Below are positions 1 through 64,000 of a stretch of DNA of 64,000 nt, piece by piece; position 1 is the first letter of the stretch, and every line of letters begins with the position of its first letter. The notes beneath the pieces were generated by a model that worked only from the letters and a program-made list of their open reading frames with translations, was not told where the DNA came from and made no database searches. A program made the translations under genes and the position numbers. Source of the DNA: Candidatus Vecturithrix granuli (lineage in GTDB: Bacteria; Moduliflexota; Moduliflexia; Moduliflexales; Moduliflexaceae); contig DF820467.1 of NCBI GenBank assembly GCA_000739535.1, forward strand, positions 141,895 through 205,894, written 5' to 3'.

Positions 1-110
1 CGTTGCAGAATGCCGCCAGCATCTCGGCCCTGATGCTGACCACCGAGGCATTGATTACGGATATTCCGGAAAAGAAAGAAAAACATCCACCCATGCCGCC
101 GGAATATTAA
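1..110 (+). CDS. groEL: Chaperonin GroEL, C-terminal end (partial)
   Basis: The window opens inside this gene. From base 3 the reading frame encodes 35 residues and then TAA. They include [15 protein letters not shown] and TDIPEKK, the standard end of the GroEL equatorial domain. The usual GGM-rich tail is replaced by a short one, [11 protein letters not shown], closer to the PPMDMY-type ends. GroEL forms the cytoplasmic ATP-driven folding cage with GroES. A strong hairpin terminator follows 15 bases after the stop, so this is the end of its operon. The rest of the gene lies left of the window. Confidence 0.95.
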
Positions 111-125
111 GCCGCTAAACACCGT

Positions 126-160
126 AAAAACCGGGTTTTTCCAAAAAACCCGGTTTTTTT
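126..160 (+). terminator. Rho-independent terminator after groEL
   Basis: Inverted repeat AAACCGGGTTT / AAACCCGGTTT with a short loop and a run of seven T. It lies between the groEL stop and the convergent acetyltransferase gene, so it can serve both. The CCGGGTTTTT stem recurs almost unchanged at four other terminators in this window. Confidence 0.9.
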
Positions 161-170
161 GTCAGTCAGG

Positions 171-659
171 TTATAACGCTTTCACATAAATCACCTTGCC
201 ATCGCCCGGCGCATAGAAATCCTCTAAAATCGCTTCCTCACGATATCCGCAACTGAGGTAAAATTTACGGGTAGGTTCGTATTGTTCGCGTGAGGCTGTT
301 TCGATATACACCCGTTGTCCACCACGGGCGGCAATACATTTTTCACTTTGCGCGAGTAATTGTTTGCCGATGCCTTTCCCTCGTGCGTCATGATGTACCG
401 CAATCCAATACAAATCATAGCTTGCCAGGGTACAGGCAATTGGGCCAAAACAGGTATAGCCCAACACCTTTCCGTCCTGCTCTGCAAATACAAAATAATA
501 CTCGCTTGCCAGACCTCTGGTTAAACGATCCTGCACTAATTCCACGGCTACCTCAATTTCAGCCTCAAAGAAAAATCCGGTTGAGGCTACAATGTCGCGC
601 ACATGCCCAACATCAGTCGGAAACACGTCCTCCCGAAAAATCAGGGTGTCTGTCTTCAT
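171..659 (-). CDS. GNAT-family N-acetyltransferase
   Basis: A 162-residue protein of typical GNAT length. The acetyl-CoA binding motif A is RGKGIGKQLL at about residues 93-102, preceded by the beta strand DLYWIAVHHDAR. The C-terminal RKFYLSCGYREE is the usual motif B (FYxxxGY). It should transfer an acetyl group from acetyl-CoA to an amine, but the substrate cannot be read from sequence. No good ribosome binding site precedes the ATG at 657-659. The gene is convergent with groEL and separated from the next gene upstream by a palindromic repeat, so it is probably transcribed alone. Confidence 0.85.
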   Translation of the reverse strand: MKTDTLIFREDVFPTDVGHVRDIVASTGFFFEAEIEVAVELVQDRLTRGLASEYYFVFAEQDGKVLGYTCFGPIACTLASYDLYWIAVHHDARGKGIGKQLLAQSEKCIAARGGQRVYIETASREQYEPTRKFYLSCGYREEAILEDFYAPGDGKVIYVKAL

Positions 660-667
660 AAATTTTT

Positions 668-725
668 ATGGTTAGTAGTAAACGCTTCAGCGTGTATAAC
701 GCCGCTAAAGCGCCTGCTACGAACC
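668..725. repeat. Palindromic repeat, family C (copy 1)
   Basis: Imperfect inverted repeat: left arm AGTAGTAAACGCTTCAGCG, right arm CGCTAAAGCG followed by CTGCTACGAACC. It fills the whole gap between the acetyltransferase and the YitT-like gene. Related copies lie at 4459-4514, 40034-40096 and 43209-43282. Confidence 0.75.
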
Positions 726-729
726 TGTC

Positions 730-1620
730 TTAATAAACCTTTAACTTCCCATGACGACGGCCTAGCACTTCCGATGTATTATTCACCACGACAAAGGCAT
801 TCGGGTCAATTGAAAAAATCAATTCTTTCATTTTGGGTAAATCTGTTAAGGAGGTAATCGTAAACAATACTTCCTGCTCTTTTTCTGAATAGGCCCCTTC
901 TCCTTTCAAAATTGTGATGCCGCGATGTTCTTCGCTGAGAATGTGAGTAGCGATCTCATGAGAAAGATCTGAGACAATGAACACTGATTTCCGCTGGTTC
1001 CAGCCAGTGATCACCGTATCCATGGTTTTTGTATAGACAAACAGAAAGGCAATCGAATAGAGGACTTTTTCCAGGCCAAAAAGATAACTCCCCAATGCCA
1101 GGGGAATCGAATTGGCAAACAAAATCACCACACCCGGACGGACTCCGAAGCGTTTATTCAAATAAATTCCCAGAATATCAAGACCGCCGGCAGACCCGAT
1201 TGACCGCAAAATTAATCCTCCGCCAACTCCGCAAATCACGCCGCTGAAAATTACGGCAAGCATAGGCTCATGAATGTCCGCTGGTGGAAGTTGAATACGG
1301 CTGGCTGTATATGAAAAGAAGAGCATCCCAAATATCGTGTACCACATGAAACGCCGGCTGATATGAAACCATCCCAGCAGCAACAAGGGAATATTAAGAA
1401 AAAAATACATCCATCCGACATCCAGGGCCTCAAACCAGTAATGCAGAATCATGGCAAGCCCTGTAATTCCTCCGGCAAACCATTGATTCGGAATCAATAC
1501 GCTCTTCATGCCAAGTGTATAGATGAGGCATCCTGACGCAATAAGCAGCATATTGAGCGGAACAGAGGTACGAGGAATATCGGACATCTGACGATTCATA
1601 CGTTTTATAAGTGTTGTCAT
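730..1620 (-). CDS. YitT-family membrane protein (DUF161 + DUF2179)
   Basis: A 296-residue protein with the layout of the YitT family. It has about five or six hydrophobic segments in residues 20-210, with conserved stretches NQWFAGGITGLAMI and SAGGLDILGIYLNKRFG, then a soluble C-terminal domain (about 215-296) of DUF2179 type containing RGITILKGEGAYS. The family sits in the cytoplasmic membrane. Its substrate is not established, although the soluble domain is thought to bind a ligand. The start at 1618-1620 has only a weak ribosome binding site, so Met8 or Met12 are alternatives. The gene appears monocistronic. Confidence 0.85.
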   Translation of the reverse strand: MTTLIKRMNRQMSDIPRTSVPLNMLLIASGCLIYTLGMKSVLIPNQWFAGGITGLAMILHYWFEALDVGWMYFFLNIPLLLLGWFHISRRFMWYTIFGMLFFSYTASRIQLPPADIHEPMLAVIFSGVICGVGGGLILRSIGSAGGLDILGIYLNKRFGVRPGVVILFANSIPLALGSYLFGLEKVLYSIAFLFVYTKTMDTVITGWNQRKSVFIVSDLSHEIATHILSEEHRGITILKGEGAYSEKEQEVLFTITSLTDLPKMKELIFSIDPNAFVVVNNTSEVLGRRHGKLKVY

Positions 1621-1784
1621 CGCTATGACTCAAGAGCGTCATACACTGAACGTTTCAAAAAAAGTCCAGTGCATGTCCTTTTTCAGTCTATTCTTTCAAA
1701 GTGCAGCGAAAAATTTTTGTACCTGTAAATAATTCTGTGCTGTGGTTGAACTAACCCCACAATGATGAATATTAAAGAATTATT

Positions 1785-1990
1785 TCAACCTCACCCCGGC
1801 CCCTCCGCAAAGGAGGGGGGTCTTCAGCCCTCTCCTTTGCGGAGGGCTGTTAAGTTCTACGGATGTTTGTCATCTCGACTTCGCTCGATGACCGGAATAC
1901 CACACGTCGAGCGAAGTCGAGACGGGCATGTTTTACAAGAACTTAACGGCCCGGCCTCTCCTTTGGGGAGTGGCCGGTGTTGGGGTCGAG
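1785..1990. repeat. Nested palindrome, family A (copy 1)
   Basis: Fills most of the 1621-1993 gap. The core at 1845-1951 starts GGCTGTTAAGTTCT and ends AGAACTTAACGGCC. Inside it are the inverted arms CATCTCGACTTCGCTCGA and TCGAGCGAAGTCGAGACG. Outside it are complementary C-rich and G-rich arms (CCTCTCCTTTG type). The remainder of the gap (1621-1784) is AT-rich with nothing recognisable. Family A has further copies near 7834, 11756, 16527, 17863, 36841 and 57271. Confidence 0.85.
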
Positions 1991-1993
1991 CCT

Positions 1994-2971
1994 CTACATG
2001 TCATTGATAATTCGTTCAACCACTTGCGGCATTGTCACACCAGCCTGCGCCGCCGCGGCCATAAATCCGGCATCCGGGGAAAGACAGGGATTGGCATTAA
2101 TTTCCAAAATCCAGGGCTGATTGTTCTGGTCAACTCGAAAATCCACACGGGCGTACCCGCGCAATTCAAACAAGTCCCAGCACCGCCGCGCCAGGGTTTT
2201 CAGATTTTCCAAAAGACTACCATCCTCAGGAACAAAGTTGAACCGGCGCGGTGTGTTCTGATATTCAAACGACTCTTCTTCCCATTTCGCCCGATAATCC
2301 ACAATCCGTAATTTCCCAATAGGATAGGAGTCAAAAGAAATTTCCGCCGGAGGAAGCACTTCGACGCCATGCTTTCCGGCCAGAAGCGACAGATTAAATT
2401 CGCGCCCCTCAATATAGGCTTCAAAAAAACTTTCGCCCCGCTGCTGTTCGCCGTGTGTGAGCAGAAAATCCCACAATTCGGCGGCGGAATGCGTTTCAAG
2501 CGTGGCGGCCTCAGACAGTCCGATAGACGCATGCTCCCACACGGATTTCAAAATATAGCGATTGTGCGTCACGACCGGATTGCGTTGCAAGGTTTTCGCT
2601 GAAAACCACACTGGCGTCGGAAGCCCCGCGCAAGCAAGCTGCTGTTTCGCGAGGAGTTTATTCGACGTCAGAAACATCGCATTCGTCCCTGCCCCGGTAT
2701 AAGGCAATTGCAACACATCGAGCAGAGCCGGAGCGATATGAATCAGCCGTCCGTGGGCTGCGATGGATTCTACCAGATTGAATACAAGTTCCGGTGTATG
2801 CCGTGTGAAAGCGTCAAGAGCCTCTTGTAAATTGAAAGAGAGGGGAATGTGAATGGGAACATGACCTAAGAGATGAAGGATTTCAGCAATTGTTTCGGCT
2901 TGAACCAGCGTATCTTGCTCGTCTTTTCCGGCTCCTTCAACAGGTTTCCCATAAAAAATGGCAATATTCAT
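1994..2971 (-). CDS. D-alanine-D-alanine ligase-like ATP-grasp protein
   Basis: A 325-residue protein with the ATP-grasp layout of D-Ala-D-Ala ligases. It has an N-terminal Rossmann-like part starting MNIAIFYGKP, the YTGAGTNAM stretch at about 91-99, the SNKLLAKQ lysine motif, ATP-binding segments around ILKSVWEHAS and EAYIEGREFN, and the C-terminal metal-binding EINANPCLSPDAG. ATP-grasp ligases join a carboxylate to an amine or acid through an acyl-phosphate. The ligase substrate here is unknown, and the gene is not in a cell-wall cluster, so I do not call it ddl. A ribosome binding site (GAGGAAAAT) precedes the ATG, directly after a family B repeat. Confidence 0.75.
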   Translation of the reverse strand: MNIAIFYGKPVEGAGKDEQDTLVQAETIAEILHLLGHVPIHIPLSFNLQEALDAFTRHTPELVFNLVESIAAHGRLIHIAPALLDVLQLPYTGAGTNAMFLTSNKLLAKQQLACAGLPTPVWFSAKTLQRNPVVTHNRYILKSVWEHASIGLSEAATLETHSAAELWDFLLTHGEQQRGESFFEAYIEGREFNLSLLAGKHGVEVLPPAEISFDSYPIGKLRIVDYRAKWEEESFEYQNTPRRFNFVPEDGSLLENLKTLARRCWDLFELRGYARVDFRVDQNNQPWILEINANPCLSPDAGFMAAAAQAGVTMPQVVERIINDM

Positions 2972-2986
2972 ATTTTCCTCAGTTTA

Positions 2987-3188
2987 ATAACTACAAGAAT
3001 GAAGAATAAACTAGAATTTTCGGACGTTTGCTGAATATCAGCGATTTTCGTCACACAAAAGTCAAAAAAAATTTAGTTGTTCTTGCATAAGTGAGTACAA
3101 ACAGATTCTTTCCACTTTTGATGTGCGAAACCTCAGGTATTGAGCAAACGTCCGAATATTCTTGCTTATATGTGATTCTTGTAGTTAC
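2987..3188. repeat. SD-linked palindrome, family B (copy 1)
   Basis: Long inverted repeat in the 2972-3410 gap. The arms contain AACTACAAGAAT with CGGACGTTTGCT on the left, and AGCAAACGTCCG with ATTCTTGTAGTT on the right. Read on the minus strand, the end of the repeat lies a few bases before the GAGGA ribosome binding site of the ATP-grasp gene. The rest of the gap (3189-3410) is AT-rich and may hold the promoter of the P-loop gene, but no clear element was seen. Confidence 0.75.
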
Positions 3189-3410
3189 TTAGTGGAGAAC
3201 AATGTAACAATCATAAATACTCTCATCAAATTCTCCAAAGCTTGAACATTGAGACCTGTTGTCAAGAAATAATCTTGAAAAATATGAAGTTAAATTACTT
3301 GACGGAACTCCATGTTAAATCCCAGTGTTACGCTGCCAGGTTTACAATACTTCAATAGGAAAATGTCACAATTTTTCGTCGTGTGACGAGAAAGGGACAG
3401 CGCAAAAGCT

Positions 3411-4448
3411 ATGAAAAAGATCAAACGTGGTTTTATTCTGCCCAGCGCCGCTTTTACCATAAAAGAGAAACAGGCTAAATATTATGACACGATCGTGAAA
3501 GCTCCAAAAGTCGGTGATGTGGTGTATGGCACGATCTCCCGGATCGGACAACATTCCTCGTTAGAAAATTCCTCTGGTAGGATCCATCAAATTCATAATG
3601 GTACCCGGGCGATTTTTGTGTTCGGTAATCGTTATGCGCCGGATTATTATGAAGGTGTTGTCCCCGAAATCATGGAGGAAGAAATAGATCTACTGGCGCG
3701 ATCAGGAATGATTGGAACGGTCAAAACCAAAAATGCGATGATCAAAGACCCGACGCGCGTTAAAATTCTGGGCTATGTCTGCCATGAAGATGGAACAGTG
3801 GTGAATACCAGGAATTTTGCGATGATCAATCCCAAAAACACCGTCAAAAAATTTCCCCGAGCGCCGATGATCCTTGTTTGTGGTACTTCAATGAATTCCG
3901 GAAAAAGTCTGGCCGCCGCCGCCTGCTGTTGGGCTTTTACCGCCATGGGGCATGAAGTGCGCGGGACCAAAATGACCGGCACCGCCAGTTTAAAAGATAT
4001 TCTGCACATGAACGACGCCGGGGCCAGTCTGTATGCTGATTTTACTTACCTCGGCTATCCCTCGACCTATCTTTTGTCCGAACAAGAACTGCTGAGCGTA
4101 TTCAACCGGCTCGATTTGAAATATGCCAACAATCCCAAAAATTTTTGGGTGGTCGAATTTGCCGATGGGATTATTCAGCGTGAAACCGCTATGCTGCTGC
4201 AATCACCGGAAGTAATTTCGCGGATTCACAAATTTATTTTTTGCGCCAGCGACGCTTTTGGCGCAATTGGCGGATTACACATTCTAAAAGAACGGTTTAA
4301 TTTGGTACCAGATGCCGTCTCTGGGATTTGTTCAAGTTCCCCCTTATCCATGCGCGAACTCGCTGAATTTACGAATATCCCAGTCTTTAACAGCGCCAAT
4401 CCAAGTCTGCACCAACTCGCTGACATTCTTTTTGCCCCGAAACAGTGA
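3411..4448 (+). CDS. P-loop NTPase-domain protein of unknown function
   Basis: A 345-residue protein. Residues 1-150 form a domain I do not recognise, with KVGDVVYG and a possible small beta-barrel. A clear phosphate-binding loop, GTSMNSGKS, sits at about 158-166 and is followed by an ATPase core containing VRGTKMTGTASLKDI and YLGYPSTYLLSEQEL. The order resembles DUF1611-like or MobB/dethiobiotin-synthetase-like NTPases, but this is a weak resemblance. No signal peptide or membrane segment is visible, so it is cytoplasmic. It is convergent with the rhamnose operon and separated from it by a palindrome. Function is unknown. Confidence 0.6.
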   Translation: MKKIKRGFILPSAAFTIKEKQAKYYDTIVKAPKVGDVVYGTISRIGQHSSLENSSGRIHQIHNGTRAIFVFGNRYAPDYYEGVVPEIMEEEIDLLARSGMIGTVKTKNAMIKDPTRVKILGYVCHEDGTVVNTRNFAMINPKNTVKKFPRAPMILVCGTSMNSGKSLAAAACCWAFTAMGHEVRGTKMTGTASLKDILHMNDAGASLYADFTYLGYPSTYLLSEQELLSVFNRLDLKYANNPKNFWVVEFADGIIQRETAMLLQSPEVISRIHKFIFCASDAFGAIGGLHILKERFNLVPDAVSGICSSSPLSMRELAEFTNIPVFNSANPSLHQLADILFAPKQ

Positions 4449-4458
4449 AGGCTGTTCA

Positions 4459-4514
4459 GGTTCGTAGTAACCGCTTCAGCGGCCTTTTGAACGCTAAAGC
4501 GGTTACTACGAACC
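4459..4514. repeat. Palindromic repeat, family C (copy 2)
   Basis: Near-perfect inverted repeat with 23-base arms and one mismatch. The left arm begins GGTTCGTAGTAACCGCTT and the right arm ends GGTTACTACGAACC. It lies between two convergent genes and could act as a bidirectional terminator, although it has no U-tract. Confidence 0.85.
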
Positions 4515-4519
4515 AGTAT

Positions 4520-5269
4520 TCAGATAACTTTCCGGCGGTAATGTTCGTCCGGACGATTTTCGATGCGATTCACATTAGCTTCAGAGAAGAAATTCGGCCC
4601 GCCAAGCAGATACGTTCCTATCGTGATTTTAGCAGTTTTGACGGCCATTTGCGTGATATTCAACACTTCTTTATCGTTCGCCCCTACCGCAATAAAGCCA
4701 TGGTTTTGCATATAGATCGTTTTAGGAGCTTTGCCAAAATGCGTAAGATACGTATGGAATTTTTGATACAGGACTTTGGCAAGCACAAATCCCGGATCAG
4801 TATAGGAAATATAGAGCGGATCGGAACCTAACACCACAATTTGATCGGGAAAGAGGCTGCCGCTCACGGCTTCTTCGGCTTTGTTTGAGCAGAGAATACT
4901 GTTGATGGCGGTCGGGTGCGTGTGGCCTACATAGTTAATCTCTTCTTGCGACAGAATAATCGCGTGTAAAAACGTCTCGACCGAAGGAACTCTCTGATCA
5001 GGGTTATCAACTGTTGCTGATAGCAGAATCTGTTTGACTTCCTGATCGCTGAGAGCTTCTCGTTCAAGCGCATGGAGAATAGGCGCGAATTGTACTTTTA
5101 AAAACCCCTGTTCCGTAATCGTGCTCAATTGGGTGCCTGAAGCTTTCACCAGAAAATAGTCCTGATTGACTTTGGCCGAGGTGTTCCCTTCCCCCAGAAT
5201 TGCACAATCATAAGCCTCAGATCCTAAAATATTTGACATTGTGACAAGTCGGTGTAATATCTCTTGCAT
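4520..5269 (-). CDS. Class II aldolase/adducin family protein, probable rhamnulose-1-phosphate aldolase
   Basis: About 249 residues from the chosen start. Class II aldolase features are the phosphate-loop motif GEGNTSAK, GTQLSTIT, the VETFLHA stretch, the zinc ligands HTHP and a C-terminal histidine in MQNHGFIAVG. The fold cleaves ketose-1-phosphates with Zn. As the last gene of the rhamnose operon after rhamnose isomerase, the likely reaction is L-rhamnulose-1-phosphate to dihydroxyacetone phosphate and L-lactaldehyde. The sequence is closer to the aldolase half of RhaD-type fusions than to E. coli RhaD. The frame stays open to a GTG at 5350, but that extension runs through a palindromic repeat, so I start at the ATG 5267-5269. 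Neither start has a good ribosome binding site. Confidence 0.75.
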   Translation of the reverse strand: MQEILHRLVTMSNILGSEAYDCAILGEGNTSAKVNQDYFLVKASGTQLSTITEQGFLKVQFAPILHALEREALSDQEVKQILLSATVDNPDQRVPSVETFLHAIILSQEEINYVGHTHPTAINSILCSNKAEEAVSGSLFPDQIVVLGSDPLYISYTDPGFVLAKVLYQKFHTYLTHFGKAPKTIYMQNHGFIAVGANDKEVLNITQMAVKTAKITIGTYLLGGPNFFSEANVNRIENRPDEHYRRKVI

Positions 5270-5276
5270 TGTTCGG

Positions 5277-5365
5277 AAAGTGTTTAAATGTTGGAGTGCG
5301 AAAGCTCTGCTTTCGCTGTCAAAGCAGAGCTTTGACACTCCTGAATTCACTCAAACACTCAAATC
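5277..5365. repeat. Palindromic repeat, family G (copy 1)
   Basis: Core inverted repeat at about 5292-5341 with arms GGAGTGCGAAAGCTCTGCTT and AAGCAGAGCTTTGACACTCC. It is flanked by weaker outer arms (GTGTTTAAATG and CACTCAAACAC). It fills the gap between the isomerase and aldolase genes and keeps the aldolase frame open upstream of its likely start. A related core lies at 57573-57620. Confidence 0.75.
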
Positions 5366-5366
5366 C

Positions 5367-6641
5367 TTATCTTTGAGAAAGTACATCTTTTTCATATTGT
5401 TTCACAACAGCCAGCCAGGCATATCCGGCCGGGACGTCATGCTTCAGACAGTAATAATCCCACACTGCGCCGAATGGCAGGGTTTTAAGCTCTTCAAGCA
5501 GGGCCAGACGGCTGGTGAAGTCGCCGTCCAGTTCATATTCTTGTAATGTAGCCGTCGGTTCTAAAAGGGCCAGCAGCAGGGCCTTAATCATATTGCGTGT
5601 GCCAATGACCCAGGCTGCCACACGATTAATACTGGCGTCAAAGAAGTCAAGCCCAATATGCACCCGTTTTAAATAATCGCCGCGCACCAGTTCCTGCGCC
5701 AACGCATTGAGTTCATCCGAAAGAATGATCACATGATCGCTGTCCCAGCGTATACCACGGCTCACATGCAGCAGCACTTCATCCAAAAAAGTCAAGACCG
5801 CCGAGAGTTTGTCAGAAACGACTTCTGTGGGATGGAAATGTCCGGTATCAAGGCATAATAAGGTTTTTCTGGTCAGGGCGTAGCCCATGTAAAATTCATG
5901 GGACCCGACCACGTAGCTTTCCGAACCAATACCGAAAAGTTTACATTCGACCGCGTCGCGGACATACTGGGCGTCAAGTTTTTCCGCCAGAATCGTATCG
6001 AGCGCGTCGCGTAAGCGTTCACGCGGAGCTTTGCGATCAGCCGGCAGATCTTTATAGCCATCGGGAATCCAGATATTATGCACGCACGGCGTCCCCAGCG
6101 CTTTGCCAAAAGCTTCGCTAATCTTGCGGCAGGCAAGAGCATGTTCGATCCAGAATTGTCGAATTCCCGCATCCGCGCTGCTGAGCGTGAAACCATCGTC
6201 AGCTTTGGGGTGCGAAAAAAAACTAGGGTTAAAATCAAAGCCTAACTTTCGTTCTTTACCCCAATTAATCCATTGACTGAAATGCTCTGGACGGATTTCA
6301 TTGCGGTCAACGCGCCTTCCTCCAAAATCGCCGTAAATAGCGTGTAAATTTAAGCGATGCGTTCCGGGAATCAAGCTGAAGGCTTTATCAAGATCCGCTC
6401 GTAATTCATCCGGCGTGCGAGCTTTGCCCGGATAATTGCCGGTAGCCTGAATGCCGCCGCCGCTTAATACTGCATCCGGGGTTTCAAAGCCGCCCACATC
6501 ATCGCCCTGCCAGCAGTGCAGAGAAATCGGGATCGAGGCTAAGGTGTGCATAGCCGTCTCAGTATCAACACCTAAGGCAGCATAACGCTCTTTGGCAAGG
6601 GTATAACTTGTTTCAACCTGTTGGGTCGTAATTGTGCTCAT
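5367..6641 (-). CDS. rhaA: L-rhamnose isomerase
   Basis: A 424-residue protein, close to the 419 residues of the E. coli enzyme, and similar along its full length. It has [12 protein letters not shown] near the N terminus, [11 protein letters not shown], the metal-site region [28 protein letters not shown], and [11 protein letters not shown] with [13 protein letters not shown]. It is a cytoplasmic TIM-barrel enzyme that uses Mn/Zn to interconvert L-rhamnose and L-rhamnulose, the first catabolic step after the mutarotase. The start ATG at 6639-6641 follows GAGAGGAGATT. It lies between the deacetylase and aldolase genes in the same orientation, with repeats in both gaps. Missing the kinase step, it depends on rhaB at 41.5 kb. 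Confidence 0.95.
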
Positions 6642-6661
6642 AATCTCCTCTCTTATGCATC

Positions 6662-6900
6662 AACCACAGATTTCTCAGATTTTAGAGGCTTCTCGGACAG
6701 GCATCTGCCCATGCCAAATCAGGTAATGGTTAAATGGTCAGTGATGTCTCGTTGACAACTGTTCGGTCAGGAGTGCGACGCGGTCGTCGCATGCGATGAC
6801 CTCATCGCACTCCTGCTTCCTGGCAAGCGTTCTAACACCCATCACTTACAACTTAACCATTACCCAAAAGCAATCTGTAAAATCCGAGCAATCCGTGGTT
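6662..6900. repeat. Triple-nested palindrome
   Basis: Three inverted repeats one inside another. The outer arms are 6662-6684 and 6878-6900 (AACCACAGATTTCTCAG against a mirrored copy, about 19 of 23 matches). The middle arms are 6722-6746 and 6841-6865 (GGTAATGGTTAA, about 20 of 25). The inner palindrome at 6768-6815 starts CAGGAGTGCGACG and ends CGCACTCCTG with GCATGC at its centre. The right outer arm reaches the stop codon of the deacetylase gene. The inner part is family D, also found inside the repeat at 11686-11950. Confidence 0.85.
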
Positions 6901-7780
6901 ATTCATGGTTCTTTGATAATTCGTAAAATTGCGTGCATGAAACGACCGACATTCGCTGCATGGCATGGGTTAACAGCAGCTCGATGTGCAGGGCGTGTTG
7001 ATCAATCCTGTAAATCGCCCAGGGATGAAAACAGGGAATGTAGGTGCGCAAATTGTTCTGCGCGACATATTCAATGCCCGGCGCATAGGCCGCATACATT
7101 TCAGCGGCGGTTTGCGGAACGTTGGCCGGATAGCCCCAGGGCAGAATCGGGGGCCAGTGAATGGCAAAAGGCTGTCCTGAGAGGACGTTATCATGCCAGG
7201 CGTGCAGCCCGAGTTCTAGCAGATCGGGATAGCCATCCTCAGCATACCAGAAGGGCTGGGTTAAGGGCGCAGGAATCGTATGAAAGGGTCCCATGCCAAC
7301 GCTGCGGATATAGCGATAGCCGGCCTCCCAGAATTTTTGCAAGAGCCGCTGCCGCCCCGCTAATCCGTCAGGAAAACCGGCCGGCGTCGTAAAGCCGAGC
7401 ACCTCCCGCCCAAAGGTATCTTCAATCAGCCGTTTGGCGTCCTGCAATTCGTGTTTCAGCGCCTGCTCATCAGCAGCAACTTGCAGCACATCCGCATGAG
7501 TATAACTATGGCATTGCAGATCAAACAGGTCATCATCCAAAATAGCTCGCAATTCTGAGGCTGCATGTTCAACCAGTTTTCCGACCAGAAAAAACGTGGC
7601 TGGCAGGTTCTTTTTACGGTGAACTTCAGCGACCGCAGCAATTCCGTCAAGACACTCTTGCAAAAGTTGCCCGCTGTATGAAACGCTCTGTTGATACAGA
7701 TCCGCCGAATATTTTTGATCCCCTAATTCCCACCAGGGATAAATGGCTTCAACATCATAAGCAGGGATATAGTATGACAT
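6899..7780 (-). CDS. Polysaccharide deacetylase (NodB-domain) family protein
   Basis: A 293-residue protein without a signal peptide. The NodB fold is marked by an early aspartate (AYDVEA, Asp9), the strand ATFFLVGKLVE at 61-71, the metal-binding histidines HSYTH at 91-95, and GFTTPAGF further on. The family removes acetyl or formyl groups from amino sugars or hydrolyses related C-N bonds. Cytoplasmic members near sugar operons are often of unknown substrate. It lies in the rhamnose operon between the binding protein and isomerase genes, so a rhamnose-linked acylated substrate is plausible but not shown. The first motif is shorter than the classic TFDDG, so I keep the function general. Confidence 0.8.
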   Translation of the reverse strand: MSYYIPAYDVEAIYPWWELGDQKYSADLYQQSVSYSGQLLQECLDGIAAVAEVHRKKNLPATFFLVGKLVEHAASELRAILDDDLFDLQCHSYTHADVLQVAADEQALKHELQDAKRLIEDTFGREVLGFTTPAGFPDGLAGRQRLLQKFWEAGYRYIRSVGMGPFHTIPAPLTQPFWYAEDGYPDLLELGLHAWHDNVLSGQPFAIHWPPILPWGYPANVPQTAAEMYAAYAPGIEYVAQNNLRTYIPCFHPWAIYRIDQHALHIELLLTHAMQRMSVVSCTQFYELSKNHE

Positions 7781-7833
7781 GATAAGATAGAAAAAGAGTG
7801 AAGGACAATGGCGGTACCTCCACTCTTTGCTCA

Positions 7834-7960
7834 GGGCTGTTAAGTTCTGCGAATATTTTTCATCTCGACTTCGCTCGATAACCGGAAATTAGCTCGATAA
7901 CCGGAACACCGCACGTCGAGCGAAGTCGAGACGCCCTTTTGACGAGAACTTAACAGTCCT
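7834..7960. repeat. Nested palindrome, family A (copy 2)
   Basis: Begins GGGCTGTTAAGTTCT and ends AGAACTTAACAGTCCT. Inside are CATCTCGACTTCGCTCGA and TCGAGCGAAGTCGAGACG. The central segment contains a short local duplication of GCTCGATAACCGGAA, so this copy is longer than copy 1. It sits between the deacetylase and binding-protein genes. Confidence 0.85.
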
Positions 7961-7974
7961 CTTCTCTTTATTTA

Positions 7975-8991
7975 TTAAAAAATTTGGCTGAATTCTTCGA
8001 TGTTATCCTTATCAAATCTGTAAAGACCGCCCAGATAGACCAGCCCGTTTTCCACGCCTTCTTGCGCCTCGATCACGTAATGCCCAAGTTTTCCGGCCTC
8101 AAATTCTTCGCCGGGATTGCCGGTGATTTCTTTTGTGGCAAGCCGGTAAGCAATGTATGCGTTTAAATAGCCCAGATCAATCGGATTCCAGATGCCAAAT
8201 ACCGGGCTGGCCCCGTTCAACACGTATTCTTTCATTTCACTCGGCATGCCCAGACCCGTGACCATGACTTTGCCGATCAATCCTTGATCTGTCACCGCCC
8301 GCGCAGAAGCAGCAATACCAACAGTCGTCGGACTGATGATTCCTTTCAAATCAGGATAGGATTTGAACAGACCCAGGGCTTCATTGTAACTTTTTTCTCT
8401 GACGTCATCGCCATACACCACGCCAACCAGTTCAAGGTCTTTGTATTCTGGTTTTTCAAGCTCTTCCTTCATGTATTTGATCCAGGTGTTCTGGTTGCCC
8501 ATCGTGGCGGCTGCGCTCAGGATCGCAATCTGGCCTTTTCCACCGATGAGTTCCGAAATGATTTTGACCTGATCCGCGCCAATGGCCTGGGCCGAGGCTG
8601 GCTCCACTGAAATATTGCGGCTTTCCGGCACAATCGCCGATTCCCACCCAACGACCGGGATTCCGCGTTTCATCGCCTTTTGCGAGACATTCACCAGCGA
8701 CTGCGGATCGTTGGCCGCATACGTAATGCTATCCACGCCCTGAGCGATCAGCGATTCGATGATTTCAATCTGACCTTCAGGAGTCGGCTGTTCCGGGCCG
8801 CGGAAGATTGATTCTGCGCTCAATTCTTCACAGGCCGCATCCCATCCTTTGCGGATGGCGTCAAACCAGGGATTCCCAATATTTTTCACGACCATCGCCA
8901 GACGTTTTTGTTCTACGGCTTCTCCCACTCCGCCGCCAATCAGCGTAAACAGAAATACGGCAACAATTCCCAACACAACACATTTTTTCAT
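7975..8991 (-). CDS. rhaS: Rhamnose-type sugar ABC transporter, periplasmic binding protein
   Basis: 338 residues from the chosen start MKKCVVLG, with a signal peptide of about 25 residues (hydrophobic AVFLFTLIGGG). The mature part has the periplasmic-binding-protein type 1 fold of RhaS/LsrB-like proteins: NIGNPWFDAIRKGWD, IAQGVDSITYAANDP, SAAATMGNQNTW, SPTTVGIAASARA and MVTGLGMPSEM. It would capture L-rhamnose, by operon context, and deliver it to the two permeases. The frame is open to 9054, but AAGGAGAG lies 6 bases before 8991 and the signal peptide starts there. It is separated from the permease gene by 555 bases of repeats, which may allow differential expression. Confidence 0.88.
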   Translation of the reverse strand: MKKCVVLGIVAVFLFTLIGGGVGEAVEQKRLAMVVKNIGNPWFDAIRKGWDAACEELSAESIFRGPEQPTPEGQIEIIESLIAQGVDSITYAANDPQSLVNVSQKAMKRGIPVVGWESAIVPESRNISVEPASAQAIGADQVKIISELIGGKGQIAILSAAATMGNQNTWIKYMKEELEKPEYKDLELVGVVYGDDVREKSYNEALGLFKSYPDLKGIISPTTVGIAASARAVTDQGLIGKVMVTGLGMPSEMKEYVLNGASPVFGIWNPIDLGYLNAYIAYRLATKEITGNPGEEFEAGKLGHYVIEAQEGVENGLVYLGGLYRFDKDNIEEFSQIF

Positions 8992-9000
8992 AATCGTCTC

Positions 9001-9065
9001 TCCTTTTGAAACTCCAGGAATTAAGAACGAGCAAGAATGCTCAACTCCAGTCATTCCTCTTCATA
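9001..9065. repeat. SD-linked palindrome, family B (copy 2, divergent)
   Basis: Read on the minus strand it contains ATTCTTGCTC, then AATTCCTGGAGTTTCAAAAG and GAGAG, the ribosome binding site of the binding-protein gene. It is a diverged version of the copy at 15226-15298. The inverted partner arm is short. Confidence 0.55.
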
Positions 9066-9204
9066 AATTACTTATTTCCTCTGAAAACGTCAACACACAG
9101 ACACTCAATACCCCATCAATCGCAAAAACTTGTAAAAAGATTGCTGCTTATTCTCACAAATTTATGCAGACTCAACGAAAGAAACTCACCTCCCTTTGCA
9201 GTAT

Positions 9205-9490
9205 GTTCGTAGCACGCACTTTAGCGCGTTCTTCTTCGCGCTAATGAAGATTAAAAATTTAATTCGGGAACGCTCTTTGCCCTGAAAGGGCAGCGGAATA
9301 GAGCCAGCGGATTCATCCTCTGGATGACGGCCTCCCCCAATTTTCCGCCCTGGAAGGGCGACAGAATGCCCCACGCCCGGCAATCCTACACGCCCCATCG
9401 CCCCTTCAGGGCGAGGAGAGGGAGATGTCCCCTCGCTCCAGAGGTTAAAACCTCTGGAGCTGTATCCCCCTGCCCTTTCAGGGCAAAGAA
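9205..9490. repeat. Palindrome cluster in the 8992-9546 gap
   Basis: A possible family C fragment (GTTCGTAGCACGCACTTTAG) is followed by several stem-loop units built on CCCTGAAAGGG / CCCTTTCAGGG. These are near 9280, 9348, 9402 and 9474, with GTTTTAACCTC and CAGAGG arms at 9436-9460. Spacing is irregular and the units face both ways, so it is not a CRISPR array. It separates the second permease gene from the binding-protein gene inside one operon. Confidence 0.7.
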
Positions 9491-9546
9491 TGTTACCAAA
9501 TTATTTTCTTAATGTTCATAAGCGCGTACTACAAACTTGTTCAAAA

Positions 9547-10560
9547 TTAAATACCAGTTTCCTCCTCAACTTTTTCCATCAGGGATCTGGCCTCGATATA
9601 TTGCTTAATCAGGTTATTGGCCAGAATCGAGAGAATCAGCAGAGAACCTGCAATGATCAGCATAAATGGTCCGGGCACGTTATGTAAGCCTAATCCGTAT
9701 CTGATTGTGCCGATCAGAAAAATTGACAGCACCACGCCCCACATTTTCCCGACTCCTCCGGTAATCATGACGCCTCCCAGAATCACAATCGTAATAATTT
9801 CCAACTCAAAACCCGTAGCAATATTCGGACGTGTGTTCCCGATTCTGGAAGTCAAAAATATACCAGACGCCGAAGCAAAGAACCCGGACAGGGTAAACAA
9901 GACGAGTTTGATTTTTTTCACCGGGATGCCCGAGGCGTAACAGGTTTGTTCGTTCCAGCCCATGGCATACAACATTCTGCCAAAGCGGGTTTTGTGCAGA
10001 ATGAAACCCATGATGACAGCCAGCGCAAAAAAGACAACCAGCACAAAAGGGACAGGGGTGTCGCCAATATAGCCACGTCCTAAATAGGAAAAGGATTTCG
10101 GAAAACCACTGACCGCCTGATCGCCTAGAATAACGTAGGCAATCCCCCGGTAAAACGAGAAGGTCGCTAAGGTGATAATAATGGCCGGCAGTTCAAGTTT
10201 GATGATAATAAATCCGTTCAAAAACCCGCATAAGAGGCCGACAGCAACTCCCAGAAACACTGCAAGCCAGATATTCAGGCCGGCTTCAAACGAGGCCGCC
10301 ATCGCCACAGAGGATAAGCCCATCATAGACGCCACGGAAAGATCGATATTGCCGGTAATAATGATGAACGTCATAATCAGCGCGACAATCGCCTTTTCCG
10401 TAAAAATAAATGTCATGTCGAACAAATTCCAGACATTCAGATAATTGCGGGTGGTCAGGCTCATAACCAGATTGAAGACCAGGAAAATCACCAGGAGCAA
10501 AAATTCCCATTGCATACACAAGGATTTCAGGTTGAATCGCGTTCCGATAGGTGCGTTCAT
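9547..10560 (-). CDS. Sugar ABC transporter permease (rhamnose locus, second permease)
   Basis: A 337-residue protein with about eight to ten transmembrane segments, of the BPD_transp_2 (RbsC/LsrC/RhaP-Q) family. Family marks are ITGNIDLSVASMMGLSS near residue 70, ITLATFSFYRGIAYV, and the cytoplasmic-loop region GWNEQTCYASGIPVKKIK, which contacts the ATPase. Then follow GGVMITGGVGKMWG and IGTIRYGLGL. It forms the membrane channel with the permease encoded just upstream. It is 61 bases from that gene, in the same operon. Confidence 0.88.
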   Translation of the reverse strand: MNAPIGTRFNLKSLCMQWEFLLLVIFLVFNLVMSLTTRNYLNVWNLFDMTFIFTEKAIVALIMTFIIITGNIDLSVASMMGLSSVAMAASFEAGLNIWLAVFLGVAVGLLCGFLNGFIIIKLELPAIIITLATFSFYRGIAYVILGDQAVSGFPKSFSYLGRGYIGDTPVPFVLVVFFALAVIMGFILHKTRFGRMLYAMGWNEQTCYASGIPVKKIKLVLFTLSGFFASASGIFLTSRIGNTRPNIATGFELEIITIVILGGVMITGGVGKMWGVVLSIFLIGTIRYGLGLHNVPGPFMLIIAGSLLILSILANNLIKQYIEARSLMEKVEEETGI

Positions 10561-10621
10561 TCGGTTAAAGCGAAATCACCAGATGAAGGCCACCTTCAAG
10601 GTGGTCTCCATCTTGAGGATG

Positions 10622-11635
10622 CTATATGTTCCGTCGTTCTAGTAACACAGCGTTCATTTTACGGGAAATCAGTTTGTCAACCATCACAGCTAACAGAATA
10701 ATAAACCCGTTCAACGCTAATTTCCAAAAAGGAGAAATGCGCACTACGTTCAACGCATTATTGATCACCCCGATCAGTAAGGAGCCAAACAAGACGCCAA
10801 AGATCGAGCCTGAACCGCCGGTCACGTTCACGCCCCCTAACACGACCGCCGTAATCGCCATAAACTCAAATCCCTGGGCCGAATCGGTCTGCGCTGAGGT
10901 ATAACGCGAAACCCACAACACGCCGCCTGTTCCGACCAGCATCCCCGTGAGAAAATAGGGCAGGAACGTGATTTTATTGACATTGATCCCGACAAATCTG
11001 GCGCCTTCCGGATTTCCGCCGACCGCATAAATTTTCCTGCCGGTCATGGTATGATTGAGCAGATAGTAAAAAATCACATATACCAGGGCTGTAATAAACA
11101 GTAAATTCGGGATAAACAGGAATTGTCCTCTGGCAAAATCCTTGAACGGGACGGAAAATTTGTCGGCTCCCACCCATTGCCCCTGGTTGACCGCGTAATT
11201 GATAATGAAGGTCAGGCCGCGAAACACGCTCATGGTGCCGAGTGTGGTAATCACCGGCGGGATTTTGCATTTCACCACCAGCAGGCCGTTAAACGCGCCG
11301 AGAACCGCGCCGATGGCTGTTCCCATTCCGACAGCGACGATTGGCGGAATGCCCCAGTGATCTTTAATAATCAGCGCCACAATCATGCCTGACAAGCCGA
11401 TGCCGGATCCCAGGGAAATATCAATGCCGCCGGTGAGAATCACCATCATTTCCCCCACAGCCACAATCGCCAGAATTGCGGAATCCAGGGCGATGTCATA
11501 CAAATTGCTCCATGTGAGAAAAACAGGACTTCTGAGCGAAATCACGATGACCATGAGCATCAGGAAGAGAAAAATTCCCATTTCCCGAAACCCTGCGGCC
11601 CGAAGTAACAATCTGTTTCCGTTGCGTGTTTCCAT
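10622..11635 (-). CDS. Sugar ABC transporter permease (rhamnose locus, first permease)
   Basis: 337 residues from METRNGNR. Multi-spanning membrane protein with the BPD_transp_2 marks ILTGGIDISLGSGIGLSG, ITTLGTMSVFRGL, AVGGNPEGARFVGINV and GGVNVTGGSGSIFG. The frame is open upstream to 11698, but that stretch enters a repeat, and a GAAGAAGAG ribosome binding site precedes 11635, so I use the later ATG. It partners the next permease in the membrane channel. The large nested repeat at 11686-11950 separates it from the ATPase gene. Confidence 0.88.
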   Translation of the reverse strand: METRNGNRLLLRAAGFREMGIFLFLMLMVIVISLRSPVFLTWSNLYDIALDSAILAIVAVGEMMVILTGGIDISLGSGIGLSGMIVALIIKDHWGIPPIVAVGMGTAIGAVLGAFNGLLVVKCKIPPVITTLGTMSVFRGLTFIINYAVNQGQWVGADKFSVPFKDFARGQFLFIPNLLFITALVYVIFYYLLNHTMTGRKIYAVGGNPEGARFVGINVNKITFLPYFLTGMLVGTGGVLWVSRYTSAQTDSAQGFEFMAITAVVLGGVNVTGGSGSIFGVLFGSLLIGVINNALNVVRISPFWKLALNGFIILLAVMVDKLISRKMNAVLLERRNI

Positions 11636-11685
11636 AGCTCTCTTCTTCCGTATACTCAAGGAGGGCATAATTCGAACGTGCAAGA

Positions 11686-11950
11686 ACCCACCCCTCACCC
11701 CTCCCAGGAGGGGAATTCATGCCGTAGCATGGGATAAAATTCCCCTCCTGGGAGCAGGGCTGTGAAGTTCTCTCAGGAGTGCGACGTGATCGTCGCATCA
11801 GAAATGCCGCTGCGACGACCATGTCGCACTCCTGGATGCTTTTCATGGTGAAAAATTCTTGAGAACTTCACAGCCCTGCCTCCTGGGAGGGATGTTCATG
11901 CCGTAGCATGGGCTAAAATTCTCCTCCTGGGAGGGGTAAGGAGTGGGTTT
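11686..11950. repeat. Nested palindrome with family A and D parts (copy 3)
   Basis: The outermost layer is two related C/G-rich units, each containing TTCATGCCGTAGCATGGG and a CCTCCTGGGAG end. Between them is a family A element at 11756-11880 with ends GCAGGGCTGTGAAGTTCT and AGAACTTCACAGCCCTGC. Inside that is a family D palindrome at 11775-11834, from CAGGAGTGCGACG to GTCGCACTCCTG. The order outer unit / A / D looks like successive insertion events. Confidence 0.85.
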
Positions 11951-11991
11951 CAACAGTAAAATTTCTACCCTTTGTCAGTATATAAACGCGC

Positions 11992-13482
11992 TCAGGCATT
12001 GTCGGCAAGCGCAGTGGTTAAAATATCCTCCTGGGTCGCATCCTTGCGGCTGAAATATCCTTTGATCAGCCCCTCATGCATCACCAGAATATTATCCGAC
12101 ATCCCCAGAATTTCAGGCAGTTCGGAAGAGATCATCACAATCGCATACCCTTTGGCAGCCAGTTCGCTGATAAAGCGGTGGACTGAAGATTTCGCGCCGA
12201 TATCAATCCCTTTGGTCGGTTCATCGAACAGCAGAATCTTTGCTTGCGAAGCCAGCCATTTGGCAAGGGAGACTTTTTGTTTGTTGCCCCCTGACAGCCC
12301 GATCACGTGCTGGTGTAAACCGGCGGATTTCACGTCTAACATGCTGGCGTATTCTTGCGCAGTTTTTCGTTCGCCTTTATTATCAAGCCATCCCAGCCTG
12401 CTGAATTGTCGCAGAATCGGCAGGGTGATATTGCTGGTCACGTTCATATTCAGAATAATCCCCTCCTTATCCCGATCTTCAGGCACATAGGCGATTCCTT
12501 TGGCGATGGCGTCCTGGGGCTTGCGAATCGTCGCGGGTTCGCCGTAAATAGAAATTGCGCCCCGATCCGGTGGCGTCATGCCGAAGATCGCTTTAGCCAC
12601 CTCGGTTCGGCCGGCCCCCACCAGACCATACAAGCCCAGAATTTCGCCCTCGCGCACCTGAAAAGACACGTCTCGAAATTCTCCTTTGCGAGCAAGACCT
12701 TCAACGCGCAACACTTCGCGCCCTTGTTCGACCTGAATTTTCGGAAAGAGATTCGTGACTTCCCGGCCAACCATCATCTGCACTAAGCCATCCAGGGTGA
12801 CTTCTCCGATATTGCGAGTGCCCACGTGCGTTCCGTCGCGCAAAGCCGTTACCCGGTCAGCTACTTGAAAAATATCTTCAAGGCGATGGGAGATAAAAAT
12901 AACCGAGACGCCTTGACGCTTCAAATCCGCAATGATGCGGAAGAGTTCTTTGGATTCCGAAATGCTCAGGGCCGAGGTGGGTTCGTCCATAATGACGATT
13001 TTGGCGTTAATGGAAAGGGCTTTGGCAATTTCAACCAACTGGCGTTCGGCGATGCTCAATCCTCTGATTCTATCGGTGGCTTTGATATGCACATTGAGCG
13101 ACCGCATGAGTTCTTCGGTTTGAAGATATAACTGCCGCCAATAAATCTTGCGCGTTGTTTTGTGGTGAGGCTGATGCCCCATAAAAATATTTTCAGCCAC
13201 ATTTAAATCTGGAAAGATAGCCGGATCCTGGTAAATTGCCGCAATTCCGCGTTGAATGGAATCGCGAGCGTCGTGCCAGACCACCGGTTGGCCTTCATAT
13301 AACAGTTCGCCTTGCGTGGGTTGCAGTACTCCGGTGATGATCTTCACCAGCGTTGATTTGCCCGCCCCATTCTCGCCGACAAGCGCATGAACTTCCCCTG
13401 CGCGTAATTGAAAATCCACATCTTTGAGCGCGGTCACTCCCGGAAATTGCCTGGTAATGTTTCGTAATTCAAGAATATTCAT
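11992..13482 (-). CDS. Sugar ABC transporter ATP-binding protein (two domains)
   Basis: A 496-residue tandem ABC ATPase of the RbsA/RhaT class. The first domain has Walker A GENGAGKS at about 36-43, signature LSIAERQ and Walker B IVIMDEPTSAL. The second has the class-typical degenerate Walker A (GLVGAGRTEVAK), signature LSGGNKQK and Walker B ILLFDEPTKGID. It powers sugar uptake at the inner face of the membrane. Its start overlaps the 3' end of the lacI gene by 14 bases, so the two are translationally coupled and in one operon. Confidence 0.92.
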   Translation of the reverse strand: MNILELRNITRQFPGVTALKDVDFQLRAGEVHALVGENGAGKSTLVKIITGVLQPTQGELLYEGQPVVWHDARDSIQRGIAAIYQDPAIFPDLNVAENIFMGHQPHHKTTRKIYWRQLYLQTEELMRSLNVHIKATDRIRGLSIAERQLVEIAKALSINAKIVIMDEPTSALSISESKELFRIIADLKRQGVSVIFISHRLEDIFQVADRVTALRDGTHVGTRNIGEVTLDGLVQMMVGREVTNLFPKIQVEQGREVLRVEGLARKGEFRDVSFQVREGEILGLYGLVGAGRTEVAKAIFGMTPPDRGAISIYGEPATIRKPQDAIAKGIAYVPEDRDKEGIILNMNVTSNITLPILRQFSRLGWLDNKGERKTAQEYASMLDVKSAGLHQHVIGLSGGNKQKVSLAKWLASQAKILLFDEPTKGIDIGAKSSVHRFISELAAKGYAIVMISSELPEILGMSDNILVMHEGLIKGYFSRKDATQEDILTTALADNA

Positions 13483-14647
13483 GATTGTGCGCCAACGGAT
13501 AAAATTGATTGATATTCTCCTGCGTAATTACCTGACTTTCGACAAACAGGTGCGAAGGCACCGGCGCGCCTTCCAGCAGCGCGCAAACCGCAGGAATGAG
13601 ATATTCGCCGTATTTTTCAGGAAAAAACGCCACCCCGGCGTCGCTTAATCCCTCGCGCAGTTGAGATTTGCCCAGATCATCCACCCCTAAGGTAATGATA
13701 ATGACATGTTCGCGCTGCCAGCGCCCGGCTTCCTGAATAGCTGTAATCACGCCCTGCATGGTCTCTTCATTCACAGAAGTCACGGCAATTCTTTTGGCGG
13801 CCGGATGAGCATTCAAGACCTGCACCATGGCGTGATAAGCCTGCTCTACGGTTCCCATGCCGCCGTCAATCCGTACGATTTTTCCTTCGACTTCAGACCC
13901 GAATTCATCGCTCAGAGCGGTTGCAAACCCTTCCGAGCGCAGCATGGTCACGTCGCCCCCGGCCGGATTCTGAAGCAGCACGACCATATCCACCAGGCCC
14001 CAGCCGCCCCATTTTTTTTTAATGAAGTTGGCCATAGCTTTTCCGCCCACGGTGGCAACGTACCAGTTATCAATGCCCATAAAAGGAGCGCCCGGCATCG
14101 GGACATCAACCGCGATCAAAGGAATGCCGGCCGCCTTAAATTTGGCGGCCACAATGCTATTCACCTTCACGTCAGCCTGATGTTCAATAAATACATCCGG
14201 CTTGAGCGCCAGCATCATCTCGGCATTGCGCAGACCGACTTCAGCGTCATATTTATTATCCAGAAAAATAATATCCTTCGCTTTAATTCCCGCTAATTTC
14301 GCCTGTTTGATGACATTCTGTTCAACCTCGGCGCAGAACGGTTGGGCGCGAAAAATACTCGCCATGCCCAGACGTTTGCCTTTGCCGGGTAATCCAGGGT
14401 AGGCGATTTCGGCTTGCGCGTATTCACGATATTTTTCATAGACAGCGTAGGTTGGGGGAAATGAATCCGGGGTGCTTTGCCGGCGCAAGCCCCTTGCCAG
14501 CAGATTTGGCGTATAATTCAACTTGTTTATCGCGTCTTGCACTCTGCGACGCGTGCTCTCATCAACCGATACGCTCTGATTGACAACCCGCGACACCGTC
14601 ATCACCGAAACTCCCGCGAGCCTGGCCACATCCTTCATTGAACTCAT
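13469..14647 (-). CDS. LacI-family transcriptional regulator of the rhamnose locus
   Basis: A 392-residue protein. The N-terminal helix-turn-helix (VARLAGVSVMTVSRVVNQ) and hinge are LacI-type. The C-terminal sugar-binding domain is related to periplasmic binding proteins (IPLIAVDVPMPGAPFMG, LRSEGFATAL, TLGVDDLGKSQLREG). Most LacI proteins bind palindromic operators and release them with a sugar. It is the first gene of the minus-strand rhamnose operon, and two inverted operator-like sites lie just upstream, so it probably represses both itself and rhaM. A segment of about 25 residues (YAVYEKYREYAQ) after the DNA-binding domain is shared with the second LacI at 16.6 kb, a clear paralogue. Confidence 0.92.
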   Translation of the reverse strand: MSSMKDVARLAGVSVMTVSRVVNQSVSVDESTRRRVQDAINKLNYTPNLLARGLRRQSTPDSFPPTYAVYEKYREYAQAEIAYPGLPGKGKRLGMASIFRAQPFCAEVEQNVIKQAKLAGIKAKDIIFLDNKYDAEVGLRNAEMMLALKPDVFIEHQADVKVNSIVAAKFKAAGIPLIAVDVPMPGAPFMGIDNWYVATVGGKAMANFIKKKWGGWGLVDMVVLLQNPAGGDVTMLRSEGFATALSDEFGSEVEGKIVRIDGGMGTVEQAYHAMVQVLNAHPAAKRIAVTSVNEETMQGVITAIQEAGRWQREHVIIITLGVDDLGKSQLREGLSDAGVAFFPEKYGEYLIPAVCALLEGAPVPSHLFVESQVITQENINQFYPLAHNHEYS

Positions 14648-14680
14648 TCTTTTCTACATCCTTTCCTGGCATCATCAGAT

Positions 14681-14807
14681 GTTAAGCTTCACGTGAACGT
14701 TAACAAGTCATAAGGTTTTGTCAAGTCTTTTTTATAAAAACATACCGAATCATTTTGGTAAAAATTTCTTGACATCTCTTTATGTTAACGTTCACGTGAA
14801 GCTTAAC
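14681..14807. promoter_or_regulatory. Divergent control region with a pair of LacI-type operators
   Basis: Two 24-base copies of one site in opposite orientation, at 14681-14704 and 14784-14807. Each has ends GTTAA and TTAAC and a core ACGTTCACGTGAAG. A TTGACA-like -35 box lies at 14769-14774 on the plus strand (towards rhaM), and another, read on the minus strand, at about 14719-14724 (towards lacI). Both operators sit where repressor would block the start of transcription. No convincing -10 box was identified. Operator function is inferred from symmetry and position. Confidence 0.75.
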
Positions 14808-14907
14808 ATTTTAATATTGAATTATAATCGTACGTAAATTACCATCACAAACGAGGGTGTTCAGTAACAGCAAATCGCCGCTGAACATCGTATCGTTGCT
14901 TCCGCTT

Positions 14908-15222
14908 ATGAGAAGACATGCTTTCACGATGAAATTGAAAAAAGGGGTTGAGGCAGAATATCAGAAACGTCACGATGAAATCTGGCCTGAACTGTCCGAG
15001 GTTTTGCGGGAAGCCGGGGTTTCGGATTATTCAATTTATCTTGATGAAGACACGTTGACTTTGTTCGCCTTTCAGAAGTTAGCAGACGACAACAGGTCTG
15101 ACGATCTTCCGCAAAATCCGATTGTTCGCAAATGGTGGGATTATATGGCCGACATTATGGATGTCAATCCTGACAATTCGCCCGTGACCAAACCATTAAA
15201 AGAAGTCTTTCATCTGGACTAA
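14908..15222 (+). CDS. rhaM: L-rhamnose mutarotase
   Basis: 104 residues from MRRHAF, the same length as E. coli RhaM and alike throughout: FTMKLKKGVEAEYQKRH, the catalytic His22 in RHDEIWPEL, and WWDYMADIMDVNPDNSP near the end. It interconverts the alpha and beta anomers of L-rhamnose so that the isomerase receives its preferred form. The frame is open from a GTG at 14857, but the extra 17 residues match nothing in the family, so I start at 14908, though its ribosome binding site is weak. It is transcribed away from the lacI operon and followed by the URO-D gene. Confidence 0.92.
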   Translation: MRRHAFTMKLKKGVEAEYQKRHDEIWPELSEVLREAGVSDYSIYLDEDTLTLFAFQKLADDNRSDDLPQNPIVRKWWDYMADIMDVNPDNSPVTKPLKEVFHLD

Positions 15223-15225
15223 TTC

Positions 15226-15298
15226 AACTACAGGAATTGATAGATAAGCAAGAATCGCTCCGAAGAGGATTCTTGCTTATCTATCAATTCCTGTAGTT
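15226..15298. repeat. SD-linked palindrome, family B (copy 3, perfect)
   Basis: Perfect inverted repeat with 31-base arms (15226-15256 and 15268-15298) and an 11-base loop. The left arm begins AACTACAGGAATTGATAG. The right arm ends CAATTCCTGTAGTT. It is followed at once by TCAAGGAGGG, the ribosome binding site of the URO-D gene, so the messenger would carry a very stable hairpin just before it. Confidence 0.92.
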
Positions 15299-15314
15299 TC
15301 AAGGAGGGAGAAGT

Positions 15315-16487
15315 ATGACAGGCAAAGAAACGATGACATCACGCGAGCGCGTCGTCAAAGCCCTCAGTTTTGAAGAGCCGGATCGAGTTCCTATTGATTT
15401 AGGAGGTTTTCAAACCGGCATTCACAAACGCGCTTACGAAGATTTACTCGCCTATTTCGGTTGGCAGGAAGAGCTTGAAATCCTTGATCCGGTTCAGCAA
15501 CTCGTTAAACCGAGCGAAGCGGTGCTGACCCGCTTTCATGTCGATACCCGCTACATTGTTGCCCATGCGCCGCAAGGCTTTCAAGGCCGCATTGAACAGC
15601 ACGAACGGGATGGCAAGCTATGGCGCGATTTGAAGGATGAATTTGGGGTGGTGTGGTCCATGCCGGAGGATCAACAATTGTACATGGATATCAGTCGCCA
15701 TCCCCTGGCCGACGCCACGCTTGACGACATCCGCGATTATCCCTTCCCCAACGGCAGCGATCCCACCCGCTTTACGGGCGTGCGCGAACAGGCCATAGAA
15801 ATGCGGAACAACACGCCTTACGCGCTGTCAACCGGCATTTTCGGCGTCGTGTATGAAGTGTGCTGGTATATGCGCGGTCTGGAACGCTGGTTTATTGATA
15901 TGATGGAAAATCCGACTTTTTGCGAAGCCCTGTTAGATCAAACGCTCAAATATTGGCTGGATTATACCGCCGGCTTTATGCAGGCTGTCGGCGATCTTGT
16001 GGATGTGGTCATGATCGGCGACGACCTGACCGGACAAAAAGGACCGCTGTTCTCGCCCAAATTTTATCGTCAGGTAGTCAAACCGCGCCAGAAGAAATTG
16101 GTGCAGCATTTGAAATCCCTGACCAATGCAAAAGTCTGGTATCATACCTGCGGCGCGTGCACCGCCTATATTCCCGATCTCCTCGATAACGGCATAGACA
16201 TCCTCAATCCTATTCAGATTAGCGCGAAAGACATGGAACCGGAACGCTTAAAACGTGAGTTCGGCAAACAACTTGTCTTCTGGGGCGGCGGGATTGATAC
16301 GCAGCACGTGCTTCCCTTTGCCAGGCCGGAAGAAATCCGCCAGCACGTCAAAAGAAACCTGGAGATCTTCAAACCCGGCGGCGGGTACGTGTTCAACAAT
16401 GTCCACAATATTCAATACGGCGTCCCGGCGCAAAACACAGTGGCCCTGTTTGACGCCGCGTATGAGTATGGGTTTTATAAAGAATGA
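15315..16487 (+). CDS. Uroporphyrinogen decarboxylase (URO-D) family protein
   Basis: A 390-residue TIM-barrel protein of the URO-D/MtaA superfamily. It starts TSRERVVKALSFEEPDRVPIDLG in the usual way, and has MIGDDLTGQKGPLFSP, the potential metal-site region WYHTCGACTAYIPDLLD, and VFWGGGIDTQHVLPF. Members decarboxylate uroporphyrinogen or move methyl groups to corrinoids or thiols. The N-terminal arginines of true HemE are not evident, and it follows rhaM, so a sugar-locus or methyl-transfer role is more likely than haem synthesis. The start has an excellent ribosome binding site (AAGGAGGGAGAAGT) linked to the family B hairpin. Confidence 0.8.
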   Translation: MTGKETMTSRERVVKALSFEEPDRVPIDLGGFQTGIHKRAYEDLLAYFGWQEELEILDPVQQLVKPSEAVLTRFHVDTRYIVAHAPQGFQGRIEQHERDGKLWRDLKDEFGVVWSMPEDQQLYMDISRHPLADATLDDIRDYPFPNGSDPTRFTGVREQAIEMRNNTPYALSTGIFGVVYEVCWYMRGLERWFIDMMENPTFCEALLDQTLKYWLDYTAGFMQAVGDLVDVVMIGDDLTGQKGPLFSPKFYRQVVKPRQKKLVQHLKSLTNAKVWYHTCGACTAYIPDLLDNGIDILNPIQISAKDMEPERLKREFGKQLVFWGGGIDTQHVLPFARPEEIRQHVKRNLEIFKPGGGYVFNNVHNIQYGVPAQNTVALFDAAYEYGFYKE

Positions 16488-16497
16488 TATTCACCAC

Positions 16498-16610
16498 AGC
16501 CCTCACCCTCGCCCCTCTCCCAAAGCAGGGCTGTTAAGTTCTCGCAAAATATAGCGTCTCGACTTCGCTCGACGTGCGGTGTTCCGGTCATCGAGCGAAG
16601 TCGAGATGAA
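16498..16610. repeat. Palindrome, family A (copy 4, right end missing)
   Basis: A C-rich lead (CCTCACCCTCGCCCCTCTCC) is followed by GCAGGGCTGTTAAGTTCT and the inner arms CGTCTCGACTTCGCTCGA and TCGAGCGAAGTCGAGATG. The closing AGAACTTAAC arm of other copies is absent. It lies between the URO-D gene and the convergent second lacI gene. Confidence 0.8.
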
Positions 16611-16647
16611 AACACTCACCGAATAACAGCCTGAGGGTATGTAAGTC

Positions 16648-17814
16648 TTAATCAAGCGGATAAAATTGGACGATATTTTCCCTGGTAATAATCGCATTTT
16701 CGACATATATATGCGAAGGTACGGGCGCGTCTTCCAGGATGGCGCAGACCGCCGGGAGAATATATTCGCCGTATTTTTCCGGGAAAAACGCCACGCCTGC
16801 GTCGCTCAACCCTTCGCGGATTTGCGTTTTTCCCAGATCATCAACGCCCAGCGTAATCACAATCAGGTTGTCGCGCTGCCAGCGTCCGGCCTCTTTTAAC
16901 GCAAGAATGACGCCTTCCATTATCTCTTCATTCAACGTGGTCACGGCGATTTTCTTGGCCTCCGGGTAGGCTGTCAGGGTTTCAGTCATCGCAGCCCGCC
17001 CCTGTTCCGTTCGTCCGATCCCCCCGTCTTTGCGCACAATTTTGGCCTCCACTTGTTCTCCGAAGATTTCAGCCAGGGCGGTGGCAAATCCTTCGGAACG
17101 CAGCATATTGATTTCACCGCCGGTCGGACATTGCAGCAAGACGACCAGATCCACCGCATGCCACCCACCCCAGCGTTCCATCAATAATTTTGCCATGTAC
17201 TTTCCGCCCATCGTGGCGACTTGCCAGTTATTCACCCCGACAAACGGCGCGCCCGGCACCGGTACATCCACGGCGATCAGCGGAATGCCGGCTTCAAGAA
17301 ATCTGGCTGCCACAATGTGATTGATTTTGACGTCGGCCTGGTATTCAACAAAAATATCAGGCCGTTGCGACAGGATGATTTCAGCATTCTGCAACCCCAC
17401 GTCAGGCTCATATTGGTTATCTAACACCAGAATGTCGCGTTTATCAAATCCGGCAAGAGCAGCCTGTTTTAAGACACTCTGTTCAACTTCAATGCAGAAC
17501 GGCTGTATGCCGAAAATCGCGGCAAATCCTAGGCGTTTCCCTCGCCCCGGACACCCTGGGTACGGTTCTTCACGCTGCGCATATTCCCGATATTTTTCAT
17601 AGACCCCATATTTCGAAAATGTCGCACCGCGCGGCTGAATACGCTGTTGACGCAAACTCCTTGCCATCAGGTTTGGGCGGTAATGCAGTTTTCTGATGGC
17701 TTCGTTCACTTTACGACGAGTGTGTTCATCAACAAGCGCAGTCTGATTCACCACGCGCGAAACCGTTGCCACGGAAACGCCCGCCAGTTTTGCGACATCT
17801 TTCATTGAACTCAT
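16648..17814 (-). CDS. LacI-family transcriptional regulator of the second sugar-ABC locus
   Basis: 388 residues from MSSMKDVAKLAG. The helix-turn-helix is VAKLAGVSVATVSRVVNQ and the sugar-binding domain follows (IPLIAVDVPVPGAPFVG, LRSEGFATALAE, TLGVDDLGKTQIREG). It is closely similar along its length to the regulator at 13469-14647, including the YGVYEKYREYAQ linker. The open frame continues to 17937, but the extra 41 residues come from a repeat (VVERSRD is family A) and GGAAAGG precedes 17814, so that start is used. It is divergent from the ABC operon at 18202, and two operator-like sites lie between. Confidence 0.92.
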   Translation of the reverse strand: MSSMKDVAKLAGVSVATVSRVVNQTALVDEHTRRKVNEAIRKLHYRPNLMARSLRQQRIQPRGATFSKYGVYEKYREYAQREEPYPGCPGRGKRLGFAAIFGIQPFCIEVEQSVLKQAALAGFDKRDILVLDNQYEPDVGLQNAEIILSQRPDIFVEYQADVKINHIVAARFLEAGIPLIAVDVPVPGAPFVGVNNWQVATMGGKYMAKLLMERWGGWHAVDLVVLLQCPTGGEINMLRSEGFATALAEIFGEQVEAKIVRKDGGIGRTEQGRAAMTETLTAYPEAKKIAVTTLNEEIMEGVILALKEAGRWQRDNLIVITLGVDDLGKTQIREGLSDAGVAFFPEKYGEYILPAVCAILEDAPVPSHIYVENAIITRENIVQFYPLD

Positions 17815-17862
17815 ACCCACAACCTTTCCAGGACTTGCCTTTGAGAGAAATTTTTGAATTAT

Positions 17863-17915
17863 GTCTCGACTTCGCTCGACAACCGCCCGGTCACTGAGCG
17901 GAGTCGAAGTGACAT
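17863..17915. repeat. Family A inner palindrome (copy 5, core only)
   Basis: Only the inner part is present: TGTCTCGACTTCGCTCGAC followed by a mirrored GAGCGGAGTCGAAGTGACA. The GTTAAGTTCT outer arms are missing, so it may be an older or partial copy. Confidence 0.65.
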
Positions 17916-17947
17916 GACACAAATGATTTAGGATCACTATATGTTTT

Positions 17948-18127
17948 GTGTAAACGTTATCATTGATAAGAAAAATCTGTCAAGATTTTTAATCGGAAAA
18001 TACACATTGTTTGATAATTATTTAGATTGGATTCCCTATAAAATTAGGAAAAAATACGTATCAGATTGAATTTATTGAAATTTTTCTTGACATCTTCTTG
18101 TGATATGATAACGTTTACATCGTTATC
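17948..18127. promoter_or_regulatory. Divergent control region with two LacI-type operator sites
   Basis: The site at 18107-18127 is palindromic, GATAACG-N7-CGTTATC. The site at 17948-17961 is the inverted copy of its first 14 bases (GTGTAAACGTTATC) and overlaps a second small palindrome (TTATCATTGATAA). A plus-strand TTGACA lies at 18087-18092, within the string TTTCTTGACATCTTCTT that nearly repeats the one before the rhaM operator. Both loci share TAACGTT with a following C/T-AC, so the regulators may recognise related sites. Function is inferred. Confidence 0.72.
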
Positions 18128-18201
18128 CGGTATTACTCTCTATTTCAAGCGTTTTCACCAGCATAATAGAGTTTGTGTAAGAAACAAAGGCGGGGTCTCG
18201 C

Positions 18202-19713
18202 ATGATGAACGTACCTGAGCAGCAGCCAATCTTGCAGTTGGAACATATTTTCAAATCCTTTTCCGGAGTTCATGCCTTAAAAGATGTATCTTTTTCGCTG
18301 TTTACCGGAGAAATTCACGCCCTGGTCGGTGAAAACGGGGCCGGGAAATCCACGCTGGTCAAAATCATCACCGGCGTCCATCAGCCTAATGAGGGGCGCA
18401 TTCTTTTCCAGGGAAATCCAACCGCATTTCATAATACTCTCGCCGCTCACCAGCATGGCATTGCGGCCATTTATCAGGATTTAAATCTCTTTCCCGATCT
18501 GAATATTGCTGAAAACATTTTCATGGGGCACATGCCGATCAATCCTAAAACAAAGGCGATTGATTGGAACGTAATGTACCAGCGTTCAGGCGAAATTTTG
18601 CGTTCTCTCGGCGTGAACCTGAATCCGAAAAGCCGGGTATTAGGCTTGAGCATTGCGGAACAGCAGATGGTCGAAATCGCCAAAGCCCTCTCCGTCAATG
18701 CCAAAGTGCTGCTCATGGATGAGCCAACCTCCACCCTGACCCTGCGGGAAACCGACGAATTGTTCCGCATTGCGCGACAGTTGCGGAAATCGGGAACAGC
18801 GATTATCTTTATTTCCCATCGTTTGGAAGAGTTATTCGAAATTGCAGATCGCGTCACAGTGCTGCGCGACGGACAATACGTGGGCACGCGCGCTGTTGAA
18901 GAAATCACGGAAGATGATGTCATTCAAATGATGGTCGGACGGTCCCTGGATGCCCTGTTTCCAAAGGAAGATGCGGAAATTCGTGATGTGGTCTTGCGTG
19001 TGCAGAACTTGCGCAAAGAAGGTGTATTTGAAGATATTTCCTTTGAACTCCATGCCGGAGAAATCCTGGGATTAGCCGGACTGGTCGGCGCGCGCCGCAC
19101 CGAAGTCGCGCGGGCGATTTTCGGGATTGACCCGGCCGACGGCGGAACCATTCAGGTTGGCTCCGAACCAGTTAACATTCAAAGCGCCAAAGACGCCTTG
19201 CAATTAGGCATTGCCTACATTCCCGAAGACCGGCAGCAGCATGGCTTAGTGCTCCAGATGGACCTGACTCAGAATATAACTCTGCCGCTGCTCGATCAGT
19301 TTAGTACCCACACCTGGCTCGATCAGGAAGCGGAGCGGAAGATCGCTCAGGAATATGCCCAAAAAATGGAAGTGAAAGCGGCCGGACTGTGGCAGAAAGC
19401 CCAGGAACTTTCCGGCGGCAATCAGCAAAAGGTCGTGTTAGGCAAATGGCTGGCGACAAAGCCGCGCATTCTGATTTTAGATGAACCGACCCACGGCATT
19501 GACGTCGGCACAAAATCGAACATTCATCAACTCATGAGCCAACTTGCCGGACAGGGGATGGCGATTGTGATGATTTCCTCGGAATTGCCGGAAGTCCTGG
19601 GCATGAGCGACCGCATTCTCGTGATGAGCGAAGGACGCATGACCGGCGAATTTAAGCGCGGCGAAGCCACGCAGGAACAAATCATGGCCGCAGCCGTAGC
19701 GCGATCAGCATGA
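18202..19713 (+). CDS. Sugar ABC transporter ATP-binding protein, second locus
   Basis: A 503-residue tandem ABC ATPase like the one at 11992-13482. The first domain has Walker A GENGAGKS at about 43-50, LSIAEQQ and [10 protein letters not shown]. The second has a degenerate Walker A ([12 protein letters not shown]), LSGGNQQK and [10 protein letters not shown]. It energises uptake by the two permeases encoded at 20.4-22.5 kb. It is the first gene of the operon, about 75 bases after the probable operator. The ribosome binding site is modest (GGCGGGG), with two adjacent ATG codons. Confidence 0.92.
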
Positions 19714-19832
19714 CGCATATAAGGCTTCTCATCCAGGAATGATGAGAAAAGAGAATATCATAGCTGATAGAGATGTCTATATTCTAAAAAGATCTTCTAC
19801 GAGGGAACCGAACATGAAGAAATTGAGGTGTT

Positions 19833-20384
19833 ATGATGTTTGATATGAGAAAAATCCAGGAGCACGTCATTTTTGACGCTGTAAAAGCTGTGAGCAACGA
19901 GGAAACCGCAGCAACAATTGTCTATGGAGACCACGAACTCTCTTCATCAGAAGATAATGCGACCTGGGTCAAATCCACCATGACCAGATTAGAGAATCAC
20001 TTTGATCAGGCGACCGTGAAACAGATTCGAATGAACTGTCAATGTGGATATGGGATGGATGAAAAACTCGAATTGGTGAAAACACTTATTGCATCATCGT
20101 CGAATTTAGAAGAATTTGCCAATCAGGACAAAGCAAAGGCCGCCGGTCTCTCTTACAGAAATGGGGAACTCTACCTCCAATTTCCGTTTTGCCCGTGTCC
20201 GATGCTTGCCGATGTGGAAAAATTAGAGACGAATACCTGGTGTCAGTGCACGACAGGGTATAGTAAAGTGCTGTTCGAAAAAGCCTTTGGCTGTGAAGTT
20301 GATGTCGAACTCTTACAAAGTGTCAAAATGGGTGACAAGGTGTGTCTGATGAAAATCATTCCCCGTGATGCGATTTGGAAATAG
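19833..20384 (+). CDS. Conserved cysteine-rich protein of unknown function
   Basis: A 183-residue soluble protein with conserved-looking cysteine clusters: NCQCGYGM at about 69-76, FCPCPML and WCQCTTGYSKVLFEKAFGCEVDVE. The pattern suggests a metal or cofactor site. It resembles small proteins of unknown function (DUF6144-like) that also carry a Cys-x-Cys-P-x and a WC.C..GY motif, but the match is from memory. It sits inside the sugar-ABC operon between ATPase and permease genes, where a transport subunit is expected but this is not one. The rhamnose locus has no counterpart. Confidence 0.6.
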   Translation: MMFDMRKIQEHVIFDAVKAVSNEETAATIVYGDHELSSSEDNATWVKSTMTRLENHFDQATVKQIRMNCQCGYGMDEKLELVKTLIASSSNLEEFANQDKAKAAGLSYRNGELYLQFPFCPCPMLADVEKLETNTWCQCTTGYSKVLFEKAFGCEVDVELLQSVKMGDKVCLMKIIPRDAIWK

Positions 20385-20450
20385 GCGAAGAGGCGACGTT
20401 ATTGAGCATGCGTTTGTTCTCAGGCTACATCATGAAAGGCTCCCCAATAT

Positions 20451-21449
20451 ATGCACAAGGATTTCAAACAACAGTTGTTTCTTTTTTTTGCCAGTCATCG
20501 CGAAAGCGGCATTTTCATTGTGATTGTAATGTTAGCTTCCCTGATTACGCTGCGTGCCCCGGTGTTTTTCAGCTTAGAAAACATGCGCGATATCGGCATG
20601 GATATTTCGGCCCTGATTATTGTCGCCATTGCTCAGACCATGGTAATTATCACGGCCGGAATCGATCTCTCGGTTTCGTCAACATTGGCTTTGTGCGCCA
20701 TGACAGTGGGCACCACCGTGCGAGCCTATCCTGATACACCGCTGTTCCTCCTGGTGTGTCTGGGAATTGCTTTGGGCGCATTGCTCGGCATGTTCAACGG
20801 TCTGTTGATTAGCGCGGGCAAAGTACCGCCGATTATTGCGACGCTCGGCACCATGAGCATGTATCGCGGACTGGTGTTTGTAGTGAGCAAAGGCAGTTGG
20901 GTCGCGCCTTCCGATGTGCCGGAACGACTGCGCCGTCTGGCATGGACCAGGATAGCAAACGTCCCCATGCTCATTCTTTGGGCTGTACTGGCGGCCGTCA
21001 TTTTTGCCTATTTCATGAAATATACGCGCAGCGGGCGGCAGATTTACGCGGTCGGCAGCAACCTGAAAGCGGCCTTAGTGTCGGGATTTCAGGTCGAACG
21101 CACCCGTTTTCTGGTGTATGTCTTTTCCGGGGCCCTGGCCGGATTTGCCGGAATTTTATGGATTGCCCGTTTTTCGGTGGTCCAAAATAACACGGCTTTA
21201 GGATTCGAACTGCAAACAGTTGCTTCGGCTGTGGTTGGCGGAACCAGTATTTACGGCGGATCAGGAACGATCCTGGGCACGATTCTGGGCGCGTTATTTA
21301 TCGGAATTTTAGCCAATGGATTGACTCTGGTACACATTTCCGAATTCTGGCAGCTTGCAGTGCAGGGCCTGGTGATCCTAGGCGCGGTCATTATTAACGC
21401 CCTGATCGCCCGGCGTCTGCAGCGTCTGATGACCTTACGTCAAATTTGA
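20451..21449 (+). CDS. Sugar ABC transporter permease, second locus (first)
   Basis: A 332-residue membrane protein of the BPD_transp_2 family. It shows IITAGIDLSVSSTLALCA, IATLGTMSMYRGLVF, AVGSNLKAALVSGFQVERT and GGTSIYGGSGTILG. It matches the first permease of the rhamnose locus in length and order. It forms a channel with the next gene product, 13 bases away, and is driven by the ATPase at 18202. The DNA just before it (20385-20450) shows no notable site. Confidence 0.9.
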   Translation: MHKDFKQQLFLFFASHRESGIFIVIVMLASLITLRAPVFFSLENMRDIGMDISALIIVAIAQTMVIITAGIDLSVSSTLALCAMTVGTTVRAYPDTPLFLLVCLGIALGALLGMFNGLLISAGKVPPIIATLGTMSMYRGLVFVVSKGSWVAPSDVPERLRRLAWTRIANVPMLILWAVLAAVIFAYFMKYTRSGRQIYAVGSNLKAALVSGFQVERTRFLVYVFSGALAGFAGILWIARFSVVQNNTALGFELQTVASAVVGGTSIYGGSGTILGTILGALFIGILANGLTLVHISEFWQLAVQGLVILGAVIINALIARRLQRLMTLRQI

Positions 21450-21462
21450 TATAGGAAAAATT

Positions 21463-22473
21463 ATGAATACACGCACTGCTTCCCAAACACCTGTGAAATC
21501 ACTTATTCAAGCGCGTCGGCCTTTTTCTCTGGCAAACCTGTTCCTGCGTTGGGAATGGCTGCTGGTAGTGTTGCTGGTGTTCGTCGGGCTCATCAATACG
21601 AACATTTCGCCCTATTTTCTCAATACGGTCAATCTGTTTGATATGACCTTTAATTTCATGGAGAAAGGGCTGATGGCTCTGCCGATGACCATGATTATTA
21701 TCACCGCCGGCATCGATCTGTCGGTCGCCTCGAATTTAGCCATGTGTTCCGCCACGATGGCCTTGTTATTCAAACATGGGACGCCTATTTGGATTGGGGC
21801 GTTGGCAGCGTTAGGGATTGGCGTTTTGGGCGGCTGGTTCAATGGAAAATGTATTACCAAAATTAAACTCCCGCCCTTAGCGGTCACTTTAGGAACGTAT
21901 GCCCTGTATCGCGGCATGGCCTTTGCCATGTTGGGCGATATTCCGGTCAAGGGCTATCCGGCCTGGTTTACTACCATCGGACAGGGGTATATCAGCGGCA
22001 CGCCGGTACCGATTGCGCTGGTAATCTTTTTGATCTTTGCGGTCTTGTTTGGCCTGCTGCTGCATCGTACCAGTTTCGGACGCGCGGTTTTTGCAATCGG
22101 CAATAACGAAGAAGCCTGTCGTTATTCCGGGATTGCGGTTGATCGTATTAAAACAAAATTATATATGCTTTCAGGCGGTATGGCCGCGTTGGCTGCTCTG
22201 GTGATGGCCGCCCGCTTCGGCAGCACGCGCACGGATGTGGCCACAGGCTATGAATTGCACGCAATTACGGCTGTAGTGCTCGGCGGCACAGATATTGGCG
22301 GCGGCAAAGGCGCCATGCTCGGCACTGGCCTGGCCCTGTTCCTGCTCGGAATCATCGAATGGGGCATGAGTTTGAGAATGATTCCGGGCCAGGTGCAGCA
22401 AATTGTGAGCGGCGCGGTGCTGATTATCGCGATTTTACTGCCGAATTTGGTAGGGAAGTTTATGAAACGGTGA
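21463..22473 (+). CDS. Sugar ABC transporter permease, second locus (second)
   Basis: A 336-residue membrane protein with ITAGIDLSVASNLAMCS, VTLGTYALYRGMAFAML, IGNNEEACRYSGIAVDRIK and GGTDIGGGKGAMLG, the BPD_transp_2 marks. The first residues are polar, followed by a hydrophobic helix from about 32. It pairs with the preceding permease. The gene is followed by about 300 bases containing a repeat before the binding-protein gene, an arrangement also seen in the rhamnose locus. Confidence 0.9.
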   Translation: MNTRTASQTPVKSLIQARRPFSLANLFLRWEWLLVVLLVFVGLINTNISPYFLNTVNLFDMTFNFMEKGLMALPMTMIIITAGIDLSVASNLAMCSATMALLFKHGTPIWIGALAALGIGVLGGWFNGKCITKIKLPPLAVTLGTYALYRGMAFAMLGDIPVKGYPAWFTTIGQGYISGTPVPIALVIFLIFAVLFGLLLHRTSFGRAVFAIGNNEEACRYSGIAVDRIKTKLYMLSGGMAALAALVMAARFGSTRTDVATGYELHAITAVVLGGTDIGGGKGAMLGTGLALFLLGIIEWGMSLRMIPGQVQQIVSGAVLIIAILLPNLVGKFMKR

Positions 22474-22553
22474 AGATTGAAGGCAATATAATGCCGGTTA
22501 TTATCACTACAACAAATGAAAGAATGGAACGGATAATGAACTACTGCATTGGG

Positions 22554-22640
22554 ACACAAGTTTTTACTCACAGGACTTGTCGGACATTGTCGGACAAGTT
22601 TGAGCTGTCAGACAATGACCCCCTAATAATCCGTTCCGTT
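22554..22640. repeat. Repeat family J (copy 1)
   Basis: Contains GACACAAGTTTTTACTCACA followed by GGACTTGTCGGACATTGTCGGACA and an inverted TTGTCGGACAAG / CTGTCAGACAATG part. It lies in the 22474-22769 gap, 130 bases before the binding-protein gene. A second copy in the opposite orientation lies at 59943-59992. The rest of the gap has no clear feature. Confidence 0.65.
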
Positions 22641-22769
22641 CTCTCATCTGCTGTAGTCATAATCAACATTTTTGCATAAGGAGGTGATGCTTTTTCAGGT
22701 GGAGATATTTTGTTGTATTTGTAAGGATTCATGTACATCGAGATTCAATTAACAAGGAGGAAAATATTT

Positions 22770-23750
22770 ATGAAAAGAATCGCATTAGTGTTGTTGTGTG
22801 TTGCTGTTGTATTAACCGGAGCATTGGCCGAAGCCGGTTATAAAATTGTGAATATGCCGAAAAACCTGGGCAATCCGTATTTTGATGCGTGTAACCAGGG
22901 TGCGCAGGAAGCTGCGGCTGAATTAGGCGATGAAGTGATTTATCAGGCCCCGTCGGATGCGGACGCTACTAAACAGATTCAGATGATTAATGCGCTGATC
23001 GCTCAGAAAGTTGACGGCATTATGGTATCAGCCAATGATCCGGACGCCTTAGTGCCGGCCGGCAAAAAAGCGATTGAGGCCGGAATTGTGGTCACAAGCT
23101 ATGACGCCGCGATCGGCGAAGGCGGACGGCAGGTGTTTGCGCTTCAAGCCGACGCCGAAGGTATTGGCCGCAAACAGGTGCAGATTGTTGCGGAACTGAT
23201 CGGTGGTGAAGGCGAAATCGCCATCCTCAGCGCGGCTGCCGGCATGCCGAACCAGACCGAGTGGATCGAGTGGATGCTGGAAGAACTGAAAGACCCGAAA
23301 TACGCCAACATTAAACTGGTTGATACGGTTTATGGCGATGATGACGATACCAAAAGCTATCAGAAAATGCAGGGCTTGATGAAATCCTATCCGAATCTGA
23401 AGGGCGTGATTTCACCGACCAGCGTGGGCATTGCCGCAGGCGCCAGAGCCATCCGTGACGCCGGCAAGAGCGGACAGATTCTGATGACTGGTCTCGGGAT
23501 TCCGAGCCAGATGCGCGAATACATCAAAGACGGCACGGCTCCGCAAGTCGCCCTCTGGAATCCGGTTGACCTGGGATACTTAGTGACCTACATCACCCAT
23601 CACCTGCTGGCTGGCGACATTAAAGGCGAAGCCGGCGAAAAATTCACGGCCGGACGTCTGGGCGAATACACGATTGGCGACAATGGCGTCGTGCTACTCG
23701 GCCCGCCTTTTGTGTTTACCAAAGACAACGTGGATAATTTCAGTTTCTAA
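22770..23750 (+). CDS. Sugar ABC transporter periplasmic binding protein, second locus
   Basis: 326 residues from MKRIALVL, with a cleavable signal peptide (about residues 1-22, ending LAEAG). The mature protein has the RhaS/LsrB-like fold: NMPKNLGNPYFDACNQGA, QKVDGIMVSANDPDAL, SAAAGMPNQTEW, ISPTSVGIAAGARAI and MTGLGIPSQM. It is clearly related to the rhamnose-locus binding protein. The ligand could be rhamnose, a related deoxysugar or AI-2, and cannot be decided by eye. The ORF could begin at 22731, but CAAGGAGGAAAATATTT precedes 22770, which fits the signal peptide. A terminator follows. Confidence 0.88.
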   Translation: MKRIALVLLCVAVVLTGALAEAGYKIVNMPKNLGNPYFDACNQGAQEAAAELGDEVIYQAPSDADATKQIQMINALIAQKVDGIMVSANDPDALVPAGKKAIEAGIVVTSYDAAIGEGGRQVFALQADAEGIGRKQVQIVAELIGGEGEIAILSAAAGMPNQTEWIEWMLEELKDPKYANIKLVDTVYGDDDDTKSYQKMQGLMKSYPNLKGVISPTSVGIAAGARAIRDAGKSGQILMTGLGIPSQMREYIKDGTAPQVALWNPVDLGYLVTYITHHLLAGDIKGEAGEKFTAGRLGEYTIGDNGVVLLGPPFVFTKDNVDNFSF

Positions 23751-23768
23751 GCTGCCCCACCTCTGCAC

Positions 23769-23803
23769 AAAACCGGGTTTTTTCCTAAAAACCCGGTTTT
23801 TTT
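23769..23803 (+). terminator. Rho-independent terminator of the second sugar-ABC operon
   Basis: Inverted repeat AAAACCGGGTTTTTT / AAAAACCCGGTTTTTTT, 19 bases after the binding-protein stop. It is nearly identical to the groEL terminator. Confidence 0.92.
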
Positions 23804-23925
23804 ATTGACGAAAGACAATTCTTTTGCTTTTTGATGTTTTGGGAAGGGGTCTTCGAAGTTTCTGAAAGGCTCCCCCCTGAAGGGGCACAGGCTCATTCAC
23901 TCCGCCACATGCTCCTCACCGAAAA

Positions 23926-24663
23926 TTATTGCATGTTTCTGATACGAACCTCTATTTCTGACTCATCTTTGAGCAGTTCCACTAATTTCGCCGGATCGGT
24001 ATCGCCGTAATGATAGGGGTACAGGATCGCGGGTTTGAAGGCTTTGGCGGCGTCAGCGACCATCTCCGGGGTCATGGTATAGGGCAGGTTCATCGGTAAA
24101 AAGGCGCAATCAATGTTTGCCAACGCCTTCATTTCGGGCGTGTTTTCGGTGTCAGCCGCAACATACACGCGGGTATCGCCGAAGGTCAGGATATAGCCAT
24201 TTCCGACGCCTTTGGGATGAAAAGGCTGGCCGTTATCGCGTTTATGCTCGAGGTTATAGGCCGGAACCGCTTCAATGCTGATCTCGTCAACAGTCTGAAC
24301 ATCCCCATTGCGCATAATCACCCCATCCTTGATCGTTTGCGCGCTGGCTTCTGTCAAAATGACCGTCGTGTCGGCTTTCCGCAATTGGGCTATTGCCTTT
24401 GGATCAAGATGATCCCCATGTTCATGCGTAATCAGAATCAGGTCGGCCTGAGGCAATTTGGCATAATCTGCCAGGTTGCCGACCGGATCAACATGAATGA
24501 CCTTTTCGCCAAAAGTAAACATCAGCGTACCATGTCCGATAAATGTGATTTCCAGGTCCCCGGCAGATGTAGGCAGCACATCTTTTTCAAACTGTTCCTG
24601 CGCATTGGCAACATTTGCCAGACCGAACACGACAAACAACATCAAGACTCCTAGCTTCATCAT
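23926..24663 (-). CDS. Secreted metallo-beta-lactamase-fold hydrolase
   Basis: 245 residues from MMKLGVLM. The N terminus is a signal peptide (about 1-22, ending ANVANAQ). The MBL-fold metal motif is THEHGDHLD, preceded by FIGHGTLMFTF and HVDPVG. Later ligands are in VYVAADTENTP and LYPYHYGD. The layout fits the UlaG-like/YtnP-like small MBL hydrolases, whose substrates vary. It is exported, probably to the periplasm. The frame extends 47 codons upstream through a family B repeat, but GAGGAGGGAAAATT lies just before 24663 and the signal peptide starts there. Confidence 0.85.
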   Translation of the reverse strand: MMKLGVLMLFVVFGLANVANAQEQFEKDVLPTSAGDLEITFIGHGTLMFTFGEKVIHVDPVGNLADYAKLPQADLILITHEHGDHLDPKAIAQLRKADTTVILTEASAQTIKDGVIMRNGDVQTVDEISIEAVPAYNLEHKRDNGQPFHPKGVGNGYILTFGDTRVYVAADTENTPEMKALANIDCAFLPMNLPYTMTPEMVADAAKAFKPAILYPYHYGDTDPAKLVELLKDESEIEVRIRNMQ

Positions 24664-24677
24664 AATTTTCCCTCCTC

Positions 24678-24775
24678 TGAAACTACAAGGATTCCTCATA
24701 AACAAGGATTTTTTATCCCTGGTTATGTGAAATCCCTGTAGTTTCATGATGCCGGGTGAGCGCAAGCTCATATTA
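24678..24775. repeat. SD-linked palindrome, family B (copy 4)
   Basis: Inverted arms AAACTACAAGGATT and AATCCCTGTAGTTT, with CATGATGCCGGGTGAGCG beyond. On the minus strand it ends TTGTAGTTTCAGAGGAGG, the ribosome binding site of the MBL-fold gene. The extended part resembles the copy at 59060-59175. Confidence 0.85.
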
Positions 24776-24849
24776 ACTCCTTTAAATATGCGTGCGAGAA
24801 GCATTCATTTTACCTGCTGCAATTTACGTAGGATTGTTAAAACGATTTG

Positions 24850-25321
24850 TCAAGGAAAAGAGAGGAGAGCATGAAAAAAATGGGAATACGAAAAAACAGG
24901 GTTTTTGGTAATTCCCGTGATCAGGATCAGTACACACGGTTCGTTCCCGCTACACTCTCCGCCCGAACAGCCGAGAAACTCCCTTTCCCTCGTCCGGCAC
25001 AGTCTGTAAGGTCACTTCCGTTCCAGGGGCGAAGACTTCCGAACAATTTGCGCGGCAGTCGATCCCTGTTGGGTCGCTGGTCACCGTGCCGCTGCCCGTG
25101 ACGTTCACTGTCAGCAAAACGCCGCTGCGCGCCTGCTGATTCAGTCGGTTACCCATTTTGTCATACGTATAGGCCAGAATCAGCCCGCTGGTATACTCCG
25201 CCCGTGTCAGGCGCTGCATGTCATCATAGCGGTAGGTCACCTGTTCGGCTTGCGCTGCGGGTACGAATACTCCTAACAATCCAAAGACGATGATTAAAAT
25301 AATAGCGATAAATTGTTTCAT
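24850..25321 (-). pseudogene. Frameshifted YD-repeat (Rhs-type) protein remnant with signal peptide
   Basis: The frame from 25321 gives 123 residues: a signal peptide (about 1-25, ending AAQA), two YD-repeat units (YRYDDMQRLTRAEY and YTYDKMGNRLNQQ) and part of a bacterial InlB-like repeat (GTVTSDPTGIDCRANCSEVF). It then stops at 24950 after an unrelated tail. In another frame the DNA continues FLGCSGGECSGNEPC, which is the expected next part of that repeat (normally GWSG..C). So a one-base indel near 24977-24990 has broken the gene, and the restored frame stops at about 24850. A GGAGAG ribosome binding site precedes the start. It lies downstream of the Rhs tip array in the same orientation. 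Confidence 0.7.
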
Positions 25322-25575
25322 GTATTCTCTCCTTTAAAAACAACAATAAGAGTTAAAAATTTTCAGCCTTTTGTTAAATACTGATGGTTTTTGTCAGGCA
25401 AAAATTTATGCTCATGAGCACGAACTACTGATCGCTTCGCAGCAAAGCGGCGACCGAAACAGTCTGTGCCCTTTGTAAATGTCCCCAATTACCCATATTT
25501 AAAGAATGGGCATCACTGTATAAAATAGAGATTATCATTTCTCCAAAGAACATTTAAGACGCTCAACAACAATCT

Positions 25576-26235
25576 TCAAATGGCATGATGAGAACTTTGT
25601 CTTTGAATTTTACAGATTAACTCATAGACGTTTTTTACGTCTTCTATCATCTCAAAACGGGGAGGAGGAGGTTTTCCAAATTGATAGATATTTTCAAGCC
25701 AGGAAAGAGATAAAGGACCAAATATAATTGTTCCCGTAGTACTACTAGGCTTATCAAGAAGGCAAAATATATTGGGAAGCGTTGTTAAAGAGAAGCTCGT
25801 TACTCTTCCTGTCAAAGAAGTCCAGGAAAAGAATCCTTTCCCACGTACCAGCCATCTGTAACATCGAGTGAGAATTCCTGGAATGATTCTATTTTCAATG
25901 ATTCTTGCTGAATCAGATATAATGAGGATTCTTTTATCTGTCAGGCCATAATAAGTGTATTTTCTCTTAAATGCATCCACCCAAAAACGTCCAAACATCA
26001 GATAGAACCCAACGAACATGAAAGGAATCCCCCATAGTTTATACCATAGACTATATGGCTGAGTCATGACATGATATTCCCAATATATCCATCCTCCTCC
26101 CCAAAGATAGCTGACAACAGTAAAAACTATGTCTGACTTCCGAAAAAAGATGCCCTGTTTGGGTTGACCTGCCCAAAGCAGGAGCTCATTATTATCAAGT
26201 TCCATTGCAATCATAGAATAAATATCTTTCTTCAT
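25576..26235 (-). CDS. Membrane protein with a bacterial PH-like domain, candidate immunity protein
   Basis: A 219-residue protein. Two hydrophobic segments lie at about 35-55 and 65-85 (VFTVVSYLWGGGWIYWEY and GIPFMFVGFYLMFG). A PH-like part starts at YYGLTDKRILIISDSA, the usual opening of bPH domains. It ends with a soluble region. Such proteins are commonly of unknown function. It follows the last Rhs tip cassette in the same orientation, where immunity genes lie in the other cassettes, but it is longer than those and 273 bases away, so the immunity role is only a guess. The gap 26236-26508 holds short C/G-rich inverted repeats. Confidence 0.55.
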   Translation of the reverse strand: MKKDIYSMIAMELDNNELLLWAGQPKQGIFFRKSDIVFTVVSYLWGGGWIYWEYHVMTQPYSLWYKLWGIPFMFVGFYLMFGRFWVDAFKRKYTYYGLTDKRILIISDSARIIENRIIPGILTRCYRWLVRGKGFFSWTSLTGRVTSFSLTTLPNIFCLLDKPSSTTGTIIFGPLSLSWLENIYQFGKPPPPRFEMIEDVKNVYELICKIQRQSSHHAI

Positions 26236-26508
26236 AGTTTTGCTTAATTATTAAGGATTAACTTTAAGTCAACGTATACTCTAAATGCATACTGAAAATT
26301 TCACCCCTCCCATTCCCAAAGGGAAAGGAGTCTTCCCTCCTTCCGAGAGGGCAATACTGTCGACTTAAGGATCGCTGGCATCCCGCCGGTCCTGTATGCC
26401 GGCAAGATAGCGGCGATATCAAGCCTTAATTCAACAGCATTGTCGGAGAAGTACCGAGGATGAAATCAAAAACAGATATGGAAATTTTACCTTGCATTTA
26501 GTATACTT

Positions 26509-27465
26509 CTATTTATGAACTCCCCGTCCTTGCTGCCACCACAGTAACCATTTTTCAAAATCTCGTTGTAATTTTTCTCTTTCAGAAGGACTATAAATTT
26601 GTAAGCCATCTTTATCCCTTTTTATAAAAAGCTTACATCCACTGCCTAAACCTGTAGTACCAGCAAATCCTCCAGCACCGACTCCTATTATAACAGTCCC
26701 ACTACCATCCAGAGGACTCATCTCAGCAGCAGTTCCAATTCCAATTGCTCCTCCTCCACCAGTACTTACACCAAGAGAAGCTCCTTCAATGTCAAATATT
26801 GTATCCACTCCATTCCATTCCGTAGATTGAAGGTCAGCAAGAATCCCACTTCCTGTAGCCGCACCCAAACCACCACATATTGCAACAGCTTCATTGCCAT
26901 AACCATCGCAAACCTGAAGGAACGACGCTCCTCCAGCAACTGAAAAGAATTTTGCTTTACCAACACCAAAAGCTACGCCAAATCCGTCACCAGTTACAGC
27001 CCCCATCCGAGAAGGACATCGACTGTGTGTTGGAGTTTTAAAAACTTGACCGAGATATCCCATCTGCAATCCCCACGGGTCCACCCAGTTCACCGGATTA
27101 TTGCCCACAAAGGCATACAGGTTCAGCCCGCCGTGTTCGCCGAGCGGGTCGCGGGTCGTCCAGCGGCCCAGCGCCGGGGAATAGAAGCGGCGGCCGTAAT
27201 AGACCAGCCCGGTCCCGGCGTCGTAACGTTTGGTGGAAAACCCGAAGGGCTGTTCCAGCGTGCCGCTCTGCGCCAGCAGGTTGCCAAAAGGGTCGTACAG
27301 GTACTGCGCCACAATCGCCTGGGTATTGTCAAGGATTGTGTCCACATTCCCCCGACCATCGTACAGATAGGCATAATTCTGCCCATCCTGTTTCAGGTTC
27401 AGCAGGCCGCCGATGCCGCCGCCAAGATGCTGGCCACAGGTGTATTCGTGCAAGACTATCCTCAT
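26509..27465 (-). CDS. Orphan Rhs C-terminal cassette with a glycine-rich tip (tip 4)
   Basis: A 318-residue fragment of an Rhs protein. Residues 14-133 are the conserved Rhs core end: YLYDGRGNVDTILDN, RYDAGTGLVYYGRRFYSP, and the closing DPLGEHGG with GNNPVNWVDPWGL. After DPWGL, residues 134-318 form the variable tip, rich in glycine (GAATGSGILADL, GGGGAIGIG), with a charged end. In Rhs proteins the tip is usually a toxin. No shell-forming YD repeats, signal or secretion part is present, and there is no ribosome binding site at the ATG, so this is likely a silent donor cassette. The tip family is not recognised. Confidence 0.72.
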   Translation of the reverse strand: MRIVLHEYTCGQHLGGGIGGLLNLKQDGQNYAYLYDGRGNVDTILDNTQAIVAQYLYDPFGNLLAQSGTLEQPFGFSTKRYDAGTGLVYYGRRFYSPALGRWTTRDPLGEHGGLNLYAFVGNNPVNWVDPWGLQMGYLGQVFKTPTHSRCPSRMGAVTGDGFGVAFGVGKAKFFSVAGGASFLQVCDGYGNEAVAICGGLGAATGSGILADLQSTEWNGVDTIFDIEGASLGVSTGGGGAIGIGTAAEMSPLDGSGTVIIGVGAGGFAGTTGLGSGCKLFIKRDKDGLQIYSPSEREKLQRDFEKWLLWWQQGRGVHK

Positions 27466-27545
27466 GGACTAAAGTGTCTGGTCTTGCAGAATCAGCATAC
27501 TATTGCTTACGATACGGATAAAGTATTGTAAAAAAATCCATCATG

Positions 27546-28028
27546 CTATCGAGCTTGTTTGGCTCGCTTTTTTACAATTTGATCAAGCTCAGTAAATATT
27601 TCAAAATTGCCTGTTAATACATCAGCAGCGTAAATTTTCAAGTTATCGGCAAACTTCGACACATACAATGTCATACCCTGTTCTTTATTATAGAATTCTG
27701 ACTCAATTCCGTAGTAGTAGGCAGGTTTCATTGTTGCATCAGGATTTTTGATAGTGACAATATCATCTAAGCAAAAAGCATTGAGCACAGAGTTCTCAGT
27801 TATAGGGCTGGGGTTTTCTACCAACTTGCCATTGATTAATCGATAAAGCATGATGAAAATATACGCTTCTCTAAACTCGTATATAACATGGACTCCTGTT
27901 GTTGCGTTTAAAAACACGATATCGTATCCCCAGTTTTCTTCCCTCTTCTTTACAAACTTAAAACCATAGTCGGTAATTAGAAAGTGGAACTGCTCTAACA
28001 CAATCTGGTCAAAATTTTTTCCACTCAT
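27546..28028 (-). CDS. Probable immunity protein of Rhs tip 3
   Basis: A 160-residue soluble protein with no recognised domain. It lies directly after tip 3 (5-base gap), where immunity genes are expected. It is clearly paralogous to the protein at 29022-29504. Both start with a QIVL.QF.FLI.DYGFK stretch, and the last 23 residues (TGNFEIFTELDQIVKKRAK and following) are almost identical. The DNA of that identical end is also conserved, so the 3' part may be a recombination tract. Confidence 0.65.
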   Translation of the reverse strand: MSGKNFDQIVLEQFHFLITDYGFKFVKKREENWGYDIVFLNATTGVHVIYEFREAYIFIMLYRLINGKLVENPSPITENSVLNAFCLDDIVTIKNPDATMKPAYYYGIESEFYNKEQGMTLYVSKFADNLKIYAADVLTGNFEIFTELDQIVKKRAKQAR

Positions 28029-28033
28029 ACGTG

Positions 28034-28930
28034 TTACCTCGGCGTTACAACAGTTGGATATTTATACTGTAAAAGGATATCTTTTTCTACTTGATAGAAA
28101 GGGCTTCTGGTTAATCTTGTGACATCTATGTCAATATCATAAATATCATAACCGGCCTTTATCTTGCTTATCATCCAACGAGCATCTCTGGCCAACGCTG
28201 CCTTCAGTTCTGCTGGTGTCATGAATCGATTTTTGGGGAAATTTTTACTCCAAGCCTGATACCACTTTGCATTAATTCCCTGAGCTCTTAATCGCCGTGC
28301 AACAGCTTTCACGGAATCCATCCCTTCGCCTATCACAACAGCCTTGCCGCCCCCATTTATATTAAGAGGACAAACCATCCCCATAGCAAAATCGCCAATT
28401 TCACTTGCTATCCCATCAGGAGTAATGGGTAGAAACATATCAAGAAGCCAACCTGGTGCAAAATCCAAATACTGTTTCCTGAAATTCGTTCTCCATTCGA
28501 TAAGGTTTGACACATCAAGGACTTGCAATCCCCACGGATCGATCCAGTTCACCGGATTATTGCCGACAAAGGCATACAGGTTCAGCCCGCCGTGTTCGCC
28601 GAGCGGGTCGCGCGTCGTCCAGCGGGACATCGCCGGGGAATAGAAGCGGTAGCCGGAATAGACCAGCCCGGTCCCGGTATCGTAGCGTTTCGTGGAAAAA
28701 CCAAAGGGCTGGTCGAGCGTGCCGCTTTGGGCCAGCAGGTTGCCAAAGGGGTCGTACAGGTACTGCGCCACAATCGCCTGAGTATTGTCAAGGATTGTGT
28801 CCACATTCCCCCGACCATCGTACAGATAGGCATAATTCTGCCCATCCTGTTTCAGGTTCAGCAGGCCGCCGATGCCGCCGCCAAGATGCTGGCCACAGGT
28901 GTATTCGCACAGGATGTCATCATATCCCAT
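28034..28930 (-). CDS. Orphan Rhs C-terminal cassette, toxin-like tip 3
   Basis: A 298-residue fragment. The Rhs core end occupies about 16-135, ending GNNPVNWIDPWGL. The tip (136-298) contains KAVVIGEGMDSVKAVARRL, AKWYQAW, RDARWMISKIKAGYDIYDID and RSPFYQVEKDIL. This IGExM / WY..W / RWI / IYDI / R.RS.FY..E order looks like a common Rhs tip class, but I cannot name its activity. The tip is homologous to tip 2. The ORF begins MGYDDILCEYTCG, which joins the homologous stretch GACATCCTG of the longer cassette at 30819, suggesting a recombination point. Confidence 0.75.
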   Translation of the reverse strand: MGYDDILCEYTCGQHLGGGIGGLLNLKQDGQNYAYLYDGRGNVDTILDNTQAIVAQYLYDPFGNLLAQSGTLDQPFGFSTKRYDTGTGLVYSGYRFYSPAMSRWTTRDPLGEHGGLNLYAFVGNNPVNWIDPWGLQVLDVSNLIEWRTNFRKQYLDFAPGWLLDMFLPITPDGIASEIGDFAMGMVCPLNINGGGKAVVIGEGMDSVKAVARRLRAQGINAKWYQAWSKNFPKNRFMTPAELKAALARDARWMISKIKAGYDIYDIDIDVTRLTRSPFYQVEKDILLQYKYPTVVTPR

Positions 28931-29021
28931 GGTCTGAGGCGTCCGGTCTTACAAAGGCAACATACTATTGCGCACGATAAGGATTTCTTCCTCCTAAAGT
29001 ATTGTAAAAAAATCCACCATG

Positions 29022-29504
29022 CTATCGAGCTTGTTTGGCTCGCTTTTTTACGATTTGATCAAGCTCCGTAAATAGCTCAAAATTCCCTGTTAATACATCC
29101 TCTGCATATGTCTTCAAATTCTCTGCAAATCTTGACACGTATAAACTTAATCCATGTTCCTTATTATGAAATTCTGAATCATCACTATAACCAGAGAGTG
29201 GGTACATCGCCGCCTTTGGATTTCTAATAGAGACAATATCATCTAAATAAAAGGAATGGAGAACAGTATTATTTTTGATAGGATAAGAATTTTCTATCAA
29301 TTCTCCATTAACTAGCTTATACAGCCTTATGAAAAGAAACGTTTCTCTATACTCGTATGTAATTCGGATTCCTGTGGTGTTATTAACAAAGATAAACTCA
29401 TAACCCCAGGGATGTTTCCTTTTTTTAGAACGTTTAAAACCATAATCACTAATCAAAAATTTGAATTGGTCCAAAACAATTTGAGCAAAATTTTGCATAT
29501 TCAT
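29022..29504 (-). CDS. Probable immunity protein of Rhs tip 2
   Basis: A 160-residue soluble protein, 7 bases after tip 2. It is paralogous to the protein at 27546-28028 over its full length, with an almost identical C-terminal end and diverged middle. That is what is expected of immunity proteins whose partner toxins have diverged. No known domain was recognised. Confidence 0.65.
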   Translation of the reverse strand: MNMQNFAQIVLDQFKFLISDYGFKRSKKRKHPWGYEFIFVNNTTGIRITYEYRETFLFIRLYKLVNGELIENSYPIKNNTVLHSFYLDDIVSIRNPKAAMYPLSGYSDDSEFHNKEHGLSLYVSRFAENLKTYAEDVLTGNFELFTELDQIVKKRAKQAR

Positions 29505-29511
29505 GGATTAG

Positions 29512-30426
29512 TTACCTCTTAAGTGGAATAGTTGGGTAATTACGCTGTAAAAGAATGAGTCTTTCTAGCAGATAATATATACTTCGTGTTGGTCTATTAG
29601 GATCTATCCCAATATCATAAATGACATAACCTGCCTTGATTTTATTCGTTATCCATCGAGCATCTCTATCTAAAACTGCCAATGTATCTGCTCGCATATC
29701 AATAGGGAAATTCTTTGTCTTCCACACTTGATACCACTTTGCATTAATTCCTTGAGATTTCAATTGTCGTGCTACAGTCATGATGTCTTCCACCCCCTCA
29801 CCTATCACAATAGCCTTACTTCCCTCGGATATAATATTAAGGGGACACACCATCCCCATCACCTGGCCTTCCAGACCCGATGCAATTCCCTCAGAGGTAG
29901 TTGGGAAAAACATCTCAAGAAGAAATTGAGGCAGAAAATCTAGCGTCCTCTGAATAGCTTGATGACGTTGTATGTAGGCATCAAAATCAATTGAGAGTCT
30001 GAGCCTGGCTAGTCCCCACGGGTCTACCCAATTTACCGGATTATTCCCCACAAAGGCATACAGGTTCAGCCCGCCGTGTTCGCCGAGCGGGTCGCGGGTG
30101 GTCCAGCGTCCCAGCGCCGGGGAATAGAAGCGGTAGCCGTAATAGACCAGCCCGGTCCCGGTATCGTAGCGTTTCGTGGAAAAACCAAAGGGCTGGTCGA
30201 GCGTGCCGCTTTGGGCCAGCAGGTTGCCAAAGGGGTCGTACAGGTACTGCGCCACAATCGCCTGAGTATTGTCAAGGATTGTGTCCACATTCCCCCGACC
30301 ATCGTACAGATAGGCATAATTCTGCCCATCCTGTTTCAGGTTCAGCAGGCCGCCAATGCCGCCGCCTAAACAGGTGGATTCCTTGAGAATATTGTTCCTC
30401 CCATCGCTCTCAATATCAAAGAACAA
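29512..30426 (-). CDS. Orphan Rhs C-terminal cassette, toxin-like tip 2
   Basis: A 304-residue fragment. The Rhs core end is at about 20-139, nearly identical at DNA level to the core in tip 3 (28560-28900 against 30030-30370). The tip (140-304) has AIVIGEGVEDIMTVARQL, AKWYQVW, RDARWITNKIKAGYVIYDIG and RSIYYLLERLIL, homologous to tip 3 but diverged. It starts with MFFDIESDGRNNILKEST and has no good ribosome binding site. Like the other cassettes it lacks the Rhs shell. Confidence 0.75.
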   Translation of the reverse strand: MFFDIESDGRNNILKESTCLGGGIGGLLNLKQDGQNYAYLYDGRGNVDTILDNTQAIVAQYLYDPFGNLLAQSGTLDQPFGFSTKRYDTGTGLVYYGYRFYSPALGRWTTRDPLGEHGGLNLYAFVGNNPVNWVDPWGLARLRLSIDFDAYIQRHQAIQRTLDFLPQFLLEMFFPTTSEGIASGLEGQVMGMVCPLNIISEGSKAIVIGEGVEDIMTVARQLKSQGINAKWYQVWKTKNFPIDMRADTLAVLDRDARWITNKIKAGYVIYDIGIDPNRPTRSIYYLLERLILLQRNYPTIPLKR

Positions 30427-30525
30427 TGGTAATAGAGGCTAATATCCTATTTTTATTCCTTCTACCCCTTTGAAGCGTAACATGAGCTTTTTCTGTTTTC
30501 ATTACAGTCATTTCAATAAATTATC

Positions 30526-30792
30526 TCATCCTTTTTCGCTATGAAAGGATTTTTTATACTCGCTCTCTCTTTTTATTACGATATATTTTTTGATATAAAA
30601 TGGAAAAAAGATAAACACAACTCCCCAAATAGCTCCCCCCATATCCCAACCATGCCAGGAAAGTATGTTCGCAACAATTCCAGACGAATGCTCTCGAAGG
30701 AGTGTCAGATAAACTCCCCATCCAGCTATTGTTAAAAGTACTTGCAGTGTAGAAACCACAAGAACGCAGAGAAAAATCATTATTCGCCTCAT
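30526..30792 (-). CDS. Small membrane protein, candidate immunity protein of Rhs tip 1
   Basis: An 88-residue protein with two hydrophobic segments (about 5-28 and 52-68, IWGVVFIFFPFYI) and a basic C-terminal end. It follows tip 1 by 26 bases on the same strand. Tip 1 ends in a glycine-zipper region likely to be membrane-active, so a small membrane immunity protein would make sense. This is position-based inference, and no family was recognised. Confidence 0.5.
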   Translation of the reverse strand: MRRIMIFLCVLVVSTLQVLLTIAGWGVYLTLLREHSSGIVANILSWHGWDMGGAIWGVVFIFFPFYIKKYIVIKRESEYKKSFHSEKG

Positions 30793-30818
30793 GACATAAC
30801 TCCCTGAGATCGTTTAGA

Positions 30819-31892
30819 TTAATAAGAACACGCATCTTCGAGTTCTTGCCATTGGATACTCTTCCAGATTATCACATTGCCCGATAACAATCCGGTTCCC
30901 AATGTCCCTTCAAGAGTGACGCCATCAGCATAAGCACTTACTGGCCCCAATATGCTTCCCCAAACGAGCCCTGATGCAGTTGAATCAATGACATCTTTCC
31001 AACTAGCGGCTTCATTTGGATTGACGAGATCAAACATTTCACCAGTGATTCCTGAAGTAACCCCTCCTGCTGCTCCAGAAACCGCCCCAGCCATAATTGC
31101 AGATCCTGAAGCTCCCCACACTGGATTAAATGTTAACCCCGTAATAAATCCTCCAACTGCCCCAGATACTGCTCCTTTCCAGAATCCAGTACCATTGGCC
31201 GCACCAATGATTCCACCTCCCAACCCTCCAATCAATGCACCCAAACCGGCCCCAGCAAGTTCTTGTCCGTAAGGATCCACCCAGTTCACCGGATTATTGC
31301 CGACAAAGGCGTACAGGTTCAGCCCGCCGTGTTCGCCGAGTGGGTCGCGGGTCGTCCAGCGTCCCATCGCCGGGGAATAGAAGCGGCGGCCGTAATAGAC
31401 CAGTCCGGTCGCGGCGTCGCAGCGTTTGGTGGAGAAGCGGAAGGGCTGTTCCAGTGTGCCGCTCTGGGCCAGCAGGTTGTCAAAGGGGTCGTAGCGGTAT
31501 TGCGCCACAATCGCCTGAGTATTGTCAAGGATGGCTTCGACATTGCCTTTGCCGTCGTACAGGTAGTTATAGTGTGCATCCCCCTGTGGCACGTGCAGAC
31601 TCAGCAGGCCGCCGATGCCGCCGCCTAAACTCAGTCCCCAGGTGTATTCGCGCAGGATGTCGCCGGCCGGGTTGCGTTCCTGCAGCGACAGCGCTCCGTC
31701 GCGGACAATACGCAGGTCGTTGATTTGCGCCAGAAAGCCGTCACCGTTGTATGTGTAGGTGTACGTGTGCGACCCGCCGCCATCGGTATATTGCAATGAG
31801 ATCAACCGGTTGGCCACGTCGTAGTCCGCTGTAAAAGAGAATCCTTCCGGCGTGAAGCCGCCGGTCAGAAACTTAACAAAATATGTAGTCAT
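30819..31892 (-). CDS. Truncated Rhs protein with a glycine-zipper tip (tip 1)
   Basis: A 357-residue protein. Residues 1-75 carry YD-type repeats (FTADYDVANRLISLQYTDG, YTYTYNGDGFLAQIND), and the core end runs to DPYGQ at 206-210. The tip (211-357) opens with repeated GxxxG stretches (GAGLGALIGGLGGGIIGAA), so it may insert in membranes. It has more core than the other three cassettes but still no shell or secretion part. Its ATG overlaps the stop of the inositol-monophosphatase-like gene by 4 bases (ATGA), so it may be translated by coupling, unlike the other cassettes. The tip activity is unknown. Confidence 0.72.
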   Translation of the reverse strand: MTTYFVKFLTGGFTPEGFSFTADYDVANRLISLQYTDGGGSHTYTYTYNGDGFLAQINDLRIVRDGALSLQERNPAGDILREYTWGLSLGGGIGGLLSLHVPQGDAHYNYLYDGKGNVEAILDNTQAIVAQYRYDPFDNLLAQSGTLEQPFRFSTKRCDAATGLVYYGRRFYSPAMGRWTTRDPLGEHGGLNLYAFVGNNPVNWVDPYGQELAGAGLGALIGGLGGGIIGAANGTGFWKGAVSGAVGGFITGLTFNPVWGASGSAIMAGAVSGAAGGVTSGITGEMFDLVNPNEAASWKDVIDSTASGLVWGSILGPVSAYADGVTLEGTLGTGLLSGNVIIWKSIQWQELEDACSY

Positions 31893-32695
31893 TTATCCTG
31901 TAAAACTACAACTTCTTGCAGCAATTTTTCGTGTAAGCGGCCATTTGACGCCAGAAGAAAGGCATTCTGCCGATCCCAATGCCGGCCTTGCCAATCGGAA
32001 ACTTTGCCTCCGGCCTCTTCCACCAGGACAATGCCGGCCGCGTAATCCCAGAGTTCGTCGCCGGAGCAGAGAAAGCCCTCGGCGCAGCCGCGCGCCAGAT
32101 AGGTTAATTCCAGCGCGGTCGCGCCTAAAGCCCTGATCGAATACTGACCGATCAGCCGATCCGACAGCCAGGCGAAACGCTGCTTATCAATCGGATGAGA
32201 GCCATGGTTCAGGAACAGTATGGTTGCTTCAGGATCGGTTGTCTCAGAGACGTGTAAGGGCTGTTCGTTCAGATACGCGCCTTTGCCCTGTTCCGCGTAA
32301 AAACATTCATCCGTGAGCGGGTTATAAATCACCCCCAGGATCGCCTCGCCCTCTTCAACCAGTCCGATTGAGACGACAAACAAGGGAATCTGCCGCGCAA
32401 AATTCGAGGTGCCATCCAGAGGGTCAATAATCCAGGAACGTCCGGCCGGCGGTTCATGCGGCGCGCTTTCTTCGCTGATAATGGCGTAGGGTGAATTCGC
32501 CTGTAACAGGTCAATAATCGCACGTTCAGCGGCTTTATCAGTTTCCGTCACCAGTCCTTTGCCATCGGGTTTCACCGCAAAAGTTTTGGTTTTTTCGTAC
32601 TGTTCGGCAATCACCGCGCCAGCCCGCCGCGCCGCTTCGATTGCCAGTTCAAGGTCAGAAGAAAGATAAACAGGCGCAGACGTTATACGTTGCAT
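31889..32695 (-). CDS. Inositol-monophosphatase family protein
   Basis: A 268-residue protein of normal family length. It has the metal site EES at 75-77, DPLDGT at 91-96 (WIIDPLDGTSNF), and the C-terminal ELWDYAAGIVLVEEAGG. The family dephosphorylates inositol phosphate, or acts as CysQ/SuhB, using Mg. The true substrate is not evident. The start is preceded by AGAGGAGAATATT, joined to a family B repeat. The 3' end overlaps the Rhs cassette by 4 bases. Confidence 0.88.
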   Translation of the reverse strand: MQRITSAPVYLSSDLELAIEAARRAGAVIAEQYEKTKTFAVKPDGKGLVTETDKAAERAIIDLLQANSPYAIISEESAPHEPPAGRSWIIDPLDGTSNFARQIPLFVVSIGLVEEGEAILGVIYNPLTDECFYAEQGKGAYLNEQPLHVSETTDPEATILFLNHGSHPIDKQRFAWLSDRLIGQYSIRALGATALELTYLARGCAEGFLCSGDELWDYAAGIVLVEEAGGKVSDWQGRHWDRQNAFLLASNGRLHEKLLQEVVVLQDK

Positions 32696-32699
32696 AATA

Positions 32700-32860
32700 T
32701 TCTCCTCTGAAACTACAAGGATTTTCTGTAGGAAGGATTCTTAACGGCGAATTGGTCGGCGTGAGACCGAACCATGCCTCTGAAAATCCCTCCCACACGA
32801 AATCCTTGGAGTTTCATGGCGATGGACGAGCACAAGCTCATGATAGTTCCTATAAAACTG
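32700..32860. repeat. SD-linked palindrome, family B (copy 5)
   Basis: Arms GAAACTACAAGGATTTTC and ATCCTTGGAGTTTC enclose a second hairpin with GGCGAATTGGTCGG and its mirror. On the minus strand it ends CTTGTAGTTTCAGAGGAG, the ribosome binding site of the inositol-monophosphatase-like gene. The inner section (CAGAGGCATGGTTCGG, CCGTTAAGAATCC) is shared with the copy at 39042-39210. Confidence 0.85.
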
Positions 32861-33117
32861 CAGGAATGAGGAATAAGCAAAAATTTTCCCTGCATTACTT
32901 GAAGCACTAAGTACTAAAAAAGCACGCATCACGTCAACAAATTTCATTCTCCGGACATGTTTTTATTTGACAAACTGATGAAAAGATTTGAGTATCGACA
33001 TTTAACCCTTTGAGAATACAAGCAGAACGACGGGACTTCTCATGCAGGTTCGGAATGTGGCACGCCTGCCCGTGTGTGGCCTTCTATACTTACATGAGAA
33101 TGCTATGCCGTTTATAA

Positions 33118-33265
33118 CATACAATAGTTCGGACAGTTTTTGTGTCCCCCCCTTTATCCCCCCGTAAACGGGGAGATATTGGAGATGGTACCTCTCATGT
33201 CTGCTTCCCCCCGCTTGCGGGGGGATTGAGGGGGGTGGAATCAAAACTGTCCGCAGTATTGTAAC
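33118..33265. repeat. Palindrome before the oligopeptide operon
   Basis: Outer arms CGGACAGTTTTTG and CAAAACTGTCCG (33133 and 33242) flank CCCCCC/GGGGGG runs. Inside are two hairpins: CCCCGTAAACGGGG near 33158 and CCCCCCGCTTGCGGGGGG near 33207. It ends a few bases before the oppB start codon. The remainder of the 32696-33270 gap apart from this and the family B copy has no recognisable feature. Confidence 0.75.
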
Positions 33266-33270
33266 ATACC

Positions 33271-34203
33271 ATGCCCATCTACATCATTAAACGTATATTT
33301 TCTTCGCTGGTGTCGCTGATTCTGGTTTCAATTATCATTTTCATCATGATGCACAAAATTCCCGGCGGGCCTTTTGATGAGACGAAAATGCCGCTTTCCG
33401 AAGCGGCGCGGCAGAAGATTATGAAAATGTATGGTCTGGATCAACCCCTGTATGTCCAATATGTCAAGTTCATGTGGAACGCGATTCATCTGCGTTTCGG
33501 GCGATCCTATCAAAGTCCGGGCGAAGAGATCACCGCGTTGATCGCTCGCACCCTAAAAGTAAGCGCGTTTTTAGGGGGCCTGGGGTTGGCCTTTGCCTTG
33601 CCGATCGGCTTGCTGCTCGGAATCCTTTCGGCCATGAAGCCGAACAGCCTGATTGATTACCTGTGCACGATTATCGCCAGTTATACGATTGCCGTGCCGG
33701 TCTATGTCAGTTCGATCTTTCTGGTATTTATCTTTTCCATCGGTCTGCGCTGGTTTCCCACCGGCGGCTTTGCCGGACCGAAAACCTGGGTCATGCCGAT
33801 CATTGCCTACGGGTTATTCCCGCTGGGAATTATCGCCCGCTACACTCGTTCCAGCATGTTAGAAGTACTCAACGAACCCTACATTCTCACGGCGCGCTCT
33901 AAAGGATTGTCTAAATGGCGCGTGGTGATTATTCATGCGTTCAAAAATGCGTTGATTCCGATTCTCACGATTATGCTGCCGATGTTTACCGGCATCATGA
34001 CCGGCAGTATTTTTGTTGAGAAAATCTTTCGCATCCCCGGTTTAGGCGGCTATTTTGTCACCAGCATTTACAAACGGGATTATCCCCTGGAAATGACGTT
34101 AATGCTGTTCATTACGGTGTCGCTCTCGTTGACCTATTTGATTATTGATATTTTATATACCCTGGTTGATCCGCGTGTACGCCTTGAAAAAGAGAGAAAA
34201 TAA
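33271..34203 (+). CDS. Oligopeptide ABC transporter permease (OppB/DppB type)
   Basis: A 310-residue membrane protein with six hydrophobic segments. It has the family N terminus YIIKRIFSSLVSLILV, MYGLDQPLYVQYVKF, and the EAA-like loop DYLCTI...ARSKGLSKWRVVIIHAFKNALIP that contacts the ATPase. The C-terminal motif is GSIFVEKIFRIPGLGGYF. It forms the peptide channel with the next gene product. The ribosome binding site is poor, because a palindrome abuts the start. It is the first gene of the opp operon. Confidence 0.92.
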   Translation: MPIYIIKRIFSSLVSLILVSIIIFIMMHKIPGGPFDETKMPLSEAARQKIMKMYGLDQPLYVQYVKFMWNAIHLRFGRSYQSPGEEITALIARTLKVSAFLGGLGLAFALPIGLLLGILSAMKPNSLIDYLCTIIASYTIAVPVYVSSIFLVFIFSIGLRWFPTGGFAGPKTWVMPIIAYGLFPLGIIARYTRSSMLEVLNEPYILTARSKGLSKWRVVIIHAFKNALIPILTIMLPMFTGIMTGSIFVEKIFRIPGLGGYFVTSIYKRDYPLEMTLMLFITVSLSLTYLIIDILYTLVDPRVRLEKERK

Positions 34204-34206
34204 ATT

Positions 34207-35076
34207 ATGCTGCTTCAATCGCTATTGCCACCGGACCTGATCGAAATCTGGCGTTATTTCAAAAAAAATCATCTGGCCGTTTTGGGCCTGCTGCTTATGC
34301 TGCTGCTTGTGCTCTGCGCCATCTTTGCCGTACTCATTACCCCTGCCGGCTACGCTGAGCAGAAATATTTGACCGAGATTAACGCCTTCCCTTCGTTCTC
34401 CCACTGGTTCGGGGTTGACGCCATGGGGCGCGATTATTTCAGCCGCGTCATTTACGGTATTCGCGTGTCCCTTTCCGTGGGCGTGATTACTGCGTTTATT
34501 GCCTTATTTATCGGCGTCCCGCTCGGAGCCTTCGCCGGGTATTTCAGCGGCCTGGCGGATTGGTGCATCATGCGCCTGGTGGAAACGTTTTCCGTCATTC
34601 CGCCGCTCTTAGTGGCAATTTTATTTGTGACCCTGTTTGGCAGCGGCTTACAGAATGTCATTATTATTTTGGCCTGCGTGAGTTGGATGGATGTGTGCCG
34701 CCTGGTACGCGGCGAAATGCTCTCGTTAAAACAGCGCGAATATGCAACGGCCGCCAAAGCTATCGGGGTCAAACCGTATCGCGTACTGTTTCGCCATCTG
34801 CTGCCGAATGCGGTTGCGCCGATTATTGTCGGCATGGTGCTGTGCGTGCCCAATGCCATCATGTTAGAAGCCAGTTTGAGTTTTCTGGGGGTCGGGATCA
34901 ATCCGCCGACCCCCAGTTGGGGCCAGATGATCAGCGATGGCCTGTTTTATATCCAATTTTACTGGCATTTAACCCTGTTTCCGGCCATCTTTTTGGCTCT
35001 GACCGTTCTGTCGCTCTCGTTCATCGGCGACGGACTCAGAGACGCGATGGATCCGAAATTGCGGGGGAGGAGGTGA
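34207..35076 (+). CDS. Oligopeptide ABC transporter permease (OppC/DppC type)
   Basis: A 289-residue protein with six hydrophobic segments and the OppC marks HWFGVDAMGRDYFSRVIYG, AVSWMDVCRLVRGEML and YATAAKAIGVKPYRVLFRHLLPN, then LEASLSFLGVGINPPTPSWG. It pairs with the OppB-type permease, 3 bases upstream. The ATG at 34207 is preceded by AGAGAAAATAAATT. Residues 1-15 are a short cytoplasmic tail. Confidence 0.92.
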   Translation: MLLQSLLPPDLIEIWRYFKKNHLAVLGLLLMLLLVLCAIFAVLITPAGYAEQKYLTEINAFPSFSHWFGVDAMGRDYFSRVIYGIRVSLSVGVITAFIALFIGVPLGAFAGYFSGLADWCIMRLVETFSVIPPLLVAILFVTLFGSGLQNVIIILACVSWMDVCRLVRGEMLSLKQREYATAAKAIGVKPYRVLFRHLLPNAVAPIIVGMVLCVPNAIMLEASLSFLGVGINPPTPSWGQMISDGLFYIQFYWHLTLFPAIFLALTVLSLSFIGDGLRDAMDPKLRGRR

Positions 35077-35116
35077 TCGTTTCGGGAGTAGGAAGTAGGG
35101 ACTAAGAAGTAGAGAA

Positions 35117-35160
35117 TGATTCTTGCTTATATATCAATTCTTGTAGTTCCAAAGGAGGAA
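35117..35160 (+). repeat. SD-linked repeat, family B (copy 6, single arm)
   Basis: Only the 3' arm is present: GATTCTTGCTTATATATCAA, then TTCTTGTAGTTCCAAAGGAG, ending in the ribosome binding site of the oppA gene. It matches the right arm of the perfect copy at 15226-15298, and the left arm is missing. It lies inside the opp operon. Confidence 0.8.
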
Positions 35161-35167
35161 TCTTGTT

Positions 35168-36799
35168 ATGAAAAAATATATGCTTGTGTTGCTCGTTCTG
35201 TGTGTATTTCCGGCAGTTGTACATGCGCTGCCGCCGGATGCTCTGCCGGAATCGGAGCAGGTGCTGTTGTATCCGCTCAAATTGGAAGCCGGAACCTATA
35301 TTGATTACATGAAAACGATCTATAACTGTCTGCAAGGCGCGGCGGAACTGGCGCAGGAAGCGTTGATGGCGTTCGATAAGGATCTGGAGGTCGTCCCGAT
35401 GGGGGCTGAAAAATGGGAGGTTTCCGAGGATGGGCTGATCTGGACCTTTCATCTGCGCAAAGAGCTGACCTGGTCTGACGGCAAACCGATTACCGCCCCT
35501 GATTATGTGTTTTCGCTGCAACGCGCGGTGCAGCAGGGGTATGATTTCGGTTGGTATTGGAGTTTTGCTGCGGGGCTAAAAAACTGGAGCACGGTCGAAA
35601 AAGGGGAATTACCGGTAGAAGAGCTGGGCATCAAGGCGTTGGACGATTATACGCTTGAGATTACGACCGATACACCCAAACCGTATCTGTTAGGCGTGTT
35701 GACCTGGTTGTATCCAACGCCGCGCCACGCGGTAGAGGCTCATGGCGATGAATATGCCACGACCGCCGAAACGATGGTGTGCAGCGGACCGTTTAAGCTG
35801 GTGGAATGGGTGAAAGGCGATCATTTGACGTTTGTGAAAAATCCGGATTACAAAGGTTTATGGCAGCCTTCGCTGGAAAAAGTCATCTTAAAATACGGCA
35901 CTTTTGAACCGGAAACCGGATTCCCGGCCTATATGAATGATGAAACCTATCGTTCGGATTTGAACCCCGGTCAGTTGGCCTTTGCCCGGGAAAGCATGGC
36001 GGATCAACTCCATTCCTGGCCGATGTTCCGCATTTTCTACATCTCCTTTGATACGACAACGCCGCCGTTTAATGACATTCGCGTCCGCAAAGCCTTTGAA
36101 TATGCCTTCAATCGCGAAGAATTATGCGATACGATTCTCAAAGATATGGCTTCCCCGGAATATTCGCCGCTCATGAGCGGGTTCCCGGGCTACGATCCGG
36201 AAGCGGCCAAAAGTTTGACCAAGTACGATCCGGAAGAAGCCAAACGCTTAATGGCTGAGGCCGGTTATCCTGACGGCAAAGGTTTCCCGCAACTGGAAAT
36301 GTGGCTGCGGGGCGAAGATCAAATGCACCCCTGGCAGAAACCGGCCGCCAGCTATATGCAGGCGCAGTTTAAGGAAAAATTAGGCGTGGACATCATTCCG
36401 CGCGTTGTGGAGGTCAAAACCTTCGCCGATACGCTGAACAAACATGCGCATCCACTGTTCTTGCTCGCTTATCAGTTCGATTATGTTGACCCCAGTAATT
36501 TTATGGATCTGTTCCTGTCCGGCGGGCGTCATGCCTGGTCTAATGCGGAATACGACGCCCTCGTCAAAGAAGCAGACCCGATGACTGACCAGGAACCGCG
36601 GATCCAAAAATACCGTCAGGCCGAGAAAATTTTGATCGAAGAAGCTCCGTCGGTCTTTGCATTTCAGCAGCAATATTCGGCAGTCTGGAAACCTTTCCTG
36701 AAAGGCGAAGGGCTTGAACCGAATTCCAAAGGCATCGCCAGTTGGGGCGATATGTGGGGCAAATACGTGATGACCCATATTTACATTGCAACGCATTAA
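35168..36799 (+). CDS. Oligopeptide ABC transporter substrate-binding protein (OppA/DppA type)
   Basis: A 543-residue protein with a signal peptide of about 20 residues (MKKYMLVLLVLCVFPAVVHA) and no lipobox. The mature protein has the SBP_bac_5 layout: MAFDKDLEVVPMGAEKWEVS, FHLRKELTWSDGKP, YVFSLQRAV, TMVCSGPFKLVEWVKGD, KNPDYKG and VRKAFEYAFNREELC. It captures peptides, or possibly another ligand, in the periplasm. Oddly, the middle (VILKYGTFEPETGFPAYMN) replaces the usual EYFQE.Y part. The AAAGGAGGAATCTTGTT ribosome binding site belongs to a family B repeat. Confidence 0.9.
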   Translation: MKKYMLVLLVLCVFPAVVHALPPDALPESEQVLLYPLKLEAGTYIDYMKTIYNCLQGAAELAQEALMAFDKDLEVVPMGAEKWEVSEDGLIWTFHLRKELTWSDGKPITAPDYVFSLQRAVQQGYDFGWYWSFAAGLKNWSTVEKGELPVEELGIKALDDYTLEITTDTPKPYLLGVLTWLYPTPRHAVEAHGDEYATTAETMVCSGPFKLVEWVKGDHLTFVKNPDYKGLWQPSLEKVILKYGTFEPETGFPAYMNDETYRSDLNPGQLAFARESMADQLHSWPMFRIFYISFDTTTPPFNDIRVRKAFEYAFNREELCDTILKDMASPEYSPLMSGFPGYDPEAAKSLTKYDPEEAKRLMAEAGYPDGKGFPQLEMWLRGEDQMHPWQKPAASYMQAQFKEKLGVDIIPRVVEVKTFADTLNKHAHPLFLLAYQFDYVDPSNFMDLFLSGGRHAWSNAEYDALVKEADPMTDQEPRIQKYRQAEKILIEEAPSVFAFQQQYSAVWKPFLKGEGLEPNSKGIASWGDMWGKYVMTHIYIATH

Positions 36800-36828
36800 G
36801 CGCTCATGCTGCCGAAGATGACCAATTC

Positions 36829-36966
36829 CCCTCCTGGGAGGCAGGACGGTGAAGTTCTGTAGGTGTTTGTCATCTCGACTTCGCTCGATGACCGGGAACT
36901 CGTTCGTCGAGCGAAGTCGAGACGATATGCTTTGTGAGAACTTCACCGCCCTGTCCCAGGAGGGGA
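36829..36966. repeat. Nested palindrome, family A (copy 6)
   Basis: Outer arms CCCCTCCTGGGAG and CCCAGGAGGGG enclose GGTGAAGTTCTGT and ACTTCACCGCCCTG, and then CATCTCGACTTCGCTCGATG with TCGAGCGAAGTCGAGACG. It separates the oppA and oppDF genes inside one operon. The arrangement matches the repeat at 11686-11950 without its family D centre. Confidence 0.85.
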
Positions 36967-37008
36967 AGCAGCGGGTTTGCCGCATAAAAAGCCGTAAAGG
37001 AATACATC

Positions 37009-39039
37009 ATGAAACAATCAGAGACTCAAAAACGCCAGGACCAAGCTGAAACCCTGCTTTCACTGAAAAATCTGAAATCCTATTTTCATTTAGAAGAGAA
37101 TCTGATTAAAGCCGTCAACGGCGTCACCTTTCAGGTCAAAAAAAATGAAATTGTCGGCATAGTCGGCGAAAGCGGTTCCGGCAAAAGCGTGACAGCCCTT
37201 TCGATTTTGCGTTTGCTGCCGACCCCGCCCTGTCAGCTTTCCGGCGAAATTCGGTTTCAGGGGCGAGATTTGCTGCAAATCAGCGAGCGTCAGATGCAGG
37301 ATGTGCGCGGCGGGGAAATTTCGATGATTTTCCAGGAGCCGATGACATCCTTGAACCCGGTGCTCTCCATCGGGTATCAGATCGCCGAGTCAATTCGTTT
37401 ACATCAACACTTGCAAAAACGGAGCGCCTGGGACAAAGCCGTTGAAATGCTGAATCTGGTTAAAATCCCGGAAGCGGCGCGCCGCGCCAGGCAATATCCC
37501 CATGAACTGAGCGGCGGCATGCGTCAGCGCGCCATGATTGCCATGGCGTTGTCCTCAAACCCTGCGCTGTTGATTGCAGATGAGCCAACGACCGCGCTCG
37601 ACGTCACCACGCAGAAGCAGATTTTATATTTGATCAAAGACCTGCAGCACCAGTTAGGCACGTCTGTCATGTTTATCACCCACAATTTAGGCGTTGTGGC
37701 TGAGATTGCCGATCACGTGGCGATTATGTACGCCGGACGACTCCTGGAATATGGTGAAGTCCATGACATTTTTCATTATCCCAAACATCCGTACTCTTTA
37801 TGCTTATTGCGCTCGATCCCGCGGCTCGATGCGTCGAAAAATTTACGTTTAGAGGAGATTCCCGGACGAGTGCCTGCTCTAAACGAGCTGCCGCAGGGAT
37901 GTATTTTTCATCCGCGCTGCCCTTACGCTATTGAACGCTGCCGCGAACAAGAACCGCCTTATACCCAAGTTGATGACGGGCATCTCACGATGTGCTGGCG
38001 CTATGATCAACTTCCCCAACCGGATAAAAAGGTTAGTGAACCTGCGAATCTCTCAGCAGCACGGGAAACCTCAGCAATGTCCGCTCTGCGCGTCGTCCAT
38101 CTCAAAAAATATTTTAGCGTCAAGAAAATCGAGATGTTAGGAAAAGCGGGAATTGTCAAAGCGGTTGATGACGTCAGTTTTGAGGTCAAACAGGGTGAAG
38201 TGCTCGGGCTGGTCGGCGAGAGCGGCTGCGGAAAAACCACCTTAGGGATGTGCATTTTACGGCTGCTTGAAGCCACAGAAGGACAAATTCTGATTAACGG
38301 ACGGGATGTCACGAGCCTTGCGGAACGTGAAATGACTGCGATGCGCCAACATCTTCAGGTCATTTTTCAAGATCCGTATGGTTCCCTAAACCCCCGCATG
38401 AAGATCGGGCAAATTGTCGGAGAACCGCTGTTGGTGCACAAATTGACGGCCAATCCTCAGGAAAAGCAGGCAAAAATTATTGACATGTTAGAAAAAGTCG
38501 GCCTGGATCGCATCCACATTGATAAATATCCGCACGAATTAAGCGGCGGGCAGCGGCAGCGCATTGCCATTGCACGCGCCTTAATTGTGTCGCCGAAAAT
38601 CGTCATCTGCGATGAAGCGGTTTCCGCGCTCGATGTCTCGATTCAGGCGCAGATTATCAATCTGTTAAAAGAGTTGCAAACCACGCTGCATTTGACCTAC
38701 CTGTTTATTTCCCATGATGTCAGCGTGGTGAAACATATCAGCGACCGTATTGCGATTATGTATCTGGGGAAAATGGTGGAACTGGCCGCAGCGGAAACGG
38801 TGTGTCAAACGCCGAAACATCCCTATACGCAGGCCTTAATCTCCTCTGTGCCGATTCCTGACCCGGAAAAGAAACCGGAATATATCGCCTTAAAGGATGA
38901 AATCCCCAGCCCTATGCATATTCCGCCGGGCTGCCGCTTTCATCCGCGTTGCCCCTTCATGCAGGAACGCTGTCGTACAGAAGAACCGGAATTTCGTGAA
39001 ATCAGCCAAGGTTGGTTTGCAGCCTGTCATTTTGCCTGA
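37009..39039 (+). CDS. Fused oligopeptide ABC transporter ATPase (OppD-OppF)
   Basis: A 676-residue protein combining two usually separate ATPases. The first half (about 20-330) has Walker A GESGSGKS, signature ELSGGMRQR and ADEPTTALD, with an oligo-HPY end (CIFHPRCPYAIERC). The second half (about 350-676) has GESGCGKTT, ELSGGQRQR and ICDEAVSALDVS, with CRFHPRCPFMQERC. Both halves look active, although the second has DEA where DEP is usual. The product powers peptide uptake at the membrane. The start has GTAAAGGAATACATC upstream. Confidence 0.92.
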   Translation: MKQSETQKRQDQAETLLSLKNLKSYFHLEENLIKAVNGVTFQVKKNEIVGIVGESGSGKSVTALSILRLLPTPPCQLSGEIRFQGRDLLQISERQMQDVRGGEISMIFQEPMTSLNPVLSIGYQIAESIRLHQHLQKRSAWDKAVEMLNLVKIPEAARRARQYPHELSGGMRQRAMIAMALSSNPALLIADEPTTALDVTTQKQILYLIKDLQHQLGTSVMFITHNLGVVAEIADHVAIMYAGRLLEYGEVHDIFHYPKHPYSLCLLRSIPRLDASKNLRLEEIPGRVPALNELPQGCIFHPRCPYAIERCREQEPPYTQVDDGHLTMCWRYDQLPQPDKKVSEPANLSAARETSAMSALRVVHLKKYFSVKKIEMLGKAGIVKAVDDVSFEVKQGEVLGLVGESGCGKTTLGMCILRLLEATEGQILINGRDVTSLAEREMTAMRQHLQVIFQDPYGSLNPRMKIGQIVGEPLLVHKLTANPQEKQAKIIDMLEKVGLDRIHIDKYPHELSGGQRQRIAIARALIVSPKIVICDEAVSALDVSIQAQIINLLKELQTTLHLTYLFISHDVSVVKHISDRIAIMYLGKMVELAAAETVCQTPKHPYTQALISSVPIPDPEKKPEYIALKDEIPSPMHIPPGCRFHPRCPFMQERCRTEEPEFREISQGWFAACHFA

Positions 39040-39041
39040 AA

Positions 39042-39210
39042 TAACTACAGGAATCGCATATAGGAAAGAATGTGAGGTCAGGTACGGCACAAATCTATTC
39101 TTTCCTATATGTGATTCCTGTAGGAAGGATTCTCAGAGGCATGGTTCGGCGCTACGCCGACCACTTCGCCGTCAGGAATCCTCCCTACAGAAAATCCCTG
39201 TAGTTTGAAG
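39042..39210. repeat. SD-linked palindrome, family B (copy 7)
   Basis: Two linked hairpins: AACTACAGGAATCGCATATA against TATATGTGATTCCTGTAG, then a GGAAGGATTCTCAGAGGC / GGAATCCTCC unit. It ends CCCTGTAGTTTGAAGGAGA, the ribosome binding site of the nitrilase-family gene. It shares its inner section with copy 5 at 32700-32860. Confidence 0.88.
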
Positions 39211-39220
39211 GAGAATATGT

Positions 39221-39994
39221 ATGAAAGTTACGGTGTGTGAATTGAGGAATGATTTGGATGGGTTGAAAGAAGATTGGCAGGCGTTGGTCAGTCATGTGCA
39301 GGCAAACGCCAGTGAATTCGTACTGCTGCCGGAAATGCCGTTTTTTCCCTGGTTAGCCCGTACCCGTGAAGTCGATCCGGCGCGCTGGGAAGAGTCTATG
39401 AACGTGCATGAGGCCTGGATCGCGCGTCTGACAGAACTGGCTCCGGCCAGCATTGCAGCAACCCGGCCGGTGCTCAAACACGGAAAACGCTTGAATGAAG
39501 CCTTTGTCTGGCAGAAAGCAACGGGGTACGCCGGAGTACACACGAAATATTATCTTCCCGATGAAGCGGGATTTTGGGAAGCGTCGTGGTACGAACGCGG
39601 CGCAGGGGATTTTGCAATAACGACGATCAACAACGTTCAGGCCGGATTTCTGATCTGTACCGAACTGTGGTTCAACAAGCATGCCCGCGAGTATGTAACT
39701 CAGGGAATTCATCTTTTGCTCTGCCCAAGAGTAACGCCCCAAAGTTCGATTGACAAGTGGATTGCCGGCGGCCGCACCGCAGCCGTGGTGTCAGGGGCTT
39801 TTTGCCTCTCCTCGAATCTGGTCGGAACTGTCACAAACGGAGTCGATTTCGGCGGCGCGGGCTGGATTATTGAGCCTGAAGAAGGAACAGTTTTAGGGGT
39901 CACTTCTCAGCAGCAGCCGTTTTTGACATTAGACATTGATCTGCGCGTCGCTGATGCAGCCAAACACACTTATCCGCGTTACGTGCGTGATTAA
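39221..39994 (+). CDS. Nitrilase/carbon-nitrogen hydrolase family protein
   Basis: A 257-residue single-domain member of the family. The catalytic triad is visible as Glu38 (LLPEMPFFPW), Lys109 (HTKYYLP) and Cys146 (FLICTELW). Such enzymes hydrolyse amides, nitriles or carbamoyl groups via a cysteine thioester. No signal peptide is seen, so it is cytoplasmic. The order after the opp genes suggests the amide may be a peptide-derived compound, but this is weak. It has its own family B leader and GAAGGAGA site. Motif spacing is normal. Confidence 0.85.
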   Translation: MKVTVCELRNDLDGLKEDWQALVSHVQANASEFVLLPEMPFFPWLARTREVDPARWEESMNVHEAWIARLTELAPASIAATRPVLKHGKRLNEAFVWQKATGYAGVHTKYYLPDEAGFWEASWYERGAGDFAITTINNVQAGFLICTELWFNKHAREYVTQGIHLLLCPRVTPQSSIDKWIAGGRTAAVVSGAFCLSSNLVGTVTNGVDFGGAGWIIEPEEGTVLGVTSQQQPFLTLDIDLRVADAAKHTYPRYVRD

Positions 39995-40033
39995 GGCACA
40001 ATTGCTCTATTACATGAGCACATTGATTTTGAT

Positions 40034-40096
40034 AGGTTCGTAGTTCTCACCTTAGCAAGTTTTTCCGCTTAAACGCAGAATTACGAACTTGTCAAA
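40034..40096. repeat. Palindromic repeat, family C (copy 3, diverged)
   Basis: GGTTCGTAGTTCTCACCTTA on the left is mirrored weakly by AAACGCAGAATTACGAAC on the right. It follows the nitrilase-family gene. The surrounding 39995-40597 gap has no gene that I can support. A 78-codon minus-strand ORF there (40323-40559) has no family features. Confidence 0.55.
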
Positions 40097-40103
40097 TAGG
40101 TAC

Positions 40104-40242
40104 TATGTAACGTGAGTTCGGGATAAGAAAAACGCCGTAAAAGTCCCGAAGGGACTGGATCTGGTAGCCCAGGGCTGACACCCTGGGTTACCAGATTCCG
40201 CCCCGTTGGGGCTTACAAGCTTATCCCGAACTCACGTTATGT
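40104..40242. repeat. Double-nested palindrome
   Basis: Outer arms TATGTAACGTGAGTTCGG and CCGAACTCACGTTATGTA enclose an inner palindrome at about 40158-40196 with GATCTGGTAGCCCAGGG and CCCTGGGTTACCAGAT. Small GTCCCGAAGGGAC and CCCCGTTGGGG hairpins flank it. It has the same nested design as the other large repeats but a different sequence. Confidence 0.8.
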
Positions 40243-40597
40243 ATATCAAAAGAACCCCCAATGTGCACTTGAAAGATGGCTTCCCATCAGAAAGAGCACT
40301 TCTGTTTTTTATTGAACGTTTATTAAGTATCGCGCCTAGTTTTTCTCCTGAAAATTCCTATTATATCAACGTTTTCTTCTAAAACACCCATGAGAACCAT
40401 GTCTTGCAAAGAAATGGCACAATCCTTGCGAGAGAGAAGAGCATAAGATAAAACATTGAGGAATGCTATTAGGAATACTCTGGATATGTTAATGGTTCTT
40501 TCAAGGTTTAGCAGACGGTTAGGAGTGCAGGCTTGAATTTGCTGAAAAATGGCTGGCAAACTGAAGTTTGCATTCCTGAATTATAAGGGAGAATTCA

Positions 40598-41251
40598 ATG
40601 CAAAAATTTCAATATAACATTATGTGGTTGGTTTTGGTGACAATTAATATTGGATTTTGGGGGTGTTCGCGTGACAAGGACATGGTAACTGCACCTACGG
40701 CAGGTTCCAAAGCATTAAACCAGGCAGTAGCAGCCGCAGACATGTCCTGCGTCGAATATAATAATCCGGCAATCACGTCAAACAATGAGTTTCGGATTGA
40801 ACTGATGCCTTTGAAGCAGCATGGAAATCTGTTCACCTTTACCTATCAAATCTGCAAACTCGAAACCAGCCCGGAAGTCAAAGATTTGCGCTATTGGGTT
40901 CTGGGGCTGGATCAGTTTTTTCCATATCTGGCTGAGAATATGACAATGTCTGATCTATATGTGAATTGCGGCATTCTGGATACCTCTGGCAATGAAACCT
41001 GTGGGTTGACAGTGCTAGATCCCGCCACGCAAGTAATGGGTGTGAAATTTGATGCACTGCGTTTGAGGGATGAACAATGCCAGAGTTATCTTGTGACGCT
41101 GGATGGTTCGGCATTGGCAGAAGAATTTCAGATCGGAACTGGCTCGGTAGTTGTTGCAACAAAAGCCGGGAATCAGGATTTTACGACTCCTGGCGCTGCG
41201 GCTCCCGGAATTGCCTGTGTGGCAGGACCTGGAGTGCAAGAAAAGTTGTGA
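40598..41251 (+). CDS. Putative lipoprotein of unknown function
   Basis: A 217-residue protein. Residues 1-23 form a lipoprotein signal peptide ending in the lipobox GFWGC, so Cys23 would be lipid-modified. It follows a good ribosome binding site (AAGGGAGAATTCA). The mature part has six or seven further cysteines (MSCVEYNN, YQICKLE, NCGILD, ETCGL, EQCQSY, GIACVAG), which may form disulfides, and a short hydrophobic pattern rich in beta strands. I do not recognise the family. It is probably on the periplasmic face of a membrane and appears monocistronic. Confidence 0.7.
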   Translation: MQKFQYNIMWLVLVTINIGFWGCSRDKDMVTAPTAGSKALNQAVAAADMSCVEYNNPAITSNNEFRIELMPLKQHGNLFTFTYQICKLETSPEVKDLRYWVLGLDQFFPYLAENMTMSDLYVNCGILDTSGNETCGLTVLDPATQVMGVKFDALRLRDEQCQSYLVTLDGSALAEEFQIGTGSVVVATKAGNQDFTTPGAAAPGIACVAGPGVQEKL

Positions 41252-41547
41252 TTTTCAGAAAAATTAGGATAAGCTCAAAATCGCAAAAGCAAGGGAGATG
41301 TTTAAGCGTTTGGCAAACGCACCATAATGCGTGAACATTCTTGTTTTCACGGGAGACTCAGTCGTGTTTTTGTTTCTGTTATCGTTTATTCGAAAATAGA
41401 TTTTCCATCCTCTTCCCAAAATCTGTTTTTCCTTCTTTGAAAAATTTCTTGCATGTTTCCTGGCTTCCGATAAAGTGTGCCGAAAATAGATATCATGTCT
41501 CGCTGATTGATTCTGATCTGTTTGTCTGACACAAGGGAGGAAAGACT

Positions 41548-43044
41548 ATGATGACTGCTGATATGACACGATTTTTGGCGTTTGATCTTGGCGCTTCGAG
41601 TGGACGGGGCGTGGTAGGAACTCTGGAACAGGATCACCTGCGGATTCAAGAATTGCACCGTTTTCCCAATGGACCGGTCACGATTCCCGGAAATATGCAC
41701 TGGGATGTATTGCGCTTGTTTAGCGAAATGACCGAGGCGTTGATTCTCTATGCGCAAAAATATGGCAAAACGCTGAATGGAATCGGTATTGATACCTGGG
41801 GCGTGGATTTTGCCTTACTTGCGAAAGATGGCGGCTTGCTAGGCAACCCGCATCATTATCGCGATCCTCGAACCGACGGCATGGTGGAAAAAGCATCTGA
41901 GCTGGTTGATCGTAAAGCGATTTTTGATGCCACCGGGATCCAATTTATGCAATTAAACACCCTGATTCAGGTGTTTTCCATGGTAGAACATCATTCTCCT
42001 CTCCTCGATATGGCGGAGACCCTGCTGATGATGCCATCTCTGTTTCAGTATTTTTTAACTGGCCGTAAAGTCAATGAATTTACAGATGTCACCACCTCTC
42101 AGATGTATAACCCCAGAACAGGAACCTGGGCTTACGATCTGTTGCAACAACTGCACATTCCGACCGACATGCTTTCTGCCGAAATTGTCACGCCCGGAAC
42201 AATTGTCGGCGACCTGCTGCCACACCTGACAATGATGACCGGATTATCAAAGGTGCCGGTGATTGCTTCGGCCTCGCACGATACTGCATCGGCTGTCGCC
42301 GCTGTGCCTGCGCATGGCGAAGATTGGGCCTATTTGAGTTCAGGCACCTGGTCGCTGCTGGGTCTGGAAATTCCGGAACCGATCATCACTGATGATTGTC
42401 TGCGCTATAACCTGACCAATGAAGGCGGCGTGGGCGGAACTTATCGTTTTCTGAAAAATATTGCTGGATTATGGCTGGTACAGGAAAGTAAACGTTTATG
42501 GGAACGTGAGAGCGGGCCCCTGAGTTACGCGGATCTGGCTCAACTTGCCCAAATGGCAAAACCCTTTATTGCCGTGCTTGAACCGAATGACAGCGTCTTT
42601 CTGAATCCACCGAACGTACCGCAGGCGATCATCCAATTCTGCAAAGATACAGGTCAACAAGCCCCGGAAACTCGCGGAGAAATCGTACGCTGCGTTCTGG
42701 AAAGCCTGGCGTTAAAATATCGGAATGTGCTTGAAAAAATGGAAGACCTGCGCGGCAAACCGGTCGAGGTACTGCATATTGTCGGCGGCGGCGTTCAAAA
42801 CACCCTGTTGTGCCAATTCACGGCGAACGCCACAGGAAAACAAGTCATTGCCGGGCCGATCGAAGCGACCGCAATTGGCAACATCATGATGCAAGCCATT
42901 GCCACAGGCGACATCGCCTCAATTGCCGAAGGACGCGATCTGGTCAAACGGTCTTTTGACGTGCTCATGTATGAACCGCAGGATGTGGACCAGTGGGATG
43001 AGGCGTATCAACGTTCCCGCGCTATCCTGGATAAAGCCTGGTGA
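41548..43044 (+). CDS. rhaB: Rhamnulokinase
   Basis: A 498-residue FGGY-family sugar kinase. The nucleotide-binding motif is LAFDLGASSGRGVVG near the N terminus. GIGIDTWGVDFALL, the substrate-loop HHYRDPRTDGM and the C-terminal IVGGGVQNTLLCQFTANATG are typical of RhaB. It phosphorylates L-rhamnulose at C1 with ATP before aldolase cleavage. The two adjacent ATG codons follow AAGGGAGGAAAGACT. The gene is about 25 kb from the other rhamnose genes and has its own terminator. The gap before it (41252-41547) shows no operator I can match to the LacI sites. Confidence 0.92.
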   Translation: MMTADMTRFLAFDLGASSGRGVVGTLEQDHLRIQELHRFPNGPVTIPGNMHWDVLRLFSEMTEALILYAQKYGKTLNGIGIDTWGVDFALLAKDGGLLGNPHHYRDPRTDGMVEKASELVDRKAIFDATGIQFMQLNTLIQVFSMVEHHSPLLDMAETLLMMPSLFQYFLTGRKVNEFTDVTTSQMYNPRTGTWAYDLLQQLHIPTDMLSAEIVTPGTIVGDLLPHLTMMTGLSKVPVIASASHDTASAVAAVPAHGEDWAYLSSGTWSLLGLEIPEPIITDDCLRYNLTNEGGVGGTYRFLKNIAGLWLVQESKRLWERESGPLSYADLAQLAQMAKPFIAVLEPNDSVFLNPPNVPQAIIQFCKDTGQQAPETRGEIVRCVLESLALKYRNVLEKMEDLRGKPVEVLHIVGGGVQNTLLCQFTANATGKQVIAGPIEATAIGNIMMQAIATGDIASIAEGRDLVKRSFDVLMYEPQDVDQWDEAYQRSRAILDKAW

Positions 43045-43052
43045 TCGCTGAC

Positions 43053-43085
43053 AAAAACCAGGTTTCTTTGAGAAACCTGGTTTTT
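43053..43085 (+). terminator. Rho-independent terminator of rhaB
   Basis: AAAAACCAGGTTTC / GAAACCTGGTTTTT hairpin with a five-base loop, 9 bases after the rhaB stop. The stem has CCAGG where the other terminators in this window have CCGGG. Confidence 0.9.
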
Positions 43086-43208
43086 AATAACGATTCTCTT
43101 CCTTTATTTTACTTTTCTTGCATCCGATACTTGACAAAGCTCTCAATATTATCTTTATTTTGCTAAGTAATAACAAAGATGAAGAATAGACATTATCGAA
43201 AATAACGA

Positions 43209-43282
43209 AAATAGCTCGTAGTGAATGTTTTAGCATTTTTCAAAGGTTCTCGAAATACTCCAAAGCATTTACTACGAAGGGT
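43209..43282. repeat. Palindromic repeat, family C (copy 4, diverged)
   Basis: GCTCGTAGTGAATGTTTTAG on the left is mirrored by CATTTACTACGAAGG on the right. It lies about 60 bases before secA. The rest of the 43086-43342 gap is AT-rich and probably carries the secA promoter, which I could not place. Confidence 0.6.
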
Positions 43283-43342
43283 GACGTGTTGGCCAAAACT
43301 GTTTTGTTCAGCGCGTTACCTTTACTGAATAGATAAAGCATT

Positions 43343-46300
43343 ATGTTAAAATCCTTATTGCATAAAATTATTAAGCCCAAGAATGAGCGCACCCTGGACA
43401 CATATCTTCCGCTAGTCACTGCGATCAATAAACTCGAAGCGGAATACGAACGCTACAGCGACGAGCGCTTGCGTGGGATGACGGAAGAGTTTCGCACGCG
43501 CATTATTGAGAACGCGGTGAAACGTGCGAAAGAACGGCTGGTAAATGATCAGCGCGGTTTGCGCAAAACGTTGGATGAGATTTTTGGCGAAGAAGAAGGG
43601 AACGACTTTCTGGCAGTAAGCGTGAACAAACACCATAATAAGGTACTCACGCGCGTTCTTGCCACGTTAGATCAGGAAATTCAAACAAAAATCGAGGAAT
43701 TGAGGGAACTCGATCAATTTGAACAGACCGATCCGACCCTGTTACGCGAAGGGATTGAAGAATATTTGCGAGAAACCTTACATCAGGAAATGGAAACCTC
43801 GATGGATGAGATTCTGCCGGAAGCCTTTGCGGTCGTACGCGAAGCCTCGAAGCGTACGCTCAAGATGCGCCATTTCGACGTGCAGTTAATGGGTGGTATC
43901 GCCTTACACCAGGGGAAAATTGCTGAAATGAAAACTGGCGAGGGCAAAACTCTGGTGGCCACGCTACCGGTGTATCTGAATGCGTTAACCGGTCGTGGTG
44001 TCCACGTGGTTACAGTTAATGATTATCTGGCCAGACGTGACCGCGAATGGATGGGGCAAATTTATGAATTTCTGGGGCTGACGGTAGGCGTTATTCAGAA
44101 CAGTATGGGCACCCGCGACCGACAAAAAGCCTATAATTGCGATATTACCTACGGCACCAATAACGAATTCGGCTTCGATTATCTGCGCGACAATCTGAAG
44201 AGCAATCCGGATGAGCGTGTGCAGCGCGAATTGAATTATGCCATTGTTGATGAAGTAGATAGCATCCTGATTGATGAAGCTCGCACCCCGCTGATTATCT
44301 CCGGCGAAGTGGAACACGATACCAATAAATTTCTCGATTTTCGCGGTCCGGTACGCGCTCTGGTGGAGAAACAACGGGTCATTCTTAACGAACTTTTTAA
44401 ACAGGTCAAGCAGTACGATGAAACGGAACCGGAGGCGTATGAGAAATACGAACTGCTGCTGAAAATTGAACGCGGCAATCCCAAACACGAACAATTGCTG
44501 GATTATATTGCCGAAAACAAAAACGCGAAAAAGCGCATGATGCAAGTGGAGAATGACTACATGCGCGATAAACGCGTCCATGAACTCACGGAAGGGCTGG
44601 TTTTTGCGATCAGCGAAAAAGAGCACAACGTGGAACTGACTGAAGAAGGACAGCATCAACTCTCGCGTCAAGAAGCTGATCTGTTTCTGCTGCCGGATCT
44701 GGACGCCGAATTCAGCCGTATTGATCAGGATACCTCGCTCAATGATTATCAGAAAGCCGAGGCAAAACGGAATATTTCGCGGTTGTACGATGAACGCCAT
44801 GAAAAAATCCACAATATCCATCAGTTGATCAAAGCCTACACCCTGTTTAAAAAGGATGTTGATTACGTCATTAACAATGGGGAAGTGTTAATTGTTGATG
44901 AATTTACCGGCCGGATGATGCCAGGCCGACGTTACAGCGATGGTTTGCACCAGGCGTTGGAAGCCAAAGAAGGGGTGCAGGTCGCCAAAGCCAGCCAAAC
45001 AGTGGCGACCATTACGCTGCAAAACTATTTCCGCCTATTCCGCAAATTGGCAGGCATGACGGGCACGGCCGAAACCGAGGCTGCAGAATTTATGGACATC
45101 TACAAATTGGATGTCGTGGTCGTACCGACCAATAAACCGATGATTCGCACAGATTATGCCGATGTGATTTATAAAACCGAAAAGGCCAAATTCCGTAATG
45201 TAGCACGTGAAATTGTGGATTGTTACATCAGCGGACAGCCGACCCTGGTCGGCACAATTACGATTAAAGTCTCGGAAGAATTGAGTGAAATGCTCGATTT
45301 AAAGCATCTGAATAAACTTTTGTTGCCGGAAAAATTGGAAGAATTGAAACAGGTAATGAAAGACCGGGACCACAAAGGCAAAATTCCGCACCACGTGTTG
45401 AACGCCAAATACCATGAGCAAGAAGCGGAAATTGTCGCCAGAGCAGGGCAATTCGGCTCTGTGACCATCGCCACCAACATGGCCGGGCGTGGTACGGACA
45501 TTGTGTTAGGCGAAGGCGTGGTGAAACTGGGTGGTTTGCACATCATCGGCACGGAACGCCACGAAAGCCGCCGTATTGATAATCAGTTGCGCGGACGTTC
45601 CGGACGGCAGGGCGACCCGGGGTCCTCGCGTTTTTACCTCTCGCTAGAAGATGATCTGATGCGTATTTTCGGGTCTGAACGTGTGGCTTCAATCATGGAA
45701 CGCCTGGGTGTTGATGAGGATGAACCGATTGAACATAGCTTAATCTCAAAAACGATTGAAAATGCCCAGAAAAAGGTCGAAGGCTTTAACTTTGAAATCC
45801 GTAAACAATTGTTGAAATATGACGACGTGAACAACAAGCAGCGCGAAGTGATATACACCCGCCGCGATCATGTGATTTTCAGCGACAATCTGGAACGCGA
45901 CTTCCTGTTCATGATGGAAGACGTGATTTACGAACTGGTCGAAAAACACGCGCCTCAGGATCAATATCCCGAAGATTGGAATTACGAAGGATTAAAAGGT
46001 GAATTACTGGATCGGTTTGCCATTTATCAATCCTTTGATGGCCTCAATAAAGAAGCTCTGACCCGCGAAGAGCTGGTAGAATTGCTCAAGAAAGGGTTTG
46101 AACTGGCTTTTCAAGAGAAAAAATTTGAGATCGAACGCATCCCGGATGTCTTTTTCGGCGATCTGCGCGAAGGGGAAACCAAAGTCAATAAGTTTCTGCG
46201 GTCGATCATGCTCGATCGTATTGATCGCAATTGGATGGACAACCTGCTCTCCCTGGATCACTTAAAAGAAGGGATCGGTCTGCGCAGTTATGGACAGAAA

Positions 46301-46654
46301 GACCCGCTGATCGAATATAAACGCGAAGCTTTCGACATTTTTGCCGACATGATCGAACGGATCAACACCGAAACCGTTGAATTGATGATGAAATTCAGCC
46401 TGCGCCCGCAGCAACAGCCACAGCGAGCGGTCGTCGTCTCAGCCAGCGAACGCACGGAAGATTCGCAGGGTATGGCGATGCGGCGCGGACGCCAGCAGCT
46501 TATGCAGCCGCAATCCGCCGATGCGTACGCTACTAACACCAGCGAAACTGATCTGAAGCCGCGACCAGTCGTCCGAGATCATCCCAAAGTTGGCCGCAAT
46601 GATCCCTGTCCCTGCGGCAGTGGCAAAAAATACAAAAAATGCTGCGGGAGGTAA
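43343..46654 (+). CDS. secA: Protein translocase subunit SecA
   Basis: A 1103-residue motor ATPase of the general secretion pathway. Walker A is EMKTGEGKT at about 195-203. [15 protein letters not shown], the Walker B region and the DEAD-like motor run through the first half, and the end carries the zinc-binding [13 protein letters not shown]. Compared with E. coli SecA (901 residues) there is an insertion of about 95 charged residues between TEEFRTRI (about 54) and [11 protein letters not shown] (about 156), plus extra residues around 350-500. The start has no clear ribosome binding site. The gene is 3 bases from cmk. Confidence 0.95.
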
Positions 46655-46657
46655 CTG

Positions 46658-47341
46658 ATGAAAAAATTCGTGATTGCCATTGACGGCCCCGCAGGATCAG
46701 GCAAAAGCCGCATCGGGGACATGCTAGCGCAGCGCCTCGGATACGTCCATATCAGTACGGGTATCTTTTATCGGGCGATTGGTTGGAAGGCCGACCAGCA
46801 CCAGATTCCTTTACACGATATTCCGGCTTTACAAGCATTAATTGTCCACACTGCTATCACCTTTCAACACCGGGATAACGGCAATACTGCGGTGTTTCTT
46901 GATGGAAAAGATGTTTCAGATAATTTAGCAACAAACGAAGCCGGAATACTGGCCTCGAAAGTGTCAGCCATTCCGGAAGTACGTCAGGGCTTATTCGCCC
47001 TACAGCGACGCGCCGGACAGGATGGCGGCGTTATTCTTGACGGCCGCGATATTGGCACGGTCGTGTTCCCTGACGCTGAAGCCAAATTTTATTTGGATGC
47101 TTCGCCTGAAGAACGCGCCAGACGTCGTTTTTTGCAATTACAGGAACAGGGCCTTGCGGCTGATTTTGATCGGCTATTGATGGATATCAAGCAGCGTGAT
47201 TATGACGACACCCACCGTCAAACCGCGCCATTGCGACAGGCAGAAGACGCTATGTATATCGACTCGACCTCTTTGTCGCCTGAAGATGTGGTAAGCGTCA
47301 TGGAAGAACATATCAGAAAAATTCTTCAGAAAATACACTAA
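46658..47341 (+). CDS. cmk: Cytidylate kinase
   Basis: A 227-residue protein of normal length. The phosphate-binding loop is IDGPAGSGKS at the N terminus, with STGIFYRAIG, LDGRDIGTVVFPDA and the lid region ERARRRFLQLQE. It makes CDP/dCDP from CMP/dCMP in the cytoplasm. It lies between secA and rpsA, and cmk-rpsA adjacency is widespread in bacteria. The gap to secA is 3 bases, so these are coupled. Confidence 0.95.
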   Translation: MKKFVIAIDGPAGSGKSRIGDMLAQRLGYVHISTGIFYRAIGWKADQHQIPLHDIPALQALIVHTAITFQHRDNGNTAVFLDGKDVSDNLATNEAGILASKVSAIPEVRQGLFALQRRAGQDGGVILDGRDIGTVVFPDAEAKFYLDASPEERARRRFLQLQEQGLAADFDRLLMDIKQRDYDDTHRQTAPLRQAEDAMYIDSTSLSPEDVVSVMEEHIRKILQKIH

Positions 47342-47432
47342 ATATCTTGACTAAATTTCAGAACTTTCAATAAGTGTACTCCTACTGCATGGAATCATGC
47401 GATTTTAATATCTTTAGGAGGTTAACTTTTTC

Positions 47433-49325
47433 ATGGTAGAAGAGCATATTCACACACAAACAGTTGCGGACCAATCAGAAGAAGATAAAGAAAAGACTGA
47501 GGAATACACCGGATTATCTTCAGAAGAGCAGGAATCCGCCGATAGTTTTCGCGATCCAGAAATGGTGGCGTTGTTAGAACGATCCTTTGCGAATGTTGAA
47601 GAAGGACGGATTGTCCGGGGGACAGTTGTGCAAATTCATGATAGCGATGTCTTAGTAGATATTGGCTACAAATCCGAAGGCACTATCCCCTTACGTGAGT
47701 TCAAAACGCCAAATGGCGAGCCGCTTGAAGTCAACGTCGGCGATCAAATTGATGTCTTCCTCGAAAATACGGAAGACGAAAATGGGCTGGTTGTTCTCTC
47801 AAAAGAAAAGGCCGATCGGATTCAGATTTGGGAAGATATTACCAAAGCGTATGAAGATGGTCGGGTTGTTGAGGGGAAAGTCTGTGAACGAATTAAAGGC
47901 GGCTTATCAGTGGATATTGGCGTCAAAGCTTTCTTGCCAGGCTCGCAGGTTGATTTACGTCCGATTCGCAATTTGGAAACTCTGATCGGCGAAACCATCC
48001 GCACCAAGATTATCAAACTGAACCGTCGCCGGGGTAATATCGTGCTTTCACGACGCGCAATTCTTGAAGAAGAACGCGAAAGCGCACGTCAGGAAACCTT
48101 AGCGAATCTGGAAGAAGGTAAGGTCGTCAACGGCGTGGTCAAAAATATCACTGACTACGGCGTGTTTATTGATTTAGGTGGTATCGACGGCTTGCTGCAC
48201 ATTACCGACATCTCCTGGGGACGAGTCAATCATCCTTCTGAACTGTTCCAGGTTGGCGACGAAATTGAAGTCGTCGTTCTGCAATTTAATCAGCAAGAAG
48301 AAAAAGTATCGCTCGGTTTAAAACAAAAATCTGCGGACCCATGGGAAACTGTGGCAGAAAAATATCCGGTTGGCTCACGAGTCAACGGCAAAGTTGTCAG
48401 TATTACGGATTACGGCGCCTTTGTCGAACTGGAAACCGGCATCGAAGGATTGGTACACATCTCCGAAATGTCCTGGACCAAACGAGTGAAACATCCATCG
48501 AAAATTGTCTCAATGGGCGATATTGTTGAAGCCATTGTGCTCGATTTGGATGTGAACAATCGCCGTATTTCACTGGGCCTCAAACAAATTGAGCAAAATC
48601 CCTGGGCGGTGGTGGCTGAGAAATATCCTCCGGGAAGCATTGTCACGGGCGTAGTACGAAACTTGACTGATTTCGGGGCGTTTATCGAACTGGAAGAAGG
48701 CATTGACGGATTGGTGCATATTTCCGATATGTCCTGGACAACGCGTGTGAAACATCCTTCTGAAGTCCTGAAAAAAGGAGAACAGGTCCAGGCCGTTTTA
48801 CTGAACATCGACGTTGAACATGAGCGACTTTCCCTGGGTATTAAACAGTTACAGACGAATCCGTGGGAAGGGATTGCTAATTCGATTTCGGTTGGCGATA
48901 ACGTCATCGGGAAGGTGGTGCGCCTGACTGATTTTGGAGCCTTTATCGAATTGGAAAACGGCATCGAAGGTCTGCTGCATGTCTCTGAAATCTCACACCA
49001 GCATGTCAAAAAACCTGAAGATGTGCTTGCGGTCGGACAGGAAATTACCGCCAAAGTGATTAAGCTGGATGAAGAGAATCGCCGCATTGGGTTGAGCATT
49101 AAGGCCTATGACGAAGAGATGGGCAAAGGCGCAGAAGGTGAAACTGAACCTGCTGAAGAAAAGGTGGAGGCAACTGAAACGGCCGAAACTGAAGCTGCTG
49201 AAACGCCCGTAGAAGAAACGCCTGTAGCAGAACAAGAGCAGCCAGAGGCGGCAAAACCGGAAGAACCCGCAGTTGATGCTGAAACTCCCGCAGAACCCGA
49301 AGCGGAAGCACCCAAACAAGAATAA
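47433..49325 (+). CDS. rpsA: 30S ribosomal protein S1
   Basis: A 630-residue protein with six S1 RNA-binding domains. They begin near GRIVRGTVVQIHD, GRVVEGKVCERIK, GKVVNGVVKNITDYGVF, GSRVNGKVVSITDYGAF, GSIVTGVVRNLTDFGAF and GDNVIGKVVRLTDFGAF. It binds mRNA at the 30S platform and helps initiation. The last 65 residues are a low-complexity Glu/Ala/Pro/Thr tail rich in repeated AETPVEE-like units, longer than in E. coli. A strong ribosome binding site (AGGAGGTTAACTTTTTC) precedes the ATG. A terminator follows the gene. Confidence 0.95.
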   Translation: MVEEHIHTQTVADQSEEDKEKTEEYTGLSSEEQESADSFRDPEMVALLERSFANVEEGRIVRGTVVQIHDSDVLVDIGYKSEGTIPLREFKTPNGEPLEVNVGDQIDVFLENTEDENGLVVLSKEKADRIQIWEDITKAYEDGRVVEGKVCERIKGGLSVDIGVKAFLPGSQVDLRPIRNLETLIGETIRTKIIKLNRRRGNIVLSRRAILEEERESARQETLANLEEGKVVNGVVKNITDYGVFIDLGGIDGLLHITDISWGRVNHPSELFQVGDEIEVVVLQFNQQEEKVSLGLKQKSADPWETVAEKYPVGSRVNGKVVSITDYGAFVELETGIEGLVHISEMSWTKRVKHPSKIVSMGDIVEAIVLDLDVNNRRISLGLKQIEQNPWAVVAEKYPPGSIVTGVVRNLTDFGAFIELEEGIDGLVHISDMSWTTRVKHPSEVLKKGEQVQAVLLNIDVEHERLSLGIKQLQTNPWEGIANSISVGDNVIGKVVRLTDFGAFIELENGIEGLLHVSEISHQHVKKPEDVLAVGQEITAKVIKLDEENRRIGLSIKAYDEEMGKGAEGETEPAEEKVEATETAETEAAETPVEETPVAEQEQPEAAKPEEPAVDAETPAEPEAEAPKQE

Positions 49326-49348
49326 GACGTTCAGCAACATATCTGATC

Positions 49349-49380
49349 AAAAAACCGGGTTTTTCAAAAACCCGGTTTTT
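49349..49380 (+). terminator. Terminator between rpsA and the convergent calcium ATPase
   Basis: AAAAACCGGGTTTTT / AAAAACCCGGTTTTT hairpin, 23 bases after the rpsA stop and 14 bases from the stop of the convergent gene. Its symmetry and T/A tracts suit both directions. Confidence 0.9.
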
Positions 49381-49393
49381 CTCTGCGGATATA

Positions 49394-52330
49394 TCACTTT
49401 TCGTTTTTCTTCCGCTGCATCCAACGCCAGACTTCACCAGCCCATAAGACCACAGAGGTTCCCAGAATAATCAGAATCCATTCTTGCAAGGAAAGCGGAA
49501 TGGTTCGGAAAGCAGTTCCTCCGACCTGGATGATAAAAATCTGTCCGATAAAAATGGCGGAAGCGATAGCAACAAATCCCTTATTTTCCATAAGGTGATC
49601 AAAGGCGGAATGCGTTAAACTAAGACAACGCGCATTGAACATATTCCAAAACTGGCACATCACGAAGATGGTGAAAAAGACGGTCAGTTCATGGGTACTG
49701 ACAACGCCGTCGCGCTGAATGTAAATCAGCAGCCCCACAAAGAAGACGAGAAAGGCGGAAGCGACCGTTAGAATATTTTTCGTCATGGCTTTCGTGACAA
49801 TAAAATCGTGCGGGTCGCGCGGCGGACGTTTCATCACATCCCAATGCGGCGGTTCTGTAGCTAAGGCTAAGGCCGCAAAGGTATCCATAATCAAATTCAC
49901 CCACAGCATTTGTGTCACCGTGAACGGGATTTTGACGCCGATAAACGGACCGAGCAGCGCAATACCCAGAGCCGCAACATTGATGGTTAATTGGAAGAGA
50001 ATAAAACGCTGGATGTTCTCATATAACGAACGTCCCCACATGACTCCTTTGACAATGCTGCTAAAGGAATCATCCAGCAGCACAATATCACTTGCTTCTT
50101 TGGCGACCGAGGTGCCGGTCTTTCCCATTGAAAGCCCGACATTGGCGTAATTCAGCGCAGGAGCATCGTTTGTGCCATCGCCTGTGACGGCAACCACCTG
50201 TTTACGCTTCTGGAGTAATTTGACCAGACGCATTTTATCTAAGGGACGCGCGCGTGAGAGCACTTTCAGGTTCGTGACGACCTGTTCAGCTTCTTTGTCG
50301 GAAAGCTGCTCAAATTCTCGCCCAGTGAGATGGCGATCATCGGTATCACTTTCCTCCCATAAATGAATCTGTCGCGCAATCTCTTTCGCCGTCTCCGAAT
50401 TATCTCCGGTGACAATCGTCACCTTGATCCCGGCGTCGCGGCAGGCCCGAATGGCTTCCGGCACTTCAGGTCGGATCGGATCAGCAATCGCGACAAAGCC
50501 AAGCCAGATCATGTCACGTGTTATCTCTTCAATCTCAGTATGGTCGGCAGGCGCGTCATGATAGGCAAACGCTAGCGTGCGCATTCCGCGCTGCTGATAC
50601 CCATGTAATTGGGCCTCAATGGCAGCTTTTTCCTCTTCCCGGAAAGTCCGTTCACCTTGTGGAGTCAAAATCCGGGTACAGTGGCTCAGAATAATTTCGG
50701 GCGCGCCTTTAATATGGAGAATATTTGTATTCGTAATTGGCGATGCTCCCAGGGTTGCCATATATTTGCGATCCGTCGAAAATGTCCATTGATAGCTGAC
50801 CGGAAACTCATCGCGCTGCAATACATAATCAATACCTAAATTCTCAAGCCAGAGTAAGAGCGCGCCTTCGGTCGGATTTCCAAGCGGAACGGACGTTCCT
50901 GAACTACGATCCAGATGCGCGGTTGTATTTGCCGCAATCGCCTCGATAATCAGGCGTTCCTTTTGAGTTGGCTGTTCTTTGGCAAGCGTTGATTTTCCGC
51001 CAAGACAGGGGAAACTGACTTCGTGCACCTGCATTTGATTGAGCGTTAAGGTGCCGGTTTTATCAGAACAGATCACAGTCGCCGCGCCAATGGTTTCGCA
51101 GGCGTGCATCCGGCGCACCAGATTGTTGGCCGCCGTCATCTTGCGCATACTATACGCCAGACTCAGGGTGACGCTCATAGCTAACCCTTCCGGCACAGCC
51201 ACGACAATGATGGTTACGGCAATCATAAAATAGGTCAGAAAATTCCGCCCGATCTCCGCTGGCAGCCAGCTTTCTGAGGTTCCGGGCGTGAGACCAACCA
51301 GATATCCAAAAAGGGTGCCAAGGATCAGAATGCCCAGGCCAATGCCAGCCGTTTTCGCCCAACCGATTAAACTGTCATTCTCAAGCCAGTCGGGGGCTTG
51401 CAATTCTTTGCCGAACAGTTCAAACCCATCATAGACAATGGGCAGCCATACCCGCACCAGAGCGACAATGACGGCAATTTTTAGCACACCGACAAAATAC
51501 CATTGATGCAGGCTTAATTGTAATTCCCCGGTAAATATATCGCGGATGACCAGGGCAATATAAATTAAAGCTGCGACTGTAAAACCCGCTACACCGATTA
51601 ATTTACTCAAGCGTTCGAGTTGGATATTCAGTGGGGTTTGTTCTTCAGTCTCTTCAGCAGCAGTGCGAGCCGTTTTCCCAACTTCGGTCGTATCGCCGAC
51701 AGCCGAGATTTGCATGATGCCGTGTCCATCGGCTACCATCGTTCCCCGGTATAATCTGTCGCGAGTGTAAGCGGTTTCCTCAACCGGCTGCATGGCGACC
51801 TCTTCCTGCGACACTTTGTGTACTGGAACTGATTCGCCAGTCAAACAGGCTTCGTTGACGTGGAATGAAACCGCTTCCAGGATCTGTCCGTCGGCCGGAA
51901 TCTCTTCTCCTAATTCTACCAGAGCAACATCATCCACGACCAGATCTTTTTTGGGCACTGTGGTGATGTTGCCGTCGCGAATCACTTTCACAGGCACTTC
52001 ATCGTTCACCTGATTGAGAATATCAAATTCCTTATTCGCCTTATATTCATTCAAAAACGCTAACGTCGTAGCGAGCATAATCGCAATAATAATACCGATG
52101 CCTTCAGCATATTTTCCATCGGCAATACCCACGCCGACCGCAATAATCGCGGCAATGATCAGAATGCGAATCACCGGATCATCGAATTTTTCTAATAAGA
52201 GTTTCCACCAGGGATCGCGCTCTGGCGGAGTCAGGATATTACTGCCGTATTTTTGGCGACTTGCTTCAACCTCGGCTGAGGTCAAGCCTTTAAAGCGTAA
52301 GGTGAGCTGTTTGTGGGTTGTTGCTGCCAT
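49394..52330 (-). CDS. Cation-transporting P-type ATPase, calcium PMCA/SERCA-like
   Basis: A 978-residue protein with a P2 ATPase layout. TGES is at 164-167, the phosphorylation site CSDKTGTLTLNQ has Asp423, and the ion-site PEGL is at 380-383. The hinge TGDGTNDAPAL follows, and six hydrophobic segments close the protein. EKFDDPVIRILI and the run PEGLAMSVTLSLAYSMRKM resemble plasma-membrane calcium ATPases. An extra segment of about 70 residues with a hydrophobic stretch (GIGLGILILGTLFGYL) lies between the third and fourth helices. It would export Ca2+ using ATP. AGGAGGAGACA precedes the start. Confidence 0.88.
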   Translation of the reverse strand: MAATTHKQLTLRFKGLTSAEVEASRQKYGSNILTPPERDPWWKLLLEKFDDPVIRILIIAAIIAVGVGIADGKYAEGIGIIIAIMLATTLAFLNEYKANKEFDILNQVNDEVPVKVIRDGNITTVPKKDLVVDDVALVELGEEIPADGQILEAVSFHVNEACLTGESVPVHKVSQEEVAMQPVEETAYTRDRLYRGTMVADGHGIMQISAVGDTTEVGKTARTAAEETEEQTPLNIQLERLSKLIGVAGFTVAALIYIALVIRDIFTGELQLSLHQWYFVGVLKIAVIVALVRVWLPIVYDGFELFGKELQAPDWLENDSLIGWAKTAGIGLGILILGTLFGYLVGLTPGTSESWLPAEIGRNFLTYFMIAVTIIVVAVPEGLAMSVTLSLAYSMRKMTAANNLVRRMHACETIGAATVICSDKTGTLTLNQMQVHEVSFPCLGGKSTLAKEQPTQKERLIIEAIAANTTAHLDRSSGTSVPLGNPTEGALLLWLENLGIDYVLQRDEFPVSYQWTFSTDRKYMATLGASPITNTNILHIKGAPEIILSHCTRILTPQGERTFREEEKAAIEAQLHGYQQRGMRTLAFAYHDAPADHTEIEEITRDMIWLGFVAIADPIRPEVPEAIRACRDAGIKVTIVTGDNSETAKEIARQIHLWEESDTDDRHLTGREFEQLSDKEAEQVVTNLKVLSRARPLDKMRLVKLLQKRKQVVAVTGDGTNDAPALNYANVGLSMGKTGTSVAKEASDIVLLDDSFSSIVKGVMWGRSLYENIQRFILFQLTINVAALGIALLGPFIGVKIPFTVTQMLWVNLIMDTFAALALATEPPHWDVMKRPPRDPHDFIVTKAMTKNILTVASAFLVFFVGLLIYIQRDGVVSTHELTVFFTIFVMCQFWNMFNARCLSLTHSAFDHLMENKGFVAIASAIFIGQIFIIQVGGTAFRTIPLSLQEWILIILGTSVVLWAGEVWRWMQRKKNEK

Positions 52331-52360
52331 AATGTTTTTGTCTCCTCCTATGTCGTGAAA

Positions 52361-52391
52361 GAAACCGGGGTTTTGCTAAAAACCCGGTTTC
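52361..52391 (-). terminator. Terminator of the neu-capsule-pgpA operon
   Basis: On the minus strand GAAACCGGGTTTTTAGCAAA / CCCCGGTTTC hairpin, 8 bases after the pgpA stop and 30 bases before the ATPase start codon. It lacks a long T run, so termination may be partial. It shares the CCGGGTTTTT stem with four other terminators. Confidence 0.8.
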
Positions 52392-52398
52392 TCTGCCA

Positions 52399-52926
52399 TT
52401 ACATTGAACTGATAAGCCATCTTGCCAATCCTATTTTAGGGCCGAGCCACCATAGTCCATGCAGAACAAGAACCGCATATACGGAACTGATAAGATCATC
52501 AAGTAAAATTCCCCAGGCGCCGTGAATTTGTTGATCAACCTGTCTGGCAGGCGGAATTTTGATAATGTCAAATACTCGAAATAACAGAAATCCCCAGAGC
52601 GCAACCTGCCAAAGCTGCCCCTGACGAAAAAGAAGCGGCACGAGCAAATAACCGGCGACTTCATCCAACACAAAATGTCCCGGATCTTCTTGCTGCCAAT
52701 AAGCTTCAGCCCAGGGCGTCAGCCAATTATTGGCCGCGCAGACCAGAAAAAATACCACGAAAAGCGCAGGCCATTGCAAACTCAAAGGAAACGTCAGCGC
52801 AATCACGACATGCAGAAAAACTCCGAATAATGTGCCGAACGTTCCAGGAGCAAAGGGCATCAAACCAAGCCCGAAAGCCGAACCAATGAGAAGGTACGCA
52901 TAATATTTCTTTTGTTGTTTTTCCAT
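52399..52926 (-). CDS. pgpA: Phosphatidylglycerophosphatase A
   Basis: About 175 residues. PgpA features are FGLGLMPFAPGTFGTL near the N terminus and HFVLDEVAGYLLVPLL, followed by RVFDIIKIPPARQVDQ and GILLDDLISSVYA. Three or four hydrophobic segments place it in the inner membrane, where it makes phosphatidylglycerol. Several starts are possible: a TTG at 52944, an ATG at 52938 and an ATG at 52926 (MEKQQKK). The last has the best-spaced GAAAG site. The gene ends the nonulosonate operon, 21 bases after the capsule-type gene. Confidence 0.9.
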   Translation of the reverse strand: MEKQQKKYYAYLLIGSAFGLGLMPFAPGTFGTLFGVFLHVVIALTFPLSLQWPALFVVFFLVCAANNWLTPWAEAYWQQEDPGHFVLDEVAGYLLVPLLFRQGQLWQVALWGFLLFRVFDIIKIPPARQVDQQIHGAWGILLDDLISSVYAVLVLHGLWWLGPKIGLARWLISSM

Positions 52927-52946
52927 AATATCTTTCATCTCCAATC

Positions 52947-54551
52947 TTAAAAAAATTTTTTCCCTTCCAGCACCATCTCACAGAAGCGATCCAGCATGAC
53001 ATTCTGTCCCGGAGTTAACGGTCTCAAATCATCAAGCGTGAAATGCGTGATCGGATTACCCACGCCATGATCTGCAAAATATGGCAGCGTAATGTGCCGT
53101 CGAAAAAAGTAATGATAGGCATACTTGAGAGCCAAATCTGTTGCCTGCAGCGACGGCATCATCGCTGTTCCGTGGGTCTGCTTGTGCTGTTTTTGGGCAT
53201 TCACTTCAGAGATCTGCTCAAAATACTCCTCTTTCGTCAACGGATCATACGTGAATCCTTTCCCTCTGTAAAACGCTTCGCCGGCGACAATTACCGGAAT
53301 GCCTCGCGCAGCAAACTCAAGCCCGATCTTGCTGGAATACACTATCGCTACATCAATCAGTTCGCTCAGGGTATAGGTACTCAAATCGCTTTCAGCCGGG
53401 ATGATCTTGATGTATGATGGCAGTTCAGGAAAGACACTGCGGATGACATCGGCGATTTTTTCACGGGTCTGGCTTTTGCGCCGGACTTCCGCCGGATGAC
53501 AGCGGATAAGCAATTGCATGTCCGAATGCTCAATCCCCCATCGAATGGTTTCCACCACCCAACTGGTCATATCCGAAAACACCGCGCCTCGAAACAGCAC
53601 CGCTGCATCCCAGACCAGGTTCGTAAACATGCCGATCGTTGGCTGCGACCGATCGAGGTTGAGTTGTTGAATGACCTCCTGATGATTCACTTGAGGATTC
53701 GGTGAATAGGAAATCCAATCTAAACCGCCATTGACGCGAGAGCGTAAATACTGTGTGATTTCCTCGTGCTGTTCGTCGGCGAATGGCTGGTCGCGCCAGG
53801 TCGCCGTTGGTTCGACCAGGAGATCATGATGATAGGTTCTGCCCTGCGATACGAGCAGAGAATTTTTGCGATAACCGTAGCCATAGACCGTCACTTGCAC
53901 TCCATTCTGCCGCGCATAGTCGGCTAATACGCCCCAGGTAACATACAGACCGTGTGAAATTAACAGCGCGTCCGGTTGAAGACGAGCAATCAGCTTGCGA
54001 CTCATATCAACCATCATGATCGCTGTGACAAGGAATTGTTGAAATTTCTGCCAATGATGCTCCTGATTGAGTCGTCCTCGTAAAAAGTGCCGTAAGGTTG
54101 AACTATAGGCGATCTGCCCGACCCGAACGCCCAGATATTCCATTTCCAGCCAGGTTTCTCTGGGACGGGAACTCAACAGCGCATAGATCTCAATCTCGCG
54201 AATTTTGTCAAGAAATTCGCTCACACGACATAACGGCAAGTCCGTTGCCATAAACAACGAGTGCGCATGATGCCAGCAAGCGGCGCAGGTTTCGGCCGTA
54301 TCCGTATCAATGTTGCGATGATCGCAGACCGGCATCACCTGATCACACAGCAAGACATCAACCCGCGCGCCGTGTAAGCGCAATGCATTGGACAGAATCA
54401 GGTCTATCGCGCTGCCGAGGTAATGTTGGCGCATCGCGCCGACCAATATGCGCGGTCGCGCCGATTCCCTCGGGTTTTTGCGCAATCCTGGTGGAGTAAG
54501 GGCGAACATATCTTCGGCTTGCCGGGTCAGTTCTTCAGGAAGGTTCGTCAT
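52947..54551 (-). CDS. Capsule-polysaccharide synthesis-like protein (putative glycosyltransferase)
   Basis: A 534-residue soluble protein. Residues 280-480 look like a GT-B type nucleotide-binding domain: LIRCHPAEVRRKSQ, TYTLSELIDVAIVYSSKIGLEFAARGIPVIVAG and FYRGKGFTYDP. This pattern occurs in KpsC/KpsS-like and CDP-glycerol transferases. It probably adds a sugar or polyol phosphate to a surface glycan, using the activated nonulosonate made by neighbouring genes. The donor is not determined. It overlaps neuA by 4 bases and is followed by pgpA. Its CAACW cysteine-rich section near 90 has no assigned role. Confidence 0.65.
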   Translation of the reverse strand: MTNLPEELTRQAEDMFALTPPGLRKNPRESARPRILVGAMRQHYLGSAIDLILSNALRLHGARVDVLLCDQVMPVCDHRNIDTDTAETCAACWHHAHSLFMATDLPLCRVSEFLDKIREIEIYALLSSRPRETWLEMEYLGVRVGQIAYSSTLRHFLRGRLNQEHHWQKFQQFLVTAIMMVDMSRKLIARLQPDALLISHGLYVTWGVLADYARQNGVQVTVYGYGYRKNSLLVSQGRTYHHDLLVEPTATWRDQPFADEQHEEITQYLRSRVNGGLDWISYSPNPQVNHQEVIQQLNLDRSQPTIGMFTNLVWDAAVLFRGAVFSDMTSWVVETIRWGIEHSDMQLLIRCHPAEVRRKSQTREKIADVIRSVFPELPSYIKIIPAESDLSTYTLSELIDVAIVYSSKIGLEFAARGIPVIVAGEAFYRGKGFTYDPLTKEEYFEQISEVNAQKQHKQTHGTAMMPSLQATDLALKYAYHYFFRRHITLPYFADHGVGNPITHFTLDDLRPLTPGQNVMLDRFCEMVLEGKKFF

Positions 54552-55258
54552 AGTCTTTTCGCTTGCGTGAGAGAACGTTCTGCGGCCTGGAGATCCTCCA
54601 GGGTGTCAATATTGACCGAGACAGCCGGTGGCATGATATAAGCTAAGGGTCTTGAACCATAGAGCGTGTGTTGTTCCTGGATAAGCTGTCGCCGGGCAAC
54701 GTACACCGCCCCATTTCTGTAATACGCCGCCGGCAAAAGTTGGCGACGGGGATAACGCTGCGGTCCGCCGCGATCATCAAAGGGCTGCATGAGATGCGCC
54801 TCATTCAATGCAAACGCCCAGTAGGGGTGATAATGCGCCGGAATCGTCGTCACGCTCACAACGGCCTCTGCGTCTTGCTCTACAAGCAATCTGACAGCTT
54901 CATCAATATGTAATCCCTGGCGTAACGGCGCGGTCGGTTGCAACAGTACAACTACATCAGGAACAAAGTTATGCGCCAGTGCATGCAAGGCATGTTGAAT
55001 CACGGCCAGACTCGGCGTCTCATCTTGCGCCAGTTCCGGCGGTCGCATAAATGGGACATCTATGCCCTGCTGCATAGCATATTCAGCGATTTCCTGATCC
55101 TCAGTTGAGAGAATTGTGCGTGTTAACATTGTACTGGTGCGGACAGCCTGAAAAGTGTACCAGAGCAGCGGCTGTCCTGCTAAGAGATATAGATTCTTAC
55201 GCGGAATCCCTTTGGAGCCTCCGCGCGCCGGAATAATGCCTAAAATATTCATCATCAT
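54548..55258 (-). CDS. neuA: CMP-nonulosonate cytidylyltransferase (NeuA-type)
   Basis: A 236-residue protein. The nucleotide-binding motif IPARGGSKGIPRKN is at the N terminus. LLQPTAPLR and YYRNGAVYVARR are typical of CMP-sialic acid synthetases. It activates a nine-carbon acid with CTP. Sialic, legionaminic or pseudaminic acid cannot be told apart by eye. Three consecutive ATG codons begin the frame right after the neuC stop TAA, so the start could be any of them. The gene overlaps the downstream gene by 4 bases (ATGA). Confidence 0.85.
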   Translation of the reverse strand: MMMNILGIIPARGGSKGIPRKNLYLLAGQPLLWYTFQAVRTSTMLTRTILSTEDQEIAEYAMQQGIDVPFMRPPELAQDETPSLAVIQHALHALAHNFVPDVVVLLQPTAPLRQGLHIDEAVRLLVEQDAEAVVSVTTIPAHYHPYWAFALNEAHLMQPFDDRGGPQRYPRRQLLPAAYYRNGAVYVARRQLIQEQHTLYGSRPLAYIMPPAVSVNIDTLEDLQAAERSLTQAKRL

Positions 55259-56425
55259 TTATAAGGACAGCGTTTTCTGCAAGTTTATTTTGGCGGTCGC
55301 TAATATATCAACAATACGCTGACTGGCATGACCATCGCCATACATAAGATCACGTTCATAACGGCCATGCGCTAATTGCTTACGCACTGCTGCCACGATC
55401 TCATCACAGTCATACTCCACATCAATCACATTTGGGCTTCGTTCTCGTCCGGCCTGACGATTGCCGACGCAAACCACTGGCGTGCCTAAAAAGGATCCCT
55501 CCCTCAGCGCGCTGCTGGAATTTCCGATAAAACAGGCGGATCCAGAAAGAATGCGGATATAGTCTTCAGGGGCGAAATTGGTAAAGAGATACAAAAATTC
55601 TGGACGATAGAATTGACAAAAGGCTTCAATCTGCTGCGCCATCGCGCGCCCTCCAGCGTCAACATTCGGTTTTAACAGAATCGTGGGCATCTGTAACTCA
55701 AGCAAAGCGTGCAACGTACACTTAATTTGGCTTGCCGCCGCTTGCTGTTCGGTCGTGACTGGGTGTTGGGCCACTAATAAATAGGGTTGAGTGAGATTAA
55801 AAACACGTTGGCATTGTCCATGACCTGTTCCGTTGAGTGGGAGCGTGGTTAAGGGAATGTGTAACGCCTTATGCGCCAGATCAAGCGACGGACAACCGAC
55901 ATGATATACGGTTTCCGGAGGTTCCCCCATTTTTATCAATCGTTCCGCGCTCAATTGGGTGGCCGGAAAATGGAGATGTGCCAGGCGGGTAATGGCATGA
56001 CGCACGCTTTCATCGATCGAACCCGACACCTCGCCGCCCTGTAAGTGCGCGACCGGGATGTTCATATACGCTGCCGCAACTGCTGCTGACAGGGCGTCGT
56101 AACGATCGGCGATCACAAAGACCATATCAGGCTGGAGGTTTTCAAACACTGTCGCCAGTTCAATAATCCCCAATCCCGCGCTGATTGCCATTGTGGCCGG
56201 GGTCTGCCCTTCTACCACAAAATTGACGCGCGCATGGATCGGAAAACCATCCTCTTGCACAATATTCACCGCCTCGCCAAAACACGGCAATAACATTGAC
56301 GACCCGACCACCAACTGTAATTCTAAACCAGGGTGTTCTTGAATGGCATGTAAGACTGATTTTACTCGTCCATAATTCGCCCGGTTAATCACGATCACAC
56401 AGATTTTTCGCGTTTCCATGCTCAC
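55259..56425 (-). CDS. neuC: UDP-N-acetylglucosamine 2-epimerase (hydrolysing, NeuC-type)
   Basis: A 388-residue GT-B-fold enzyme. INRANYGRVKSVL, the catalytic-region DRYDALSAAVAA, HLQGGEVSGSIDESVRHAITRL and FIGNSSSALREGSFLGTPVVCVGNRQAGRE are NeuC/hydrolysing epimerase motifs. It converts UDP-GlcNAc to ManNAc (or the related 6-deoxy-diacetamido sugar) for the NeuB step. In the same operon as neuB (13-base gap) and neuA. The TAA stop abuts the neuA ATG. Confidence 0.88.
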   Translation of the reverse strand: MSMETRKICVIVINRANYGRVKSVLHAIQEHPGLELQLVVGSSMLLPCFGEAVNIVQEDGFPIHARVNFVVEGQTPATMAISAGLGIIELATVFENLQPDMVFVIADRYDALSAAVAAAYMNIPVAHLQGGEVSGSIDESVRHAITRLAHLHFPATQLSAERLIKMGEPPETVYHVGCPSLDLAHKALHIPLTTLPLNGTGHGQCQRVFNLTQPYLLVAQHPVTTEQQAAASQIKCTLHALLELQMPTILLKPNVDAGGRAMAQQIEAFCQFYRPEFLYLFTNFAPEDYIRILSGSACFIGNSSSALREGSFLGTPVVCVGNRQAGRERSPNVIDVEYDCDEIVAAVRKQLAHGRYERDLMYGDGHASQRIVDILATAKINLQKTLSL

Positions 56426-56438
56426 GTCCGTTTGCCTT

Positions 56439-57239
56439 TCATCTATTATCGCCCCACTTTCCGATGTAAATTCCCCGCAATTCGATTTCTTTCGCGCTCA
56501 AACCGGGGCACGGCTCGCCCATCATCTGTTCAACTTGCCGCGCATACTGAGCTAATTCGCGGATTTCATCCGGTTCAGCCGAGATCGCTTGATCTTTCCC
56601 GGGTAATTCCCGACTCAGTGTAAAATGTTTTTCCAGATACGTCGCTCCTCTGGCAATGGACAGTTTTCCGGCCGCTGTTCCCAGAGTATGATCGCTGAAT
56701 CCGACAGAAGGGGTAAATTGCCGCAACCAATCCATACGCGCCAGATTCACCTGTTCCAGCGGAGTCGGATAGAGCGAGATGCAGTATAAAAAGGTATATG
56801 ACGTCTGTCCCAATAATTCCGCGGTCTGCTGAATTTCTTGATCATACGACATCCCAGTTGAAATAATCAGATGCTCAAAGCGTTCACGCAATTTCCGAAT
56901 CATGGCGTGACTCCCCAGGTCAGGACTGGCAATTTTGATCGTGTTCAGACCTAGTCCGGCTAAAAACTCCACGCGCCCGATGTCAAAACAGGTGGTTAAA
57001 AATTTGACATGATTAGCTTCACACGCCCGGATCAAACGATGATGCGCTTCATCGGACAACTCGGCTTTAGCGTGACGCTCAAAATTCGGGTCCCCCGGTT
57101 TCAGATTTTTGGCTTGCCAGGATTGAAATTTAACCCAATCGGCTCCGGCCTGCGCCGCCGCTTCGATCATTTTGACAGCGAGATTAACGTCGTCGCCGTG
57201 ATTGGCTCCAACTTCTGCAATAATTTGTGTTCGCGCCAT
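56439..57239 (-). CDS. neuB: N-acetylneuraminate synthase-like protein without the SAF domain
   Basis: A 266-residue NeuB-type aldolase. AEVGANHGDDVNLAVKMIE, WVKFQSWQAKNL, ISTGMSYDQEI, LYCISLYPTP, GFSDHTLG and LEKHFTLSRELPGKDQ are the expected catalytic segments. It condenses PEP with a hexosamine. Typical NeuB, LegI and PseI proteins are about 340-350 residues and end in an antifreeze-like SAF domain that caps the partner's active site. This one stops right after the barrel (IYIGKWGDNR). No remnant of SAF follows in the next gene, neuC. The start ATG has a poor ribosome binding site, just after a family A repeat. Confidence 0.85.
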   Translation of the reverse strand: MARTQIIAEVGANHGDDVNLAVKMIEAAAQAGADWVKFQSWQAKNLKPGDPNFERHAKAELSDEAHHRLIRACEANHVKFLTTCFDIGRVEFLAGLGLNTIKIASPDLGSHAMIRKLRERFEHLIISTGMSYDQEIQQTAELLGQTSYTFLYCISLYPTPLEQVNLARMDWLRQFTPSVGFSDHTLGTAAGKLSIARGATYLEKHFTLSRELPGKDQAISAEPDEIRELAQYARQVEQMMGEPCPGLSAKEIELRGIYIGKWGDNR

Positions 57240-57270
57240 TTTTCAACCCCACCCCGGCGTCTCTCCAAAG

Positions 57271-57383
57271 GCAGGGCTGTGAAGTTCTCGCAAAATAGAG
57301 CGTCTCGACTTCGCTCGACGTGCGGTGTTCCGGTCATCGAGCGGAGTCGAGATGACAAACATCCACAGAACTTAACAGTCCTA
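57271..57383. repeat. Nested palindrome, family A (copy 7)
   Basis: Starts GCAGGGCTGTGAAGTTCT and ends AGAACTTAACAGTCCTACT. The inner arms are CGTCTCGACTTCGCTCGA and TCGAGCGGAGTCGAGATGAC. Further C/G-rich arms (CCCCACCCCGG, CCGGGGATGGGG) flank it. It lies between neuB and the glycosyltransferase-like gene, filling most of the 57240-57480 gap. Confidence 0.85.
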
Positions 57384-57480
57384 CTCCTTTTGGGAGTAAC
57401 CGGGGATGGGGTTCTTCAAGAAATTTTAGTATAAGCTTCTCACGCGTTGTGTTGACACTCTTCAAAGTAATCAAGTCTTG

Positions 57481-58992
57481 TCAGGATGTTCCGGTTCTTG
57501 TCAATATATTTTTCATTCTCCCGTGTAAATGAAATGTGTATTGACATGCAAGGTTATGGACATTTTTCGGAATGCCAAAGCTCTGCTTTGGTCGCGCAAG
57601 CAGAGCTTGCGCACTCCAGAGAGCGTGTCCATAACCTTCTGTGTCATTACATTTATGCCTTATGATCTGTTGCAAAACCCTGGCGATTCGTTCGGCAGCA
57701 TGTCCGTCGCAGCGAACATATTCCTGTAAAAACGTCTGTCGTTCTGCATCCAATTTGCTGCGGACGACAGAATCTTCAAGCACACGACGCAGAGAGGGGA
57801 GCAAATCGGACTGTCGGGTCACATGAAAGACTCCTCCGGCCTTTGCCCACATATCATACCCTGGAGTCTGATAAAAATCGAAGGTCAGGGTGGGGGTGCC
57901 TAAAATATGCGCATCAAACACAATTGTTGATCCCTGGCAGATCAGCAGATCACTGATGGCGATCAGTTTGCCGGTTTCATAACGGCGAATCACCGTAAAA
58001 GCTTTAGAGTGACCTTGTAAATATGGCAGCGTTTCAGCTTCATCGCGCGGATGAACTTTGATCACCAAATGAAAGGTCTCATCCAGGCAAAGTAATCGGG
58101 CGATGACCTCATGTAAATAGGCATTCATCTGATCCGCCGTAATATGTCCGGCCCGCGTGCCGGCTGTAATATGCGCAACCGGCGGCGCGCCGAGCAGCAG
58201 CAGCCGTTTTTCCGCCGGCGCGCCGATCTCCTGACAGATGCGTTCGCGTTCTCTGGTTTTCCACTGTAATCCGTCTTGAATCAACAGATCATGGCGCGGA
58301 TGCCCTGTCGCCAGAATTTTGGCGGGATTCACCCCGGCTTTCAGCAAAATGCGCCGGTAATGTTCGCCCGTGACCGCTACATAGTCCGCCTGTCCGCCGC
58401 CTAAAATCCAGGGATTTTCGGGATAGCCGGCAAACAGCCGCATCCCTAAAATCGCTGAAGGCGGCTGCCAGAAGACCGCTTGGCCATCAACATACTTGAC
58501 GGCCTGGGGTACAAACCATTCAACACTGCGTCTCAAAATCTGCTCCGAGAACGATACATTGTAATGATTACTCCTTTTCTGCCGCCAGATCAGCATGTTT
58601 TCTACATCATTTGTCGCCGCCCACATGACGACCAGAGAAGGGATCTGGCGGACTTTAGCCTGCTTAACCAGAAAGGCTTCGATATAACGGCGATCATCAA
58701 TCAGTACGAAGGCTGATGGGTGAATTTCGTCGCAGAATTGCTGGGCAAAATGACGCAGACGCCTATTTTCCCGGAAAAATTGGAGCACGCCGCCAGTGAG
58801 ATGGCGTCCCCATACAAAATGCGGAAGATAGAGGGCGGACAGGCCAAATTCTGCACACAGCGATCCGGATGCCTGATCATTGTACGGCAAAAGAAAAAGG
58901 GACTCCTCTCCTGAAGCTCGGAGTTGGTCGGCAATCGGCGCAAATGTGCGGATCGCCTCATGATAATGAGGCATAAACACAATTATTCCCAT
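57481..58992 (-). CDS. GT-B-type glycosyltransferase-like protein, C terminus altered by a repeat
   Basis: A 503-residue protein. The N-terminal half starts IIVFMPHYHEAIRTFAPIADQL. Residues 230-400 contain TGHPRHDLL, KVHPRDEAETLPY and SDLLICQGSTIVFDAHILGTPTLTF, a GT-B type binding pattern as in CDP-glycerol and capsule transferases. The role is probably surface-glycan assembly. From about residue 440 the frame runs through a palindromic repeat, giving a tail (ALWSAQALLARPKQS) with no likely homology, so the ancestral end was probably near IIRHK. There is no ribosome binding site at 58992. Confidence 0.6.
   Translation of the reverse strand: MGIIVFMPHYHEAIRTFAPIADQLRASGEESLFLLPYNDQASGSLCAEFGLSALYLPHFVWGRHLTGGVLQFFRENRRLRHFAQQFCDEIHPSAFVLIDDRRYIEAFLVKQAKVRQIPSLVVMWAATNDVENMLIWRQKRSNHYNVSFSEQILRRSVEWFVPQAVKYVDGQAVFWQPPSAILGMRLFAGYPENPWILGGGQADYVAVTGEHYRRILLKAGVNPAKILATGHPRHDLLIQDGLQWKTRERERICQEIGAPAEKRLLLLGAPPVAHITAGTRAGHITADQMNAYLHEVIARLLCLDETFHLVIKVHPRDEAETLPYLQGHSKAFTVIRRYETGKLIAISDLLICQGSTIVFDAHILGTPTLTFDFYQTPGYDMWAKAGGVFHVTRQSDLLPSLRRVLEDSVVRSKLDAERQTFLQEYVRCDGHAAERIARVLQQIIRHKCNDTEGYGHALWSAQALLARPKQSFGIPKNVHNLACQYTFHLHGRMKNILTRTGTS
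57525..57656. repeat. Nested palindrome, family G (copy 2), inside a gene end
   Basis: Outer arms AAATGTGTATTGACATGC and TGTCATTACATTT share AAGGTTATGGACA / TGTCCATAACCTT. The inner palindrome at about 57573-57620 is GGAATGCCAAAGCTCTGC against GCAGAGCTTGCGCACTCC. It overlaps the last 40-60 codons of the glycosyltransferase-like gene. The inner part resembles the repeat at 5292-5341. Confidence 0.8.
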
Positions 58993-59059
58993 ATTCTATC
59001 TATTCAGCAACAAATCCGCTACTGTTGAACATTCATCCAGGATAGTATTTCTGGCGTAG

Positions 59060-59175
59060 ATTTTTCTCCTCTGAGACTACAAGGATTCCTCATAAGCAAG
59101 GGGTTTTTATCCCTGGTTATGTGAGATCCATGTAGTTTCATCATGCCGGGTAAGCATACGCTCATGATAACTCCT
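59060..59175. repeat. SD-linked palindrome, family B (copy 8)
   Basis: Arms GAGACTACAAGGATTCC and ATCCATGTAGTTTC, with CATGCCGGGTAAGCATACG beyond, much like copy 4. On the minus strand it ends CTTGTAGTCTCAGAGGAG, but no start codon follows at normal distance. The nearest gene start is 58992, about 70 bases on. The gap 58993-59276 also holds a CTGCGGACAAGCC / GGCTGTCCGCAG hairpin. Confidence 0.8.
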
Positions 59176-59276
59176 CTGAAAATACCCGTACCGATGAACA
59201 GCCGTGTTTGTCGAAATCCTCTGCGGACAAGCCTGTCTGCCCCAGGCATGGCTGTCCGCAGGTACGATCTCCTCTT

Positions 59277-59843
59277 TTACCCGATCAGGGCGTTTGCTCC
59301 CGGAATCTTGTTCACGAAGGTACCTAAATCCATAATTTCATTCATATTCACTAATTTTGCGCCCATAGGGCTGGTGTTGTCAATTTTGCAAATCACGGCT
59401 ACGGGGCCTTTTTCGCTGGCATTCAACGGCACTTCCACTTCTTCGCCGCGGTCATTCATCACGATGACCGAGCCATCATAGGAGCCGAACGCTGAGGCGA
59501 TTTTTTGCGAAGCATCAGTATAATTCAGAGCCACGATATAGAGATCGGCTAGATCATCTAACTTCGTAATCCGCAAGATCTCCTGATTATCGCCGCCTTT
59601 TGCGCCAACCCCGGCGTCGCCGCTCAATTCGATAAAGGGGAAACTATTCAAACTCCCCATTGAGCCGCCTGGATACCCGTCGGAAAATACCCCGCCGGGC
59701 TGACCGGTCTTGGTTTTGTAAAAGGCCATCAAATCCAGATCGACATCGGCTGTCCAGCGTAAGGTGATCATCAGTTGTTTGACGGATACATACGCTTCTT
59801 CCCCTTTTTTATTCAATGTTACTTTGCGTTTAAGTTCTGCCAT
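59277..59843 (-). CDS. TerD-like stress protein
   Basis: A 188-residue protein with TerD-domain features: LMITLRWTADVDLDLMAFY (the typical WxxxxDLDLxxxx strand), a glycine-rich part around GVFSDGYPGGSMGS, GDNQEILRITKL and a later LYIVALNYTDA. TerD domains bind calcium and occur in tellurite and general stress systems. Here it ends an operon with two Hsp70s and a GrpE-like protein, so a chaperone-linked role is likely. No membrane segment is seen. A strong GAGGAGG lies 65 bases upstream with a palindrome between it and the ATG at 59841-59843. Confidence 0.75.
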   Translation of the reverse strand: MAELKRKVTLNKKGEEAYVSVKQLMITLRWTADVDLDLMAFYKTKTGQPGGVFSDGYPGGSMGSLNSFPFIELSGDAGVGAKGGDNQEILRITKLDDLADLYIVALNYTDASQKIASAFGSYDGSVIVMNDRGEEVEVPLNASEKGPVAVICKIDNTSPMGAKLVNMNEIMDLGTFVNKIPGANALIG

Positions 59844-59852
59844 AACGGTTAC

Positions 59853-59906
59853 GAGGTTCGCTCAACAATGCCTCTGAACATACAGAGACAACGTTGAGCG
59901 AACCTC
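59853..59906. repeat. Palindrome between a ribosome binding site and the TerD-like start
   Basis: Arms GAGGTTCGCTCAAC and GTTGAGCGAACCTC, 14 bases each, perfect. On the minus-strand messenger the order is GAGGAGGAAA, this hairpin, then GTAACCGTT and ATG. If folded, the hairpin would bring the GAGGAGG to about 12 bases from the ATG. Confidence 0.85.
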
Positions 59907-59942
59907 TTTCCTCCTCTGAAAATTATCGAACAACTCAGACAT

Positions 59943-59992
59943 GTCCGACAACGTCCAACAAGTCCTGTTAGTAAAAACTTCTGTCCCCCTAA
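59943..59992. repeat. Repeat family J (copy 2)
   Basis: Mirror copy of the repeat at 22554-22640: on the minus strand GGGGACAGAAGTTTTTACTA, then ACAGGACTTGTTGGACGTTG and TCGGACATG. It lies between the second Hsp70 gene and the TerD-like gene. Confidence 0.65.
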
Positions 59993-60007
59993 GTACTAGT
60001 TATCCAG

Positions 60008-61519
60008 TTATGTATAATTCAGAATCGCAGATTTCTGTTGGCCTTCGGCCACCACCGTGACCGAAAGCATTTGTTCCTCATCTATTTTAAACGTGACTTC
60101 TACATCCAACTTCCCGGCTGGCCGGGGAGGGAGATCGGTAATGGAAATGGTGCCGATGTGAGAATGCGTATCTCTTCTAATAACCGGGCCAGCGCCTTGA
60201 TAAATGTCAATATCGAGAAAGGGTACATTATCCTGATATGTGGTAAACACTTGTTTGACTTTACAGGGAGTGCGATGATTGGCCGGGATCAGTTCTTTGA
60301 AATTGCGTCCCTCTCTTTTGACGGTTTTAATGCCAAGCGCATGACAGGTACGGGTATAGATGACGATGTCTTTGTCAAAAAAGCCGCGATTATCCAAATA
60401 TGCTGCGTACATGGCTGCACCTTCGGCAATGCTGGTTGAAGGATTGGCGTTACTCCAGACTTTGGATTCACCAATGACATCATCTAACAACGCTTTCATA
60501 CACGGAATCGCGCTTGAGCCGCCGACGCGAATGATGCGATCGACCTGAGAAGGCTTAATCCCGGATTTCTTCCAGAGATTTTGAATGATCTCTTTAATTT
60601 TTCTGACATGTAGTTGGATTGACGTTTCAAACTCTTCACGCGTCATTTCGCAATCGATATTTTTATCCGGGGGGATGATAAACGGCACGGAGACCCAGCA
60701 TTCGGTTGTGCTGCTGAGAGTTTTTTTAGCGTCAATCGTGGCTTCCATCAATTTCTGGCGCGACTGATTGAACTGAATCGGCGTCAGGCCATCTAACGAA
60801 AGCTGATTTTTTTTCAAAATCAGATCGGCAAAACAGGCATCAAAGTCCATGCCGCCGAGCCGGTCGTCGCCGCCTGTGCCCAGCACTTCGAAATTCAAAC
60901 TCTTTTTGGTCTGTTCCAGACGAAAGAGAGTTAGATCAAAGGTACCACCACCGAGATCGAACACCAGAATATTTTCGCTGAATTCTTTTTCAGGGTATTC
61001 TTCACTCAGTTGATAGGCATAACACAAGGAAGCGGCGATCGGTTCCTGAATAATGCCGATACAGTTGATATTCGCCCTCTCAGCCGCCGTGCGCGTATTC
61101 TCGATCTGGTGCGCTTTAAAGTAAAAGGGCACGGTCACCACACTTCCGCGGCTGCTAAAGACCCCTTTGGGAAATTTTGATTTGGCGTCTTCATAAATTT
61201 TTTCCAGAATAATCGCCGAAATGTCAACAGGATTAAATTCTTTGCCGCCAAGCAGAACTTTTTGATTGGCGTCGTCCATCAGACGTTTGACGCCAACGAT
61301 CATATTTTCAGGCGTGATCAAACCCCTGCGATATGCGATTTGGCCGACAATATATTCATCTTTTTCAGGATTGTAATAGACGACCGATTGGGTGGTGTCC
61401 TGCCCGGTTTTATTTTGAATGATACGCGGCCCTCTACCGTCAATCCAACGGGCTAAGGCGCTGAACGTGGTTCCCAAATCGAAGCCTAACACCGGATTTT
61501 TTTCGCTATCACCAGACAT
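60008..61519 (-). CDS. Hsp70-family protein without the C-terminal lid
   Basis: A 503-residue protein. The ATPase domain has GFDLGTTFSALARW, VFDLGGGTFDLTLF and RIIRVGGSSAIPCM, with an extra N-terminal variation (RWIDGRGPRIIQ). A short substrate-binding beta domain (NVPFLDIDIYQGAG, ISITDLPPRPAG, VEVTFKIDEEQML) ends at NYT. The alpha-helical lid of DnaK (about 130 residues after this point) is missing, and several stops follow. It probably binds client peptides with less gating than DnaK. It lies after the GrpE-like gene, with AGGAGGAGAGGAC before the ATG. Confidence 0.88.
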   Translation of the reverse strand: MSGDSEKNPVLGFDLGTTFSALARWIDGRGPRIIQNKTGQDTTQSVVYYNPEKDEYIVGQIAYRRGLITPENMIVGVKRLMDDANQKVLLGGKEFNPVDISAIILEKIYEDAKSKFPKGVFSSRGSVVTVPFYFKAHQIENTRTAAERANINCIGIIQEPIAASLCYAYQLSEEYPEKEFSENILVFDLGGGTFDLTLFRLEQTKKSLNFEVLGTGGDDRLGGMDFDACFADLILKKNQLSLDGLTPIQFNQSRQKLMEATIDAKKTLSSTTECWVSVPFIIPPDKNIDCEMTREEFETSIQLHVRKIKEIIQNLWKKSGIKPSQVDRIIRVGGSSAIPCMKALLDDVIGESKVWSNANPSTSIAEGAAMYAAYLDNRGFFDKDIVIYTRTCHALGIKTVKREGRNFKELIPANHRTPCKVKQVFTTYQDNVPFLDIDIYQGAGPVIRRDTHSHIGTISITDLPPRPAGKLDVEVTFKIDEEQMLSVTVVAEGQQKSAILNYT

Positions 61520-61538
61520 GTCCTCTCCTCCTGTGAAA

Positions 61539-61603
61539 ATGTAGCGCGAAACTCCGGTTTCGCGGCTGTCAACGATGCGCGAAACCGGAGTTTCGCGCTA
61601 CAT
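61539..61603. repeat. Palindrome overlapping the GrpE-like stop codon
   Basis: Inverted repeat with 26-base arms. Left ATGTAGCGCGAAACTCCGG, right CCGGAGTTTCGCGCTACAT. The right arm supplies the last Met codon and TAG stop of the GrpE-like gene. It occupies the gap between that gene and the downstream Hsp70 gene. Confidence 0.85.
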
Positions 61604-62578
61604 CTCCTGTGTTTCGTTCTCATTCTTCACGACCACAACCTGGGCGGCGCGAAGCACCAGACGTTCACCGCAATGTGTGACATATTCGTAGCCTTTTCTG
61701 GTTATTTCTTTAATCCGGTCATTTTCCATGCTGGGGTCAGGCTCAACGGCGCATGGCTCATGACGTTCAAAATCAATCACTGCGCCCGGGACCACATCCA
61801 TCTCATGCACCTCAAGCTGCTCAAAAACGTGTTCGAGCTCCTCTCCAATTTTGTTATAAGCCGCACACCAGGCATCCAGGTCTGCGGCATTTTCCGCATA
61901 ACGATGCCGGAACTCTTCAATGCGAGGTGGCAAGTGTTTCTGGCCGTCATAGATGCCGTCAAGAATGGGCAGCACTTGTTTTTCGAGGAAAGATAATATC
62001 TGGTTTTTGCGATTTTTCACCAGATCATTTGACAGGGAAACGACTTTGTAATTGTCTTTTCCGATGCTGTTCAGTTCTTGTTGAATTTTTTTGAGCGCGA
62101 GTTCTTTTTCCGTTATCTCTTCTATCAATGCCTGCCATTCCTGCTCTGTATGCATCTGCAAGTCGCCCGACAATTCGAGATCACTGGCGAGTTTTTTTAA
62201 GCGATCCCCTGGCGTGACCAGGCGTTCCAACATTCTGCCGATAATTTCCAGTCCTTCCTGATGGTTTTTGATCTCCTGTTGCAACTCGTCAGGGAAGGCG
62301 GCGACAATCTCCCGGTTTTCCACAATGATCTGTTTAGCTGCGTCTGCGGCGCGTTCGATTTCGGACAATAAGGTTTTGCCGTGTTTTTCCCAGTAACGGG
62401 CTTCTTCAAGGTTGGCGTCATATTGCTGCCGATCGTCTTCAAACTGTGCTTCCTCGCTTTTCCTGGCGCTGGCAATCAATTCGTCAAGATCGAATTCCGG
62501 TTGGAGGTCCGCTGTCGGTTGCTCCTCTAAAACCTTCGGTTCCTCCTGAACAGATACCTGTGCTTCTGATGTTGTCAT
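61598..62578 (-). CDS. GrpE-like nucleotide-exchange factor with long coiled coil
   Basis: A 326-residue protein. Residues 1-30 are acidic and low in structure. Residues 40-250 are mostly helical and charged, a probable coiled coil (EARYWEKHGKTLLSEIERAA, IEEITEKELALKKIQ). Residues about 250-320 look like the GrpE head: HEMDVVPGAVIDFERHEPCA, EITRKGYEYV, and GERLVLRAAQVVVVKN. GrpE releases ADP from DnaK. This protein is about 130 residues longer than E. coli GrpE (197). Only the head gives clear similarity. It starts 26 bases after the upstream Hsp70, with CAGGAGGAACGTGCG before the ATG. Confidence 0.75.
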   Translation of the reverse strand: MTTSEAQVSVQEEPKVLEEQPTADLQPEFDLDELIASARKSEEAQFEDDRQQYDANLEEARYWEKHGKTLLSEIERAADAAKQIIVENREIVAAFPDELQQEIKNHQEGLEIIGRMLERLVTPGDRLKKLASDLELSGDLQMHTEQEWQALIEEITEKELALKKIQQELNSIGKDNYKVVSLSNDLVKNRKNQILSFLEKQVLPILDGIYDGQKHLPPRIEEFRHRYAENAADLDAWCAAYNKIGEELEHVFEQLEVHEMDVVPGAVIDFERHEPCAVEPDPSMENDRIKEITRKGYEYVTHCGERLVLRAAQVVVVKNENETQEM

Positions 62579-62604
62579 CGCACGTTCCTCCTGAGTTTAT
62601 GCGG

Positions 62605-64000
62605 TTATGATTCTTTAATTTCCAATTCCTCCGAAGAGCTTGAACTGCTTGCTCTGACTTTGAGTAAATTTTGCTGATCGATCTCGAACCTGACTGTAAT
62701 TCGTTCCTGGCCGCGTGGTTTTGGCGGAATGCCGGTCAGGAAAAATTCTCCGATACATTTCACGCCTTCTGAGGAGACATATTCGACTTCATCAAGGGTT
62801 TGATACACTCGGATCGCCAGTTCGGTCATATTATCCCTGGGCGTGCTGTATTCCTTTGTGGCAGCCGCCGGCTCATCAGCCGGAATATCCGTGCCTTTGC
62901 GGATAAGACAGCTAAATTTGCCGCCGACCACTTCAATGCCCAGGTTATGCGTCACTTTATCGTGCAATTGGATTTTGAACGCCGGGGTATCATCAGCTTC
63001 TTTCGGCACGAAATCGGCGTCTTGCGGCAGATTCATGGTTGCTCCCAGAATTGCGGCCCCGCGCGCAATCGCCGTATCCGGATCAATATCCGAATACGGT
63101 TCTCTGCCAAACATTTCCTGAAGCATTTCTTTGACCAGAGGCACTTTGGTTGAGCCGCCGACCAGTATGATGCGATCGATGTCTCTGATGGTAAATTGAG
63201 CGGCATCCAGGGCTTTTTGCACGGCTTCTCTGGTGTCCATGACCAGATCACGAATGACATCGTTAAACTGCTCGCGCGTCACTTCCATCTCAACATGATA
63301 CGGCGTGCCGCTTTCATCGTGAATAATATTGGGAATATGAATATTGGCCGTCGAAGCTTCGGTCAGCTCATGTTTGGCCTCCATCACGGCCTCTTTCAGT
63401 TTTTGCTGGGCGTTGCGGAGTTTATTTTCATTGATCCCCTGATCTTTTTTCAGATCGAGGATGTCAATGCCGGAGTGCTCGCGTAATGTGCTGGCAACAA
63501 TCGCCATCAGCCGCTCATCAAAGTCGTCGCCGCCTAATTCCGAAATGCCTTCTTTTGCCAGCACGCTGAAGGTTTTCTGATCATCCTCTGTTGAATTGAC
63601 CTGGAGAATTGAGACATCAAAAGTGCCGCCGCCGAGATCATAGACCAGAATCGTCTGGTCGCGCTCTTTTTCCAGCGCATAAGCATAGGCGGCCGCCACC
63701 GGTTCTTCTAACAGGTGGAGCACCTCCAGATTTGCCAGTTCCGCGGCTTTCCTGGTCGCTTTCTTTTTGGCGTCGTCGAAATTGGCAGGCACGCAGATCA
63801 CCGCATATTTGGGAATGCCGCCGAGTTCAAAGGCTTCATACTGCTGCACGCCCGCTGCGACTTTTAAGAGAATTTCGGCCGCAATATCCGAGGGGGTATA
63901 AACTTTTTCCGGTTTGCCATCAAAGACTTTGGTCCAGTCTTCTCCCATTTTGCGTTTGATAGAAATGATCGTATTTTCAGGATCGATGATGCTGCGCGAT
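62605..64000 (-). CDS. Hsp70-family protein without the C-terminal lid, DnaK-like (partial, 5' end outside)
   Basis: The frame runs from the window edge to 62605. Its sequence there (SIIDPENTIISIKRKMG) is the DnaK stretch normally near residue 60. It has YDLGGGTFDVSILQ, LEEPVAAAYAYALE, DRIILVGGSTKVPLV and the substrate-binding beta domain (IGEFFLTGIPPKPRGQ, VRFEIDQQNLL). It ends SSSSEELEIKES, the place where the lid of DnaK would start, and the next gene's ribosome binding site is within 20 bases. So this is also lidless, of about 510 residues. It may be the first gene of the operon. Its promoter lies outside the window. Confidence 0.88.
   Translation of the reverse strand, partial: SRSIIDPENTIISIKRKMGEDWTKVFDGKPEKVYTPSDIAAEILLKVAAGVQQYEAFELGGIPKYAVICVPANFDDAKKKATRKAAELANLEVLHLLEEPVAAAYAYALEKERDQTILVYDLGGGTFDVSILQVNSTEDDQKTFSVLAKEGISELGGDDFDERLMAIVASTLREHSGIDILDLKKDQGINENKLRNAQQKLKEAVMEAKHELTEASTANIHIPNIIHDESGTPYHVEMEVTREQFNDVIRDLVMDTREAVQKALDAAQFTIRDIDRIILVGGSTKVPLVKEMLQEMFGREPYSDIDPDTAIARGAAILGATMNLPQDADFVPKEADDTPAFKIQLHDKVTHNLGIEVVGGKFSCLIRKGTDIPADEPAAATKEYSTPRDNMTELAIRVYQTLDEVEYVSSEGVKCIGEFFLTGIPPKPRGQERITVRFEIDQQNLLKVRASSSSSSEELEIKES

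Follow-up and report, generated by a model that had tools for sequence, protein, structure and literature searches.

A palindrome-bearing unit adjoining Shine-Dalgarno sequences in Candidatus Vecturithrix granuli, a candidate non-autonomous mobile element

Described palindromic repeats and the present units

PATEs of Haloquadratum walsbyi lack terminal inverted repeats, carry near-terminal palindromes and occur in many copies with no transposase gene, and short palindromic SMR-A elements (about 110 bp) nest in those near-terminal palindromes (PMC3119063). REP and REPIN repeats are mobilised by RAYTs (PMC3116915, PMC3733652), and in A. variabilis TGAAA--TTTCA palindromes have been described with REP dimers inside them (PMC3733652). 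Mobile elements can spare their hosts by using harmless sites such as tRNA genes, REP sequences or intergenic DNA; targeting of the Shine-Dalgarno (SD) sequence would be an unusual solution. In a literature search of partial coverage, which makes for a weak negative, we found no mobile element described as targeting SD sequences.

Here we describe repeat units from Candidatus Vecturithrix granuli, starting from a stretch of 64,000 nucleotides (DF820467.1:141895-205894, hereafter the window). Like PATEs and IS605 elements, the units have no terminal inverted repeats and carry subterminal palindromes at both ends (module L on the left, TGAAA..TTTCA on the right), and they have a fixed short 5' target and one orientation, with the SD on one side only. 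The palindromes P1 and P2 inside TGAAA..TTTCA parallel SMR-A nested in PATE palindromes. The lack of terminal inverted repeats, the two adjacent subterminal hairpins, the fixed pentamer and the fixed orientation suggest a likeness to IS605-derived PATEs. The units differ in their target, AGGAG, that is, the SD (in the literature searched, no PATE was reported from a ribosome-binding site), and in that no IS605-type transposon with the unit ends was found in this genome. Because no transposase with unit ends was found, we regard the units as PATE-like in their putative working and do not file them as PATEs.

Other families offer partial likenesses. The P2 core resembles REPINs in that two GTAG/GTAC-tagged palindromes face each other in inverted orientation, whereas P1 has its tags the other way round (CTAC..GTAG), with GTAG on the side of the hairpin opposite to that in a REP; a full unit has, in addition to its core, module L and a constant right end that recurs with non-REP cores. 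MITEs (Correia/NEMIS, BOX and RUP; PMC3733652, PMC3049150) are likewise short, non-autonomous and intergenic, and are transcribed as hairpins near genes, but full units are found at the SD, not at TA or a random site, and no inverted repeats bound them: by inspection the unit ends are not inverted repeats of each other, and no autonomous copy was found. Rickettsia palindromic elements, as far as they are cited in PMC3733652, are also host-tolerated palindromic repeats at genes, but lie in frame inside coding sequences, whereas the units lie at the SD, outside coding sequences.

Anatomy of the unit and its copies in the window

An earlier note on the window had singled out a dispersed palindrome, which forms the core, itself exchangeable, of a longer unit. 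Read 5' to 3' towards the gene, the full unit comprises AGGAG, module L (TTRTC-ATGAGC-NNNN-GCTCA-CCCGGCACAA, its 3' part spelled out as GCTCA CCCGGCAYAA), a long palindrome that opens with TGAAA and closes with TTTCA, one base N and a second AGGAG, followed by a spacer and the start codon. It measures about 105-150 bp and contains no gene. Not counting AGGAG, module L measures 30 nt; it is near-constant between copies and forms a TGAGC/GCTCA hairpin (5-bp stem, tetraloop, 93% of stem cells paired), in which covariation showed no excess over shuffles because the L sequence is conserved. The core, by comparison, is exchangeable: among 95 L modules, 39 are followed by P1, the palindrome family of the earlier note (subtypes of 69 bp, 109 bp and others), 41 by the REPIN-like P2, and other palindromes occur as single cases. 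L2 (AGGAGTTCTTCATGTGTTTTGGCAAACACACCACAACGCATGAA), a further left module, shares its layout with L but has a different hairpin. Units also stack head to tail, the longest array holding four (C20:705.6-706.0k, L123).

Module L contains a conserved AUG, well spaced at 5 nt after the left SD, from which translation of a short, gene-coupled peptide might start, and in 12/59 units this frame ends at a TAG 5 nt before the palindrome end. A translated leader is nonetheless very unlikely: the frame stops within three codons in 16/59 units, its length and phase vary between subtypes, and the L2 variant sometimes lacks the AUG. With frames and stops varying among copies, leader-peptide coding was rejected as the conserved feature of L.

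Three full units lie in the window, all on the minus strand (copies 24678, 32700 and 59060 of the earlier note). Unit A (24672-24781) has a left AGGAG at 24777-24781, probably the original SD, module L (TTAATATGAGC-TTGC-GCTCACCCGGCATCA, with its small hairpin) at 24747-24776, a 69-bp palindrome P1a (TGAAACTAC...GTAGTTTCA) at 24678-24746, and a right AGGAG at 24672-24676 that is the SD of a metallo-beta-lactamase-fold gene starting at 24663. Unit B (32702-32851) carries AGGAA as its left SD copy (32847-32851), module L at 32817-32846, a 109-bp palindrome P1b at 32708-32816, and a right AGGAG at 32702-32706, the SD of an inositol monophosphatase-family gene starting at 32695; the right arm of an older, truncated unit is stacked upstream of it on the same strand (32853-32887). 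Unit C (59066-59175) has its left AGGAG at 59171-59175, module L at 59141-59170, a 69-bp P1a palindrome at 59072-59140, and a right AGGAG at 59066-59070 with no start codon at normal spacing. Stacked upstream of it on the minus strand, at 59177-59273, is a unit without L (AGGAG-ATCGTACC...GTACGGGTATTTTCA, delimited by eye) that has a different palindrome and the same TTTCA-N-AGGAG end.

The copies at 9001, 15226, 35117 and 39042 are partial or rearranged. On the minus strand, a P1 right arm plus AGGAG (9000-9021) provides the SD of a periplasmic-binding protein gene starting at 8991. The other three are on the plus strand: at 15226-15306, a P1 palindrome with 31-bp perfect arms, lacking L, abuts the AGGAG (15302-15306) that is the SD of a URO-D gene at 15315; at 35118-35157, a P1 right arm plus AGGAG forms the SD of an SBP_bac_5 gene at 35168; and at 39045-39213, a P1 palindrome is fused to the right half of P1b, its end TTTGA-AGGAG being the SD of a nitrilase gene at 39221 and the SD-bearing end of copy 39042 actually lying at 39194-39208. 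The copy at 2987 was dropped from the family; its end GTAGTTATTAAACTG is not SD-adjacent and is one end of a MITE-like element outside the system (2972-3203, no strand assigned), which has ends (A)AACTACAAGAAT and ATTCTTGTAGTTACT and no abutting SD.

Eight palindrome copies had been listed in the earlier note, seven of them with AGGAG as the ribosome-binding site. Six stand on both counts (9001, 15226, 24678, 32700, 35117 and 39042), ending in TTTCA or a one-base variant of it, immediately followed by AGGAG, with a start codon 6-10 nt later, whereas the copy at 59060 has no start codon and that at 2987 is a different element. The identities of the downstream genes are confirmed by Pfam: ATP-grasp (D-ala ligase type), periplasmic-binding, SBP_bac_5, URO-D, metallo-beta-lactamase fold, inositol monophosphatase and nitrilase.

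Copy number and placement at Shine-Dalgarno sequences

At least 150 copies of module L are present in the 8.4-Mb genome (8.38 Mb), the search itself making this count a minimum. With three consensus variants and <=2 mismatches, the core motif was matched 150 times in 1.66 Mb and its reversed control 6 times, and a scan of the whole 8.38-Mb genome for TCCYTGTAGTTTCA with <=1 mismatch returned 278 matches against 3 for the control, far above chance. Searched by model, three further genomes of the phylum contained no module L, nor did 39 comparison genomes contain any, and exact matches to it numbered 0 in a genome-contig collection from which this organism's own records may be hidden. The assembly is a draft (completeness 93.8%, contamination 10.75%), and genes were called with a simple home-made codon-usage caller whose calls are approximate; the placement statistics come from sampled stretches totalling 2.46 Mb (about 29% of the genome).

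In this sample, 98/171 P1/P2 ends have an SD within 2 nt; for four other repeats, pooled, the figure is 5/621 (Fisher p about 6e-71). By family, an SD-like sequence within 2 nt was seen for 39/93 P1 ends, a count that takes two ends per palindrome, and for 59/78 P2 unit ends; a P1-like MITE end (GTAGTTACT) was SD-adjacent in 0/32. Called start codons downstream of the ends fall only at 9-19 nt (22 for P1, 39 for P2); a called start codon within 35 nt was present for 6.8% of random intergenic points. No palindrome has an SD, or a start codon, on both sides. Most ends lie outside called genes entirely (84/93 for P1, 64/78 for P2). Random placement relative to start codons, which the earlier note had named as the outcome that would refute it, is thus not what the 2.46 Mb show.

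These counts also bear on whether ordinary palindromic repeats might have inserted at random upstream of genes and later been recruited as SDs. MITE and REP families do often adjoin genes, and the genome holds many other intergenic palindromes, yet these other palindromes are almost never SD-adjacent, and the left boundary of the unit is also AGGAG, at the normal position once the unit is removed, which would not be expected from random insertion; we consider such recruitment highly unlikely. Nor does the pentamer by itself account for the pattern. Among 43 array-terminal units with an SD, one N-masked case was omitted, and 33/42 precede a start codon (31 called automatically, plus 2 clear ATGs by eye), compared with 456/1316 other intergenic AGGAG (Fisher p about 2e-8). 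The units outdo other intergenic AGGAG at preceding starts, and placement at functional SDs therefore exceeds what the pentamer alone explains. No recognisable start follows in about a fifth of array-terminal units.

As an alternative, the earlier note offered a hairpin of shared regulatory function, acting through temperature or by binding protein or RNA; in such a reading the hairpin, for instance as a thermosensor, would control a set of genes. A long, stable hairpin does lie one nucleotide from the SD, unit A folding at -55 kcal/mol (z = -5.3). The genes behind such hairpins, about 35, nevertheless share no common function or pathway (reductases, an aldolase, an HSP70-like protein, transporters, PdxA, a restriction-modification methylase and others), the palindrome sequence is exchangeable, and units also occur with no gene start. 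Rfam had no match to the window units, its sole match in the window lying elsewhere (Acido-Lenti-1), and the L stem showed no covariation beyond that of shuffles. The gene's SD, moreover, is slightly more unpaired at units than native SDs are (median 0.48 vs 0.34, n = 31 and 80), which fits an element that leaves expression possible and not a repressor hairpin. A regulatory role of this kind is very unlikely.

Probable insertion at the SD and a possible single-stranded route

We favour the reading, at a probability of roughly 0.7, that the units are a family of non-autonomous, gene-less mobile elements with the SD AGGAG as their insertion target. Such an element would insert at a gene's SD and leave AGGAG on both sides; the gene would retain a working SD one nucleotide 3' of the hairpin, while the left copy would be free to drift. 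A fixed orientation to the target would make the element always point at the gene, repeated insertion would build tandem arrays, and unrelated palindromes (P1, the REPIN-like P2 and others) would be exchanged or nested within TGAAA...TTTCA. No functional motif recurs more often at gene starts than the SD, and a gene whose SD stays intact on either side of the insert can go on being expressed; if the reading is right, the family would naturally supply unrelated genes with modular 5' leaders that can be stacked. The earlier note's proposal that the repeat moves as a 5'-leader would then be essentially correct, except that what moves would extend beyond the palindrome to include the upstream module L. 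Its description of the SD as carried by the palindrome captures the adjacency, but the SD would be better described as an insertion target left on both sides.

The flanks of the units are consistent with insertion. At non-array sites the sequence left of L's AGGAG is unique, and AGGAG or a one-mismatch variant stands left of L in most copies. One likely empty site was found in a pair of paralogous leaders, C18:601.15k without a unit and C19:474.7k with one, which are 89% and 83% identical on the two sides. The empty leader reads GTG-AGGCG-GGATGTAAACAATGG and the filled one GTA-AGAAG-[unit]-AAGAG-GAATATAGACAATGG, with the unit exactly at the SD; two whole-genome DNA searches returned no further empty site. 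In an operon-like gene pair at C20:152.8k, the two genes would without the unit be 18 nt apart instead of 123, with a single SD left. The likely empty site is a single case between diverged paralogs (about 85% identity); insertion, rather than loss, is the probable direction, and the units probably moved by transposition.

AGGAG on both sides would be compatible either with a 5-bp target duplication or with an element-borne right cleavage site. A 6-bp duplication is unsupported, the left and right N being uncorrelated: the base before AGGAG agrees between left and right in 9/32 cases against 9.3 expected. Left and right SD variants likewise show no correlation. The right copy is almost always AGGAG and the left copy degenerate, and the variable N before the right AGGAG differs from the native -1 base distribution, as might be expected if AGGAG were the element's own right end (compare the IS605-type right cleavage site), replacing the gene's SD and leaving the old one on the left. 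Degeneracy of the left copy would, however, also be expected under relaxed selection, and when the likely empty site is compared with its filled paralog, the native SD region of the former is alignable with AAGAG, the right copy of the latter. We hold this alternative to be possible but doubtful.

The route of movement can be proposed tentatively, by analogy with PATE and IS605 elements, as transposition of single-stranded DNA with the SD as the recognition pentamer. Each insertion would be aimed at a gene start, would regenerate the ribosome-binding site and could be repeated into leader arrays, the SD serving as a safe harbour much as in tRNA-gene targeting. Most speculatively, a Y1/HUH transposase might act in trans on the hairpin-bearing single strand, as is thought for IS605-derived PATEs, which raises the question of the enzyme that recognises AGGAG. 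Among the 12 Y1 transposases of the genome, none is flanked by L or by unit ends, and no TnpB was found; a search for an autonomous copy through L modules without a nearby core turned up nothing but truncated units and ends masked by N. REPs (GTACCGCGAACCTCCCGGTTCGCGG) flank a RAYT gene at C13:26448; their form is related to P2 and not identical to it.

Reading frame through a hairpin unit

In unit A, a full copy of the Shine-Dalgarno (SD)-associated hairpin element, the AUG within module L lies in frame (window 24663-24804) with the metallo-beta-lactamase-fold gene, and the open reading frame from 24804 runs through the palindrome into that gene without a stop codon. Automatic annotation would give the protein a false N-terminal extension.

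Other palindromes and inverted repeats

A MITE-like element of ~230 bp with 76-nt inverted arms (window 2972-3203) has ends, AACTACAAGAAT, that are related to the palindrome core P1 yet lack the SD link; further GTAGTTACT ends like those of this element occur elsewhere in the genome. The terminator-like palindrome AAAAACCCGGTTTTT (window 126-160, 23769-23803, 49349-49383 and 52360-52394) is frequently intergenic, with 290 copies in the 2.46 Mb sampled. An Rfam match to Acido-Lenti-1 RNA (RF01687; window 40168-40213, + strand) is enclosed by a perfect 20-bp inverted repeat, TAACGTGAGTTCGGGATAAG, and the whole (window 40108-40239) looks like a small mobile element.

Transposase genes and tandem paralogues

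Y1/RAYT-type transposase genes at three loci (L143, L144 and L152) are flanked by REP-like palindromes, a separate family for each gene. Within the window, a paralogous gene segment is present in four tandem copies (27065-31661), which are 87-92% identical across 300 nt and have other stretches in common.

What the first reader, a model, noticed from the sequence alone, without database searches (positions are those of the whole stretch)
59277..64000. Two lidless Hsp70s, a GrpE-like coiled coil and a TerD-like protein in one operon
All four genes share one strand and short gaps. Both Hsp70s stop at the end of the substrate-binding beta domain, and the next genes or stops leave no room for a lost lid. 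The GrpE head is fused to a long helical region. No J-protein is seen in the window. TerD-type proteins belong to a calcium/stress protein family, so a client-holding machine under ion or redox stress is possible. The operon is unlike standard dnaK-grpE-dnaJ.
Basis: partly seen in the sequence, partly recalled or inferred. Interest (0 to 1): 0.8.

Follow-up and report, generated by a model that had tools for sequence, protein, structure and literature searches.

The report
Lidless three-Hsp70 operon with long GrpE
A filamentous wastewater bacterium, and a few distant filamentous or cyanobacterial-side relatives, carry a conserved set of three shortened Hsp70 chaperones plus a long GrpE partner, with no J-protein; they look like a switch coupled to a protease and sensor proteins rather than an ordinary protein-folding machine.

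Summary
The four genes are real, but they are only the 3' end of a nine-gene, same-strand run cut by the window edge: TerD-TerA-like double, TerF-type vWA, TerD, cytosolic trypsin-like protease, HspA, HspB, long GrpE, HspC, TerD. There are three lidless Hsp70s, not two. The genome matches Candidatus Vecturithrix granuli (8,384,694 bp, 21 scaffolds). It also has a normal lidded DnaK and nine J-domain genes, none beside this operon.

Gene order is kept and no lid occurs in any complete copy. One locus repeats vWA-trypsin-HspA-HspB-GrpE-HspC. TerD is beside the Hsp70s only in Vecturithrix. ATPase residues are intact, but J-domain contacts and the VLLLD linker are lost in HspB and HspC and partly in HspA. 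In variants a vWA domain follows HspA, a UvrD helicase is fused to it, or S1 RNA-binding domains replace the HspC peptide-binding domain.

Best reading: a GrpE-driven, J-independent Hsp70 switch gating effectors in a stress or conflict response. The architecture is well supported; function is inferred. I found no published description.

The parts
62605..64000 (-). HspB, lidless Hsp70 (full gene 526 aa, C17:204499-206079; its 5' end lies beyond the window). ATPase residues intact; J-domain contacts lost; keeps the GrpE-signature loop; ends ...ELEIKES
   Evidence: PF00012 2.1e-113; orthologues 72% D. magnum, 63% G650, 61% G1138, 55% G1408; residue map
61598..62578 (-). Long GrpE-like nucleotide-exchange factor, 326 aa: new helical N-terminal region, long helices, C-terminal beta wing
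   Evidence: PF01025 5.3e-13; AlphaFold helices 31-93, 97-121, 158-226, 228-254 plus strands 257-310, mean pLDDT 72.7; orthologues 32-45% in other genomes
60008..61519 (-). HspC, the most divergent lidless Hsp70, 503 aa, ends ...SAILNYT right after the beta domain
   Evidence: PF00012 8.5e-86; orthologues 69% D. magnum, 64% G650, 55-58% in three further genomes, all 496-516 aa
59853..59906 (-). 24-bp-arm hairpin just upstream of the last TerD start codon; one such hairpin in the genome; may control or insulate that gene
   Evidence: (z-score -5.9 for the whole intergenic stretch)
59277..59843 (-). TerD-superfamily protein, 188 aa, of a subfamily that Pfam does not recognise
   Evidence: 68% identical to the second TerD of the operon; remote TerD homology

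Best explanation
This is a dedicated three-Hsp70 switch, not a housekeeping folding machine. Shown by sequence: HspA, HspB and HspC keep the ATP-binding and hydrolysis residues, have a peptide-binding beta domain but no lid, have lost (B, C) or partly lost (A) the residues through which a J-protein triggers hydrolysis, and co-occur with their own long GrpE. Inferred: without lid and J-trigger they bind peptides weakly and exchange fast, are cycled mainly by intrinsic hydrolysis and by GrpE on HspB, and work as a hetero-assembly that holds or releases a specific partner. In Vecturithrix the likely outputs and inputs are the operon's cytosolic trypsin-like protease, the TerF-type vWA (a metal-dependent peptide-binding co-chaperone type) and the TerD proteins. 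In other genomes the same core is wired to a fused vWA, a UvrD helicase or S1 RNA-binding domains. The logic is a chaperone-set threshold that unleashes an effector under protein-damage stress or infection.
For: Nine same-strand genes with gaps of 26-164 bp. Conserved core: HspB-GrpE-HspC in G650, HspA-HspB-GrpE-HspC in G1138, two vWA-trypsin-HspA-HspA/vWA-HspB-GrpE-HspC in G1408, UvrD/HspA-GrpE-HspC/S1 in G1257 and G1196. D. magnum holds all four, dispersed over three loci, so the link is not only operon inheritance. ATPase positions D8, T11, K70, P143, E171, D194, T199, D201 are conserved in every row with sequence there. J-contact and relay positions: R167 is H/Y/S in HspB and mostly G in HspC; N170 is lost in all; T173 is V/I in B/C; D393 is T in all HspC and mostly N in HspB; D481 is lost in B/C. 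R167, D393 and D481 form the J-domain relay in DnaK (PMC7289447). The GrpE-signature loop is present in HspB and shortened in HspA and HspC. Protease triad residues intact and no signal peptide evident. Known analogues: MoxR-vWA and Hsp70/GrpE-containing conflict systems in multicellular prokaryotes (PMC7159879) and lidless Ssz1 (PMC7083937).
Against: No experiment. The effector is not constant: trypsin and a TerF-type vWA are beside the core only in Vecturithrix and G1408. No PADLOC defence model fits the operon specifically. R167, D393 and D481 are mostly kept in HspA, so J-independence may not hold for all three. The HspC structure model is poor (pLDDT 54) and complexes could not be modelled. 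The GrpE model found no GrpE among the top Foldseek PDB hits.
Confidence: 0.45

Rival explanations
1. Ter-linked client-holding machine for ion or redox stress: the Hsp70s hold damaged proteins while TerD proteins sense calcium or another ion.
For: Three TerD-type proteins and a TerF-type vWA in the same operon; canonical Ter systems are stress-linked (established knowledge).
Against: TerD is beside the Hsp70 core only in Vecturithrix. In 22 loci of the same TerD subfamily, tblastn found no Hsp70, GrpE or trypsin of this set. D. magnum has both kinds but at separate loci.
Confidence: 0.2
2. Anti-phage conflict system: invader proteins engage the Hsp70/vWA sensor and release the protease or helicase effector.
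For: Patchy distribution across phyla; cytosolic trypsin-like protease; UvrD helicase fused to HspA scoring against GajB models, and S1 domains on HspC; protein kinase downstream in G1257; similar logic in published conflict systems (PMC7159879).
Against: No PADLOC system matched in the window operon; the GajB match is generic UvrD helicase; no defence island seen in the flanks read.
Confidence: 0.2
3. Ribosome or RNA-associated machine like fungal RAC, in which a lidless Hsp70 (Ssz1) is a structural partner rather than a cycling chaperone.
For: Natural precedent of a lidless Hsp70 with a permanent partner (PMC7083937); S1 RNA-binding domains on HspC in two genomes.
Against: ATPase residues intact, whereas Ssz1 does not hydrolyse ATP; a dedicated GrpE suggests nucleotide cycling; no J-protein partner; no ribosomal neighbours.
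Confidence: 0.1
4. Decaying DnaK paralogues without function.
For: Loss of lid, linker motif and J-contacts.
Against: Three separate clades with 100% bootstrap, about 54-81% identity across phyla, intact ATPase sites and the same truncation point in all complete copies.
Confidence: 0.03

Closest known systems
DnaK-GrpE-DnaJ
   Same: Hsp70 ATPase domain plus beta domain; GrpE beta wing
   Different: Three Hsp70s, no lid, altered linker and J-contacts, no J-gene, long N-terminally extended GrpE; bits 296 and 334 against the DnaK cut-off 823
HscA and HscC
   Same: Specialised bacterial Hsp70 paralogues with sporadic distribution (PMC8215388)
   Different: HscA and HscC keep a lid and have dedicated J-proteins and are thought not to use GrpE; here the reverse
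Fungal Ssz1 (RAC)
   Same: Natural lidless Hsp70 with complete beta domain and an altered linker
   Different: Ssz1 binds but does not hydrolyse ATP and is bound to the J-protein Zuo1 (PMC7083937); here ATPase residues are intact and the partner is GrpE
GAP1-N2 GTPase conflict systems with HSP70 and GrpE (Kaur et al. 2020, PMC7159879)
   Same: Hsp70 and GrpE in a conflict-type gene cluster, a second shortened Hsp70, vWA neighbours in related systems, multicellular hosts
   Different: No GTPase, FNIII or DnaJ-fusion gene here; three lidless Hsp70s that keep the beta domain; trypsin and TerF-type vWA instead
Ter systems (TerD, TerF-vWA)
   Same: TerF-type vWA and TerD-superfamily proteins in the operon
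   Different: TerD subfamily not recognised by PF02342; Ter genes not beside the Hsp70 core elsewhere

Membership tests
Hsp70 superfamily (PF00012) | Hsp70 NBD plus SBD-beta with ATPase motifs | tested here: met
   E 3.1e-118, 2.1e-113, 8.5e-86; catalytic residues conserved
Hsp70 superfamily (PF00012) | C-terminal helical lid (SBD-alpha) | tested here: not met
   Absent in all complete orthologues; no lid in operon DNA
DnaK (TIGR02350) | Curated equivalog score of 822.55 bits | tested here: not met
   HspC 295.6 bits; HspB partial 333.8 bits. HspA not scored
DnaK/HscA J-protein-driven cycle | R167, N170, T173, D393, D481 contacts and VLLLD linker | tested here: not met
   Lost in HspB and HspC; partly kept in HspA (R167 in 5 of 7, T173 in all, D481 in 5 of 7, D393 in 4 of 7; N170 and linker lost)
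GrpE (PF01025) | Curated gathering score and beta-wing motif | tested here: met
   49.4 bits against 25.8; orthologues hit too, G650 just below cut-off
GrpE (PF01025) | Accelerates nucleotide release from an Hsp70 | not testable with these tools
   Needs biochemistry
TerD (PF02342) | Curated Pfam match | tested here: not met
   No PF02342 hit up to E=1 for the window TerD and none for the other two operon TerD proteins up to 0.1; remote homology only (hhalign 4e-10)
TerF-type vWA (PF10138) | Curated Pfam match and MIDAS DxSxS | tested here: met
   232.5 bits against 29.4; D44, S46, S48 invariant in alignment
GAP1-N2 GTPase/HSP70 conflict system | TRAFAC GTPase gene in the cluster | tested here: not met
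   No GTPase domain among the operon genes scanned
Known anti-phage systems (PADLOC) | System-specific model match | tested here: not met
   Only generic protease and Hsp70 matches
Ssz1/RAC-like lidless Hsp70 | ATP hydrolysis lost; stable J-protein partner | tested here: not met
   Catalytic residues intact; none of the nine J-domain genes lies near the operon. Hydrolysis itself not measured

The most novel reading that the evidence does not exclude
A new class of Hsp70 machine: an obligate trio of lidless, J-uncoupled Hsp70s with its own extended GrpE, shared by Modulibacteria, Desulfobacterota and probably Cyanobacteria, used as an ATP-timed threshold switch for variable effectors (protease, helicase, RNA-binding) in stress or anti-invader responses.
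Probability: 0.42. Interest if true: 0.85.

Novelty: new variant of a known kind. Interest (0 to 1): 0.7.

Why it matters
The 2021 review of bacterial Hsp70s consulted here lists three types, all with lids and J-proteins. A conserved set that lacks both but keeps ATPase sites and GrpE would be a natural experiment on what the lid and the J-trigger are for, and would show Hsp70 used as a signalling switch. It also gives a defined gene set for testing whether chaperones set thresholds for effectors in filamentous and multicellular bacteria.

Tried and rejected
TerD-based search for the neighbourhood: 22 loci, none with this Hsp70/GrpE/trypsin set, so TerD is not the marker of the system. vWA-based search: six loci in other genomes, no other operon component. 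Plasmid and phage records: only ordinary DnaK-like proteins at about 31-44% identity; the GrpE finds nothing on plasmids. Viral contigs: none. HspC in 278 relatives of Parabeggiatoa: none, without a positive control in that set. Foldseek with the GrpE model: only generic helical bundles. The HspC AlphaFold model is too poor to use. Decay and a lid lost by sequencing error were rejected. Promoter and terminator scans were no better than shuffles.
Full report
Observation. Pfam calls the two Hsp70s (PF00012) and the GrpE (PF01025, 5.3e-13) clearly. The TerD-like protein has no convincing Pfam or NCBIfam match. The window is contig C17:141895-205894 of an 8,384,694-base genome in 21 contigs. These two numbers equal those of Candidatus Vecturithrix granuli UASB270, phylum KSB3/Modulibacteria (PMC4312070, Table 1).

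The window edge cut the operon. Reading on gives nine same-strand genes: a TerD/TerA-like double protein (start C17:211127), a TerF-type vWA (231 aa, PF10138 6.9e-69), a TerD (192 aa), a trypsin-like protease (201 aa, PF13365, no signal peptide or membrane segment evident), HspA (512 aa from the likely start), HspB (526 aa), GrpE, HspC and a last TerD. Gaps are 26-164 bp. The 'TerA-like' label for the second half of the double protein is my own reading of the sequence, not a database hit. A strong 24-bp-arm hairpin, found once in the genome, lies in the largest gap, just before the last TerD; that gene may be regulated apart.

Lid. All three Hsp70s stop at the end of the beta domain, HspA with a tail of about 35 residues. 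Gaps of 95, 26 and 164 bp leave no room for a lid, and a tblastn search with DnaK lids finds none, while the positive control is strong.

The rest of the genome has a normal 637-aa DnaK, a second lidded Hsp70 beside a J-domain gene and a GrpE-like gene, and nine J-domain genes in all, none near the operon.

Relatives. A search with the GrpE found Desulfonema magnum (45%), followed there by an HspC orthologue (69%, 499 aa). D. magnum also has HspB (72%) and HspA (70%) at two other loci. A relative of D. magnum (G650) has HspB-GrpE-HspC in the same order on a short contig. An HspC-profile search among relatives of Hormoscilla found five more genomes. G1138: HspA-HspB-GrpE-HspC. G1211: GrpE-HspC on a contig end. 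G1408: vWA-like, vWA, trypsin (48%), HspA, a second HspA with a vWA domain after its beta domain, HspB, GrpE, HspC. G1257 and G1196: UvrD helicase fused to HspA, GrpE with a long coiled-coil N-terminus, and HspC whose ATPase domain is followed by S1 domains instead of the beta domain. The set is rare: 2 of 389 relatives of D. magnum including itself, 5 of 389, 0 of 278, and GrpE in none of 384 other genomes around Vecturithrix apart from one generic weak match. The three nearest relatives held, one of the same family and two of the same order, lack the GrpE, so horizontal transfer is likely. Extensive gene sharing among Desulfonema, cyanobacteria and KSB3 filaments has been reported for another Desulfonema (PMC6390638).

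Anatomy. On an alignment with E. coli DnaK, HscA and HscC, D8, T11, K70, P143, E171, D194, T199 and D201 are kept in every row with sequence there. R167 is H, H, Y, S in HspB and mostly G in HspC; N170 is lost in all; T173 is V in HspB and I in HspC; D393 is T in all HspC and mostly N in HspB; D481 is lost in both. In DnaK the R167-D393-D481 network is what the J-domain disrupts (PMC7289447). The VLLLD linker is replaced in all three, and HspB has an insertion before it. HspA keeps R167 in 5 of 7, D393 in 4 of 7 and D481 in 5 of 7. The GrpE-signature loop is present in HspB but shortened in HspA and HspC, so HspB is the likeliest target of the GrpE. Between Vecturithrix and D. magnum the HspB beta domain (81%) is more conserved than its ATPase domain (72%), which suggests a fixed partner there. 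A tree puts HspA, HspB and HspC in three 100%-supported clades outside the DnaK group; whether they share a lidless ancestor is open.

GrpE. AlphaFold from three sequences gives long helices and a C-terminal beta wing (mean pLDDT 72.7). Foldseek did not recover GrpE, and hhalign to E. coli GrpE alone is weak and limited to the beta wing, so the assignment rests on the Pfam profile, hit by all orthologues scanned, one just under cut-off, and on gene order.

TerD. The Ter proteins are a divergent subfamily: no PF02342 hit, but a PF02342-positive plasmid protein matches at 4e-10. The subfamily is found in Hormoscilla, Magnetobacterium, Thiomargarita, Parabeggiatoa and Desulfonema, among others, without this Hsp70 set beside it. 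TerD is therefore a local partner, not part of the core.

Mechanism. I infer an ATP-timed hetero-Hsp70 switch, cycled by intrinsic hydrolysis and GrpE, that holds or releases a partner and thereby gates an effector: here most likely the trypsin-like protease with the vWA as co-chaperone. A lidless DnaK binds more weakly and exchanges 10-100 times faster (cited in PMC7083937), which suits a sensor better than a folding machine. The logic resembles chaperone-thresholded conflict systems of multicellular prokaryotes (PMC7159879), but the defining GTPase or MoxR genes are absent, so I do not file it there.

Novelty. Papers searched and the bacterial Hsp70 review (PMC8215388) describe no such set; only open-access papers could be searched. 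I call it a new variant of a known kind.

Noticed in passing
L030:8644-12382, L029:6460-14595, L040:8332-11992: A TerD subfamily below Pfam detection forms clusters in Hormoscilla, Magnetobacterium, Desulfonema and others; in L030 an M48 peptidase/TerB gene follows, and similar genes follow in L029 and L040.
   Followed up: partly
L065:6005-11439: Second Hsp70 system of the same genome: TPR proteins, a short J-domain protein, a GrpE-like protein and a 583-aa lidded Hsp70 in one run.
   Followed up: no
L061:11753-14512: In D. magnum the lone HspB gene is followed by a cNMP-binding/DUF4388 protein.
   Followed up: partly
L099:4831-8061 and L100:12727-15957: UvrD helicase fused to a lidless Hsp70 (HspA type), a fusion I have not seen described.
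   Followed up: partly
L098:13781-15871: HspA paralogue with a C-terminal vWA domain after the beta domain, where the lid would be.
   Followed up: partly
L098:469-7517: Two large proteins downstream of HspC in G1408 (1063 aa without Pfam match; 1329 aa with helicase_C/AAA), possible effectors.
   Followed up: no
window 54548-57239: Likely nonulosonic (sialic-type) acid synthesis genes beside the operon, by eye from the translations (NeuA-, NeuC- and NeuB-like).
   Followed up: no
window 59221-59261: Second inverted repeat (19-nt arms, 79%) just downstream of the last TerD stop codon, a possible end of the operon.
   Followed up: no
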